Source: Halichondria panicea (lineage: Eukaryota > Porifera > Demospongiae > Suberitida > Halichondriidae). From it: a DNA stretch of 64,000 bases. The position numbers were made by a program, and so were the translations under genes. The stretch lies in the NCBI RefSeq assembly GCF_963675165.1, contig NC_087379.1, positions 1,423,201 through 1,487,200 of the forward strand. The letters are read 5' to 3'. Below the pieces are notes generated by a model that ran no database searches, was not told where the DNA came from, and was given only the letters and a program-made list of their open reading frames with translations. This document shows positions 1-64,000 of the stretch, piece after piece; positions within the stretch are counted from its first letter, which is position 1, and each line of letters opens with the position of its first letter.

Positions 1-820
1 GACCCTCAGGCCCTTAGTAGCACCCTCGCTACGCTCGAGATGCTACAGCCTCGGGCCTTCAGGTCTCAAAACCCCATAGAGACCTTGGACTCAGTCTATA
101 ACTATTATATATGCAATGCATTCCATCTCTGCATTGCAATGTCAATTAGGCCAGGCAAAGTAGATTAGTAGTTTTTTGGCTGCTTCACTCAAGCCTTCCC
201 CCTAAATTTCATTATTCGGGCGTGGTGTAGTCTCGAATAACCTAGCAGGTCGAGACTACGTAGAAAGGGCATTGGGGCATTGGAAACGTGAATTAGTAGA
301 TAAGTATCTGAGTCTATATCCTAAACACAACACAGTTGAAAGTGCGCCCCCCCACCCCAAAATATAGAGTAGATGGTATGCTAGCCTCGGTCCCAGGCCG
401 ATTTTTTTTGCCGACCTAGCGTTCAATTGGAGACGGATCAGCCTGGGGTCGAGGCTAATGGTATGCATGATCAAGAGTTCCTCTTGGCCCGGTAAGCTGA
501 AACTAGCCTCGACCCCAGGCAGATTTGTTTCCAATTGAACGCTAGGTCTGCCAGAGGCTAACCTAAAAGAAAGAGAAGGACAAGATGATTAATGATTTCA
601 TTAAAAGTGACCCTGTTGACCTTGGCTTACCTCCTGTCCTCCTCTCAGTTGGGCCAACTTGAAACCTGAAACCTCCTCTAGATGGGCGTGACCAGCGGGC
701 GGCTTAGAATCGGAGCAAAAAACATAGGCGTGTTCACTCCTCCTACAGGTCTAGCAGCACTTGCACTCAAGAAAGTGTATAGACCTACGTCTACGTACAT
801 AGCTTCACTTTTATAATAGT
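1..820. other. Gene-free 5' flank with inverted-repeat debris
   Basis: No convincing exon was found here. Positions 1-65 form an imperfect hairpin with a GAGG/CCTC-rich arm pair around a CGAGCGTAGCGAG-like core, which recurs in the element at 4247-4385. A second palindromic element lies at 382-553 and is listed separately. TGGGCGTG at 683-690 lies about 130 bases before the first ATG of the next gene and recurs upstream of several family members. Confidence 0.5.
382..553. repeat. Palindromic MITE-like element
   Basis: TAGCCTCGGTCCCAGGC (382-398) is nearly the inverse of GCCTGGGGTCGAGGCTA (441-457). The block 410-457 is inverted again at 504-553, including TTCAATTGG against CCAATTGAA. Related ends (TAGCCTCGAT...) recur at 31724-31850 and around 34018-34050, so this is a dispersed foldback family rather than a single hairpin. 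Confidence 0.65.
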
Positions 821-2492
<1,672 letters not shown>

Positions 2493-2594
2493 CATTATTA
2501 TTTTTTTAGCTTTTTGTGAATCAGATATTCCTGCATTTCAACCAGAGAATACGCAGCTAAGCTAGGGTTTGTTTTTCTGACGACCCTTTCCTCA

Positions 2595-2621
2595 CTATAA
2601 AATACATTTTAGTTGGGCGTG
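2595..2621 (+). promoter_or_regulatory. Putative core promoter: TATA-like box plus TGGGCGTG
   Basis: ACTATAAAATAC (2594-2605) is followed by TGGGCGTG (2614-2621), 43 bases before the ATG at 2664. The same TGGGCGTG octamer lies upstream of the genes starting at 821, 7180, 12906 and 23270. It resembles a KLF/Sp GT-box; transcription factor identity is unproven. Confidence 0.4.
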
Positions 2622-2663
2622 ACTAACTGGAGGTATCACAACTTTTAATACATACGTACGTAC

Positions 2664-5600
2664 ATGGCGACTACAATTCAAGAGAAGAGACCTAGGAGTG
2701 GGTTGTTTCACAAACAAATGTCCACAGAGGAGCTGGTTTCTTGGCTGAGGGAGGAAGGCCTTGGACATAAGGACTGTGACATAATATTGGGTGGGTATGG
2801 CTCCAGCTAGCTCAGAGTAGAAATGACTATAATGACTATAATTATATTGTAGACAATGGATTTACTGGTACATCGTTTCTTCTTCTGGAGAAAAACGTAG
2901 TGAAAGAGTTGGGTATCAAGATGGGTGGTCAGATCATGATCACTAAGCTCAAGAAAATGGTAATTTGTGTGTATGTGTGGAAAGATAATTAGGAAAATCA
3001 TTTTGTGTGTAGACTAGATGGTGCTGTATGTACATGGAGCTGGCTATAGTTGTTTCGATTTCGATATAATGTGTACTCTGTGTTTCCAGGCTGAGGAGAT
3101 ATGCGCTGAGGTAGATGATCGATTGACCTTTGATACTCACTCGACCGTCCCAAATGATGATGTGAGTTGAAATATGATATGAGTTGAAATATGATGTTTG
3201 TTATTGTAATCCCATTCATTTTTTCCTACCCTCGGCCTCAGGGTCGTGTGGTGGTGCCTCCTGCTAGTACACTGATCATCAATGATATCAGAGAGAGCTC
3301 ACCCACTGGGGGGACCAGCACTAGTGGGGTCCAGGTGAGAGGAATGTGTGTGTGTACACTGGGGGGACCAGCACTAGTGGGGTCCAGGTGAGAGGAGTGT
3401 GTGTGTGTACACTGGGGGGACCAGTACTAGTGGGGTCCAGGTGAGAGGAGTGTGTGTGTGTACACTGGGGGGACCAGCACTAGTGGGGTCCAGGTGAGAG
3501 GAGTGTGTGTGTGCACTGGGGGGACCAGTACTAGTGGGGTCCAGGTGAGAGGAGTGTGTGTGCACTGGGGGGACTAGTACTAGTGGGGTCCAGGTGAGAG
3601 GAGTGTGTGTGTGTACACTGGGGGGACCAGTACTAGTGGGGTCCAGGTGAGAGGAGTGTGTGTGTGTACACTGGGGGGACCAGCACTAGTGGGGTCCAGG
3701 TGAGAGGAGTGTGTGTACACTGGGGGGACCAGCACTAGTGGGGTCCAGGTGAGAGGAGTGTGTGTACACTGGGGGGACCAGTACTAGTGGGGTCCAGGTG
3801 AGAGGAGTGTGTGTGCACTGGGGGGACCAGTACTAGTGGGGTCCAGGTGAGAGGAGTGTGTGTGTGCACTGGGGGGACCAGTACTAGTGGGGTCCAGGTG
3901 AGAGGAGTGTGTGTGCACTGGGGGGACCAGTACTAGTGGGGTCCAGGTGAGAGGAGTGTGTGTGCACTGGGGGGACCAGTACTAGTGGGGTCCATGTGAG
4001 AGGAGTGTGTGTACACTGGGGGGACCAGTACTAGTGGGGTCCAGGTGAGAGGAGTGTGTGTGTGTACACTGGGGGGACCAGTACTAGTGGGGCCCAGGTG
4101 AGAGGAGTGTGTGTGTACACTGGGGGGACCAGTACTAGTGGGGTCCAGGTGAGAGGAGTGTGTGTGCACTCCCCGACCAGTACTAGTGGGGTCCATGTGA
4201 GAAGTGTGTGTGTACAGTGACCTTCCTATTACCATGCATTAAATAATAGTTAGACACTGTTTTGGAGGTGTCTATGGGATTCAGAAGCCCAAAGGCACTG
4301 ATTTAGTATCCCGAGCGTAGCGAGGGTACTAAAGTGGCTGAGGGCTTCTAAATCACATGGACACCGACAAAACAGTGTCTAACTCATTTAGATAGTAGTG
4401 CGCATGCGCAAACTGCTTGACTACAATACAATTACTTGACAACGGAATACTAGGTATACTAAGTAAATTTGCAGGTATACTAAGTCCCATAGTATACCTG
4501 CTCTGAGGCACTTTTCCCATGTACTTCCCATGTAGATCTTATCAACTAGTGTCTAACTATAGCTAGTATAGCACTGATTGTATTATGACTCTTGTTGTAG
4601 GAGATGAGAGACCCTCAAGAGTCACCCACCAGGCAGCAGGGAGAAGAAGATGTGAGTGAGTGGGGACGGTTGCATTTAATAACTGATTAACAACAGCATT
4701 GAAATAGTTACTTTACTCTGACTTACTCTGGTATGTAGGTGACGAGAGAGCCAGTGTCTCGAGTACAGTCTAGTGGAGACGTGAGCAATGGCATTGTCTT
4801 AGTTACAGACTTAACTTTTTTCTTTCTTCCTACAGGGCTTCAGAGAAGAAGATGAGGTAAATAAAAGTCGTACTTTTACACTACTAATGCACTGTATGCA
4901 TACGTTACCTCAAGAGCTTGTCCTACCCATTATGATTTCGTATCACAATCTAATACCAGCAAATCCCCCGCCACACAGGCTCCTGTGTACTGCACCCAAG
5001 GCCTTGAGTCGGGCACTAGTGTGTTCTCCTTTGATCACACTGTGCACATGTACCGCAATAAGATATGGGCCGGGAGAGAGCTACTCAAAGTGACTTTTCT
5101 GAACCCTGACGTTCTCAACAGTTGGGGACTCACTAGAGACAATATCCTCGACTGGGCCAAGGTCTGGGACGTTGAAAATGAGAAAGTACCAACGTTCACT
5201 TGTTCCAAAGCAAAAGGAGACATTCGAGTGAAGTTGTCTGGTACGTATTGTAGTGCGGAGTGTAGTTAGTTCAGTACAGTCTCTGTTTGAAGGGAAATTG
5301 CGTTCCATGTATCAAAAAACCCTTTCAGTAAAGGCTCGAATAACTTATTTTTATGTTTGCAATCATACATGTATATACTTCCACAGACACTGAGGGATGC
5401 TGGTCAGCAGTGGGCATGGATGCAGAGAAGATTCAACCAGTAACTGATCCGACCATGGTCCTCAATCTCAGAGGACTACCAGCGCACCTCCAGAGGAGTC
5501 TGGTCATCCACGAGTTTGGACATGCCTTGGGGCTCGATCACGAGCACCAGCGCTCTGACTTCTGGGACGTTATGGGCGGCTATTTCGATAAAAAGAGGAT

Positions 5601-7001
5601 CCCTCAAGAACAATACACGAGGGTAGTCAAGAAATCTGATGCAGTGGATAAGGACAGAGTGTTGGAGTACAATCCCAACAGCATCATGCACTACTGGTGA
5701 GTGTGGGATTTGACCCATGCAACCCTATATGGATCTTAAAGACTATTTATTAATCCAATTTTACTACGTTTACGGAGTTGCGTACTCTTCCTAACGACTC
5801 TTGACGGTACGTGTACACACACATGTACGCATATATATAGATTTTGTACTTGCAATTCTTACATGACTGTAATTAACCACGCTGTTTTGAATGTTGTTTA
5901 GAGATGTGGGCCATTTACGCACGTAGAATGACACACTCATATCACAATGCCTGTACGTGGTCTGTACTCTGGTACTGTCACTGTGTATCCTAATTTTACA
6001 TGCTTAATTGAGCAATGTGGTGGTGTGTGTATGTTCACTGCTGCTCTTTATTAAATGAATTGTCAAGGTTTGATCTTGCTTGGTTGGAGAATCCTCGTCA
6101 CCGTATCCATGGTAACATTGAGGGTGACAACACACTGTCACCGACAGACAAACGATACCTTCTTGGAGTGCACAAGAGACAGGGAGAGGGCAAACTACCC
6201 AGTGACCCCTCAACCATCGACAAGCAATATCTAGTGGACATTTATGGTAGGTATATTGCTGGGCAATTTTCAGGCAATTTCCAAGAGCAAATTTTAGGGG
6301 GAGGCATGTTCGTACTTTGGCATTTAAAATTCCAAGAGAGGGCAAACCAAATCCAAACGGGGGGCAAAAGCCTGGTATAACATTTGTGTATTTTCAACAC
6401 CTCATTGTAGCCACTGTTGGTATCTGCCAAGGGTGACTGCCTATTGTAGCAGTATGTACTTGACACCATTACACCTCCAATACAGTTAACGATGAGCTGA
6501 GACAAGTGTCATCACCTGTGCCTCGACGAAAGGCAAGACAGTTGTCTCCTGCTACAAACACAAGACCCAACACTACCACTAGAGCAGCTCCAAGAAACCC
6601 TCAGTACAACAGTATTGATAAAACCGGTATGCATATACATGTACGTACGTTTGATTGGTTGTGCACTTATCTAGTCGTATGAGGTAAAGCTACAAAGTTG
6701 ATTCTTGTTTATTTCTGTAGACTCTGTTTTGCAAGTGAATGTCCACAAACAAGAGATTCTGAACACTATTTGGGATGTCCGTGCCCAGTGGAGAGTGATT
6801 GGTGCATATCTGGGCTTGTCGGTCGGTGAACTGGATGCAATACACGCTAACTCCAGTGACTACCTCAATAATGTCCTAGTGTCATGGATCACTCAAGGGA
6901 ACAAGTACATTGAAGAGTTACTGGTCGTGCTCCGGTCCTCAGCAGTGGGCAGGGCTGACCTCGCTGAGAAAATAGAGACCCTGAGGATTTTTAAACGCTA
7001 G
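2664..7001 (+). CDS. SAM - metzincin zinc protease - death domain protein
   Basis: Twelve exons yield 561 residues in one frame: 2664-2790, 2853-2959, 3090-3161, 3242-3334, 4601-4651, 4739-4780, 4836-4856, 4979-5240, 5387-5696, 6068-6246, 6486-6626 and 6721-7001. There is no signal peptide. The N-terminus is a SAM domain (STEELVSWLREEGLG; VVKELGIKMGG). A linker of small exons follows, four of them phase-symmetrical. The protease core starts at IWAGRELLKVTFLNPDVL and carries zinc motif HEFGHALGLDHEHQR and Met-turn NSIMHY. A helical segment (DKRYLLGVHKRQ) follows, and the C-terminus is a death domain (IWDVRAQWRVIGAYLGLSV). The HExxHxxGxxH motif predicts an active zinc endopeptidase. SAM and death domain predict recruitment into intracellular signalling assemblies (inference). 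Intron 4 holds an exon/donor minisatellite and a MITE. An inverted paralogue lies at 18676-23270. Confidence 0.82.
3335..4213 (+). repeat. Minisatellite of exon-end plus splice-donor units
   Basis: About 17 tandem units of roughly 48-54 bases follow the genuine fourth exon of the SAM-protease-DD gene. Each unit repeats the last coding bases (ACCAGTACTAGTGGGGTCC) and the donor context CAG|GTGAGAGGAG, then a variable GT run. Units differ mainly in GT-run length and a C/T at the ACCAG(C/T)AC site. Together they present a ladder of near-identical 5' splice sites. Confidence 0.95.
4247..4385. mobile_element. MITE-like inverted-repeat element in intron
   Basis: TAGTTAGACACTGTTTTGG at the left end is inverted as AAAACAGTGTCTAACT at the right end, with further internal complementarity (AGAAGCCC/GGGCTTCT). 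It lies in the intron after the minisatellite of the SAM-protease-DD gene. No ORF is present. Confidence 0.75.
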
Positions 7002-7179
7002 TAATCTTTTGTTTTCTGTGGTGTGTGAGTGTTGGAATTGTCTATCTGTGCAATGTGCATGTTATTGACTGAAGACAGGGGGGTGAATTTTATAATCCGG
7101 GGGTTTAATGCAACAACTGAGATGGGCGTGGCTGGTAAGACTTGCTTGCTTGCTTGTTTGTCTTGGAAGTGAATGTATA

Positions 7180-9260
7180 ATGGCGTTGAGAACTCTAGAC
7201 CTGTCACCAGGAGAGGTATGTATAGGTGTGTGTTACAGTGTATGTATAATAATTATACTGAGACTGACTACATGCATACATGCATGCCCGGCTGCTTTAC
7301 AGCTAATAATTATACTAATGATCTGCTTGCATGATTCGAAAGGGATCGCCATCAGCGCACGAACCAGGTGGCTGAATTTTGTTCAATATAGGAGTACTTT
7401 TTTAGACTTTTATTTGTGGTTGAGGAGTAATTTATCATTCTGTTATTGGTTAATTAATGAGCATTTATATCTTCTATCGCTGTATCTCATGCAGCTGCCT
7501 AGTGACTCTAATGGAGATGTGGAGGAGGCTTGTCGTAGACAGGTGAGACTCCACACACAATCACATTCTGACGTATATGTGCTTATATACAAGGGCTAGC
7601 AGTTGATACAAAAATATAATAATTATACTTCCAACTGTTACTAAATTGTTTGTCCCAAAAGTGAGCTGCAAAGCGCAGCAGAGCTAGCTTAATAATTACA
7701 TTTCGATAATTATGTGTTCATTAAGTACTCCACAATATACATTATCTCGATCTTGTTAATGCTTCTACACCTATACAGTCGATTCCAATGTGCCCCTTAT
7801 CGCCACATTCTGACGATGAAGGTGATCAGTCTACAGATAGTGGTGAGGCAGCTGCTGTGGTTGTGAAGAAGAAGATTTGGAAGGAGAGAGAGCAGCTTAA
7901 TGTGCTCTTCATGAAACCTGAGGTTCTAGAGGGCTGGGGCATTGGAGTAACTCCCCAGATAATCTTGGAATGGGCTGGTGTCTGGAGGCGAGACAGTAAC
8001 AGCAAAGTGCCAATGTTTAAACAAACCACAAGCACCAGGCGTGCGGATATACGAGTGGAATTCTCAGGTATTATAATAGTACTTATAGCTGCACCTCACG
8101 CAATTCATAAATTTATTTAAGAGCCAGTTTTCCAGGTACCTTGTGCAAACGTACTGTGATTGTGCAAACTGTGATTGATTGAGCTATTTTTATTTCAGAC
8201 GAAGGCGGCTGCTGGTCGATGATCGGGAAGCGTGCAGAATCAGTTAAAAAGCCTGCTCCGACAATGATGCTAAATCTCTCCAATGACTACTGTGCCGATG
8301 AGCAGGGAAAGAGGAGTCTAGTCATCCACGAGTTTGGACATGCCTTGGGCCTTGATCACGAACACCAGCGCTCCGATTTCTGGGACGCGGTGGAACCTTA
8401 TTTTGACGTCACACGAATGAAGGATGATTCTCGTGTTTCTGATGCTCACTCTGAAAAGGATATGTCGTCGTTCGGAAAAGATTGGTTCAAGAAAAGATAT
8501 GGTGAGAGAAATGGAATCAGACGATTTTTCGGAATCAAGAAGAAATCCCAGGAGCAGAAAGTGGAAATGTCAGAGTATGATTCAGACAGCATCATGCACT
8601 ACAGGCGAGTTTGGTGATATTGCTCGTATTCACAGTATGCAGTGTATAGGGCCACCCTTTAGGCCAATAGAGGTTGTAATAAAGATGTGGCCTGCTAACA
8701 CAGATCAAACACATGTCATGAGGCCCATTAACCTAGCTGGTTGATTATATAGAGGGGGCTTGAAGTTGTGGTGTAGTAATAAAATGACCATGATTATTAT
8801 TGTGTTACTTGATTTGCAGTTTTGATGTTGACTGGTTCAAGGATCATCGTCTTCGTCGCAAACAGAGTCTGAAAGCAATTCCCGACACAGAGATAGATCC
8901 AAAGGTTAAGACGTACCTCATGGGAGTTCACAAGAGGCACAACCGTATGTCTAGGGACCCCTCCAGTACTGATCTGGCTTCCTTGGAGAGTGCTTACGAT
9001 AGTAAGTAGAGTACGGTATATTACTAGAATATTTTGTTGGTGAAAAACCTTTGCGAATGAGCCAAATCAGCAGAAAATTTGGCAATCAACTATTGCGTTC
9101 TGGCAAGAATCGTGTGTATTTACTAGGAAGGAGTAATTTAGGTTTTGTGGATTTTATTGATCAACCCTCGCAAAGTTCGATGCTCGCAAAACATTATAGT
9201 AATACATATGGTACATGTAAATTAACTTCAATGACGGGTTTTTATTCCCGTGCAGGTTGA
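7180..9260 (+). CDS. Metzincin zinc protease, no SAM or death domain
   Basis: Six exons give 321 residues: 7180-7215, 7495-7542, 7779-8067, 8199-8604, 8820-9001 and 9256-9260. The start MALRTLDLSPGE and the second exon (LPSDSNGDVEEACRRQ) are a short acidic leader like those of the genes at 27012 and 38043. The protease core has IWKEREQLNVLFMKPEVL, a CWSMIGKRAES segment, zinc site HEFGHALGLDHEHQR and Met-turn SDSIMHY, then a C-terminal helical segment (VKTYLMGVHKRHN). It ends soon after LESAYDS, where death-domain paralogues continue. The fourth intron appears to use a GC donor (CTACAG|GCGAGT). It is convergent with the next gene. A cytosolic peptidase is likely; substrate unknown. Confidence 0.75.
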
Positions 9261-9826
9261 GTGCTGCTTCTCAGGCTGAACAAACTGCTGGATTATTTGT
9301 ATGTGAATTACTGCTAAGGCTAGAGTGCTTATTAGTAATTGTTTTTTTTTTATATCAGTGTACATGCAGGTATGTGTCTGTTAGAGCCAGAGTGCTCCTT
9401 GTTTAGTTGCTATGAACCTAGGGATATCGATATAATATAGTACAGGCAATAATAATAATTAAGTGCACGCATGCTTTTATTATGGAGGTGCATGCAATCA
9501 ATTATGCCATTAATCATGGGTCCTGGTTGCAATTGTAAGATGTAAAAACTGCTAGTAAGTATAATTATAAAAACGTACATGTATATACAAGACTTATATA
9601 AAATTAATTGTGATAATTATATACATCTAGTTAGTAAAAATGTTAGCACCTGCACTCTATAAAATGTAGCCAATCTTTGTGCTCAGATCATAATTATCAC
9701 TTATATATTCATTAAAACACACAACTTCATTTTGATGTAAAACAAGACAAAATACTCAAAAAATAACGGCAAGTCAGTTAATTAACACTGGGATAAAGTT
9801 CTGCAGCTTTGCATAGGCCAGGTGCA
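9261..9826. other. AT-rich convergent intergenic region
   Basis: This is the 3'-to-3' gap between two converging protease genes. It is AT-rich with several TTATATA/AATTATA runs. No exon, RNA gene or clear repeat was seen. Confidence 0.5.
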
Positions 9827-12800
9827 TCACTTGGTAACTGAATTAAGAAGAAATAACACAATAATAAGTGTGAGGTGGGTATACAATTGGCACAGCTTAC
9901 GATAGGCATCTTTCAGAAATTGTATATCAATTGATGATGGGTGTTTGGCATAGTCGTTGTGCCTCTTGTGGATACCCCTCAAATACATCTTCTCCTTGTC
10001 TGAGAGTTTAGGGTCATGGTCTAACGTTCTCCTATGACGAAGTCGTGGGTCTTTCAGCCAGTCCTTGTCAAACCTGTGTATATATATATACATGCAGCGA
10101 AGCATTGTTACTACACAGTACAGTGTTATAGATGTCATACATGTATAGAAAAATTGTAGAGAAGGAAGCTCTTCATGAATATAGGGGGAAACTCATCCAA
10201 GCAAATAAGGGTCATGGAAAAATGCATACATGCAAGTATTAACAATGCTCAAAGCTAGCACCTCACACATCCAGAGCTGTTTCATTGTTATTTCTGACAT
10301 ATACATGTACAGTAGACACACACACACTCACCAGTAGTGCATTATGCTGTCTGCGTCATATTCAGACAACTTTCCCTTTTCCTTCTTCTTGAGCCAGTCG
10401 TTACCGAACGCAGCCTTTCCTTTCACGGATGAGTAGTCTCCTGTGCGTGAGTCGTGCCCCATAGCTTCAACGTTCAAATGTTTCTCAACCACATCCCAGA
10501 AATCGGAGCGTTGGTGTTCGTGCTCGAGCCCCAAGACATGCCCAAATTCATGGATGACCAGATGCTTTTGAAAATCTTGAGGGAAGCCTTTGAGGTTAAA
10601 TACCAAGGTTGGTTCCTTGGAATCTTTAACTTTCTGTGCATCCATACCCACCTTCGACCAGCAACCACCCGTCTCTGCAATATCATCATAAAAGCATAAT
10701 TGTGGAAGAAGTTAATAATTATGTATAAGAGAAGAAGTTAGCATACCTGAGAACAGAACACGTATATCTGCTCTCTTGGCAGATTCATTCACAATGAATT
10801 CTGGAATGGCATCGCACTGATTCCAGGCATCATTAGCCCACTCCAATACCATACTGATAGACATGGACTTTTTACTAAATCCATGTCCACTCTTCCACGA
10901 CTCGAGAACGGAAGGGTTTAAGAAATGCACTTTCAGAACTTCTCTCCCCTTCCACAGCTTCTGAGTACGGACATAAGCAGCTGCTGCACCCTGTGTCCCA
11001 ACACAGTCAGCGTCTGTTTCTTCCTCTGGTAGCTCCGGAGGTCCCATGCAGCGTGGTGTCGTCTGTATCAAGATAACTACATGACATTTTCAGTGTTAAA
11101 TTCGATGAAAAGATGAATACAAATATGACTTACTCCCAAAGTATATAATTTATATAACACGGTTTTTGTCACAAAATTATGCTTTCCTGGGGCTACAAAG
11201 CTCAAGTAACAATTATGATTACGCCAAACACAAAATGCTCACAGTTTTTGAAACTGTTTGGGTACAAAACTGCAAGTTCTACACGTGCACTTACTGGTTT
11301 GTACTGTGGACCAACTTCTCCTGTTTCCATCTCCTCCGAATCCTGCAAGTTATAGTTAAACAATGGCCTCGAGTGGTATATTTGATTTACACGCGAGAGT
11401 AATCTGATAAACCACGAGGCGCAGCCGAGTTGGTTTATCTGATTACTCGAGCGTGTAAAGCAAATATACCACGAGAGGCCATAGTTTAACTGGCTTGTAC
11501 TATGTTTAGAACTGTACTACTATGTTTAGCTACTTCCTGTCATGCTTCTTCAATGAATATGCTTATAACTACTGTTTGCCGTCACTGTTGCTATAGCTAT
11601 GCAATGAATTTGCTATTTTTTTAAAAAGCGATGGCTGATTCAAGCAAGCGTCTATGATTCAAGCAAGCAATTGTGAAGGCTGTGTTTCTGCATCTTTATA
11701 GAAGGCACTTCAAGAAAGTACACTGGTGCTACTTGTCTACAAAGAGTGCAAATGTACCCCAAAATATCATTCCACAAGCCTACTGTACTGGCCCAGTGCA
11801 GTGCAGTCTCTTTAGTCTGAGAAACACTTGGCAGTCTGGACCCTTCTTACTGCTCCTGGTCCCATGCAGCAATGTAATAAGCAGGTTGTGACAACCAATG
11901 TTGAAAGTTGAAAAAAAGCAACACAAACAAACCAGTATCGTTCGATTCACGATCACGGAGTTCTTCCAAATTTGCCTCCTTTTTGGAACTATTCATCGCT
12001 CGAACTTGGCTCTTTTTATGTTGACTAAAATCATTAGTATAGTAGTCTGTTTTGTATTGAATTCTCTCTAACTCTAATATTGCTAATATTGATTGAATTG
12101 AGTAGTGTGTCATTGTTTTAATTGAAACAGTGTGTCAATTTTGTTGCAAAGGTGGGATACTGTATTCAGTTCTAGCTGTACATGTAGTTTGACCACAAGC
12201 CATGGTATATGGCTGTTATACACTAGGGTATAACAGCCATATACCATGGCTGTGGTCAGACAGGTTGTATAAGTAGTATAAACTACAACTGAAGCCTTTG
12301 ATCTTTGGTGCAACCATAGTACAACATACAATACACCATATCACATTTATTTTTATTACCGAGTAATACAATTCCTGAACATACGTACTCAATAATCTCT
12401 TAATTAAATGGTGTGGTCCAGCCTGACCATGGAAATACTTACCACTAATTTGAGCAATATTTCCTGGCCCACTTGTCCGAGGCCCATATCTTGGCAGTCC
12501 TCTTTCGTCAACAATACGACAGATTCTGGAGTGACTTCTTCGGCTGCAAAAATACATTGTTTAATAGTACAAATGTATACAACACATTCGATACCAGCTA
12601 GAACTTAGCTTTATGCTTACTGCAGGCCGTAACTTAACTAGGCTTACTGCACAGCCTGGCAGCATTAAACTAGATAACCAATATCAGTTCTTACAGCTCT
12701 CACGACCTAGACTCACAAGCAGTCACTGTTGCAGGCTAACTGTTCGCCTGCAACAGTGACGGCTTGCTAGTCTACTCACGACCAGCTAAATGAATTTATA

Positions 12801-12906
12801 ATCTAGCTTCATACATACCTTTCAGAGTTTGACAGTCCTCTTGGCTCAGTCCCATCTCTTTCAGCCGCTCTACAAGATCATCTGTTGACGGCTGCTTCAA
12901 CGCCAT
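9827..12906 (-). CDS. SAM - metzincin zinc protease
   Basis: Read on the minus strand, seven exons give 359 residues: 12819-12906, 12443-12543, 11295-11342, 10747-11062, 10332-10674, 9901-10073 and 9827-9837. The first two encode a SAM domain (STDDLVERLKEMGLSQEDC, then KEDCQDMGLGQVGQEILLKL). A 16-residue acidic exon leads to the protease: LWKGREVLKVHFLNPSVLES, zinc site HEFGHVLGLEHEHQR, Met-turn DADSIMHY. The helical tail (KEKMYLRGIHKRHND) is followed almost at once by a stop, so there is no death domain. The 950-base second intron holds three palindromes (11353-11490, 12191-12257, and 12722-12760 in the first). A possible extra exon near 11935-12010 does not fit the frame and was left out. 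Confidence 0.72.
11353..11490. mobile_element. Long foldback (MITE-like) element
   Basis: TAGTTAAACAATGGCCTCGA and onward is inverted at the right end (AGAGGCCATAGTTTAACT). Both arms carry matching TTTATCTGATTACTC-type sequence around a central CGAGGCGCAGCCGAG core. The element is about 138 bases, has no ORF, and is intronic in the SAM-protease gene. Confidence 0.85.
12191..12257. repeat. Near-perfect 31-base inverted repeat
   Basis: Arms 12191-12221 and 12227-12257 are complementary with about one mismatch (core CCATGGTATATGGCTGTTAT), separated by 5 bases. This would form a strong hairpin in either DNA or RNA strand. It is intronic in the SAM-protease gene. Confidence 0.9.
12722..12760. repeat. 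15-base perfect inverted repeat
   Basis: GTCACTGTTGCAGGC (12722-12736) and GCCTGCAACAGTGAC (12746-12760) are perfect inverses with a 9-base loop, in the first intron of the SAM-protease gene. Confidence 0.9.
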
Positions 12907-13110
12907 TGCTGGATTTTAGTCTGTTATAGACTATGACTCCGCCCAACTAGATTTACAAGCAACGCCCTGTTTCACGCCCATCTACTATAATAGATCTATG
13001 GAGGTTTGTCTCTAAGAATAACATACCAGTACAAAACACACACAGCTAAACAAACAAAATATACACATGCATTTCATATAAGCTTCTATAATTATCCTGT
13101 TTTTGTTTTC

Positions 13111-15887
13111 TCAAAGGCCGAGATCTTTTCTTTTTTGTTCATCATCAATTCCCAAAATCTCGTCAGCTATATCGTCCTTACTCACAGTAAGTGATCTGAG
13201 AGCATCAATCAGCTGGTTTGTTTTTGCCTTGCCTGTGTGCATCCACTTTTTCAGCACGTCCTCATACTTGTCTTCAACGTTGTGATAGTTAGTGTTGATT
13301 GCCTCAATGTCACCTTCTGTAAGCCCCAACTCTCTACCTATCATCTTCCATTTACTGCGAGCTTCCCAAGTTGCATTTATGATATGTCGTAAATGCACAT
13401 TTATTTTCAGGGTAACTCCACCTATACAGAGTTAGTACATGGTAATATTAAGTCAAGGAAGCATTGTATATACGTGTCCTTACCAACAGTGGATGGTTCT
13501 TTTCGTGTTACTAAAGTATCGAAATTCTCAGGAGCAATGAACTTCTTGCCTGTAGTGAATGTTAATACATAATTAATTATTAGACTGCTATTATATCACT
13601 CAGCTCACCATAAGCCTCCACTAGTGCCTTGTAGTCATTCTTTGAAGGGTGCTTGAGCAGTTGGCCTCCCTGGCTTCTCTTAACAATGCCCTTGAGATAC
13701 TTCTTCTCTTTGGTAGTCAGTGAGGTGTCACTCCCAATGGATTCTGCAGAACGATGTGCTTTATCTCGTATCCATTTCACTTTGAACCTATTGTGATAAT
13801 TAAATAAAAGCGTTGATTATCTAAAATGAATACACAAAGTCATAACAATATGTATGCTTTTACATTTGCTGCATACAGGCATAATCACGGAGAAACTCAA
13901 AGAGTAGGAAATGATAGAACACGATTGTTGTTAAAAAGGATGCAAAGTTTTCTATAATTATAAGCTCTTCACACTCTTGCAGCTAGCGTTTTAGCTAGTC
14001 CAGAGCTAACTTCTAAGTAGAATAGCAACACTCTATAACAAGTTTTGCTAGTGCACTCTTTCTGAAAAGGTATTCAAAGTAGGCATAATTTTGTAATTTT
14101 GAGAACGAAGCGTTATTTTGCAAATCCATGCATGAGTTGTAAATTATTACGTATTAGCATAATCATAATTATGACTCACGAGTAATGCATGATACTGTCA
14201 GGATCATACTCAGGCACGCTTTCCATGGGCATAGTCTTCTTTTCTAACTTCAACCAATCTTTTCCAAACGACTGCCCACCATCATTTTCTTGACGGGGGT
14301 TCACAAAGGTGTCATCTTTCATTGTATCCATGTCAATATGTTTCCCGACCACATCCCAGAAGTCTGAGCGCTGGTGTTCGTGCTCCAGTCCCAGGGCATG
14401 CCCAAACTCGTGGATGACCAGACTCTCCTGGAGCTCTGCCGAATGACCCAGGAGATTCAACACCATGGTTGGCTTGCTCATATCAGTGACAGTCTCAGCA
14501 TCCCTACCCACCATCGACCAGTTCCCTCCCGTCTCTGTACACATACGGTAGATATATTTTAGATGCTGAAAGAGATGATTGCTTTACCTGAAAACTTCAC
14601 TCGTACGTCGGCTTTTTCGGCCTTCTCTCTCCAAGCAAGGGAAGGGATGGCGTCGCTGAAGATAGACACATTCCAGACCCGTGCCCAGGCCAGCACAGTG
14701 TTGAAATTCATGGGCTCTCCACGGCTTTTCCAGTTGTCCAGCACATCAGGATTCATGAAGTACACGTTTAGCGTTTCTCTCCCCTTCCAGATTTTCTCAC
14801 GATCAACATGTGCAGCAGCCCCACCGTTAGAAGTCTCAAGAACTTCTTTCGAAGTATCTACTTCAGGGGGACTCATGCAAGCAGGCTGTAGAAAACACTG
14901 TAGTAGGTACGTTTGTTTATGGTGTGTGGTGGTGGTTTCTTACATATTTTGGGGTTTCCCCGTTGTCAGTACTCTCTTCAACTTGTGGTGGTTGATCATC
15001 AGGGACAGCCTGCTAGATAGACAAATAATGTAAAAAGAACATAATTATATAAGGGGGATTTACCACCAATCATTGAATGCCTTGAAATTTAGACTTTGAG
15101 ACTGTACAATGTAGCCACTTTATACTCTTACGTCAGTTTGTGGAGTCACAGCACTAGCAGGCTTCGTATCATCGGCACTGGCAGGCTTCGTATCATCAGC
15201 ACTAGCAGGCTTCGTACCATCAGCACTGGCAGGTTCTTTCGTCTCTATAGGGTCTATATTGACAGGCTCCCTTGCACACGTCTTAACCTACATACATGTA
15301 ATCATAAAGAAGCAATAAAATAAAGCTACCAAATTGAAATTAATTAGATTAGGGCATGCACGCCTCTAGTCTAGTCTGGCAAGCAGACGTCAGGTCCTGC
15401 CCCCTACCCGGTACGCGTATACGCGGTACCCCCTTCTGAGACTCTTGCAATCATATTACCGTAAAACCTCAATTTAAGGCAACACTTTTAAATAATTACG
15501 TTTTGCGAAAGTAGAGTTTTAATGTACGCAAAAAAAATGAATTTATATGGTGCTATATGGGCAAAATGTCCAAGTGTCGCATATTTAGAGGGTCGCCTTA
15601 AATAGAGGTTTTACGGTAATAATTTATTATATTGAGCTACCTAGTAACTCACTAACCAGTATCTTACACTTGTCCGGAAGGCTGTTAGGATTGCGTATGT
15701 TCACATACATATCAAAGTCTGTGCTCCAGTATTGCAGTAAGGAGATTCTTTGATTTTTAGCAAGGACATCGGAAAGCTCTTGATCCACTATTTTGACCAA
15801 GTCACCGAGGCTACAGTCAGCTGGGTACTGCACTATCAAATTGTTCTCTCCCAGAATAGCCACTGCTGCTTTCATGTTGCCTGCCAT
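13111..15887 (-). CDS. Beta-grasp-like - metzincin zinc protease - death domain protein
   Basis: Eight exons give 553 residues: 15657-15887, 15132-15287, 14944-15009, 14588-14885, 14180-14534, 13609-13787, 13484-13549 and 13111-13421. Instead of SAM, the N-terminus (about 77 residues: VAILGENNLIVQYPADCSLG ... ISLLQYWSTDFDMYVNI) looks like a ubiquitin/PB1-type beta-grasp domain; this is a tentative call from pattern only. A linker with four KPASADDT-type octapeptides follows. The protease has IWKGRETLNVYFMNPDVLD, zinc site HEFGHALGLEHEHQR and Met-turn PDSIMHY, then the helical segment (EKKYLKGIVKRSQGG). A death domain ends the protein (ARSKWKMIGRELGLTEGDIE). The same order and exon sizes recur at 16199-18437, so the pair arose by tandem duplication. 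Confidence 0.8.
15151..15231 (-). repeat. 24-base coding tandem repeat (octapeptide linker)
   Basis: Three to four units of 24 bases encode KPASADDT/KPASADGT repeats in the second exon of the beta-grasp-protease-DD gene. The unit length keeps frame. The paralogue has a related but different repeat (EPVSADPKETKE) at the same place. Confidence 0.85.
15455..15620. mobile_element. MITE with ATTACCGTAAAACCTC ends
   Basis: ATTACCGTAAAACCTCAATT at the left end is matched by the inverse ...AGAGGTTTTACGGTAAT at the right end, with internal TAAGGC/GCCTTA complementarity. It is about 166 bases, noncoding, in the first intron of the beta-grasp-protease-DD gene. Confidence 0.88.
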
Positions 15888-16198
15888 CCTTCCAAATTTA
15901 TATTATGACTCGACTGTAATCCACTGTTTTTAGACGGGGTTATGTCTGCGGGTTGTCTAATTATGTTCACGGTGTTTGAATCAGTGACGTCATTATAAAT
16001 ATAAACATTACATCATAGATTCTCTCGGGGGGCATACTCAAGAGATCTAATTACTTTTTCTTTTTCCCCCCCTCCCCCCCCCCCCCATTCATGTACTTGT
16101 AGCCATATCTATGATGTAGCCACAGACAGAGTATGAATCCTATTAGCGCACAGAATGCAGGTAATAAACAAAAAAATTAGGCACAGCGCTAGCAATGT

Positions 16199-18437
16199 TC
16201 ATGGAATGGGAAGTCCAAGAGTCTTTCTTTTTTCACCAGTCGAAGCAGTAATCATATCAGCAATGTCGGCCCTCTTCACAGTAGGTGATCTGAGAGCATC
16301 AATCAGCTGGTCTGTCTTTGCCTTGCCTGTGTGCATCCACTTTTTCAGAACGTCCCCATACTTGTCTTCCACTTTGTGATGGTTAGCATCGATTGCATCG
16401 ACGTCACCTTCTGTAAGCCCCAACTCTTCCCCTATTTGTCGCCATAAGCTCCGAACCTCCCAAGTAACAGCCCTGATACGTCGAAAATTAACATCGACTC
16501 TCAGAATACCATCTCCACCTAAAAAAATTGAGTGTAGCACAATCGTACAAGCATGCAAGTCCTTACCAATAGTAGACTTTTCTTTTCGAGTTATTGTAGT
16601 ATCGAAATTCTCAGGAGCAATGAACTTCTTGCCTGTGGTCAATTTTAGATACACTGTAACATTATCACTCAGCTTACCATAAGCCTCCACTAGTGCCTTG
16701 TAGTCATTCTTTGAAGGGTGTTTGAGTAGTTGGCCTCCCTGGCTTCTCTTAACAATGCCCTTGAGATACTTCTTCTCTTTGGTAGTCAGTGAAGTGTCAC
16801 TCTCAATGGATTCTTCTGAACGATGTGATTCGTCTTGTATCCAGTCTACTTTGAACCTATAGTGAGATTAATTAGAACATTGCCCAAAATTCTTATATGA
16901 TTCACCAGTAATGCATGATGCTGTCAGGGTCATATTCAGGCATGCTACCCTCAGGACATCCCTTCTTTTCTTCAAGTGCCTTCGTATCTTTGAACCAATC
17001 TTTTCCAAACGATTTCCCACCATCACTTTCTTGACGAGGGTTCACAAAGGTGTCACCTTTCATTGCATCCATGTCAATGTGTTTCCCGACCACGTCCCAG
17101 AAGTCTGAACGCTGGTGTTCGTGCTCCAGTCCCAGGGCATGCCCAAACTCGTGGATGACCAGACTCTCTTGGAGAATTGCTGGATGGCTCAGGAGATTCA
17201 GCACCATGGTCGGCTTGCTCTTATCAGTGACAGTCTCGGCATCCCTACCCACCATCGACCAGTTCCCTTCCGTCTCTGTACATGCAGTAGATTGTATAAT
17301 TATACATTTCAGATACATAAACAGATAATTTACGTGAAAAAATCACTCGTATGTCGGCCTTTTCGGCAACCTCTGTCCAAGAGAGGTAAGGGATGGTATC
17401 GCTGAAGAAAGGCACATTCCACACCCGTGCCCAAGCCAGCACAGTGCTCATGTTCATGGGCTCTCCACGGCTTTTCCAGCCGTCAAGCTCATCGGGATTC
17501 ATGAAGTACACTTTGAGTGCTTCTCTGCCCTCCCAGATTTTCTTTCGAGAAACATGTGCAGCAGCCCCACCGTTAGAAGTCTCAATAACTTCCTTCGATT
17601 TAAGATCGTCTTTTTCAGGGGCACCAGTGCAAATAGGCTGTAGAAAGTATTAGGTTTGTACATGTGTAAGGTGGTGGTTTTCTTACATATTTTGGGGTTT
17701 CCCCATTGTCAGTACTCTCTTCAGCTTTTGGTGGTTGACCATCAGGGACAGCCTGTTAGACATAAGCAATGTAGAGCACATGTACAAGGTAGGATAACGA
17801 TTTCCTTTCACTGGGAAATCACCACTATAATCATTAAATGCCTTGGAATTTAGAGTTTCAACGAAGCTACCTACGATCTCTTACACAGGCTCACCTCAGT
17901 ACTAGCAGGCTCCTTTGCAACCTCAGTCAAGAGCTCCTTTGTCTCCTTAGGGTCAGCACTGACAGGCTCCTTTGTCTCCTTAGTCTCCTTAGGGTCAGCA
18001 CTGACAGGCTCCTTTCTCTGTTTAGCCTCAACAGGGACAGGCTCCCTTGCACGCGTCTTCGCCTATAATTATACAAACAATCAAGAATATGCCAGGTGTA
18101 GACTAGATCGATCATGATCAAAGGCAAAGGTAGCAAGTATATCACCCCCCTCCCCTCCCTTGAATGTTCCCTGAGTGAAGCTAACTAACTGACTGACCAT
18201 TATCTTGGACTTGTCTGGAATGTCAGGCTGCTCGTCGCATATGTCTTCATACTCCTTATAGTCATTGTTCCATTGCTGCAATAGGAAGACTCTCTGGTTG
18301 TTTTCAGCAAGGACATTGGAAAACTTCTTTTCTACTGCTTTGATCAAGTCATTGAGGCAGCAGCCAGCACGGTACTGAACCTTCCTCTTGTTTTGTCCCA
18401 AAATAACCATTGCTTCTTTTTCCATCTTGAAGAACAC
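16199..18437 (-). CDS. Beta-grasp-like - metzincin zinc protease - death domain protein (second copy)
   Basis: Eight exons give 570 residues: 18198-18437, 17895-18062, 17687-17752, 17334-17637, 16906-17275, 16678-16856, 16567-16632 and 16199-16518. The N-terminal domain (MVILGQNKRKVQYRAGCCLN ... FLLQQWNNDYKEYEDI) matches that of the neighbour at 13111-15887. A charged EPVSADPKETKE-repeat linker follows. The protease has IWEGREALKVYFMNPDELDG, zinc site HEFGHALGLEHEHQR and Met-turn PDSIMHY; the C-terminus is a death domain (VRSLWRQIGEELGLTEGDVD). An alternative start is the Met four residues later. Exons 6 and 7 have exactly the same lengths (179 and 66 bases) as in the tandem partner. Likely an intracellular protease recruited through a death domain; partners unknown. 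Confidence 0.8.
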
Positions 18438-18675
18438 TATTGTAGCTGTACATACGTACGTAGTATGATAGAGATCAAGCTAGCTGGTACATGGTAGAAA
18501 CAAGAAACATCAGGAAGTTGCCCCTCCTTTTGCTACCAATGTAATGAATTCTATTAGTTGTTAAGACAGATTGCCACAAATATGTAGCACAAGGTAACAC
18601 AGAAAATACAAAAATTAATAGTTATACACGTAGTCCTGTACATGTAGTCTTTAGTGTTTGTGTTCGGGTCCATAA

Positions 18676-21600
18676 TTAATTTGTCTTTATAATTTTCTCA
18701 GCGAGGTCAGCCCTGCCCACTGCTGGGGACCGGAGCACGACCAGTAACTCTCCAATGTACTTGTTCCCTTGAGTGATCCATGACACTAGGACATCATTGA
18801 GGTAGTCACTGGAATTAGCATGTATTGCATCCAGTTCACCGACCGACAAGCCCAGAGAATCACCAATCACTCTCCACTGGGCACGGACATCCCAAATAGT
18901 GTTCAGAATCTCTTGTTTGTGGATATTCACTTGCAAAACAGTGTCTACAGAAATAAACGAAGAATTGACTCAATTATGTAGATCGATATTTGCAAAACTG
19001 TGGCTAATGCTTCTGGAATATGGAAAGCACACTATTTTTGAGGCCGATAAATCACCCGGCCCATTTTGTAACATTTGTACGTAATTGAATCTCTGATGTT
19101 TGAACTCTTCTCTGCGTGGACTGACCTCTAGGGAGCTTTGGTTCCCAATCACGACTTGAGACCCTGTTCAATTCCCGTCTCCCTGGAAATACAGAACACT
19201 GGTCAGCACCTTCTGAGATGCAATTGAGAAAAGAACACTTACAATTATAGATTTAACGGGGACAAAATAGTCTTAACAAAATCTACATGCAAGGACATAA
19301 AATTAATGAATGCATAATTTACATGCCTTGAAGCAATGGACCAGTTGAAGCAACCAATCACCTACTACCCACTAACTATCTGATAGCGGGTAATTTTCGG
19401 GGGACAAAATATTCGTGGTTGAGCAAGTATTTACTCATTTCGTTGATATTATTTTCGTGGTTGCTGCTTGCACTGCAGGTAAAAGTAGGCAAGGTCGCTA
19501 ATTCGTGGGTAAAATATTCGTGGTCAGACCTTCAACCACAAATATTTTTCCCCACGAAAATTACCCTCTATTACGGTATGCACACACTAATCCACTCACC
19601 ATATGCGCTCTCAAGGAACCTCAAGTCTGTTTCTGATGGTTGCCTAGGTAATAGGTCTTGTCCCTGTCTCATATGCACACCCAGAAGATATCTTTTTTCT
19701 TTGGCACTGAGTGTATTGTCTGTGTTAATGTTCTGTCTGACACGGTGACGGGGCATCTTAAGCCAGTCAGGGTCAAACCTACGCACACGCAACACAAAAT
19801 TCAAGTAACTTATTTAGAACAAAAATGTTAAAATTAGGGCAAGACTAACTGCATGAAAAGTTACACAATTCATCTGAAAAACTCTACAAACTCTTAGCTA
19901 TATACATGTAACTACAGTAAAGTGGACTGCTCACCAGTAGTGCATGATGCTGTCTGGATCATACTCAAGTACTTGATCAAAATCTATAGAGTCCATTTTC
20001 TTTAAAACTCTCGAGGCTTGTGTTGGAGGAATATTCCCTCTCTCGAAATAGCCGCTCATAGCGTCCCAGAAGTCAGAGCGCTGGTGTTCGTGATCGAGCC
20101 CCAAGGCATGTCCAAACTCGTGGATGACCAGACTTCTTTGGAGGTGCGCTGGTAGTCCTCTGAGATTGAGCACCATGGTCGGATTAGTTACAGGTTGAAC
20201 CTTCTCTGCATCCATGCCTATCTTTGAAGAGCAAGCTTGCGTCTCTGCAAGCAAAATAAATAGTAACAAAATCGAAGTACCTGATAATAAGAATTACCTG
20301 ATAATAATACTCTAATATCTGCTCTTGATGCTTTTGGTACTTGTTTAAATGTTGGTACTTTCTCATTTCCAACGTCCCAGACCTTGGCCCAGTCGAGGAT
20401 ATTGTCTCTAGTGAGTCCCCAACTGTTGAGAACGTCAGGGTTCAGAAAGGTTACTTTGAGTAGCTCTCTCCCGGCCCATATCTTATTGCGGTACATGTGC
20501 ACAGTGTGATCAAAGGAGAACACACTAGTGCCCGACTCAAGGCCTTGGGTGCAGTACACAGGAGCCTGTACAACAGTGAGAGGAAACATTGTGACAGTTT
20601 ATTCAGAACCTGTAACAGCTAGTACACAGTAAGGCATTGTAATAACTGCTATGGTTATGTAAGAACAGTATTTACTAGGGCAAGCATTAAAGTGAAACCA
20701 ACTATGAAATTAGTCAACCACAATAATGTTTTCCTCCCATCATAACAAAGGAGGGCTTCTCCCTACTAGAAACAGACCAGACCAGTAACACAACAGACCA
20801 TGCATCACTCTACTCACCTCTTCTTCCCTGGCTACCTGTAAGGGTAGAGAAACATAACACATTATTGTAAGAGCACTAATCCTAAGGTGTATCAAAGTGG
20901 CTTATCTGATCAACGGTCATTCAAGTGTGACACAACAACAATCAACTAGATCTACATGTACATGAAGCTCACATCTTCATTGTCCCGATTGGAGGGTAAT
21001 GCCCGGGTAGTAGCCTGCAGAAAGGAACCCTCCTCATAATTTACTACTGTATATACTAAATACTGGTTTGAAAAAGCCACAAATAGAAATCTAAGGGCTG
21101 ATGTGATTCCCTGACATTTGTGGGGCTGATTTGGCAGCCTCACAAAACACGGCATCATCACCAGACTGCTACTGAACAGAGTAGCTGCTATACATAATCA
21201 TGCAGTTGAATTAAGTCTTAGATTCCCAAAAGATATCAACATCACAAAATTATGAGCCGGAAAGGGGTAAGGGGGTGTAGGCAGGATTTAGGATATTTCC
21301 AAAAAAAAAAAATACTTAAACCCTAAATTTAGGGGGGGGCACCATTTTTGAATGAAAGCTAATAAAGAGACTTTTCAAATATCATGCACTAGAGATATTG
21401 AGAAATCCCCTCATTAGAGAAAATGTAAACACAGTGTGTAGCTATAGAACTACCGTATATATATAAGTATAGTATTTGTAGAAGCACGAGAAGTTTGGCA
21501 GAAATGCACTATTGCTCACGTCTCCACTAGCTTGTGCTTGAGATACTGGAGACACTGGCTCTCTCGTCACCTACACACCAGAGTAAGTCACAGTAAAATA

Positions 21601-23270
21601 ATTTTCTAGAACTTCAACTATTTCAACGGCAATGCTACTCGATCAGTTAATGCAACCGTCCCCACTCACTCACATCTTCTTCTCCCTGCTGCCTGGTGGG
21701 TGACTCTTGAGGGTCTCTCATTTCCTACAACAAGAGTCATAATACAATCAGTGCTATACTAGCTATAGTTAATGCATGGTAATAGGAAGGTCACTGTACA
21801 CACATAATCCTCTCACCTGGACCCGACTAGTACTGGTCCCCCCAGTGTACACACACTCCTCTCACCTGGACCCCACTAGTGCTGGTCCCCCCAGTGTACA
21901 CACACTCCTCTCACCTGGACCCCACTAGTGCTGGTCCCCCCAGTGTACACACACACTCCTCTCATCTGGACCCCACTAGTGCTGGTCCCCCCAGTGTACA
22001 CACACACTCCTCTCACCTGGACCCCATTAGTGCTGGTCCCCCCAGTGTACACACACTCCTCTCACCTGGACCCCACTAGTGCTGGTCCCCCCAGTGTACA
22101 CACACCCTCCTCTCACCTGGACCCCATTAGTGCTGGTCCCCCCAGTGTACACACACTCCTCTCACCTGGACCCCACTAGTGCTGGTCCCCCCAGTGTACA
22201 CACACTCCTCTCACCTGGACCCCACTAGTGCTGGTCCCCCCAGTGTACACACACACTCCTCTCACCTGGACCCCACTAGTGCTGGTCCCCCCAGTGTACA
22301 CACACACTCCTCTCACCTGGACCCCACTAGTGCTGGTCCCCCCAGTGTACACACACTCCTCTCACCTGGACCCCACTAGTGCTGGTCCCCCCAGTGTACA
22401 CACACCCTCCTCTCACCTGGACCCCATTAGTGCTGGTCCCCCCAGTGTACACACACTCCTCTCACCTGGACCCCACTAGTGCTGGTCCCCCCAGTGTACA
22501 CACACTCCTCTCACCTGGACCCCACTAGTGCTGGTCCCCCCAGTGTACACACACACTCCTCTCACCTGGACCCCACTAGTGCTGGTCCCCCCAGTGTACA
22601 CACACACTCCTCTCACCTGGACCCCACTAGTGCTGGTCCCCCCAGTGTACACACACACTCCTCTCACCTGGACCCTAATGTTAGTCCCCCCAGTGGGTGA
22701 GCTCTCACTGAAATTATTGACGATCAGTGTACTAGCAGGAGGTACCACCACACGACCCTGAAGGAGCGTCGGTAAAATGTTGTTCTTGTGGATACCAATG
22801 AAATAATTTACGTGCGACAACCTCACCTCATCTAACACTCCATTGTCTTCAGGCTCAATAGAGATGCTTGCCTCTTTGATAAGCTTATTAAGCTGCAGTC
22901 TCCCTGACATCTTTATCCCTAGTTCCTTTATACTGGCACTGTCCAGGAGCAGAAATGACTGACCAGTAAAACTCTCATCTGAAAGGAAACTAAAATAAGC
23001 TACGGTTTGTTTGATTTTTCGGCTGCACGAGTCAGTATGTACAAGAAATTGTACAGTGTGTCTGCTTACACAATACACATTGCAATACAAATATACTGTA
23101 GCTCCATGTAGCGTGACTCCAAGTGAATAAGCATGCTAGACTGATATGAACAGACCACTCAATGCTCCTCTATCCTTCTCAGCCACTCCTCTCTCTTCCA
23201 GCCAGCCCACCAGCTCATCAGTCGACATGCTACGACTGTACCCAGACCCTCTTCTTGTCGACTCTGCCAT
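18676..23270 (-). CDS. SAM - metzincin zinc protease - death domain protein (inverted copy)
   Basis: Twelve exons give 532 residues: 23159-23270, 22827-22978, 22668-22757, 21674-21724, 21520-21570, 20973-21014, 20818-20835, 20298-20565, 19935-20244, 19600-19778, 19126-19182 and 18676-18944. The N-terminal SAM has STDELVGWLEERGV and IKELGIKMSGRLQLNKL. The linker exons of 51, 51, 42 and 18 bases are phase-symmetrical. The protease has IWAGRELLKVTFLNPDVL, zinc site HEFGHALGLDHEHQR and Met-turn PDSIMHY. The C-terminus is a death domain (IWDVRAQWRVIGDSLGLSVG). It is the inverted paralogue of 2664-7001, nearly identical in parts; here the second SAM exon and following linker exon are fused. The first donor (GTGGTC) is weak. 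The linker intron again holds the exon/donor minisatellite. Confidence 0.8.
19385..19572. mobile_element. MITE-like element with GGGTAATTTTCG ends
   Basis: GCGGGTAATTTTCGGGGG and AATATTCGTGGTTG at the left are inverted at the right as CAACCACAAATATTTTTCC and CGAAAATTACCCTC. The element is about 190 bases, intronic. A related foldback with the same style of ends lies at 32809-33014. Confidence 0.75.
21809..22667 (-). repeat. Minisatellite of exon-end plus splice-donor units, with 300-base higher-order period
   Basis: About 17 units of 48-52 bases repeat the end of the linker exon and its donor (minus strand: ...GGGGTCCAG|GTGAGAGG). It is the counterpart of 3335-4213. Variant units recur every six units: nearly identical blocks start at 21879, 22179 and 22479, a 300-base higher-order repeat that the other array lacks. 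Forward ORFs across it are translations of the repeat, not genes. Confidence 0.95.
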
Positions 23271-23530
23271 GATTTTTATACTTGTACTTTAATAATGTAG
23301 TAGCCAGTCAATTCCAAAGAGCTTCTATTTGAAATTTCCATGATCGGACCACGCCCATTCAGTCCAACCCTGCTAGGGTTTTACCCCGCCTGATAATTAC
23401 ATCAACATCTTGGTAACATGACACAGCAAAGCATGCACAAACGATACAAACAGTGCATAAAAAAGCAAAAAAGTGTATAAAAAATAAGCTCACAAAAACA
23501 GTTATCAGCAGTTTGGGACAGTTCAATAAT

Positions 23531-26500
23531 TCACTGTGGATTCACCTGGGTGGGGAAGAGTACAGTGAAAGTGGCCAATCGGTGTAACTATAAATTATGA
23601 CTATAATACTACGCAACGGTGTGTCAGTAGATATAGTGTTACTCACATTTCGAGTATAGACTTCCTCCAGACACCGAATGTCAGTTTCAGAAGGATTTTC
23701 TGAAATGTAATGCTTCGAAAACAGACTCTTAAAAATGTTTCGGGCTTCTTTGCTGATACCATCATACTTAAACAAAAGCTTAGGCTTATTATTAAATTTT
23801 GCTCTGAAATCTTTCTTGAGCCAATCAAAAGCAAACCTACAATAATAGAAAAGTAATTTGTTATAATTATAATTATTATTAAGTGTACAGCAGATACAAG
23901 GAACAAGCTTACACATAGTGCATGATGCTGTCGGGATCATACGCTACTGATGAAGACTTCAGTCCATCAGTTGTATCATAATAATCCCTCTCAAATGTAG
24001 CTCTCTTCCCCCTGCTGCTGCTAGCTTTGTCCTCACTGTTACAATTTTTCGATTCCAACGCAGCTTCAACACTGTCCTTGTCAAAGTGCTCTCCGACTTT
24101 TCCCCAGAAGTCCCAGCGCAGGTGCTCGTGGCCTAGCCCCAGGGCATGCCCGAACTCGTGGATGACCAGACTCCTCTTCTCAGCATCTTTCTGTCTGTTA
24201 ATTTTCGAGAGATCCAGAGCCATGGTGGGATCAGAGTTTTTAGTAACTCTCTCTGCGCACTTGCCCACCATCGACCAGCAAGTGCCTGTGTCTGTAGGGT
24301 GCCATAATTATAGCGAGTAATTTTCGTTGGTGCAAAGTTTTCGTATTAAAAAATAGTTAATATTCGTACAACTCAGGATAGTGACGTTGAACCTATTGCG
24401 GTAGAATAATTTTCATATGATGCTCTATATATAATACGAAATGTACGAAAATTTCCACCATATGAAAACGACCCTCTGTACGGTATGTAGTGTACATGAA
24501 ATTGAAACCAACATCAATTGCTTATAACAAATCACATACCTGAAAAACGAACGCGGATCTGAGCACGAGAAACACTGGCTGTTTCTTCAAACCATGGAAT
24601 AGAATCTTTTTTCTCCGGGTTCCAAACATTTGCCCATTCCAAAATGGTGGCTTTAGTGATCGGAAGTCCTTGAAATGTCCACTTGGCAAGACCCTCAGGG
24701 TTCAAGAAAGCAACCTTGAGACATTTGATATCCCATAATTGCTTTGGATACACCGCAGCGCTTCTCCCGGGATTAGCCTCACAGCAAGCAGCGACCTCGT
24801 AGGGGGCTGACCTACACAACAGTGGCACCTGCAGACGTTGAGACACTTGTTAATGTAATATAAAAGTAGTGTGTGCAGTTGAAAATGATTTAAAACTACA
24901 GCATAACATTAATACAAAATTGGGCACACTTAGGAGTATACTAACAGTAGTAGTAGTATAATGAATGGTACGTAACAAGCCATAATAAGGCGGAGGTATA
25001 GTTCACTTACGTCGCTAATGCTAAATATATATTCATCACTACCAGCACCACCTCCTAGTGTCACCTGCAAAAAATGAAAATGTAACAGATAACCTAGAAT
25101 GATCCGTAATTGAAAAAGACAATTGTCTACATAGTTTGTCAGCACATTCCACTCAAAAATACCCTGCTTAAAATAACTATCAAATTAAGCACACCATTAT
25201 ACCCAAAAATGTACATGTACATAGAGAAAATAAGTACCTTGGGTTCCACATACAACCTTTTTCACCTCACTTGAAATGTCATTTTAAAAACAAAAAAAGA
25301 AATGTACCACTAATTGACCTCAGGTATGTCTACATATAGTAATGGTCAGAGCTGCACCCTCACAGTAAATGAATGATTGCAAGTAATAATGGGGGAACCT
25401 GGCTGTACAAAATCCTATAATCATTTGTGTCTGAGGTGGAGAATGGTATGGCAAAAGCTTGTCAATGGCTGTACCATCGGGAAGCAGCAGATAGATTGTT
25501 TGTTGCTGAAGCTACTACATGTTTGGCCCGAGGGTTGTTGATAGATTTCAATGCACTGGAGATGTGTCGCTGCTTATAAAGCCAGCCCAAGGGAGCACTG
25601 TCTCACGATGAATTGAAATGATTTGTGAAAAGCCGACTACCTAAAATTCAGACCCAATTGCTTCAGATTACTGGTAGATCTAAAGCTGCTGCCACATTAT
25701 GCTGTCTACTTAAACGCCTAGGATTCACTCGAAAGAAGGCTAAACACATCAATACAACGCTCTAAAAATAGATGTAGGTCTTGCACAACCAATCATTCAT
25801 TTACAATTTGAAACTGTGAGCATGCAGCTCTGACCATTACTATATGTACACATACCTGAGGTCAATTAGTGGTACATTTCTTTTTTGTTTTTAAACTGAT
25901 ATTTCAAGTGAGGTGAAAAGGTTGTAATACATGTACACTAGCTACCACTGACTATGAATGTATACAGGCACAGACAGAATTATGGAACCAACCACCTGTC
26001 AATGAATTTCTTACACAATTCATACGCAGCATCAACTAGTGTCAGCACATTAACTAGGGTGCAAAGGTGAGTTCCAAACTATGTACGTAACAGCATGTGC
26101 ACTTAATGTGACAGCACATTCCACTAATATTGAAAAACTCCTTAAAGGGATTACACTTCTCATAACAGGAAACGTCATACAATCGTAATTCACTCCCGAG
26201 CTTACTTTGTCCAGCAAATGCTCCAAATGATCCACCATTTCAATGCCAAGCTCTTTAATATCCTCCTTCTTCAAAAGACAAAATGACTCTCCAACAAACT
26301 CTTCAGCTGAAAAAAAAATGTGTTACTTTGTTTCATGCCTCATCAGATAATAACTACCATACGTTATTAATACCGTAATTGATGTAATTACAGCACCACC
26401 GTAATGTAAGCGTCACGTGACCTTAATTAGCAATAATAATAATAATTATGTTTGAGGCCCTAAAAGAAGCGACGTTTCGTCTCTATACTAACTGTAAAAC

Positions 26501-26750
26501 ATAAGAGGCCACCATAAGTTAGGCACCAGCTGGGCTGAACGCAATTTAAAAAAGATGTGACTTTCAGATTATTCTAGTCTATGGTTGCATATTTATAATT
26601 ATTGAAACACTCCTAACCCCTTGGTTACATCACAGCCTTACCTCTCAAGCGCTCACAATCTTCAGAGCCTAGTCCTTCAGCTTTAAGCCAGACCATCAGC
26701 TCTTGAGTTGTCATCGTAACATTGAAAGACATTGTCGGTGGTGCTTGCAT
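23531..26750 (-). CDS. SAM - metzincin zinc protease (divergent)
   Basis: Seven exons give 378 residues: 26642-26750, 26206-26306, 25011-25064, 24540-24828, 23913-24291, 23647-23836 and 23531-23545. The SAM domain is split over the first two exons (TTQELMVWLKAEGLGSEDC; KEDIKELGIEMVDHLEHLL). The protease is the most divergent intact copy. It begins at LWDIKCLKVAFLNPEGL, keeps HEFGHALGLGHEHLR and Met-turn PDSIMHY, and has a longer insert before the Met-turn (SSSRGKRATFERDYYD). The tail ends after a short final exon (VNPQ), so there is no death domain. The second intron contains a 676-base transposon. It is head-to-head with the next gene (262 bases between the start codons), suggesting a shared promoter region. 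Confidence 0.72.
24312..24485. repeat. Possible decayed foldback element
   Basis: GAGTAATTTTCG at the left and GACCCTCTGTACGGTA at the right resemble the ends of the element at 19385-19572, with partial internal complementarity (TTTTCGTA/TACGAAAA). It is intronic in the divergent SAM-protease gene and too decayed to be sure. Confidence 0.4.
25252..25927. mobile_element. DNA transposon relic with about 120-base terminal inverted repeats
   Basis: The left arm (25252-25375) and right arm (25813-25927) are long inverted repeats sharing TTGACCTCAGGTATG, CAGAGCTGCA/TGCAGCTCTG and TTTCACCTCACTTGAAAT. The interior has broken coding remnants, such as TQLLQITGRSKAAATLCC and KRLGFTRKKAKHI, reminiscent of a DDE-transposase helix-turn-helix region. 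Stops interrupt it. It is intronic in the SAM-protease gene at 23531-26750. Confidence 0.8.
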
Positions 26751-27011
26751 GATCAGTCAGATTTAGAATGGTAGCAAGCAGCTAGGTGGATAAACAATGA
26801 CAATTAATGTTTTGCTTTTTGCTTGGACGATCCTTTATCTAACTACATGTACAATTTGTACAACCCCGGGGGCCGGCCCCTTGCTCTGGGGGTACATGTA
26901 TTATAATTATAGACGAAGCCAGTAAACTTCATAATTATCATAACAGTAAAGTCTGTTTGAGAAGTCGAACAAGCCAAGCTTCAGGTGATATAATAATAAA
27001 CATTGCACAAA
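26751..27011. promoter_or_regulatory. Head-to-head promoter region
   Basis: 262 bases separate the divergent start codons of the SAM-protease (minus) and protease-only (plus) genes. On the plus side, AGAAGTCGAACAAGCCAAGC and TTCAGGTGATATAATAA lie directly before the ATG at 27012. The same block precedes the ATG at 38043, with a shorter match in the damaged gene at 35560-37660, so it looks like the conserved proximal promoter or leader of this subfamily. Confidence 0.5.
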
Positions 27012-29666
27012 ATGGCTGAGGGAAGAGATCAGGTAAGTAAACATAGTACAAGTTTATGTTGCCTGTATAGGGCCATTATGTTTATTAACCTGAGCTAGCT
27101 ATAGCTAGCTGTAGCTAGCTACATGTAGCTGTCTAGCTAAGTTGCTACAAAATTAATGTGTTCTTCAATATATTGTTTGCACGTACATGTCAATGGTAAG
27201 CCTCACCTCCCCGGGCCCCCAGTATGAGCATAGGTACGTGGAATTCAATTGCACCACATTGATATCAAATCCCAGTGCAATGATCAACACATGACTGTGT
27301 ATAGTTTATAATGCGCATGCGCAATTATGTCACCTGCCTCTGGGGCAAAGTTCAAGATTAAATCCCCACCTATGCCCGTACTGGGGGAGGTGGGGGCTTA
27401 CCATTGTTAGGTGCATTAGTCATTCATTCAGTGTAAGATGTATTGTCGTGGTTTGAGTGCCCCTACTAGCTCTGTGAGAGTGTCGTATCATCATGACATG
27501 TGGGGAATGTATACATCAAGTTATTCTGCGGCTTGCTAGGGTAGCCTTAGATGCTATACTGTACTGGCGCGTTTGTCTATATTTCCACAGCAAGGTTGGT
27601 AATAAGCGCCTAACAAAGGAACTATAGTGTGCTGTAAGTAGAATAGTAATGTACATCCGTAGTGCGCTTAACCCAAGAGTTATCATTGTAGCCCCAACGC
27701 TTAACACTTATATGCGATATGCAGTGTTTGCCCCTGCGGTAATTATGTAGTAGTAAATCAAGCTGTCTTGACTGTATACACTAGTCGTCATTTTATATGC
27801 TAGTTCTTAAACGAGGAAAGGAGCAGGGCGGCTCAAAACAATTTCACAAACAGTCATCAAGTGAGCTCGTGTAGAAGTTAGAAAACTAGCCGACCAGCTA
27901 GTAAACTCTGGCATTTTTCTTCAGTTTGAATAGCCGCCCTCAGAAATATCATAAACTGCTACTAGGTCACTGTTTAGTTCTCTTTTGAGTATTTCTTTCG
28001 CTACTATTTTGCTCACAAGATCTTTGCGGTAAAGTTTTGCCATCTAGTTAGCGTACTGATAGCTAACAAGCGCTGTAATATAGTTACTTGTGAGTAGTGC
28101 AACAGTATAACACATACAATGTCCCCATGAATAATTCATGAGCAAACACTGCATCGTGTACAATTGGTAGCTCTGCCGCCCACACGTTAATTTATACGAG
28201 TTGTGGGAGATTTTTAAAGGTCACATAAATGGCCTCTTTCCTCCATAAAGGATGCTATGGTCTGTAACTAATATAATAGTCTCTATACATTATTATGTAT
28301 GCATGGCAATCAACCTTTGTATTATTGCCGTGTACAGTTACCTAGTGACGTGGACGGAGAAGAAGAGACGTGTGCAGTGAGTGTATACATGTATTACTAT
28401 AATTATGAAGGTGGGGTTTTCATTGAGACATGTGACGACGCATTGGAGGTATATATGTAGCTGTAAAAGCTAATGAGTGCCAAGCTCAACTTGATGTTTA
28501 CAGGAGTCTTGTAGAACTGGAGATTGCATGTATGCATGTATCTATACTCAGCAATTTGTTTCTCAATACAGAATATTTGCTTCTGCTCAACTGGACCCGA
28601 ATGTGAACCACTACCACCCCAAGCGGAAACTGAGCATCATGATGGAGCCGCAGCTGTGGTTCAATGTGAACTAATTTGGAAGGAGAGAGAGATACTTAAG
28701 GTGTACTTCATGAATCCTCCAGTCCTAGATAGCTGGGGTATTGGAGTGACTACTCAGCAGATATTGGACTGGGCTAACGAAGCCTGGTCGAAGGATCCAG
28801 ACAGCAAGGTGCCAAAGTTTAAGCTCTATGAAACAAGTCGCAGAGCAGATGTACGAGTCAAGTTTGCAGGTAAGCCAATTAAAAGTACGTACAGTCAACT
28901 TGATTTTTTCCCCATTTATTTAGAGATGAAAGGTACTAAGTCGGAGGGTTGTTGGTCAATGGTGGGCATGCATGCCACTAAAGCCAAGAAGGATAGTCCG
29001 ACTATGGTGCTAGATCTCACCGATGAATTTATCGCTGTCAAGAAAACAAAAAATCAATACAGGAGAAGTCTGGTCATCCATGAGTTTGGACATGCCTTGG
29101 GGCTTGAGCACGAACACCAGCGCTCTGAGCTGTGGGAGGTTTTAGAGAAGTACATTGACAAGGAGAAAATGAATGATACCGAAGGTGTGAGTACTAAAAA
29201 ATCAAAAAATGGAGTCTCGACATTTGGCATGGACTGGACAAATATGAAATTCAAGGAAGGGAAAAAGTTCAATTTGTCAACAGACTATGACCCACTCAGC
29301 ATCATGCACTATGGGTAAATGTATGCTATACTGACTACTAAATTTCCATTTATCTTCATGCACTTTGCTATGTTAGCTCCAATAGGGTTGACTGATTTAT
29401 CTCTTCTCAGGTTTGACATGGACTGGCTCAGGAATCCGGATCTGCGTAGACTCCACTCCCTGGAAAGGTCAGATATACCAGAGGAAGACAAAGTGATCAT
29501 CAAAGGACTTCACAGGAGGCAGTCACTGGCAGAGAATCCTTCTGAAAAAGACCTGAAACATTTGGAAGATGCATATACGAGTAAGCTAAGACAGAAGGTG
29601 TTAGAAAACGTGTGATTCAAACTATTTTGTTTTGTTGCAGAATGCCAAAACCAAAAGAAAGTTTGA
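27012..29666 (+). CDS. Metzincin zinc protease, no SAM or death domain
   Basis: Six exons give 314 residues: 27012-27032, 28338-28376, 28572-28869, 28924-29314, 29411-29580 and 29641-29666. The leader is MAEGRDQ, then an acidic exon (LPSDVDGEEETCA). The protease has IWKEREILKVYFMNPPVLDS, CWSMVGMHA, zinc site HEFGHALGLEHEHQR and Met-turn PLSIMHY, then the helical tail (EDKVIIKGLHRRQS). The third intron is only 54 bases, a multiple of three with no stop, so retention would add 18 residues in frame; whether it is spliced is open. The 1.3 kb first intron carries a foldback element (27191-27406) and an antisense 40-codon ORF. Close paralogues are at 35560-37660 (broken) and 38043-40155. Confidence 0.78.
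27191..27406. mobile_element. Foldback element with CAATGGTAAGCC ends
   Basis: CAATGGTAAGCC...CACCTCCCC at the left is inverted at the right as GGGGGAGGTGGGGGCTTACCATTG, with AGTATGAGCATAGGT against CCTATGCCCGTACT inside. Shrunken copies occur at the matching intron positions near 37446-37500 and 38214-38255. Confidence 0.75.
27921..28043 (-). CDS. Hypothetical 40-residue antisense ORF in intron 1
   Basis: A 40-codon ORF (MAKLYRKDLVSKIV ... YDISEGGYSN) runs antisense in the first intron of the protease gene at 27012. A copy with several amino-acid changes is intact at 37172-37294, and a third, at about 38417-38525, is frameshifted. I recognise no family. It may be a small protein or simply part of the duplicated intron. 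Confidence 0.25.
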   Translation of the reverse strand: MAKLYRKDLVSKIVAKEILKRELNSDLVAVYDISEGGYSN

Positions 29667-30111
29667 CAAACTGTTGAACATAATAATTGTTGTTGTTTTA
29701 GTCATAGCTAAAATATGTGTATTAATTATATTTTTTTATACATTTTGTATGTTTTGAAGGTTTGGTAAAGGATCAGTACGCACAGAAAGATAAGAAGGTG
29801 GGGCTGGTTTGCAGGTTGTGTGGCTAGAGAGAAAATACAAAATTCTACTGTACATGTACCTATATAGTAAGCTATAGAGAAGCTGCATGAGGAGCAACGA
29901 TTCATGATATAATATTGCACAAAATGGCTGAGGGCACCACATATAGGGATCAGGTATAAAGTAAGTGGCTCTCAGTTATATATATATGCATTTGCATGTT
30001 ATGTTAATTGCAGGGGCCACAATTATATCACAGCATTCAATTTATAACCTGAGTTATAGCTGGCTACCATGCAATTTATTGATGGATATAATGCACTAGC
30101 TGTGTTATGTA
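29667..30111. other. Intergenic, nothing recognised
   Basis: Between the protease gene and the 30112 repeat no exon is seen. A CAAAATGGCTGAGGGCACC stretch near 29920-29940 resembles the first exon of the protease-only genes and is followed by ATCAGGTATAAAGTA, so it may be a stray copy of that leader exon. Confidence 0.4.
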
Positions 30112-30660
30112 TAGGATATACCACACCTAAGAGGAGGATATGCACCTCCGCCTCGGAGTAACCACGGTAGCGGAGGATCCTCCGAGTAGATGTGGCATAT
30201 CTGACTTATACCACGTGATCGTAGCACTATAAAAGGACCTCCCCCTAGCAACAATTCAATCATGATGCAGACTGCAAAAAAGAACACGACTATGCCGGAT
30301 TTTGCAGCCATCAAAGAGCTAGTTGAGCAACATGTTGACTCCTACAGATGCTCAAGAGCTTCCTCGGTCAAGCGTTGACCATTCGACGTCCCTTACTGGA
30401 GTTGCAAGCTCTTCTTGGATAAAATGTATCTAAACCACGCCCATGGAAGCTTAGCCATCTTGTTGGAGAGCACCTTCCGTGTTTCTGCCGTCGCTTTGAG
30501 TCTTAGCACCGTCAAGCATGGCTCCTTCTCTTTGCTTACTTTCTTGAACAAATGAAAAAACTAAAAAACAACTTGAAAAACTTGTTCATGCCTGGGCTGT
30601 ATGCTAATATTCTATATATTCTACAGCTGTTGACCGATGAGATCAATTAGTGGTGACGTA
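30112..30660 (+). pseudogene. Degenerate copy of the 30721 promoter-ORF repeat
   Basis: This is the first of two direct repeats. It has the same layout as 30721-31335: GGATATACCACACC box, CACGTG (30212-30217), TATAAAAGG and an ATG (30262 or 30265) with the same opening coding sequence. A lost base after AGAGCTTCCTCGGTC (about 30365-30373) brings an early stop, so only about 35 codons stay in frame with the intact copy. Confidence 0.6.
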
Positions 30661-30720
30661 AGTGTGGTATAAAAACATAAAATACAGTACGTGTATTATA
30701 ATAGTTGTCTATTATAGCTA

Positions 30721-31335
30721 TGTATAGGATATACAACACCTAAGAGGAGGATATATGCACCCATATATCCTCCGCTACCGTGGTTACTCCGAGGCGGAGC
30801 CGAGGGGTGTGTAACCACGGTAGCGGAGGATATATAGGGTGCATATCCTCCGAGTAGGTGTGGCATATCTGACTTATACCACGTGACCGCAGCACTATAA
30901 AAGGACCTCCCCCTAGCAACAATTCAATCACGATGCAGATTGCAAAAAAGAACAAGACTATGCCGGATTTTGCAGCCGTCAAAGAGCTAGTTGAGCAACA
31001 TGTTGACTCCTACAGATGCTCAAGAGCTTCCTTGGTCCAAGCGTTGACCATTCGACGTCCCTTACTGGAGTTGCAAGCTCTTCTTGTATCTAAACCGCGC
31101 CCATGGACCCATGGAAGCTTAGCCATCTTGTTGGAGAGCACCTTCCGTGTTTCTGCCGTCGCTTTGAGTCTTAGTACCGTCAAGCATGGCTCTTTTCTCT
31201 TTGCTTACTTTCTTGAACAAATGAAAAGACTAAAAAACAACTTGAAAAACTGTGCATGCCTGGGGCTGTATGCTAATATTCTATATATCCTACAGCTGTT
31301 GACCAATGAGATCAATTTGTGGTGACGTAAGTGTG
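30721..31335 (+). repeat. Repeat unit with hairpin, E-box, TATA and ORF
   Basis: The second, better-preserved direct repeat. A foldback at about 30760-30830 pairs ATATCCTCCGCTACCGTGGT with its inverse around CGAGGCGGAGCC. CACGTG (30880-30885) and TATAAAAGG (30896-30904) follow, then an ATG at 30933 opening a 130-codon ORF. The spacing resembles a compact RNA polymerase II promoter and gene. Confidence 0.65.
30933..31325 (+). CDS. Hypothetical 130-residue protein in a tandem repeat
   Basis: A single-exon ORF starts MQIAKKNKTMPDFAAVKELV and ends with the helix-like QLLTNEINLW. It begins about 29 bases downstream of a TATAAAAGG box, which supports genuine transcription, although the start codon then lies unusually close to the expected transcription start. 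The protein is basic near the middle and leucine-rich, with no motif I can name. The sister copy 670 bases upstream is frameshifted. It could be a small host gene, a fragment of a mobile element, or a relic exon of a larger gene. Function unknown. Confidence 0.4.
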   Translation: MQIAKKNKTMPDFAAVKELVEQHVDSYRCSRASLVQALTIRRPLLELQALLVSKPRPWTHGSLAILLESTFRVSAVALSLSTVKHGSFLFAYFLEQMKRLKNNLKNCACLGLYANILYILQLLTNEINLW

Positions 31336-31723
31336 GTATAAAGCACTGTATTCACAAGAGATGGTGTTTGAGAAGGTGCAGCTACGTGCATGAGGTTGTC
31401 TAGACTCAAGTGCCCCTAGCAATCTCTGTGCTTGCATTGAGAGAGGGTCGTATCATCATAACATGGGGAATCAGTGCTCTCAAAATTATTTTGCAACCTG
31501 TCATCAGGAATTTGGTGCATCTAACACTATAATTCCTGCGCCTCGCGTATGTCGTACCTCCTCTAGCTGTTATCACATGTCCTATAGCTAACTTAGACTC
31601 ATTCCAAAGAAATTATTTGCTGACGTGAATTGATCCAGAATAGCATCTTTAGCCATAATTAATTTTGTTTGCCACTATGATGTCAAACTATGTGAAATGA
31701 CGACATTGATGCCTATTGTTCCA

Positions 31724-31850
31724 TAGCCTCGATCCCAAGCCGCTATATCAAAAGAGAAAGAAATCCACTCCTGACGGCAAACAGTGGATACCAGGCTGCT
31801 CTCTTTTCTCCAAAGGGCCTGGGGTCGAAGGGATCGAGGGCCTCGAGGCT
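31724..31850. repeat. Foldback element, TAGCCTCGATCCC family
   Basis: TAGCCTCGATCCCAAGC at the left and GCCTGGGGTCG...ATCGAGGGCC at the right are inverted, with AAAGAGAAAG / CTCTTTTCTC inside. Same family as 382-553. Confidence 0.6.
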
Positions 31851-32440
31851 TATTATTCCCCTAATTATTCTAAAAGTATTTCGAGCATAATTGCTCATAC
31901 ATTATCATTACATGAACATTAAATTATCAGCATTGTGGGTTATCAAAAATAGACTTTGAGTATCTATAATTTAATTATGGTATAGAAAAAATGTATCATA
32001 ATATTATAGGCTAGCCAAAATTATCGCTCAATTTTGCTCGGGGGTATATGACATCACCTTCGTGCTCTCTTGGCAACTGCATATCACAATTATTGTGCAC
32101 ATTAATTATGTCTCTATATCCTACATTGGCATACCTCCTAGTCCACGATTTGCTTGGTCCTCTAGCATACTTAGTGTGGCCATAAAAGCATCTTAGCTTG
32201 GTGATGCGTATCTGTATCTGTATCTATAATTATTTATGACAAAAACAATGTTGTAAACGGGTGTAATTATAAAATATCTGCATGTCTACAGCGAAATTCA
32301 ATTTAACACTGGTGTGAGTGATATATGTAACTGTATATAGGTACTCCTTGCGCCTCCCCAGGCTCTCTACCAGGCCAAATTACCGTTCCAATCTTGAGCT
32401 GATCTTTTCCTATCGTTACTTTGCTCAGGAAAGGCTATTC
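31851..32440. other. Intergenic, nothing recognised
   Basis: AT-rich sequence with no supportable exon, RNA gene or repeat. Scattered TATAATTA runs only. Confidence 0.4.
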
Positions 32441-32808
32441 TTATAAGATGGTTGTGCTGACTTTTGAGCACAGGTGGCCTATAGACCGACGAGGCTTTGA
32501 TTCGAGAGCACTCAGGAAAGTGTCGAGATAGCAGTTAGGGCTTCGAAGCCACTTCAGCAGCATTGCATGGAAACAATCTCCAACGTTCCAATGATTGTTT
32601 ATCTGAATGCCATCCAAATCAGACTCAGACAAACCCAGATAATTCCCAATGCCTAACCACTTGGTCTTTCCACTATACGCAGCGTCATACAGAGCGTTGA
32701 GGTACGGCTTGTCGGAGGGGGAGAGTTTGACTGTAAAAATGAATGCATGTATGGATATAGAACTTGCAATATATATAGAGGAGTCGGTGGTGACTGACTG
32801 ATATACCG

Positions 32809-33014
32809 TATAGCGGGAAATTTTCATGAGGCATACCAAGTTTTTCGAGGGTAGAGCAGTTAATGCGAAATTAAAACTGGGAGAAACTTCCACGCACCGG
32901 TATTTTAATAGTTCTTGGTGGGTGTGGTTTCCTGGCATTGAAACGCGAATATTATACAACTACGAAACTCTCTTTTGAGGGCTCTCAAGCCATTTAGCGA
33001 AAATTTCCCGCTAT
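32809..33014. mobile_element. MITE with TATAGCGGGAAATTTTC ends
   Basis: TATAGCGGGAAATTTTC (32809 onward) is inverted at the right as GAAAATTTCCCGCTAT, ending at about 33014. It is about 205 bases, noncoding, inside an intron of the C-terminal relic. Confidence 0.85.
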
Positions 33015-33158
33015 GTGTGTATGCTTTAGGGTATAGGTTTTGAGGACAATAATGTTGCAAGCTTCCTATATAGATGATCTATACGTCCTGTGGGAAATGT
33101 GGACATTATATTATTATGGTGCATATAACTATAGGATGCAATAGTCAAAATCCCTGCT

Positions 33159-33245
33159 ATGGAGGAATCGGTATCGCAGCAAATGCCAAAGAAAACCTCA
33201 GAAACAGTGAGGAAGGTGTTTATCAGTTACTCACATACCACATTG
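33159..33245 (+). pseudogene. Possible orphan exon of a TIR/SEFIR-type domain
   Basis: An 87-base open stretch beginning ATG and ending at a good donor (TTG|GTAAGC) encodes 29 residues ending RKVFISYSHTTL. The VFISYSH box is typical of the first strand of TIR and SEFIR signalling domains. No following exon could be found in the next kilobase, so it is probably a stranded fragment. The call rests on a short motif. Confidence 0.3.
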
Positions 33246-34096
33246 GTAAGCTTACATATGTACCCTAATCCCAACACAACTATACTCACATAAGACAAAT
33301 TAGTTTAACATATAAATAGGCTCAGTTCCTAAGCATCATGCAGGAATTAGAACAATTTCTTATCAAGCCCGTCTCTTATCAGCAGCTAATGCATGCATGA
33401 AGATGTTTTCTAGTGAGTGTGATGGTAAAATATTTCTGTGCACTATAAATCCACTCACTTTGCCCGTGGGAAGGTGCAGCTAGCTGTAAGTGTAGCTGAC
33501 CTGAGGCTGATCCATGGGCGTCTACATGCATGTGCGTGAAAGATAACATACAGTATAATGTTACAGTATAATGTTACAGTATAGCTTTCGTGTTTCTGTA
33601 GTACTTACTGTTTGTGGCCGGAGAGGGTGACACTCCTCCTAAAATTACAAAAATATTCGTATTATAGCTAAACACCTTAGAGCATGCAGTAGTTAAATTT
33701 AAATAGCAACCGGGGGTAGCTAGATGTTCGACCTTGAGAATCGGAAACGGTGGGCAAAATGTAATGCATAAGTAAAGCTATACATATACATGTATGATTT
33801 TGTGGATGGACACAACACCGTAAATCTTCTGTAGAAAATCAAGATCTTTCTTCGAAGGCCCATTAGCATAACTTAGATGTCTTTTTTCACTGAGACTGCC
33901 ATCAGCCTCCACTTTTGATAAATCTCGAGTCTTGTGCTCCTTCTTTTTAAGCCAGTCCACATCAAACCTATATATAGACATGACATGCAACAGATCATAG
34001 CCAGCCACCTTCGGTATAGCCTCGATTCAAGCCTGGTGGCCTGGTTTCGAGGCCTGATCATATACATGACGTCACCCGAAACGCGGATGGTTTCAT

Positions 34097-35101
34097 CCGG
34101 TGTCATAAAATTTTAGGCCCCCCCCCGGGCCTAGAATTTTAACATTTTAGGCCCCCTCTTAAAATTTTAGGCCCCCCATTAACAGCGCAACAGCGGTAAC
34201 ATTATGTGACAGTGCATTCTCAAAATACGCCAATACAGTCTTCTATGGTCTTCACATATATGTATGTCAGTTACTGAATGCAGCTCTCCTCACACACACA
34301 CATTTCATGCATGTACAGTAGTATACCACTGGTCTCACAGCCATCACACTGCACCATGTCATTCTATGAATCAGGCCTCATGCAGCACGAAGCACATAGG
34401 TGCCAACTGTCCCGAATTGGTCAGGACTGTCCAAGATTACCCTTGTCCCGAAAGAAAACTGCTATTGTGATTCCACCATGATACAACAGTTTCTCTCTTG
34501 ACTTCTATCTGTGATTCCACATTACTTGAGAGCTGAGCCAGTGATGCTATTGGAGCATCCCCGCAACAATTTACATCTTCTATGTATAGGAAAACATGGA
34601 GGAAGATATGAATTGTTGTCTTTGCACTGAAATTGTGTGTTTTATACTTTTTGTCCTGAAATTTGGCTGAGAAAGTAAGCATGAAGTTGCAAATAATTAT
34701 GGCGATAGCTATGCAACAACATCGATTGTCTTACAGGAAGATCCAACATTGCAGAGCTGCATCAAAGCATTTAACTCTTATAGGTAAAGCATGAGTAACT
34801 TGAAAGGTAAATCTTCCTTCACTTTGAATTCTATGATAGAATAATAATGCAAACATGTTTGCTACTTTGATACAGAGTCTTTGCATGCATTCAGTCTCTT
34901 TGATGCTTTGTCAACTAATAGAGCCAACCTTACTATATTATTATATCTCTTTGACTTTGTTCTATCCTGCAGAAAAGGATAGCAGAAGAGGGGGGCCTAA
35001 TCTCACAGTGGGGGGCCTAGAATGTTAACATTTTGGACCCCCTGGGGGGCCTAAACTGTTAACATTCTAGGCCCGGGGGGCCCAAAATTTTATGACACCG
35101 G
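34097..35101. mobile_element. Nonautonomous DNA transposon, about 1 kb
   Basis: CCGGTGTCATAAAATTTTAG at the left end is inverted at the right end as AAAATTTTATGACACCGG. Each end carries several subterminal blocks of GGCCCCCC/GGGGGGCC with AATTTTAACATT-type spacers. The interior has no long ORF. It sits where the missing protease exons of the 32441-33967 relic would be expected. Confidence 0.85.
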
Positions 35102-35559
35102 TTCTATTGCGTTTCCAATCCCTCTCCCTCCTATCTATGGTACAGTGTAGCTTGTCAACTTTTAGCAATGGTGAACAATTTTAAACCATACCCCTTTTGA
35201 ATGCTTGCGGTACATTTTTGCATTTTTGTGTGGAAATTCTTGAAATGCCATCGTTCCGAAATTCCAGAACTGTACACGAAAACCTGGCAATAGTTACCAT
35301 ACGTAGTATCAGATTGTGGAGTATGGCCCGCGAGACTACGTGCAGGGTTGTATCAGTTCACCAAAGTTGTACTCAGCCCCACCCCTCATAGCTAAATACT
35401 CTAACGACCGTTTACCACAGCGTTCTGCAATGCATTCAGCCCCAACCCTCTTATCATTCTGTGTGTACTGATCCTTTACCAAACCTTCAAACATAATTAT
35501 ATAAAAATAGGAATACACATTGGGACTAACTACAACTTATGCTAAACAGATTTCTTTTG
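35102..35559. other. Arm of an inverted duplication, noncoding
   Basis: GGGGTGGGGCTGA and CAGAACGCTGTGG-type sequence here is the inverse of 40330-40470, downstream of the protease gene at 38043. This shows that the pseudogene and that gene belong to one inverted duplication that includes their 3' flanks. No exon is seen. Confidence 0.55.
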
Positions 35560-37660
35560 TTATGGGGATCCTGTACAAAACAAAACAGTTTTGAATCACA
35601 ATAATTGTAACACATTATTTTATCCTTACTCTTGTATGCATCTTCCAAATATTTCAGGTCTGTAACAGAAGGATCCTCTGCCAGAAACTGCCTTTTGTGA
35701 AGGCCTTCGATGATTACTTCGTCTTCCTCTGGTATACCACTATCACGCAGTGACTTGAGTCTACGCAGATCCGGATTCTTGAACCAGTGTACATCGAACC
35801 TGAGAAGAGATAAATCAGTCAACCACCCAATTATTGGAGCTAACATAAGACAAAGTGCAAAGTGAAGATAAATAGAAATTCAGTGCACATTTACCCATAG
35901 TGCATGATGCTGAGTGGGTCATAGTCTTGTGACAAGGTGTACTTTTTCTGAATTTCATATTTGTCCAGTCCATGCCAAATGTCGAGACTCCATCTTTTGA
36001 ATTTTTAGTACTGAAACGATCAGAATCATTCGTTGTCTTAATTTCTTGTCAATGTACTTGTTTAAAACCTGCCACAACTCTGACCGCTGGTGTTCGTGCT
36101 CAAACCCCAAGGCATGTCCAAACTGATGGATGACCAGACTTCTCCTGCTTCTTATTTTGCTTGACAATGATAAATTCGTCAGTAAGATCTAGCACCATAG
36201 TCGGCTTGCTTCCGCACTCTTTGGCATGCATGCCCACCATTGACCAATAACCCTCTGACTTGGTACCTTTCATCTCTAAATAAGTGGGGGGGCAAATCAA
36301 GTTGACTGTACATACTTTTAATTGGCTTACCTGCAAACTTGACTCGTATGTCGGCCTTGTTTAATACTTCACATAGGTTAAATTCTGGAATGTTGCTATT
36401 CATCGGATCTTTCCGCCAGGCTTCGTTAGCCCAGTCCAATATTTGCTGAGTAGTCACTCCAATACGCCAGCTATCTAGGACTGGAGGATTCATGAAGTAC
36501 ACCTTAAGTATCTCTCTCTGCCAAACTTTTTCACATTGAACCACAGCTGCGGCTCCATCATGATGCTCAGTTTCCGCTTGGAGTGGTAGTGGTTCACATT
36601 CGGGCCCAGTTGAGCAGAACTGTATTGAGAAACAAATTACTGAGTATAGACACATGCATACATGCAATCTCCAGTTCTACAAGACTCCTGTAAATAATCA
36701 TATTCAAGTTGAGCTTGGCGCTCATTAGCTTTTACAGCTACATATATACCTCCAATGCGTCGTCACATGTCTCAATGAAAACCCCACCTATAGTACTACA
36801 TGTATACACTCACCGCACACATCTCTTCTTCTCCGTCCACGTCACTAGGTAACTGTACACGGCAATAATACAAAGGTTGATTGCCATGCATACATAATTA
36901 TAATGTATAGAGACTATTATATTAGTTACGGACCATAGCATCCTTTATGGAGGAAAGAGGCCATTTATGTTACCTTTAAAAATCTCCCACAACTCGTATA
37001 AATTAAGTTGTGGGCGGATGGAATGCAGAGCTACCAACTGTACATGATGCAGTGTTTGTTCATGAATTATTCATGATTGTTTTTGAGACATTGTTTCTTT
37101 TATGTGTTATACTGTTGCACTACTCATAAGTAACTATTACAGCGCTTGCTAGCTATCAGTACGCTAACTAGATGGCAAAACTTTACCGCAAAGATCTTGT
37201 GGGAAAAATAGTAGAGAAAGAAAGACTCAAACAAGAACTAAACAGTGACCTAGTAGCAGTTTATGATATTTCTGAGGGCGGCTATTCAAACTGAAGAAAA
37301 ATACCAGAGTTTACTAGCTATAGTCGGCTAGTTTTCTATACTTCTATACGAGCTAACTTGATGACTGTTTGTAAAATTGTTTTGACATTAATCTCACAGA
37401 GCTAGTAGGGCACTCAAGCCACGACAATACATCTTACACTGAATGAATGACAAGCCCCCACCTCCCCCAGTACGGCCATAGCCTGGCATAGGTGGGGATT
37501 GATATGTAGTCTACGTGCAAACAATATATTGAAGACACATTAATTTTGTAGCAACTTAGCCAGACAGCTACAGCTTTTCAAGAATTAATAAACATAATGG
37601 CCCTATAGGCAACATAAACTTGTACTATAGTCTACTTACCTGATCTCTTCCCTCAGCTAT
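35560..37660 (-). pseudogene. Metzincin protease pseudogene with HQFGH active site
   Basis: The exon layout matches the genes at 27012 and 38043: 37640-37660, 36814-36852, 36331-36619, 35895-36275, 35630-35799 and 35560-35570. Several lesions are visible. The start codon is ATA (AAAATAGCTGAG where paralogues have AAAATGGCTGAG). At least two frameshifts lie in the fourth exon, one before RRSLVIH and one after NKYIDK. The zinc motif reads HQFGHALGFEHEHQR, replacing the catalytic glutamate by glutamine. The other exons and splice sites remain recognisable, so decay is recent. An inactive decoy is conceivable, but the frameshifts argue against any full-length product. Confidence 0.8.
37172..37294 (+). 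CDS. Hypothetical 40-residue ORF antisense to the pseudogene intron
   Basis: Second copy of the ORF at 27921-28043 (MAKLYRKDLVGKIV ... YDISEGGYSN), intact with a few substitutions. It lies in the first intron of the protease pseudogene, on the opposite strand. No family recognised. Confidence 0.25.
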   Translation: MAKLYRKDLVGKIVEKERLKQELNSDLVAVYDISEGGYSN

Positions 37661-37820
37661 TTTGTGCAATGTTTATATATCACCTTGGTTGTTCGACTTC
37701 TCCAAGTTTATAAACAAAGGTATCATTACTGTTATTAAATGTTTAATATTTTGATACCACAAAAAAGTGAGTTGTAGGAACAATTCAGATCATTCCAACT
37801 TTTGTCCAAGCTTTCTGGCT

Positions 37821-37910
37821 GTGCAAATATATGGCATATTGCACTGCGGTGACTTGTTAGCTTTGATGTGCCTGGCTTCACTGTGCAATATGCCATATAT
37901 TTGCACTGTG
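37821..37910. repeat. Foldback at the centre of an inverted duplication
   Basis: GTGCAAATATATGGCATATT and its inverse AATATGCCATATATTTGCAC flank a roughly 37-base loop. It sits between the pseudogene and the intact gene at 38043, near the symmetry point of their inverted duplication. One arm recurs at 38728-38756. Confidence 0.8.
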
Positions 37911-38042
37911 GTTTCTTTGATCTTTTCCTCAAACATGCAACAAGAGTATAAATGTTCGTGGTTGCATTGGCCTAACATAATAACATTAAATTGGAGAAGT
38001 CGAACAAGCCAAGCTTCAGGTGATATATAAACATTGCACAAA

Positions 38043-40155
38043 ATGGCTGAGAGAAGAGATCAGGTAAGTAGACTATAGTACAAGTTTATGATGCTAGCCC
38101 AGGGCCATTTATAAATAAATTCCTGAGCTATAGCTGTAGCTGTCTGGCTATTAAAGTTTTTTTGGCTACAAAATTAATGTGTTCTTCAATATAATTATTG
38201 TTTGCACGTACATATCAATCCCCACCTATGGCCGTACTGGGGAAGGTGGGGGTTTCTCATTCATTCAGTGTAAGATGTATTGTCGTGGCTTGAGTGCCCC
38301 TACTAGCTCTGTGAGATTAATGTCAAAACAATTTCACAAACAGTCATCAAGTTAGCTCATGTAGAAGTAGAAAACTAGCCTACTAGCTAGTAAACTCTGG
38401 CATTTTTCTTCAGTTTAAATAGCCGCCCTCAGAAATATCATAAACTGCTACTAGGTCACTGTTTAGTTCTCGTTTGAGTCTTTCTTTTCTATTTTGCCCA
38501 CAAGATCTTTGGGGTAAAGTTTTTCCATCTACAAGCGCTGTAATATGAGTAGTGCAACAGTATAGACACATAAAATAATAGAAACAATGTCTCAAAAACA
38601 AATCATGAGCAAACACTGCATCGTGTACAGTTGGTAGCTCTGCATTCCATCCGGCCACAACTTAATTTATACGAGTTGTGGGAGATTTTTAAAGGTCACA
38701 TAAATGGCCTCTTTCCTCTATAATTTCACTGTGCAATATGCCATATATTTGCACTGTGGTTTCTTTGATCTTTTGCTCAAACAGCAACAACTAATAAAAT
38801 AGTCTCTATTTAATAATTATGATTATTATGTATGCATGGCAATCAACCTTTGTATTATTGCCGTGTACAGTTACCTAGTGACGTGGACGAAGAAGAAGAG
38901 ATGTGTGCAGTGAGTGTATACATGTATTACTATAATTATGAAGGTGGGGTTTTCATTGAGACATGTGACAACGCATTGGAGGTATATATGTAGCTGTAAA
39001 AGCTAATGAGTGCCAAGCTCAACTTAAATATGATTGTTTACAGGAGTCTCGTAGAACTGGAGATTGCATGTATGCATGTGTCTATACTCAGCAATTTGTT
39101 TCTCAATACAGTTCTGCTCAACTGGGCCCGAATGTGAACCACTACCACTCCAAGCGGAAACTGAGCATCATGATGGAGCCGCAGCTGTGGTTCAATGTGA
39201 AAAAGTTTGGAAGGGGAGAGAGACACTTAAGGTGCACTTCATGAACCCTAAGGTTCTAGAGAGCTGGGGTATTGGAGTGACCCCTGAGCAGATATTGGAC
39301 TGGGCTAACGAAGCCTGGTGGAAGGGTGAGGACAGCAACGTCCCAAAATTTAAGCCGTGTGAAGTATTAAACAAAGTCGACATACGAGTCAAGTTTGCAG
39401 GTAAGCCAATTAAAAGTACATACAGTCAACTTGATTTCCCCCCCCACTTATTTAGGTACCAAGTCGGAGGGTTGCTGGTGGGCAAGCATGCCGATAGGTG
39501 CGGAAGCAAGAAGCCGACTATGGTGCTAGATCTTACTGACGAATTTATCATTGTCAAGGAAAAAAAGATTCAATACAGGAGAAGTTTGGTCATCCATGAG
39601 TTTGGACATGCCTTGGGGCTTGAGCATGAACACCAGCGCTCTGAGCTGTGGAAGGTTTTAGACAAGTACATTGACACGGAGAAAATGAATGATTCTGATC
39701 GTGTCAGTACTAACAGATCAAGAGATGGAGTCTCGACATTTGGCATGGACTGGACAAATAGGAACTTCAAGGAAGGGAAAAAGTACACCTTGTCACAAGA
39801 CTATGACCCACTCAGTATCATGCACTATGGGTAAATGTGCACTGAATTTCCATTATCTTCACTTTGTCTTATGTTAGCTCCAATAATTGGGTGGTTGACT
39901 GATTTATCTCTTCTCAGGTTTGACATGGACTGGTTCAAGGATGAGCGTCTGCGTAGACTCAAGTCACTGCCAGATGATATACCAGAGAAAGACAAAGTGA
40001 TCATCGAAGGCTTTCACAAGAGGAAGTTGCTGGCGAAGGAGCCTTCTGATACAGACCTGAAATATTTGGAAGATGCATACAAGAGTAAGTATAAAATGAC
40101 GTGTTACAATTATTATGATTCAAAACTGTTTTGTTTTGTTACAGAATCCCCATAA
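38043..40155 (+). CDS. Metzincin zinc protease with apparently retained intron
   Basis: The exons are 38043-38063, 38871-38909, 39112-39830, 39918-40084 and 40145-40155, giving 318 residues. The leader is MAERRDQ plus LPSDVDEEEEMCA. The protease starts VWKGRETLKVHFMNPKVLES, with zinc site HEFGHALGLEHEHQR and Met-turn PLSIMHY. Paralogues have an intron at the place equivalent to 39401-39455. Here those 55 bases have usable GT/AG ends, but splicing them would break the frame, because seven bases are missing just downstream (the CWSMVG region). Reading through the former intron keeps one frame. The usual CWSMVG segment is replaced by intron-derived residues (PIKSTYSQLDFPPHLFRYQ). Function may be changed; the zinc site is intact. 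Confidence 0.7.
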
Positions 40156-40794
40156 CAAAAGAAAGTTTAGTTGCTGAAACATAAGTTGTAGTTAGTCTCA
40201 ATGTGTATTCTTTTTGTTAGTCTGGGGGCCAGACCTTTTTCTCAGAGGGGGGAGGGGGAAGAGAGAATCCTAGCTCTCTTGATTTTGCCCCCGAGCTATT
40301 AGGTCTGGCCCCCAGACTATCTTTTTGTATGTTTGAAGGTTTGGTAAAGGATCAGTACACACAGAATGATAAGAGGGGTGGGGCTGAATGCATTGCAGAA
40401 CGCTGTGGTAAAGGGTCGTTAGAGTATTTAGCTATGAGGGGTGGGGCTGAGTACAACTCTGGTGAACTGAAACTCTAATTATAACCATATTGGTATGCTC
40501 GGGTTCTGGGACCAGGGTGGTGGTGTGTGTCACTTTTAGTGTTGCATCATTGGTTATTATTTTTGTTTGAGTCATGTATACAAATCTGTCATATCATCGC
40601 TATACGTATGGTACGGTGAATTTTTACAAGTAGGGAATGAATTCCTATAAGTGAGTATGGTCATATTACAGAATAGATTAAAAAAAATGTGGGTGAGATT
40701 GTATGCATGGTTCCAAAAATAAATAATTTTCAATGATCCTAGAAATACCGTAATTTATGGGTAATAGTTCCAGCTATCCCGCAAGTCTAATGTC
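40156..40794. other. Intergenic, duplicated 3' flank
   Basis: Holds the protease gene's 3' flank, mirrored at 35340-35560, and a roughly 100-base foldback at 40218-40320 listed separately. TTTGGTAAAGGATCAGTACA and TTAGTGTTGCATCATTGG blocks recur downstream of both broken proteases (near 45010-45220 and 48470-48690). No exon. Confidence 0.55.
40218..40320. repeat. Foldback element with TAGTCTGGGGGCCAGACCT ends
   Basis: TAGTCTGGGGGCCAGACCT at the left is inverted at the right as AGGTCTGGCCCCCAGACTA. The roughly 65-base middle is purine-rich then AT-rich. Noncoding. Confidence 0.9.
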
Positions 40795-41484
40795 TTATAA
40801 TAGATTCTTTTCCACGCATTTGCAGCCAATTTTTACTGTTTTGTCTGAGGATTTCCAACATCCATTTTCTTTCTTTGCGAAGTGTACTTGTTGATTCAAT
40901 TGCTTGCACTCTACTCTATTCATAATCACTGCAGGTAGGCCTTTTTTAATGCCACAGTCTGTAGTCTGGATTTGATATGCTGGAAACTCGTCTGCGTTGT
41001 ATGCACAAGTGTAGCTCCAAGAGCAGATGCTGTTGTCCCCGGCCGCACGAGTCAGATCTCTCTGAAAAGTTTGACAGTTATCAAGATGTTTTTGTTCATC
41101 TGTTACACTGTCTTCTTTTTTTAGATCCTCGAGGTTCAAGTAAATTTCAGGGTAGACAAAAAAGGGAAACAGAGATGTATGCATTCCCAGGTTGTTCACA
41201 TCTCCAAAATCTTGAGCTAACAATTGCTTGAGGCTGAGGCATGCTCCTTGCAAAGAAACCATTTTTTCTTCACTGGTAGAATTGCTATTGTCATTACTAG
41301 TTCTGTCCACATTTGCTGTTGAAATGCAGGATTCTCCTGTGCAGTCAACTTGTCTTGTATCAGGTAGAGATTCGAGTGTGTGAGAATGGGCTGGTGCTCC
41401 GGAGATTAGTGGTAAAGCACTTGTGGTTGCTAATAGAGCAATTAGCAATAGAAAGAATGTTCTGCACAATGTAAATGCTGCCAT
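40795..41484 (-). CDS. Secreted IL-17-like cysteine-rich protein 1
   Basis: A single-exon ORF of 229 residues. The first 23 or so residues are a signal peptide (LCRTFFLLLIALLATTSALP). A variable region with N-glycosylation sites follows. The C-terminal 80 residues (CSWSYTCAYNADEFPAYQI, then CKQLNQQVHFAKKENGCW and VKIGCKCV) match the IL-17 pattern of W, D-x-x-x-P, paired cysteines and a final GCxCV. Secretion and a cystine-knot cytokine fold are predicted; a receptor is unknown. It is the first of four similar short genes on this strand. TATAAAAT lies about 50 bases before the ATG. Other cystine-knot families such as Spaetzle-like proteins cannot be excluded. Confidence 0.65.
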   Translation of the reverse strand: MAAFTLCRTFFLLLIALLATTSALPLISGAPAHSHTLESLPDTRQVDCTGESCISTANVDRTSNDNSNSTSEEKMVSLQGACLSLKQLLAQDFGDVNNLGMHTSLFPFFVYPEIYLNLEDLKKEDSVTDEQKHLDNCQTFQRDLTRAAGDNSICSWSYTCAYNADEFPAYQIQTTDCGIKKGLPAVIMNRVECKQLNQQVHFAKKENGCWKSSDKTVKIGCKCVEKNLL

Positions 41485-41532
41485 GGTTAGTTGTAGTTGA
41501 TAGACTGTTATAAGGTTCCATTTCTGCTGTAT

Positions 41533-41540
41533 TTTATAGC
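41533..41540 (-). promoter_or_regulatory. TATA box of IL-17-like gene 1
   Basis: CTATAAAATACAGCAG on the minus strand lies about 50 bases before the ATG at 41484. The block from here to the start codon is almost unchanged upstream of the other three short genes. Confidence 0.55.
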
Positions 41541-42131
41541 AAGACTTAATTGCTGAAGTGACAACTCAAGCATAGGGTATATTTATTATTCTTAGAGTAA
41601 CTAGACAAAGATGTGAGCTAATTCCAATTGCAACATAAATCATTAAGGAAGCATCAAGGTATGCGTAATAGTTTGCCTCATCTACTGCATTATACAGTGT
41701 GACTGAAACCGAATATTATGATAGCTTTCAGTCTGGGTAGTGCAGTCTATTTTTAAGTTTTGGTAAGGGATCGATGGATACACAGAAAGATAAGAGGGGT
41801 GGGGCTGCTGTTGCAGTAAGGAGGCTAAGAGGGTGGGGCTGAGTCCACCCTAGCCTGATTAAAATAATCGGCCTGGTCCGAGGCTAAGTCCACCCAGGAT
41901 TGATAAACTGGTGTGTGTCACTATAGCTACACTACATACAATACATGCACTGTTTGAATTTTGGTTTACAAGTGGGGAAATCCTGAATAATCGTTATGCT
42001 AATAAGTGAGTGTGGTGATAGATATCATGTATAGAATGTAGATAGGTGAGATTGACTGTATGGTTAAATAATTTTCAGTGCCTAAAAAAATCATCCTAGA
42101 TAAACAGGTATAGTCCAGCTATCCCGCAAGT
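41541..42131. other. Intergenic spacer of the IL-17-like array
   Basis: Contains a protease 3'-flank relic (TTTGGTAAGGGATCGATGG, AGAGGGTGGGGCTGAGT at about 41756-41850) without any protease exon, then the conserved sequence downstream of the next IL-17-like gene. A short TAGCCTGATT...GAGGCTA foldback lies at about 41849-41885. Confidence 0.5.
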
Positions 42132-42791
42132 CTAATAATCGTTTTCTTGTGTGATTTTTTCGAATTTGCAGCCAATGTTTATATCTTTGTCTGCAGAATT
42201 CCAACATCCATTTTCTTTTTTTGCAAAGTGTACCGACTGAGTTAATTGTTGGCATTTGAAGCTATTCCGTAGGCTTTCTTTCGGCTTACTGCAGTTTGTG
42301 GCCTGAATTTGGTAGTGTGGAAACTCGTCAGCTTTGTATTCACAAGTGTAGCTCCAGGAGCAGATGCCACCTTCACGAGCCAGTCCTACCAGCAAAGTTT
42401 CACAGTTTTCAAGATGTTTTTGTTCAGCTGTTATACTTCTGTCTTTTTCGAAGTCCAAGTAAATTTCAGGGTAGGCAAAAAAGGGGAATAGAGATTTACT
42501 CGCTTCCTTCACCTCTCCAAAATCTTCGGCTAATCGTTGCTCAAGACTGAGACATCCTTGTGAAGAAGCGTTAGAATTGCTATTGTCATTACTAGTTCTG
42601 TTCACATTTACTGTTGAATTGCATGATTCTCCTGTGCAGTCAACTTGTCTTGCTTGTCTTGTATCAGGTAGAGATTCGAGTGTTTGAGGAGGATGGGCTG
42701 GTACTCTTGAGATTAGTGGTAAAGCACTTGTGGCTGCTAATAGAGCAATTAGCAATAGAAAGAATGTTCTGCACAATGTAAATGCTGCCAT
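42132..42791 (-). CDS. Secreted IL-17-like cysteine-rich protein 2
   Basis: A single-exon ORF of 219 residues with the same signal peptide (LCRTFFLLLIALLAATSALP). An RQARQVDCTGESC segment suggests a dibasic-like processing region. NRTSNDNSNSNASS is rich in potential N-glycosylation sites. The C-terminal IL-17-like domain has CSWSYTCEYKADEFPHYQI and VHFAKKENGCW. The end reads NIGCKFEK, so the last cysteine of the family's GCKC is replaced by phenylalanine, as in copy 3. This should remove one disulphide partner. The promoter TATA block is kept. A broken long paralogue lies directly upstream (43151-43754). Confidence 0.65.
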   Translation of the reverse strand: MAAFTLCRTFFLLLIALLAATSALPLISRVPAHPPQTLESLPDTRQARQVDCTGESCNSTVNVNRTSNDNSNSNASSQGCLSLEQRLAEDFGEVKEASKSLFPFFAYPEIYLDFEKDRSITAEQKHLENCETLLVGLAREGGICSWSYTCEYKADEFPHYQIQATNCSKPKESLRNSFKCQQLTQSVHFAKKENGCWNSADKDINIGCKFEKITQENDY

Positions 42792-42835
42792 GGTTAGTTG
42801 TAGTTGATAGACTGTTGTAAGGTTCCATTTCTGCT

Positions 42836-42846
42836 GTATTTTTATA
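42836..42846 (-). promoter_or_regulatory. TATA box of IL-17-like gene 2
   Basis: CTATAAAAATACAGCAG on the minus strand, about 50 bases before the ATG at 42791. Copies 3 and 4 have the same element at about 46151-46161 and 49650-49660. Confidence 0.5.
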
Positions 42847-43150
42847 GCAAGACTTACTAAAATGACAACTCGTTGGGTATATTCTTAGAGTAACTATAGA
42901 CAAAGATACATGTGAGCTAATTCCAATTGCATCCTCACATCAAGGAAGTGGACCAGAAAATCAAGGTATGTATTATCATGGTGTTATAGTTTGCCTCATC
43001 CAGTGTGTTATACAGTGTGACTGAAATTGAATGAACACGTTGTTTACTTTTTGGATTAGATTCTACTATATATAACTCTAATAATAGCTGTAATATAGTA
43101 GAATATAGAATGCAAATAAAAAATTTCATCAAGTCCTTCACAGATTATCC

Positions 43151-43754
43151 ATGCAGCGAATTTACAACTGCATCCTGCGTTTACTTTTTGCAGCTGATAG
43201 TCAGGTCCCCACTCGTCATAGCCTTCCGAGTCCATTCGCCAGTCGCCTTGAGTGAATTAAAACCCACTTATTTCTCTCTATAGAAACAACCTGGTGCGTA
43301 CGAGGGACATGATGGAGCATGCGGTTCAGAGCAACCATGGCAATCAATGTTGAGCATGCATGTATAGTGAGAGAAATATTGTAAAAAATGGTAGTCCATG
43401 AGCAAGCAATTGGTTCATCCGGCTATTGGGCAGACACTGCTTGGCATAGGATATTCTTTCACAGCTAGTATTTCCACCAAGTGCATGCATAGATTGTTAG
43501 GCCTTCCTCGATGGTGTCTAGCGTGATATGTTAGCAACTATATATATATGAGCATTGCTTCTTAGGAATAGTTCAGCAAACAGCTCTTGCTTCGTGGCTT
43601 GCATTTAGTTGGGCATATTTCTTCAATACCTCCTGTTATCAGCTGTTTAACAATGTTATTCGTTCTATGTTTCTGGGCAGATTATGCAACATAACTGGAG
43701 CAAAACACAGAGCATAAAACTGTAAATTACAGCTGAAAGTTTGAAAAGTTGCAT
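43151..43754 (-). pseudogene. Broken copy of the long IL-17-like gene
   Basis: Minus-strand sequence follows the intact gene at 50022-50819, from its ATG (ATGCAACTTTTCAAAC at 43754) to its cysteine-rich end near 43151. About 190 bases of the variable region are deleted and there are many small indels and a TATATATA insertion. The HGCSEP-type and GCFYRE-type coding blocks are recognisable only in shifting frames. Confidence 0.8.
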
Positions 43755-44303
43755 TCTTAATTCTTGTTGGTCTTATAATATTTCAAAAGTGTTTATAGTT
43801 AAACAAACATTTTAGTTTTATATACTACTGCAAGGTGCAAAATATGGCTCATGTTTACAAGCATTTTGTTAGGTTTTTTTTTTCATTGATTTACTGCATA
43901 GAAATGGCAAATTTACCGAAGATTTTTGTGGATGCAAATTATGGCTTTCTCACGCAGCTTTACCCTTCTTGTGTTGTGTAAGCTGAGACCTTTCCAAGTT
44001 CCTGCGTGCAATTATTCATAGCGAAAACTATTCATACAGTTAGTTTCATTTCACCGAAGCACTAGCATGCACCCGCAGTGCTTTCATTGAGTTTGTCGCA
44101 GATTTTACAGCTTTCAACACTCCGTGAAATGAAGCTGATGAAAAAACGGTTTTATACCCCCCAAAAGCAAATTTGTGTTATCGAAGGTAGATGTAACAGG
44201 AAGTAAATTATATTAGCTAACCACTGACCATGATATTACAGCTTCATTTCACGGAGTTCAACAATATTGCACATGTATGCGCGGTTATGTACAATTCGCT
44301 CTC
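43755..44303. other. Intergenic, duplicated upstream flank
   Basis: Contains the TATA region of the broken long gene (TTTTATATACTACTG, about 43816), then sequence shared with 50930-51060 (GGATGCAAATTATGGCTTTC). Two blocks near 44100-44160 and 44235-44260 (TTTCAC...GGAGTT) are related to 47060-47150. No intact exon. Confidence 0.45.
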
Positions 44304-44870
44304 AATACAGAGGATTCCCTTCAAGCTGCTCAACTGGGCCCGAATGCATGGGAGGAACCACCACCACAAGCAAAAACTGATCAAAATGATGGAGCCCTAG
44401 CTGTGGTTCAATGTGAACTAAAAAGAATCTTTAATCGGACTGGGCTAATCAAGGGGTCCACACAGCAAGGGTACCAAGTCGGATGGTTGCTGATCAATGG
44501 TGGGAATGCATGCAGCTGGGTCCAAAGTCAAGAAGCTGACTATAATTATAGATAATAACGCATGGTGCTAGATCTCACTGACAAATTTATCTCTTGGGAG
44601 CGGTTTGATGTAACCAATTAAAGAAAGCTACACTCACTTCCCACTGTACTATAACAACTGTGATTTTTCTCTCTTCTCAGGTTTGACATGGACTGGCTCG
44701 AGGATGAGCAGCGGTCTGCGTAGACACGTAGCTCACTAAAAACAATTCTCAATAGTAAGGATACCAGAGGAAGATAAAGTGATCATCAGAGGTCTTCACA
44801 AAAGGCAGGCAGTTACTGGCAGAGAACCACTTTCTGACCTGTATTGTGTAAGCTGCATAAGAACGTGCGA
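44304..44870 (+). pseudogene. Protease relic lacking the zinc site
   Basis: Fragments of the protease-only genes appear in order. The third-exon start is at 44328 (CAACTGGGCCCGAATGC), then GGAGCCCTAGCTGTGGTTCA, a much-shortened core, ATGGTGCTAGATCTCACTGA near 44562, and the helical-tail exon after TTCTCAG (GTTTGACATGGACTGGCTC at about 44681). The whole HExxH and Met-turn region is deleted and stops interrupt all frames. Confidence 0.78.
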
Positions 44871-45446
44871 ATAATAGAAATAAGTACGTGTGTGCATCAC
44901 GGTTTATAAGTTGTGATTCAAAAATGTTTAGATCTAAGTATCTATACCAATTGTTACTGTGTAATTTGCTGGAGCACTTATTATTTCAGTGTGTCCACCA
45001 CGTCCAAAAGTTTTTGGTAAGAGGATCAGTAAAATCTAGAAAAGATAAGGATTAAGAGGGTTGGGCTGAGTCCTACATGCACCGAGCACAGCTTAGCTAG
45101 CTGTCCGTACTGCATGAAGTAAACTGTACTGAAACTCCTCACCCATATATAAGTTCTGGGTGCATGTGTGTCACTATATAGATCTATAGCTACACTACAT
45201 ACACTTTTAGTGTTGCATCATCGGTTATTTTATTTACACTTTGTATACAAATCCCTCATATCATCGCTATAGTGAATTTTGGTTTATTACTAGTGGGGAA
45301 ATCATAATTATGCTAATGAGTGTGGTGATAGATATCATGTATAGAGAATAGATGGGTGAGATTGACTGTATGGTTCCAAAAATAAATAATTTTCAATGCC
45401 TAAAAAAATCATCCTAGATAAACAGGTATGGTCCAGCTATCAAGTC
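44871..45446. other. Intergenic, duplicated spacer
   Basis: Repeats the spacer seen before the other IL-17-like genes: TTTGGTAAGAGGATCAGTA, TTAGTGTTGCATCATCGG and GATAGATATCATGTATAGA. No exon. Confidence 0.5.
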
Positions 45447-46106
45447 TTAATAATCGTTTTCTTGTGTGATTTTTTCGAATTTGCAACCAATGTTTATATC
45501 TTTGTCTGCGGAATTCCAACACCCATTTTCTTTTTTTGCGAAGTGTACCGACTGAGTTAATTGTTGGCATTTGAAGCTATTCCGTAGGCTTTCTTTCGGC
45601 TTACTGCAGTTTGTGGCTTGAATTTGGTAGTGTGGAAACTCGTCAGCTTTGTATTCACAAGTGTAGCTCCAGGAGCAGATGCCACCTTCACGAGTCAGCC
45701 CTCTCTGCAAAGTTTCACAGTTTTCAAGATGTTTTTGTTCAGCTGTTATACTTCTGTCTTTTTCAAAGTCCAAGTAAATTTCAGGGTAGGCAAAAAAGGA
45801 GAATAGAGATTTACTCGCTTCCTTCACCTTTCCAAAATCTTCGGCTAATCGTTGCTTGAGGCTGAGGCATCCTTGCAATAAAACGGTAGAACTGCTATTG
45901 TCATAACTAGTTCTGTTCACATTTATTGTTGAATTGCACGATTCTCCTGTGCAGTCAACTTGTCTTGCTTGTCTTGTATCAGGTAGAGATTCGAGTGTTT
46001 GAGGAGGATGAGCTGGTACTCTTGAGATTAGTGGTAAAGCGCTTGTGGCTGCTAATAGAGCAATTAGCAATAGAAAGAATGTTCTGCACAAAGTAAATGC
46101 TGCCAT
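45447..46106 (-). CDS. Secreted IL-17-like cysteine-rich protein 3
   Basis: A single-exon ORF of 219 residues, very close to copy 2. Signal peptide LCRTFFLLLIALLAATSALP, an RQARQVDCTGESC segment, a variable glycosylation-rich stretch (VNRTSYDNSSSTVL), then the IL-17-like domain (CSWSYTCEYKADEFPHYQI; VHFAKKENGCW). It also ends NIGCKFEK with the last cysteine lost, so copies 2 and 3 share this change by recent duplication or gene conversion. The C-terminal half is almost identical to copy 2 while the variable region differs. Expression is probably driven by the same TATA block. Confidence 0.65.
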   Translation of the reverse strand: MAAFTLCRTFFLLLIALLAATSALPLISRVPAHPPQTLESLPDTRQARQVDCTGESCNSTINVNRTSYDNSSSTVLLQGCLSLKQRLAEDFGKVKEASKSLFSFFAYPEIYLDFEKDRSITAEQKHLENCETLQRGLTREGGICSWSYTCEYKADEFPHYQIQATNCSKPKESLRNSFKCQQLTQSVHFAKKENGCWNSADKDINIGCKFEKITQENDY

Positions 46107-46401
46107 TGTTAGTTGTTGTTGATAGACTGTTGTAAGGTTCCATTTCTGCTGTATTTTTATAGCAAGACTTGCTCAGAAATGCATGACAAGGTGTGTTCTT
46201 AGAGTAAATAGACAAAGATGCATGTGACCCAATTGCACAGATCATCAAGGAAGTAGACGAGAATCAAGGTATGTGTTAGTTTTAGTTTGCCTCATCCAGT
46301 GTGTTATACAGTCTGACTGAAACTGAATAAAAATGTTGTTTACTTTTGGGGTTGCAAACAGAAATGTATAATGAAATAAATCAAAGTCTTTCGCATTATC
46401 C

Positions 46402-46875
46402 AGCGATTTGCAACTGCATATATATCCTGCGTTTATTTTTTGCAGCTGATAGTCAGGTTCCCACTCCTTGTAGCCTTCCGAGTCACATTCGCCAGTCGCC
46501 TTGAGTTAATTAAAACTCACTTTTTTCTCTGTGATGATTTCAGTAACTGTTAAGTACCATATATATGGTATTAGAACATATGTATATAGGAAATATAATA
46601 ACCTTTAGCCTCATTAGTGGTAATGATGTTCTGTGTATATACTGTGTGTATGATTGTGTCCTGATTTCTTACTAGTCTAGCATGTTCTCTTGTGTTACTA
46701 GCTAATTTTAGAATGTTCTCTTTGTGTTCTGAAATAGCTGTTCTTATGATTTATGTTCAGAGTTCCATATTTGTGAATTAATTGAATCTTTTCAAGATAT
46801 CACATTCTCCCTATAGAAACAACTTGGTGCGTACGAGGGACATGATGGAGCATGCGGTTCAGAGCAACCATGGGG
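46402..46875 (-). pseudogene. Second broken copy of the long IL-17-like gene
   Basis: Only the 3' third survives. 46402-46532 matches the C-terminus of the gene at 50022-50819 (CAGCTGATAGTCAGGTTCCC). About 280 unrelated AT-rich bases interrupt it (about 46533-46812). Matching sequence then resumes (GGTGCGTACGAGGGACATGA) to about 46875, where it jumps to sequence from upstream of the gene. The N-terminal coding part is gone. Confidence 0.78.
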
Positions 46876-47398
46876 ATGCAAATTATAGCTTTCCGAGGCT
46901 CAGCTTTACCCTTTTTGTGTTGTGTTTGTCGATAGAGAGAACTGATTAACGTACTCTTGGTTGGCATGCGATGAGTATAAAATTATAAGCTGATCGAGAC
47001 CTTTCAATTGAGAAGATCGATCTCCATTCAAATTCCATCAGCTCCATGCGCACAGTGGTTATAGCTAAATTCCTGTAAAGCAAATTTGTTTTTGGGAGTA
47101 AAACCGTTTTCATCAGCTTCATTTTACGAAGTTTTCGAAGCTGTAAATCTAATTATGAGCGCCAAACTCAATGAAAGCCCTGCGAGTGCGGTTACTTCGG
47201 TGGAATGAAACTAACTATAGTTGCACGCAGCAACTTGGACCGTACTCTGGCAGGAATGCGAACGGTGCAAAAGAGCGGTATATGACTTTTTGCTAAAAAG
47301 ATGCTTTAATTTATAATGGCTGCTCTGTAACGTAACAAACTATCTACAAGTGGAATAATTATATTGCATGTATGCATGCGGTTACTCTACAACTTGCA
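46876..47398. other. Intergenic, duplicated upstream flank
   Basis: Shares GGGATGCAAATTATAGCTTT and CTTTTTGTGTTGTGT blocks with 43930-43980 and 50990-51040, and a TTTTCATCAGCTTCAT block with inverted sequence near 44130-44150. No exon seen. Confidence 0.4.
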
Positions 47399-48245
47399 CA
47401 ATTCGTTCTCCCTCTGCTCAACTGGGCCCGAATGCGAACTACTACCACCCCACTGATCATCATGATGGAGCCCTAGCTGTGATTCAATGGGAAATAATGT
47501 GAAATACTTAAGGTGTAGCTAACTGATGAATCTTGAGAATATATAGAGAGCTGGGGTATTGGAGTGACCACTCAGCAGATTGGACTGGGCTAATCCGAAG
47601 GGTCCGAACAGCAAGGTCCCACAGTTTGAGCTGTGTGAAAATAATCGCAGAGCAGATATATACGAATTACGTTTTCGGGAAAGCTAATTACAACTTCACA
47701 ATCACTGATAGAGAAGGAAGGTATACCAAGTCAGAGGGTTGCTGGTCAATGGTGGAGAGTCCAAAGTCAAGGAGCTGACCATGCATGATGCTAAACCTGC
47801 GGGTTATAAAGAAAGAAAAGATGAAAGGTTAACTTAATTAAAAGGTTAATCGTGTTCTCCCTCTTCTGGAATTTATCCCTGTCAAGGAAAACTGAGAGAA
47901 TTCAATTGGGTAAAAAAAGCTGCCACTGGTACATGGTTGTTCTATAACTGCCCATTGTACTAACTGTGGCTATGGTTAGTTCCCAATAGTATTCAGTAAG
48001 GCCCGGAGCCCGGTGACTGTGATTCCTCCTCTCAGGTTTGGGGTTTAATTGACATGGACGGGCTCAAGGATGAGCGTCTGCATATAGACACGTGGCTCAT
48101 GCACTAAAATCAATTCTTGATAGTAAGGATATCAGAGAAAAACGAAGTAATCATCCGATGTCTCTTCGCAGTAGTACAGTCTACTGGCAGAGATCCGGGC
48201 TTTTTGAAGCAAGTGAACAGACCTGTATTATGGAAGCTGTATAAT
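47399..48245 (+). pseudogene. Second protease relic lacking the zinc site
   Basis: The third-exon start CAACTGGGCCCGAATGCGAA (47419) and GAGCTGGGGTATTGGAGTGA (about 47549) are recognisable, followed by AATCGCAGAGCAGATAT and GGTTGCTGGTCAATGGTGG near 47740. The zinc-site exon is deleted. The helical tail is traceable after CTCTCAG near 48036 (GACATGGACGGGCTCAAGG). Multiple stops and indels are present. Confidence 0.78.
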
Positions 48246-48278
48246 TATAATACAGCTTCCATAATACAGGTCTGTTCA
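48214..48278. repeat. Perfect 29-base inverted repeat
   Basis: Arms 48214-48242 and 48250-48278 (core ACCTGTATTATGGAAGCTGT) are exact inverses with a 7-base AT-rich loop. One arm corresponds to the end of the protease relic, so it arose by local inverted copying. Confidence 0.92.
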
Positions 48279-48957
48279 TATACTTATACTAATAACATAA
48301 TTTATATTGTTAGTATAAGGATACAACATGTGTTTTGTGGTTTAAGTATATCAATTGTACAACTGTACAACTGTGTAATTTGCTGGAGCACCACTATACT
48401 TTCTTGTCTGTTAATTAATGTGTGTCTGTCCAGTAGGGTTTAAAGTCCAGTAGGGTTAAAGTGTTTGGTAAGAGATCGCTACACAGAAAAGATAAGAAGG
48501 GGTAGGTAGGCTAAGAGGGTGGGGCTGAATCTACCGTATCAAGCGCAGCACTACAGCTATTAATTAAAGCTGCAGTTGTACTGAGGATTGTCAACTGAAA
48601 CTCCTCACTCATGCATTTAAACTATACGTTCTGGGTGTGTGTCATTAGATCTAGCTATAGTGCATAATAATATTATACTTTTAGTGTTGCATCATTGGTT
48701 ATTTTATATTTTTGTTTGTAGATCTACACTTTTATACAAATCCCTGTCATATTATTTTCATCGCTAGGTCTATGGTTTACAAGTGGGGAAATCAATATAA
48801 TGATTGTTATTTTTAATAAGTGAGTGTATGGTGATAGATATCATGTATAGAATGTAGATAGGTGAGATTGACTGTATGGTTCCAAAAAATAAATAATTTT
48901 CAATGCCTAAAAAATGATCCTAGTTTTATAGCGGTATAGTCCAGCTATCCCGCAAGT
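48279..48957. other. Intergenic, duplicated spacer
   Basis: Third copy of the spacer: GTTTGGTAAGAGATCGCTAC, AGAGGGTGGGGCTGAAT, TTAGTGTTGCATCATTGG, then the conserved 3' flank of the next IL-17-like gene. No exon. Confidence 0.5.
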
Positions 48958-49605
48958 CTAATAATTGTTTTCTTGTGTGATTTCTTTGCATTTGCAGCCA
49001 ATGTTTACATATTTGTCTGCCGAATTCCAACACCCATTTTCTTTCTTTGCGAAGTGTACCAACTGAGTTAATGGTTGGCATTTGATTCTATTCCGTAGGC
49101 TGTCTTTCGGCTTACTGCAGTTTGTGGCCTGAATTTGGTAGTGTGGAAATTCGTCAGCTTTGTATTCACAAGTGTAGCTCCAGGAGCAGATTCCACCTTC
49201 ACGAGTCAGCCCTCTCTGCAAAGTTTCACAGTTTTCAAGATGTTTTTGTTCAGCTGTTATACTTTTGTCTTTTTCGAAGTCCAAGTAAATTTCAGGGTAG
49301 GCAAAAAAGGGGAATAGAGATTTACTCGCTTCCTTCACCTCTCCAAAATCTTCGGCTAACCGTTGCTCGAGACTGAGACATCCTTGTGAAGAAGCGTTAG
49401 AATCGCTAGTTCGATTCACATTTACTTTTGAATTGCATAATTCTCCTGTGCAGTCAACTTGTCTTGCTTGTCTTGTATCAGGTAGAGATTCGAGTGTTTG
49501 AGGAGGATGGGCTGGTACTCTTGAGATTAGTGGTAAAGCACTTGTGGTTGCTAATAGAGCAACTAGCAATAGAAAGAATGTTCTGCACAATGTAAATGCT
49601 GCCAT
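48958..49605 (-). CDS. Secreted IL-17-like cysteine-rich protein 4
   Basis: A single-exon ORF of 215 residues. Signal peptide LCRTFFLLLVALLATTSALP, RQARQVDCTGELC, a shortened variable region (VNRTSDSNASSQ), then the IL-17-like domain (CSWSYTCEYKADEFPHYQI; VHFAKKENGCW). It ends VNIGCKCKEI, so it keeps the terminal GCxC that copies 2 and 3 have lost. It is the only short copy next to an intact long gene, so this pair may be closest to the ancestral unit. TATA block at about 49650-49660. Confidence 0.65.
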   Translation of the reverse strand: MAAFTLCRTFFLLLVALLATTSALPLISRVPAHPPQTLESLPDTRQARQVDCTGELCNSKVNVNRTSDSNASSQGCLSLEQRLAEDFGEVKEASKSLFPFFAYPEIYLDFEKDKSITAEQKHLENCETLQRGLTREGGICSWSYTCEYKADEFPHYQIQATNCSKPKDSLRNRIKCQPLTQLVHFAKKENGCWNSADKYVNIGCKCKEITQENNY

Positions 49606-50021
49606 GGTTAGTTGTAGTTGATAGACTGTTGTAAGATTCCATTTCTGCTGTATTTTTATAGTGAGACTTGCTGAAATGACAACTGTATGTTGGGTATATT
49701 CTTAGAGTATAACTAGAAAGATGTGAGCTAATTCCAATTGCAACATAGATCATCAAGGAAGTAGACTAGAATCAAGGTATGTGTTAGTTTGCCTCATCCA
49801 GTGTGTTATACAGTGCATGTGACTGAAACTGAAAAAAATGTTGTTTACTTTTTGGGTTCCAAACAGAAATGCATGCATAATGAATTAATAAATAGTTATA
49901 ATGGTTATAAAAATTAATGTCAATGCATAATAAATATTATAATAGTTATAATGGTTGTAGAATATAGAATGCTATAATTATAGATAAAAACATTTCATTA
50001 AGTCCTTTCATTTTAATCAGG
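49606..50021. other. Spacer between the short and long IL-17-like genes
   Basis: Carries the TATA region of copy 4 and a TTTGCCTCATCCAGTGTGTT block that also occurs at about 42983-43010 and 46287-46310. A short AT-rich repeat (ATAGTTATAATGGTTATA) lies near 49890-49950. No exon. Confidence 0.5.
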
Positions 50022-50819
50022 TCATCCAGCAAATTTGCAACTGCATCCTGCGTTTACTTTTTGCAGCTGATAGTCGGGTTCCCACTCCTCGTAGCCTTCC
50101 GAGTCACATTCACCAGTCGCCTTGAGTAAATTAAACCTTACTTTTTTCTCCCTATAGAAACAACCTGGTGCGTACGAGGGACATGATGGAGCATGCGGTT
50201 CAGAGCAACCATGGCAATCAACGTTGAGCATGTAGTGAGGGAAATATTGGTCCGATTGTAATTGAGTGATTTCTTGAAAAGTGGTTGTCCATGAGCAAGC
50301 AATCGGTTCATCCGGCTGTTGGGACAGACACTGCTCGGCATAGGTTATTCTTTCACAGGTAGCATTTCCACCAAGTGCATAAATTGTTAGGCCTTCCTCG
50401 ATGGTGTCTAGCGTGATATGTTGAAGGTACAAGCAACTAGGAGCATTGCTTCTTAGGAATAGTTCAGCAAGATAGCTCTTGCTTCGTGGCTTGCATTTAG
50501 TTGGGCATATTTCTTCAATACCACCTGCTATCAGCTGTTTAACAATGTTATTCGTTAGGTTTTTCTTGTTTACATCACTACTGAATTCTGAAAGTGAAAT
50601 GTTTACAGCTTGTTCCACTCGTGATTGGAGTTCTTGATTACGATTTTGATGCTCAGAATCCGTTTCTCTCTTCATAATGTTTTCAACGACTTCGATTGCA
50701 GTCACCACGACTGTAGGAGCCGCTAACGTTTGATTTCTGGTCGGATTATGACAACATAACTGGAGCAAAACACAGAGCAGAAAGCTGTATATTGCAGCTG
50801 AAAGTTTGAAAAGTTGCAT
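50022..50819 (-). CDS. Secreted long IL-17-like cysteine-rich protein
   Basis: A single-exon ORF of 265 residues with an N-terminal hydrophobic signal (IYSFLLCVLLQLCC). A helical, glutamine/glutamate-rich region follows (HQNRNQELQSRVEQAVNISL). The cysteine-rich C-terminus reads IACSWTTTFQEITQLQSDQY, FPHYMLNVDCHGC, then REKKVRFNLLKATGEC and KVNAGCSCKF. Order and spacing (W, D-x-Y-F-P, CxxC, beta strands, final GCSC) resemble IL-17 more closely than in the short copies. A TATAAAACT box lies about 58 bases before the ATG. Two broken copies mark earlier duplications. Likely a secreted cytokine-like ligand; receptor unknown. Confidence 0.65.
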   Translation of the reverse strand: MQLFKLSAAIYSFLLCVLLQLCCHNPTRNQTLAAPTVVVTAIEVVENIMKRETDSEHQNRNQELQSRVEQAVNISLSEFSSDVNKKNLTNNIVKQLIAGGIEEICPTKCKPRSKSYLAELFLRSNAPSCLYLQHITLDTIEEGLTIYALGGNATCERITYAEQCLSQQPDEPIACSWTTTFQEITQLQSDQYFPHYMLNVDCHGCSEPHAPSCPSYAPGCFYREKKVRFNLLKATGECDSEGYEEWEPDYQLQKVNAGCSCKFAG

Positions 50820-50873
50820 TTTTGATTCTTGTTAATCTTATTTCAGAAGGTTGTTTAGTTAGGCAAACATTTT

Positions 50874-50883
50874 AGTTTTATAC
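50874..50883 (-). promoter_or_regulatory. TATA box of the long IL-17-like gene
   Basis: GTATAAAACT on the minus strand, about 58 bases before the ATG at 50819. The region 50820-51174 shows no other feature beyond flank sequence shared with 43900-44000. Confidence 0.5.
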
Positions 50884-51174
50884 AACACTGCACTGTGCAA
50901 ATATGCCATGTTTACAAATGTTAGGTTTTTTTTCCGTTAATTAACTGCGTTATACAGAAAGTGGAAATGGCAATTTAACTGAAGATGTTTGTGGATGCAA
51001 ATTATGGCTTTCTCAGCTTTACCCTTCTTGTGTTGTGTAAGCTGAGACCTTTCAATTGAGAAGGTCTTCTTCATTCCATCAGGCTCCATTAGCTAATAAA
51101 TATTTACTTCCTGTTGAGTTTGATTATAATTATTCTGATGACATAACTACACGTGGTGGATCCAAGTAGAAAGC

Positions 51175-54100
51175 ATGAACAAGGACCCTATCTCTAGCTC
51201 TGATTTCAATGACCTTAGGCTACCTTCCTACGAGGACAGGTGAGGGGAAGATACTATAGATAGCCGGCCCAGTGTGGCTGTATTATTCACGGTGTAAAAG
51301 CATGTTGGAGTCTTAGGCTTTTTAGCTTTTGCTTTCTGCGAATCAGCTCAGTATTGCTAGCTAGCCAACTTGGTGTGTGTGTGTGTGTGACTTTGGGTCA
51401 AGCATCAGAACACTCTTGTACATGAGTAGTCATTGCCCATATCTGTGTGTACGTACGTACGTACGTATGCACATCCACCACAGTTTTCAGTTCACAGGAA
51501 GGGAATTCCCCCAAAGCAAATGTCTAATATTTTTCCTTTAGTGGGTGTGAGAGTGAAGAGGTCGACCAAGATGTCCGGGACACCATTTACGCTCACATGT
51601 TCTTCACTTCCGACCAATCAGATAATGGTACGTACGTCACATGCGAGGTGGGGGGGGGAAGGGGGTCGTACATATTTATGACCACACCATATTTATGACC
51701 ACACCAGAGAAATTCACAAGAAAACAGACCTCATGTGCCCACCCCTTTACACAAGTTGTCTCAAGCTGATGCAGCAACCTATGAGTATATAGCTACATGT
51801 AGCAATTTAGAGAAGCATAGTCAAAAGAATGGACTCAGAGTATACGTGAAGGAATTCAGAATTGCTTTAGAGAGCACCAAATACACAGTGGAGTATAGGT
51901 CACCTAATGTACCATTCCTTAGGACTACTGTCAGCATTATTATAATGTGGTTGTGGTTGGTGTGTGCACACACTTTGTTGTTGAATGCAAAACTTTCTAA
52001 TCTAGCGACGCATTCTTCCCCCGTTGTACATGTACATGTATTATAGTTCTGTGTTTGATATGACACTAGATTTCTAATTTTAGCGGCTTAGTTGGCTTAA
52101 TTTAGACAATGTTTGCCGCCAGTTTTGATAACTAGTACAATGCAAGGTCTTTGTATATAGGTAGACTATAGCTAACACACTGTACGAGCTCTAGTACAGC
52201 TCGGCTTGGGAGCATCACTCATAATTTTATATACTATAATAATTATATACAATTAAGCTCTTCAATAAAAACCCCTTGCTTGTGCTAGCCCTTACTACCA
52301 AGGCCTACTGCACGATGTGGTTGTGTTCAGTAATGTACGTGTGAGCTTAATTATTGGATATACACACTTGATTATTCTTGCATGTTTGTTTCCGTTTAGC
52401 GTGTTTGTCCAAACTGGAGACTCCTTAATAATTTTACCAATTTTCACTTTGAATTAATAACGGCCAAAAATGGTTAGCAGTGATTGGAGACGAAGATATG
52501 TTTAATTGCCCCCCCCCCACACAGTGTCAAGTGTCGAGCATGCTGTAAGTCCGTCCAATCAAGATCTCTCAGTGTCACTCGTGGTGGACAAGGACAAGCG
52601 GTCCAAAAGGTTAACCTCATTGACCTTTACACCCCTGATCTTTACACTATATCTTTACACCTTGACTTGATGACCTGGGATGTAAAGGCTTTGTTCAGTC
52701 TTAATAATTATACTCTTAAAAGTTACCTCACTTCGAGTACAATCACGATAATTATGCATGTGACTTTCAGAATCACTATCTATTTATTCTTCACTCTCCC
52801 TGTAGGTTGAAGAATTTGACACGTGTGGAAAAAAAAGCGTTAAAGAAACTGAGAAAAGATAAACGAAAATCAAAGACAAACAAATCGCTACTCGATATCT
52901 CGTCATGTACCGACGACCCTAGTTTCCATGGTGACCAAACGTCTAGCTCTCATCGCTCAATAGAGTCCCCTTTAGCGAATGTAGGGACAACGGTCAAGGA
53001 GGCTGTAAAGAAAGGAAAGAAGACCAAAGGCAGCGCATCAGGTATGCATCCACCGTACAGGGATAATCCAGCGAAAGTTTTGGGGATTACGAATTACGCA
53101 ATTTTCACGTACACATAGTATCTTGCGTATTGTTGTATTGTGTTTATTTTGTGACTGCATGGCTTCACAATAACAAATTAATGTTTTGCAAGCGTATCTT
53201 ATGGTATAACTGAATGGACCAATTAGAAGCACATTTTTCAATCTAGTTACATGTTCAGACATCAAGTGGAAAACCCGTGTATTTCATACCCTCGTTAATA
53301 GAAATTTGAAACTGCTGTTGGGACAAACCGATGTAGCTTCACTTTACGAGGTGTAATCCATTGAATATATCTGTCCCTTGGTTATACTGATTCCAAAAAT
53401 GTTGTGTGGAGTTTTTTTTTATAAGATGGTGTGATGTGTGATGTGCTTGCTCAGGGTAAATTGAGCATGAAACAGAAGCTTCCCTAATCTGCTGACAGTG
53501 CAGTTATTGCACCTGTAAAGTGGTAAACAGCTAAGTCACTATTTAATTATTATATCACGCACTCCATACCACCCACTCCACACGCTATGGGTTGGACCTG
53601 TGTTAGCAGGCCACCTCTTTATTTAGCATGCAATTGTGAGCTCTATTATTTTTACAGAACTTAAGCTTTATGCACTGTAGAACCAGCTTCATTGGCCAGT
53701 TATGATGCTCAGTCACATGCGTACCTGTGCTGTGTACATGCAGGCTTGGGTTTTTGTTTGCATAATAACACTTATTGTAACATTGCCTGTGTGTGTGTGC
53801 ACTATTGATTACTTGAGTTCACTTCCTCTTTCAAACAATAATGCCACAAATAACAATAAATGCTTAAGAATATGAACTACATGTACATGTACAGGTGTAT
53901 AACTGACTATTGCATTATCGCTCCGAGTACTCTCACGAAAGCAAACTTTTAGTTTTTGTTGTTGTAAAGTGTTTTGTTTGTGTATTTGTTTGTTAGGGCA
54001 ATCCCATCTCACGGAATGTACAGTGTCTCCACTGTGCCATGTCGTACAATACACTGGATGGTCTTCAAATGGATAAACTGATTCTGTTGCGTTTCTTTTG

Positions 54101-57100
54101 TAGTGTTTCTTTTTTGTAAAGAGTAGAGCTGCATGGTACGCTATAATCCCCCCTCCACACACACACACACACACACACATATAGATGTGATTGTTATCAG
54201 TGATACTGAACCTCCTGCTGGTGATGTCATCCTCATTGATAGCTCCGACTCAGGTGAGTTTCTGTACATGCATTGATATGATTACACAGTGAATACTTTT
54301 CAGCAAATAAATTATGTGGTACTAGAGGTGGTTAGTACCAGCCAGTGTGGGTATATCGTAGATTCTGCAAGTGCTGTTACAGTAGCGTTACTAGGACTGT
54401 TACAACCAGCCTTAGGATATCTCAATTACCTCACCACACACCCACACACTCACAACACGTACACCCCACACCCTCACAACACATACACCCCCACACACAC
54501 AGACTCTGAGGACTCTCTCCATTTCGACGACCTAGCTAACACTGCAGACAGGGACAGCAATGGCGATGGGGCCAGTAACGGCATGGAGCTGTGTGATCAG
54601 GGAGACCTGGACACAGAGGGTGAGAGGGGGTGCTCTATGGTTGCTAGGCATGCGGGTCGGTTAGAGTAAGAGGGGATGCTTCGTGGTTGCTAGGCAACGG
54701 GTCGGCCTGTTTGCACTGTTGCTACACATATTGGTTATGTTCCTTGTATCACTGCCTGTGGGTACTCACTTCTTCTCGTCATTTTCTACCAATCCCTTGT
54801 TTGGTACTTCCTGTATCTATTGTTTTCAGGGTGTGTGCATGCTTCACCTGTGATGCACGCATGTCAATATTGTGTAACATAGTTGAGAATGGAGGAAGGA
54901 GTGTGTGCTTGTGTACAGCTGGCGGGATGACGTCAGTGTGTGTGGGTGGGTGAGTGGGTGAGTGGGTAGAGGGGGCGTGTTCTTATAGGGTGTCTTATGT
55001 GATCACCATAACCTGCTTCCACAGTAACTAGTGTACGATGGACATTCCTGAATAATTAATCAGACGTACATGTAGGAAACGAAAATCAGAGGTAAACGCA
55101 TTCCTCGTGCATTTGCCCTGAGGGTTTTAATTATAGTTCCCTTTGACTTCCTGTTTCAACATGCCCACCCTCACTTACAATAATTAATGAAGTGCGCCCA
55201 CTCTCTTTCTGTGTAAGGGCCGGCCTAGCTAGGCGAGGCGAGGAAGTATGAGGTAATGCTATTAAGGGCTTTAATTAACGATACCATTAAATTATAGCAA
55301 GATTGCCTCATTTTAATCTGACTGGGAGACTATATATTGGTCCTCCCAATAATTCCCGTCAATACCGTTCCTAGTGACGAAATATCTGGTACACATTAGT
55401 ATAGTAACGGAGTGCTGACTCTATTAGTAACCACGGACAACCATCAGAGTTTTTACTTCCCAAAAAAATTAATGATCCCTTATAATAATTATTATTTTAT
55501 TGCCTTCTACAGTTGTGTTTTCAACATGTAATTACAATATTCCTAAAGTGTTTGTGGTATGAGTCCATATGCTGGACGGTGTTGAAATATTGATAGTTGG
55601 AATATTTGGGTTGGTTGTTTTCGCTTGTGTGGTTTTGTGTTGTTCACCGCTTTGTCGCACTTGTAGGGATATCTGCTGACTGGGCCATCTGCAAGAAAGA
55701 CCAACTGGTATGTGAGTGGGTGTGTGCGTGCTGTACGGTATTTTGCTGTGTGGCTTTAGTGTACTATAATAGCATTAGACTGTATAGCAAGAGTACTCTG
55801 CTGTAGTGATGCTGCATGTACCTAGATCTTAATGCGTGTCCTTATCATGTGACCTGATCATGTGACCTGCAAGGCCGTAGCTTTTCCCTGGGGTGCCCCC
55901 CCATATGGTGCAAGTTAAAGTATTTGTCTCGTCACCATTGACTCTCCAGCACAATGGTTAGTGGAGGAAATGCTTGCGTGTGTGCTGAGATATGGTCTAT
56001 TGCACTAATATGGGTTAATTGTTTAGGTGTTTCAGAATAGAAGCCATTTTTGTTGCGTTCCTATGGATGGCTGACTCAATTCTCAGCTCATGTCTCCCAT
56101 GCCCTAGGGGCATCCCCGGGATTATCCCTGTATATCCCTCTACTATATTGTACTTGCTGTGATCTCTGTGTTATCTGCTTTGTTGGTGGAAGGATTTCCA
56201 TTATAATACAGTACATGCGTGTGCACTAGACAAGCGGCTCTATTTGGGTTATGTCCAAACACAGTATTTCCTGACATTTTGTGTGATTTGATAGTATCGT
56301 CATGACACTGATAGAAAGTGTTAGAATACCACATCCCTTCATCACCTAACACAGTGTGTGTATAGTCAGTTCTCACTTAGTCACTTCCCCAAATCTCCTT
56401 ACTTCTCACTAAACTCACCTTCCCCTAACACCGGAACATACTGAATATTCTCACCTCCCCATGTGATAAAATACGTCGATCCCTTTCCATTATTGAAAGT
56501 GACGTTATAAACAGCGAGCCCCTGTTTGTTGGTCATAGTAATTACAACTGTAGTAAGTCACACATCCACTACGGGGGCTGTTAGGGCCACTGGGTTGACA
56601 TGCACACATGGGGCTGTCATTGTGCGTACATGTTCAGACGTGCAGCTGGCTATATTTGGGAAATATATTGTAGGGATATTTTCCAAGTGGTCCTAAGGCT
56701 GACACTTGTTATTCAGAGGGGGGAGGGGCATTTCCTGTTTTCCTGTTCACTGTGAATTAAACTCGTTGGCTTGAATGGCTTCTTGACAACCCCCTGTAAC
56801 TATGTGTTAGTTGTAACATGATTAGATGTGACGTTACCCTTATCCCATGATGGCTTCAAGTTAAAGGGACTGCCCCCCCTCCCCTGTAATAATACTCAGC
56901 GTTATAACTCCCTCTAATGTGGTTATTATAATCATACCCTTTAATCATTAAGCTGATGGTCTGATGGATAAGCCTCTAGGGGAAATCCCCACTCGTTGTT
57001 GTTGTTTCTCAGTGTCCATTACTGATTACTGGGTACTCTATGTTGTGTTGCTCTCGAAGCTCTGAGTGTCGTTCTTATCCTTGTACACTTGTAACCTCTT

Positions 57101-58499
57101 ATTGTCACTGCAAGGAAAATAGCATGGCTTTGATTTACACTAGCTAGTATCATTTCCTACGTTTTTACTGTTTCTGTCATTTCCTCGCCTGCTGTACATA
57201 CAGGAGTATACACAAGTGTGTCCAGAAATTGTAATCATTTGATCATTAATGTCTCCTAATAATATTATTGATACTACAAAACCCGTTGAGTGGTTTTGGT
57301 ATTGTTTCTACTGTTTCTATCATTTCCTCCTCGACTGTAACATATACTAATGGATATTCTCCAAGTGTATAATCCAGAAGTTATAAATGTGCATGCAGGC
57401 ATGATTATCTATTGGTATGTGTGTGGGGGTGTTGTCTGTGGAAGTGGTAAAGCTAACTATAAACATGTGTTTTTAGGGGATTTTTCAGCTGATTCTCATT
57501 TCCATCTTGTGCACTTTCACCTTGACACATGTAGTGGTGTTCACATACATGTATGCGTATGCAGGGGTACTAGAGGGGGAGGGGGGGAATTTTAACAAGT
57601 GTCGCCACTTCCCATGACCTTTCTGTTAGGTGGCCTTCCCTAGGTTCCACTTTCTTGGGATGCAGGAAGTTCCTTGCAGAAGTGGATTAATTGCAGCTAC
57701 GATTTACTTTCATTAATATAATATTATGGTGTGTTCTCTCATCCCCTTTCAAGCGATAGTTTTCTATGTGATAACTTCGGATGATGTCCCCACCTCCCAA
57801 TAGCTAGAAGGGTGGTTAGTCTGTGTTTCCCCACTGCGTTATTTGCTGAGCTGTCTTGATAAGAGGTGATTCGTTTTTTTTGTGGTTTTCTACGATACCA
57901 CCTTTTGTGATTGTTTTGCTTTTGATTAGCTTGTTTTTGGTTGATGTTGCCCAGTCAACTGTCACGTTGCTGTGAATATAGCCTATAATGTACATAGTCA
58001 TTGTATTGCTATAGATACCGTGTACTGTGACAGATATCTATCTCTTAGAGCTCTACAGTTTGTAGAGTTGAATTTTGGTGTTCTAGACCACCTAAGTCAT
58101 TGGACCACAGTCATTGTGCAAGTGTTTGCAGCATTTCAGAGTATTTTTTTTAGTTAACCCACACACACACACACAAGTTATTGGACCAGGGTGTCATACA
58201 GGATTTTGAAGTAGAGAGGGGAAATAAAAGCACGCTTTGAAAGGGTGGGGGTCTAAAAGTCATCAGAAAATGTTGCTAACAAAAAAGTCATCTGTTATTT
58301 CAATACCCTGTTAGTATGTAACGTCGCCGGCTATGGAAACCCAGGGGCATGCCTGGGAAATACTGTTAATTAGGTGGTCTAAGGTGAATTCTAGTGGGTT
58401 TTACTTATACTCAGTCATAAAACTAGTATCTGAATGCAAATTTGAGCCAGAGGAGGGATATCCCCCTTTCCCCCCTGTATGACACTCTAATAACCCCCC

Positions 58500-58537
<38 letters not shown>

Positions 58538-59628
58538 GCCGTGCTGCTTACGAGAGATTGTTTGAGAAGGGACTAGGGGATCGACCCGGACGCTATTACA
58601 ACGACAAGGAAAAGGGCGGAGGAGGTGCCAAGTGCTCCAATTGCAAGCAACGTGACCACACTAACAAAAACTGTCCCTGGCCGAAGGTATACCACTATAG
58701 GCAATAAGTCTCCACAGAATGTTGTGTTTATTGCTGTTTCTTAGAATAGTATAAATTAGTTGTACACACAGCCTCTGGTGCCAGTCCCTGTGAGTCTATA
58801 CCTCTTTCAATACACCAGGTCTTGCGTAAACAAAGGCTGCAATATTTCCACTACCTACAAGTCTGTCATGATCGATTGTACACACGTGTGTGTTCCCCTG
58901 CACCAAACAAACCAGCAGCTAGCGATAGTGATCTGAATGTACTTTATACACGCTTAGTCTGTAGGATGCACTGGCATATTGTATATAGACTGTCATTATG
59001 TCACTTTTACCCCCCCCCACACACACACACACACACACAACTCCCCCACACACACACGCACACAACTCCTCCCACACACACACACACACACAACTCCCCA
59101 CACACACACACACACACGCACACAACTCCCCCCCACACACACACACACACACCCACACAACTCCCCACACACACACACACCCTCCATACATACACACACA
59201 CAACTCCTCCCACACACACACGCACCACACACACAACTCCCCCACACACACACACACACACACACACACAACCCCCCCCCACACACACACACACACAGCG
59301 ACACAATGTGTGCCATTTCTGTGCCGGCCTAGGCCACATGAGCAGCAAATGCCCTCAGTCCCAGTGTTCGTATTGCTACCAGCCCTCTCATCGCGGGAGG
59401 AGGTGCACTGGACCGTGTGGGAGGATAGTGGACTGTGGGAGATGCTACATGCAGGGACACCACGCCTCAGTGAGTACATGCTCATTGTTATGAGCATAAT
59501 CAAAAAAAAAATTTCATTTAGTATTTGGTTGGTTTCCGGTGCAAAATAATTGCTGTAGTGTGTTGGTAAATACACTACGTATGTGTATAACTGTTAATAC
59601 ATGTAGTAAAATACATACTGTACACACA

Positions 59629-59679
<51 letters not shown>

Positions 59680-61922
59680 CCCACGCACACACACACACAC
59701 ACACACCCTCACACACACTCACACACACTATAGATTTGTCCTGATCAGTGGAGGCAGTTTCACAACACAAATGTGAGTAAAACACTATACTATAAGTTAC
59801 ATGATGTCGTGTGATCGTCCCTTCCACCCGGCAGTACTCACATGATGAGATAGTGACCATCCACCCCAGGGACCAGCGTACCTCTACCAAGGTGTTCTGT
59901 TTCAACTGTGCCGCCCACGGTCATTACGGCTTCGTAAGTACAGCTCGATTATAATTATATATATATTATTATTTTACGTATAGTAATGATTATGATAATC
60001 TTGCATCAGAACCTGGGTTCAGAGTTCAGAGTACAGACTGATTATTATTGTGGCCTATATGACAACTAGTATAGTTGTATGTGTTAGTGTGCGCTTAGTC
60101 ACTTCCGTTGATCCCAAAGCCAGTGATGGTGCCAAATCCCTTTGTCACTAATTATTTAATCCTCTTTAAAATCCCTACACCTCCATGTCTGCATGTACCT
60201 CCGTGCTAATTATACACTTTTGATGATTATAATGTGAAATCAGTTTTGGGATGAATTCTTTATTCATAGAATAATTTTTTTTTGTTGGTCCCAATTACTG
60301 CCTAAGTGTGATAATATGTCTGACTGGCTAAGGGTGTTTGTGTAGTCCCCTCTGTCCTGCCAGCATGCTGTGACCATGTGTGCATATATGGTATATGTCA
60401 ATGTGTTGCGTGTAGGAAGCCTGTCACTGGATTGCAGAATGTGTTCACAAAGAGACTATTTGTTGTTGTAACACATCTTACATATGCACAACTACCTTAG
60501 TGCCGGGACGGTACAGCTATGCACACATATCCAGGAACTAAAGTAGTTTGACAAACTTTCACTATCTGTATCAAAGCCTCTCAACGTGCACTGTTAGTAT
60601 AGACGGGAAGTCCCCTGTGTGCGTGTGTAACGTTAGGGAAAACCCCTGTGTAGAGATGGAAACGCCAAAGTTTTCATAACCTTAGCTCTTGTTTGTTTAA
60701 CAACTTGATCGTGTTTTCAGTTATGCCGTCATCGTCATGGCTTTTGTGCGCCTTACCTACGTGTGTGGTATTACACCACTTTTTGAGAGGGTGAGCAAAA
60801 GTTTGGGAAAAGTTGTTAATAAGTCTGTCTGTGGGTGGTAATGGCTGTAGCTGTAATCACTCAGTCACGTAGATTGCCGCTATTTATAGTAACAACCCCC
60901 CCCCTTTAGTATACACACAGTACCTATAATTGTTATAGCTAGTGTATATACTTATCGTAATGATTTTAGTAAGTACGTAACCATATTTTGCTATTAATAA
61001 CTTTGTTCCCAAGCTCAAGTAGTAATTGCTGAGGGATTTTCGGTGGTTTTTTACTGGCTTGTATTATATCACCCCCTTGCAGGAGTGCACTAAGACACGC
61101 CCCCAGTATTACTGTCGTGCCACCACATCCCTCATTGCACAGTACAATATGGAGTTCTGGCCTCCTCGTAATATCGATCAAATTAGGCAAAATCTGGGGA
61201 TTCCCCCAACCACCACCCCCCAGACAAGCAGTAAGTCCTCTGGTTCAAAAGGTCGCAAGGGTAGTAAACATGGCCGAGGTAAGCATGACCAACACACTGG
61301 AAATGGTACCAAGCATCGCGGAAAACATTCAAGATCGTACGATGAACGAGATCAATATGATATACAAGATCAGTATGATGTACGAGATCAGTACGATGCT
61401 CATGGACGTGGTGGCCACCCGAGTAGTCATGGTAACCAACCAAAGTTACATCGTGATAATTACCGCGAACCCGATTTCGAACGAGGCAGTGACAGACGAC
61501 ACAGTACTGGCCAGTCACATGATTTCCCTCGGACACCGTTACTACCACCACCTCGTGGCATCGGTTACCCTCTGTTCCCCCCACCTCCACACTTCACACC
61601 CTCACATCGTCACGGCCCTCCCGCCCCCACATTCCTCCCACCTCCTCCAGTACATCCACATCGGAGATTCTCAGACGTACCCCCAGCTGTGAGGTCACAT
61701 GACCAACGCCGTCAATCACATGACCACCACTACTCTCACGACTCAGCCCAGAGATCACATGACCGAGGTAGGAGATCACATGACCAATTATTCACACCAC
61801 CACCCCACAAGCGACATCGAACTGCAGGAGACGATTATTACACGCCATCACGAGGATTTAGGGGAAGTCCCCATACAGCGAGAACATTGGACAGTCACGC
61901 TCCAAAACACTATAGATACTAG
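51175..61922 (+). CDS. ZCCHC7: ZCCHC7-like CCHC zinc-knuckle protein
   Basis: Twelve exons give 665 residues: 51175-51239, 51542-51627, 52525-52609, 52806-53041, 54185-54253, 54503-54619, 55667-55707, 58537-58686, 59299-59469, 59734-59772, 59835-59933 and 61083-61922. Acidic N-terminal motifs (VIVISDTEPP; ILIDSSDS) recall those of ZCCHC7. A string of zinc knuckles follows: CSNCKQRDHTNKNC, CHFCAGLGHMSSKC, CSYCYQPSHRGRRC, CGRCYMQGHHASIC and CFNCAAHGHYGFEC. The family (human ZCCHC7, yeast Air1/2) is the RNA-binding part of the TRAMP complex that feeds nuclear RNA to the exosome. The long C-terminal exon is disordered, with DQYD repeats and many SHD/RSHD repeats. Several introns end in CA repeats. 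Start chosen as the first ATG joining in frame; earlier exons are possible. Confidence 0.82.
58501..58534. repeat. (CA)n tract before a ZCCHC7 exon
   Basis: A pure CA run ends in the acceptor CACAG of the exon at 58537, replacing the usual pyrimidine tract. Confidence 0.95.
58990..59297. repeat. CA-rich satellite before a ZCCHC7 exon
   Basis: About 300 bases of (CA)n blocks broken by ACTCCCC/ACTCCTCC spacers every 30-40 bases, a degenerate minisatellite of CA runs. It ends at the acceptor of the exon at 59299. Overlapping long ORFs are artefacts. Confidence 0.95.
59632..59730. repeat. (CA)n tract before a ZCCHC7 exon
   Basis: Mostly pure CA, with CCCACG and CCTC interruptions, ending at the acceptor CTATAG of the 39-base exon at 59734. 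Confidence 0.95.
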
Positions 61923-62272
61923 CCTCACAGTGGTGTGTTTATATAATTATAGCTATATATAATTTGCACGTTATTTCTCCTCTGCACATCTGCATGCATG
62001 TACATAATTTATTATTGGCAAGTTTGCTCCACTGTTTAATAATTATTTTCATTGTCGATAAAAAAAATTATGAGCATGCCATTTATTATAAACACGCTTG
62101 TCTTCCACGTATAATTATAACTGTCGATAGAAAACGTTGAAGGCGTAATTTAATAAGTGATAATTAAAATGAAAAAAGCGATATTAAATTGCCGTAATTA
62201 ATAAGCAAGCTAGCATTGCACAGAACACATGTACAAGTAATATGAACCACAAATTAAGTCGATGAGTGTCCG
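61923..62272. other. Convergent intergenic region
   Basis: A 350-base AT-rich gap between the 3' ends of the ZCCHC7-like gene and the gene on the opposite strand. No exon or clear repeat was seen. Confidence 0.6.
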
Positions 62273-64000
62273 TCAGAACTTGAGAGACACAGTATCGAGT
62301 GCCCCCATGTGTGTGAGCCTATCCTTGAGACGTTCCTTATCCCCCTGGTCCAGTTCCCCTCTCTCCTCCTCCAACGTGGACCCACCCACTGCCGCCAGAC
62401 GCCACACCTACAACGAAGGGGAGGGGGGACATCGTGAAACACACCGTGAACTAGACTAAGGCAATACATATTCTGCTTTCAGTGGACTAGAGCATGTACT
62501 GTACACACCAAGCCTTAACCTAACCTTTATATATCTGACAGTGCATAATACTTACGTGTCATCCAATAATAGCTTCTATATTATTATTATAGCCAATTGC
62601 ATGTACACCAATTACAATTTGGGTTTTTGAATTTAAGGCACAACTGTTACAGTTCCTGAGACCCCACAGTGCACGTATACACACACTACATTGTATCGTA
62701 CCTTATCTTGTTCTGTGAGCTCACTGGCGGGGGTGGTCTCCAGTCTGGCCAGTGCAGCCGCAGCTTCTATCACTTCAGGGTCGTTCTCAAATCCCAGGTC
62801 ACTGAAGCTGTCCTTTGTGGAGGGTGGATCTGCTGCAGGGGAGTCAAATGAACATTAAAATGTATCCAGCGGATATATACATGATGTGCATTTGTGTACA
62901 ATACATAACATAATTATGACGTGTGTGTGTGTGTGTGCGTGCGTGTGTGTGTGTGTGTGTGTGTGTGGGTGTGTGTGTGTAAAATTTCTACTTTGACAAA
63001 TTGTATAGAGAGGACCTAAAACTCGAAACCACATTACACACTCATCGACAGTGAAAGCATCTCTAAAGTGGGGGGCTTGGTGGGGGGTTAGTGGATTTCT
63101 AAAGGTCACATGTGTACATAGAATCAGCAGATACACACACAATGCAGTGGGGGACTGGGAGGAAGGGAACTCCATTGAAACTAAGGGGAGGGGGGGGGGG
63201 GGGCAAGTTAACACGAAATGTGAAAGCAGGGTCAAGGATGTGGTACAAGTAATAGGAAGGAAAACATAGCAAGTGTTAGAGCTAGGTTTGTCTAAGGTCA
63301 CCATTTTTGACTAAAAAACTAGCTGTTGGAATGTGTAATGTTTGTGAGGCCAACCGGTTTGGAATGTACAGTGAATAAGCAACACTCATGGCTTTACAAA
63401 CTGTCAGTGGTCTTAACAACAGCAGCTGGCTGGCTGGCTATAGCAACAGTTAGGCAAAACTAACATGGATGGAGTTAACATGTACATCACACATGAAGGA
63501 AGCATGGTCTCAGAATGTCAACAACAGTTTCCCCATGTGCGATACATGTGCATATATACACACTGTGTGTAGTGCATGGTAAGGATCAATATCCACACAA
63601 ACAAACAATCAAACAAATTGCTACCCATTAGCAACATGTACGTATGTATACAGACCATACAAGCTCAATTAACGTACACGTCTACATGCATGTACATGTA
63701 GGCATAGAGACCACTAAGCCAGTGGGGGCAGGGGGGAAGGACACTAAAATCATTTTGTATGCATATACAACCATTAAAGTTATGCCATCAACCTTATTAC
63801 TAACGATACAACAATTATTGGCCCCAAGTGTTTTTTATTTGGAGGTTCCACTGTACAACACACACTACCTCACCTGTGTCCTCTATCTCCTCGACTAGCA
63901 TGTGCTCACTCCTCCCCACGCTCCCACCACTCCTCACACTGTCCGCCCACCTCCCATCACCCGCCTCCGATCTCACGGCTTCAATCAGTGGCTTGAACTC
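62273..64000 (-). CDS. Unidentified gene, 3' part (runs off the window)
   Basis: Three exons on the minus strand join in one frame: 63874-64000 (open at the window edge), 62702-62832 and 62273-62407, about 130 residues to the stop. The sequence is acidic and low in hydrophobic residues: EFKPLIEAVRSEAGDG, then DSFSDLGFENDPEVIEAAAA and LARLETTPASELTEQDK, ending with DRLTHMGALDTVSLKF. It looks like a mostly helical C-terminal tail. I do not recognise the family. The intron 62833-63873 contains a GT repeat (62920-62982) and a G-run at about 63184-63202. Splice sites are GT-AG with good context. It is convergent with the ZCCHC7-like gene. Confidence 0.6.
62919..62982. repeat. (GT)n microsatellite
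   Basis: GT run with two CG interruptions and one GGGT, inside an intron of the minus-strand gene. On that gene's strand it reads CA, but it is not at the acceptor. Confidence 0.95.

What the first reader, a model, noticed from the sequence alone, without database searches (positions are those of the whole stretch)
2664..40155. A clustered family of intracellular metzincin proteases fused to SAM and death domains
Seen: eight protease genes with an intact HEFGHxLGLxHEHxR zinc site and SIMHY Met-turn, plus one with HQFGH, most also carrying SAM, a beta-grasp-like domain or a death domain, and none with a visible signal peptide or propeptide. Known: astacin and matrixin metzincins of animals are normally secreted; death and SAM domains assemble intracellular signalling complexes. 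Inference: this is a death-fold-recruited protease system, analogous in logic to caspases in apoptosomes or inflammasomes but with a zinc protease as effector. I know of no described family with this architecture.
Basis: partly seen in the sequence, partly recalled or inferred. Interest (0 to 1): 0.92.

Follow-up and report, generated by a model that had tools for sequence, protein, structure and literature searches.

The report
Cytosolic astacin-like proteases with death domains
This animal genome carries a large family of protein-cutting enzymes that look as if they stay inside the cell, many of them joined to death and SAM domains, the connectors that normally switch on cell-death and immune machinery, which could make them a zinc-enzyme counterpart of caspases.

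Summary
The window holds ten catalytic sites, nine HEFGH and one HQFGH in a broken gene. Four of nine carry SAM, two an unassigned small domain, four a C-terminal death domain, three none. The death domains match FADD by profile (1.6e-6). A protease-free SAM-death-death gene lies at 821-2492. The models show no signal peptide or membrane stretch by hydropathy, no propeptide motif, and three of four canonical disulphide cysteines are missing in at least 7 of 8. At least 47 places on nine contigs hold the catalytic part; further fusions occur on other contigs. In the tree sampled, the family is one clade apart from the genome's own canonical astacins, on the bacterial side. Most likely: intracellular astacin-like proteases recruited through death-fold or SAM contacts. 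Transcripts, location, activity and immune role are untested; the beta-grasp label is unconfirmed. My paper searches found no description of this architecture.

The parts
821..2492 (+). SAM-Death-Death gene without protease (314 aa, 7 exons), candidate adaptor
   Evidence: spliced, phases agree; Pfam Death 3.1e-8 at 224-287, SAM_3 0.099 under cut-off; middle Death only 0.076; SAM exons by iterated HMM
2664..7001 (+). g1: SAM - acidic linker - astacin-like protease - Death, 561 aa, 12 exons
   Evidence: SAM_2 8.9e-4, Astacin 6.5e-12, Death 3.5e-4 (SAM and Death just under the curated cut-offs)
7180..9003 (+). g2: protease core only, about 320 aa; 3' end approximate; in-frame upstream ATG at 7108 with a hydrophobic stretch
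   Evidence: Astacin 1.2e-11
9827..12906 (-). g3: SAM - protease core, 359 aa, no Death
   Evidence: Astacin 9.6e-9; SAM by local HMM, first exon only
13111..15887 (-). g4: unassigned small domain - protease - Death, 553 aa
   Evidence: Astacin 1.4e-10, Death 1.9e-10
16199..18425 (-). g5: unassigned small domain - protease - Death, 566 aa
   Evidence: Death 4.1e-9, Astacin 2.1e-7; one ORF 16199-16867 spans protease tail exon and Death
18676..23270 (-). g6: SAM - linker - protease - Death, 533 aa
   Evidence: Astacin 1.4e-10, Death 9.8e-4 under cut-off; SAM by local HMM only
23531..26750 (-). g7: SAM - protease core, 378 aa, no Death
   Evidence: SAM_2 9.2e-5 over cut-off, Astacin 1.2e-8
27012..29666 (+). 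g8: protease core only, 311 aa, in-frame stop five codons upstream of the ATG
   Evidence: Matrixin 8.4e-9, Astacin 7.7e-8
32444..34026 (-). gene remnant: protease tail exon plus Death exon, no catalytic exon found
   Evidence: Pfam Death 6.2e-4 under cut-off
35529..36676 (-). g9: broken copy with HQFGH, frame changes and stops
38043..40155 (+). g10: protease core only; needs a shifted acceptor near 39463 to stay open

Best explanation
A lineage-expanded family of intracellular zinc proteases with an astacin-type catalytic core and a conserved tail exon. Many copies are joined to protein-interaction domains: SAM, an unassigned small domain, or death-fold domains N-terminally, and a FADD-like death domain C-terminally. 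Proposed working: an upstream receptor or the SAM-Death-Death adaptor nucleates a death-fold/SAM assembly; the protease joins through matching domains; crowding or cleavage switches it on; it then cuts cytosolic targets in a cell-death or immune response. Shown from sequence: catalytic residues, fusion in continuous reading frames, absence of recognisable secretory features in the models, dN/dS below 1, expansion. Inferred: expression, cytosolic location, assembly, activation step, substrates, immune role.
For: Zinc site: in 18 aligned catalytic exons from seven contigs the three zinc His, the Gly and the family Glu are invariant; the catalytic Glu is present in 17 of 18. Profile matches myroilysin at 2.7e-12. 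Single-chain fusion. Death profile to FADD 1.6e-6, RIPK1 9.4e-5, p75NTR 6e-4. No membrane stretch (highest 19-residue hydropathy 1.18 over ten models). No FxGD or PRCG motif in ten of ten models, adaptor included. Cysteines present in 5 of 5 canonical astacins of the same genome are present in 0, 6, 1 and 0 of 8 family members. dN/dS of protease 0.35 (g1/g6) and 0.36 (g4/g5), Death 0.36 (g4/g5) and 0.57 (g1/g6) (no significance test). Outside the window, 14 genes read as exons: 5 of 14 with C-terminal Death, 9 of 14 with some extra domain. Protease-free SAM-Death-Death gene next door.
Against: No RNA, protein or activity data. Three of nine window genes and five of 14 others show no recruitment domain. 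g2 has a possible signal-peptide ATG upstream and cysteines at both places of one disulphide pair; C7 copies have 2A leaders. Pfam scores under curated cut-offs: Death in g1 and g6, SAM in g1 and adaptor; no Pfam SAM at all in g3, g6. Outside the window the C-terminal Death of L040 and L044 rests on a local HMM without Pfam match, L043's was not put to Pfam, and in L044 it lies over 3 kb from the protease tail. g8/g10 dN/dS is 0.79. The AlphaFold model of the protease is poor (pLDDT 45). Death domains abound here (148 matches, 503 first-look candidates of which 150 scored), so presence alone does not mean immunity.
Confidence: 0.55

Rival explanations
1. The fusions and cytosolic location are real but the family is not a death or immune effector: for example a developmental or housekeeping signalling protease, or a scaffold in which proteolysis is secondary.
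For: Death and SAM domains serve many pathways (general knowledge); core-only copies exist (g2, g8, g10; L047; L049); open HQFGH catalytic exons (L041, L049) suggest some members may not need catalysis.
Against: Clustered, unequal expansion with broken copies and mosaic divergence is what conflict genes often show (general knowledge); FADD-like Death; neighbouring IL-17-like genes, a weak match.
Confidence: 0.28
2. Secreted proteases: a signal peptide lies in an unseen 5' exon or in leaders such as the g2 upstream ATG or the 2A leaders on C7, and the proteins act outside the cell or in dual locations.
For: g2 upstream in-frame hydrophobic leader at 7108-7179 and cysteines at both places of one disulphide; 2A leaders in L045, L046; astacins are described as extracellular (PMC9848320, passages).
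Against: g8 and g10 have in-frame stops five codons before the ATG; SAM and Death are intracellular domains (general knowledge); disulphide cysteines mostly missing.
Confidence: 0.12
3. Protease and death/SAM exons belong to separate neighbouring genes that only look joined.
For: No transcripts examined; splice sites were chosen by eye.
Against: Phases agree in the models; in g5 one ORF spans protease tail exon and Death; the phase-1 junction that leads to Death in g1, g4, g5, g6 leads to a short stop exon in g3, g8, g10; recurrence on several contigs.
Confidence: 0.05

Closest known systems
Astacin family M12A (PF01400), above all bacterial myroilysin
   Same: HExxHxxGxxHExxR, SIMHY, family Glu; eight of eight models g1-g8 exceed Pfam's Astacin cut-off; myroilysin is the best PDB match
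   Different: No signal peptide recognised, no FxGD prosegment motif, disulphide cysteines mostly missing, fused to SAM and Death; separate clade from this genome's own canonical astacins in the tree sampled
Caspases recruited by FADD, RAIDD or NLR complexes (recalled)
   Same: Logic: protease plus death-fold domain in one chain, with a death-fold adaptor candidate present
   Different: Zinc metalloprotease in place of a cysteine protease; recruitment and activation not shown
Death/TRADD-N multi-domain immune proteins of Amphimedon and other marine animals (PMC8195603)
   Same: Lineage-specific expansion, death-fold N-termini, swapped effector domains including caspase
   Different: The section read names caspase, PNPase and HD effectors for Amphimedon, no metzincin; TRADD-N was not tested here
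Bacterial conflict systems with rare metallopeptidase effector (PMC7159879)
   Same: A metallopeptidase in effector position of signalling systems (passages)
   Different: Bacterial; no astacin-Death fusion in the passages seen

Membership tests
Astacin (M12A) as defined in PMC9848320 | HExxHxxGxxH plus ExxR and family Glu; SIMHY Met-turn | tested here: met
   nine of nine HEFGH frames in the window hold SIMHY. The full ExxRxDRD motif is not met after ExxRxD
Astacin (M12A) as defined in PMC9848320 | Catalytic domain matches PF01400 over cut-off | tested here: met
   8 of 8 models g1-g8 (31.3-46 bits against 22.5); g10 model not scanned
Astacin (M12A) as defined in PMC9848320 | N-terminal signal peptide | tested here: not met
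   hydropathy of modelled N-termini only, no SignalP available; the g2 upstream leader leaves it open for that gene
Astacin (M12A) as defined in PMC9848320 | Prosegment with FxGDI aspartate switch | tested here: not met
   no FxGD in the nine protease models
Astacin (M12A) as defined in PMC9848320 | Two or three disulphides in the catalytic domain | tested here: not met
   cysteine columns 0/8, 6/8, 1/8, 0/8 against 5/5 each in canonical; g2 alone has cysteines at both places of one pair
Death domain superfamily | Profile match to Death | tested here: met
   g4, g5, adaptor over cut-off; g1, g6 under; profile of six to FADD 1.6e-6
SAM domain | Profile match to SAM | tested here: inconclusive
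   g7 over cut-off, g1 0.7 bits under, adaptor 0.099, g3 and g6 none in Pfam; related by local HMM
Beta-grasp / ubiquitin-like | Profile or fold match | tested here: inconclusive
   no significant match, low-confidence model
Death-fold-activated proteases (works like) | Recruitment to a death-fold platform and activation there | not testable with these tools
   needs biochemistry

The most novel reading that the evidence does not exclude
A death-fold-controlled zymogen. In this family the SAM or death-fold arm and acidic linker stand where an astacin's propeptide would be. Just before the catalytic core lies a run of small residues: Ala/Gly/Ser at 65, 55, 74 and 71% of 31 copies at positions -11 to -8 before the conserved Trp, and 3% at -7 (g1 and g6 lack it, and the 31 include close paralogues and broken g9). 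Mature astacins start with two alanines at -9 and -8 (recalled). The Glu that binds that new N-terminus is invariant in 18 of 18 exons. Assembly on a SAM/death platform would trigger cleavage there and the freed end would lock the active site: an apoptosome-like switch built on a metalloprotease, possibly of bacterial origin. (Odds lowered from 0.25 to 0.2 on re-check because g1 and g6 lack the small pair.)
Probability: 0.2. Interest if true: 0.92.

Novelty: new variant of a known kind. Interest (0 to 1): 0.74.

Why it matters
In animals, death-fold platforms are best known to fire caspases and kinases, and astacins are described as extracellular enzymes. A family with dozens of astacin-type copies, many wired to FADD-like death domains or SAM, would show that another protease class was recruited to death-fold signalling in an animal, and would give a directly testable effector (zinc chelation, Glu-to-Gln mutant).

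Tried and rejected
AlphaFold of the small N-terminal domain and protease gave poor models; the Foldseek search with the first had no match under E 0.001. The small-domain profile against PDB gave nothing. A SAM_2 search of the genome did not list this family's SAM, which is split by an intron. The idea that HQFGH marks a clean pseudoprotease in the window was dropped: g9 is broken, though open HQFGH catalytic exons exist at L041 and L049. Horizontal transfer from bacteria was considered: the tree puts the family with 26 of 27 bacterial rows against the canonical astacins (branch 100/98), but those bacteria were collected with the family's own motif, so it stays a lead. Relatives in other animals could not be searched (no eukaryote collection open; this genome has no relatives held). 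Paper searches bearing on the architecture. Six papers were opened, for passages or one section only: PMC8195603, PMC9848320, PMC12909245, PMC8353272, PMC4981915, PMC7159879. No whole paper was read.
Full report
WHAT IS THERE. A pattern scan for the zinc site with up to one mismatch finds 10 places in the window, all exact, against 0.66 expected; 0 of 100 shuffles reach 10. Nine read HEFGH and one HQFGH. The window lies in a 131 Mb genome of 39 contigs, unnamed. Iterated HMM searches of six-frame ORFs resolve the genes into exons: SAM (two exons) or a small domain, a protease N-part, the catalytic exon, a tail exon, and in some a Death exon. I chose splice sites by eye and checked phases by script. 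All chosen introns are GT-AG except a GC donor in g2, and phases agree between paralogues, with g10 needing a shifted acceptor (sequence read).

GENES. Nine protease models: g1 SAM-protease-Death; g2 core; g3 SAM-core; g4 and g5 small domain-protease-Death; g6 SAM-protease-Death; g7 SAM-core; g8 core; g10 core (doubtful). Thus SAM in 4 of 9, small domain in 2 of 9, Death in 4 of 9, none in 3 of 9. Pfam in single chains: g1 SAM_2 8.9e-4, Astacin 6.5e-12, Death 3.5e-4; g4 Astacin 1.4e-10 and Death 1.9e-10; g5 Death 4.1e-9 and Astacin 2.1e-7; g7 SAM_2 9.2e-5 and Astacin 1.2e-8. Death in g1 and g6 and SAM in g1 lie under the curated cut-offs; g3 and g6 have no Pfam SAM. A SAM-Death-Death gene without protease stands at 821-2492. 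g9 is broken in three frames, and 32444-34026 is a tail-plus-Death remnant.

ONE PROTEIN OR TWO. In g5 a single stop-free ORF spans the protease tail exon and Death (16199-16867). At the end of the tail exon a phase-1 junction leads either to the Death-bearing exons (g1, g4, g5, g6) or, in g3, g8 and g10, to a short exon with a stop; g7 ends in a short exon at a slightly different junction, and g2's end is uncertain. Across the genome, 11 of 47 family places have a Death hit on the same strand within 10 kb downstream, against 0 of 40 canonical astacin places; within 3 kb it is 5 of 47 against 0 of 40, all five in the C3 cluster. About 0.5 would be expected at 10 kb from 278 evenly scattered hits; that number is too low as a background, because only 150 candidates were scored in each, although the two lists also overlap in part. 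For at least three of the 11 (C3:1412343, g7, C1:5411466) the nearest Death belongs to, or lies beyond, another family gene. The 47 and 40 were counted by me from the tables and include partial and broken copies. Paralogy inflates the test; the reading frames are the stronger evidence.

THE FAMILY. Catalytic parts lie on C1, C2, C3, C6, C7, C8, C9, C12 and C14 (a lower bound). In 11 fetched stretches (L039-L049) I read 14 further genes as exons, not as spliced models: C-terminal Death in 5 of 14 (L039, L040, L043, L044, L048), some extra domain in 9 of 14, core only in 5 of 14. Pfam confirms Death over cut-off in L039 (6.8e-5) and L048 (1.3e-5); the N-terminal one of L046 gives 0.0039 and that of L040 0.17, both under cut-off; the C-terminal ones of L040 and L044 have no Pfam Death match, only the local HMM (1.1e-5, 1.5e-6); L043's has local 8.3e-20 and was not put to Pfam. 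The small domain in L041 and L042 is weak by the first local HMM (0.0012, 0.0084). With the window that makes 9 of 23 with C-terminal Death and 15 of 23 with any extra domain.

CHEMISTRY AND LOCATION. Among 18 aligned catalytic exons from seven contigs, the three zinc His and the family Glu are invariant; one of the 18 has HQ and ends MHW. No model (nine proteases and the adaptor) has a hydrophobic 19-mer above 1.18 or an FxGD or PRCG motif. Four cysteine columns present in 5 of 5 canonical astacins are present in 0, 6, 1 and 0 of 8 family members. g2 is the exception with cysteines at both places of one pair, and it also has an in-frame upstream ATG at 7108 followed by a hydrophobic stretch. 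g8 and g10 have in-frame stops five codons before their ATG. SignalP was not available.

KINSHIP. The catalytic profile finds myroilysin at 2.7e-12, then tolloid-like 1 at 9.2e-6 and BMP1 at 9.3e-5. The same genome has 40 places with canonical astacin matches at 83-188 bits (some are pieces of one gene), whereas the family's listed places score 25.8-45.3; two of the canonical ORFs fetched, L132 and L133, begin with a signal-like stretch by eye. In a tree of 53 rows (20 family, 6 canonical, 27 bacterial) the family is one clade (99/93), the canonical ones another (99/95), and a branch of 100/98 parts canonical plus one bacterium from family plus 26 bacteria. Of 80 prokaryote loci, 27 gave a usable stretch; they were collected by the family's own motif, so bacterial origin is a lead only. 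Death profile: FADD 1.6e-6.

SELECTION. Pairwise dN/dS: protease 0.35 (g1/g6), 0.36 (g4/g5); Death 0.36 (g4/g5), 0.57 (g1/g6); whole g8/g10 0.79; no significance test was made. Synonymous divergence differs strongly between exons of one pair (g1/g6: Death 0.06, tail 1.45, SAM saturated), pointing to exon exchange or conversion.

HOW IT MAY WORK. The anatomy fits a protease brought to a death-fold/SAM platform. No propeptide motif is seen, so latency must come from elsewhere. In 31 N-parts the positions -11 to -8 before the conserved Trp are Ala/Gly/Ser in 65, 55, 74 and 71%, and -7 in 3%. Mature astacins begin with two Ala at -9 and -8 (recalled). Together with the invariant family Glu this suggests cleavage between linker and core as a switch. 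Against it: g1 and g6 lack the small pair, the run is wider than two residues, and no cleavage is shown. This is inference.

NOVELTY. The astacin review describes the family as extracellular with signal peptide and prosegment, and its text has no word beginning with 'death' (passages). The Death/TRADD-N paper names other effectors for Amphimedon (passages and one section). The Dysidea NLR paper has no 'protease' or 'peptidase' in its text. 'Astacin' with 'death domain' gave 11 papers, all listed; 'metzincin' with 'death domain' 15, of which 10 listed. I opened two of them (PMC8195603, PMC7159879); by title and abstract start the other listed ones do not describe this. Subscription papers and protein databases were not searched.

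VERDICT. A real, expanded, apparently intracellular family with an unusual architecture; function is inferred.

Noticed in passing
window 40795-50831, minus strand: Five small secreted-looking genes of IL-17 type: of two scanned, one has Pfam IL17 E 0.0051 (under cut-off) and the other none; the profile of five finds only IL-17F in PDB at E up to 1 (0.066), while a single sequence finds nothing. PMC8353272 found none in Amphimedon queenslandica but mentions one Pfam entry from it (passages).
   Followed up: partly
L045:2168 and L046:1445: 2A recoding peptide (DVETNPGP) at the N-terminus of the C7 paralogues, before a CARD-like stretch (no Pfam match) and a Death domain; sea-urchin NLRs carry similar 2A leaders (PMC4981915, passages).
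   Followed up: partly
L046:5092-6306: Large ORF with a P-loop GTPase look (GVTGSGKSTTINAMLG) just downstream of the C7 protease; not scanned.
   Followed up: no
window 3304-4216 and 21795-22675: Matching minisatellites of about 50 bp (18 and 17.6 copies) in introns of g1 and g6; the unit contains the splice-donor sequence of the preceding exon.
   Followed up: no
L041:6126-6464, L041:8810-9001, L049:5672-6019: Family members with HQFGH: possible catalytically dead paralogues. The L041:6126 and L049:5672 catalytic exons are open; the L041:8810 copy is split between frames.
   Followed up: partly
window 7108-7179, plus strand: In-frame upstream ATG and hydrophobic stretch before g2: possible signal peptide or artefact of an untranscribed region.
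   Followed up: partly
window 44740-44871 and 47568-47684, plus strand: Further fragments of the protease tail and N-part between the IL-17-like genes.
   Followed up: no
whole genome G000: Very many death domains: 148 matches at E 0.001 or better, 503 candidates in the first look of which 150 were scored.
   Followed up: no
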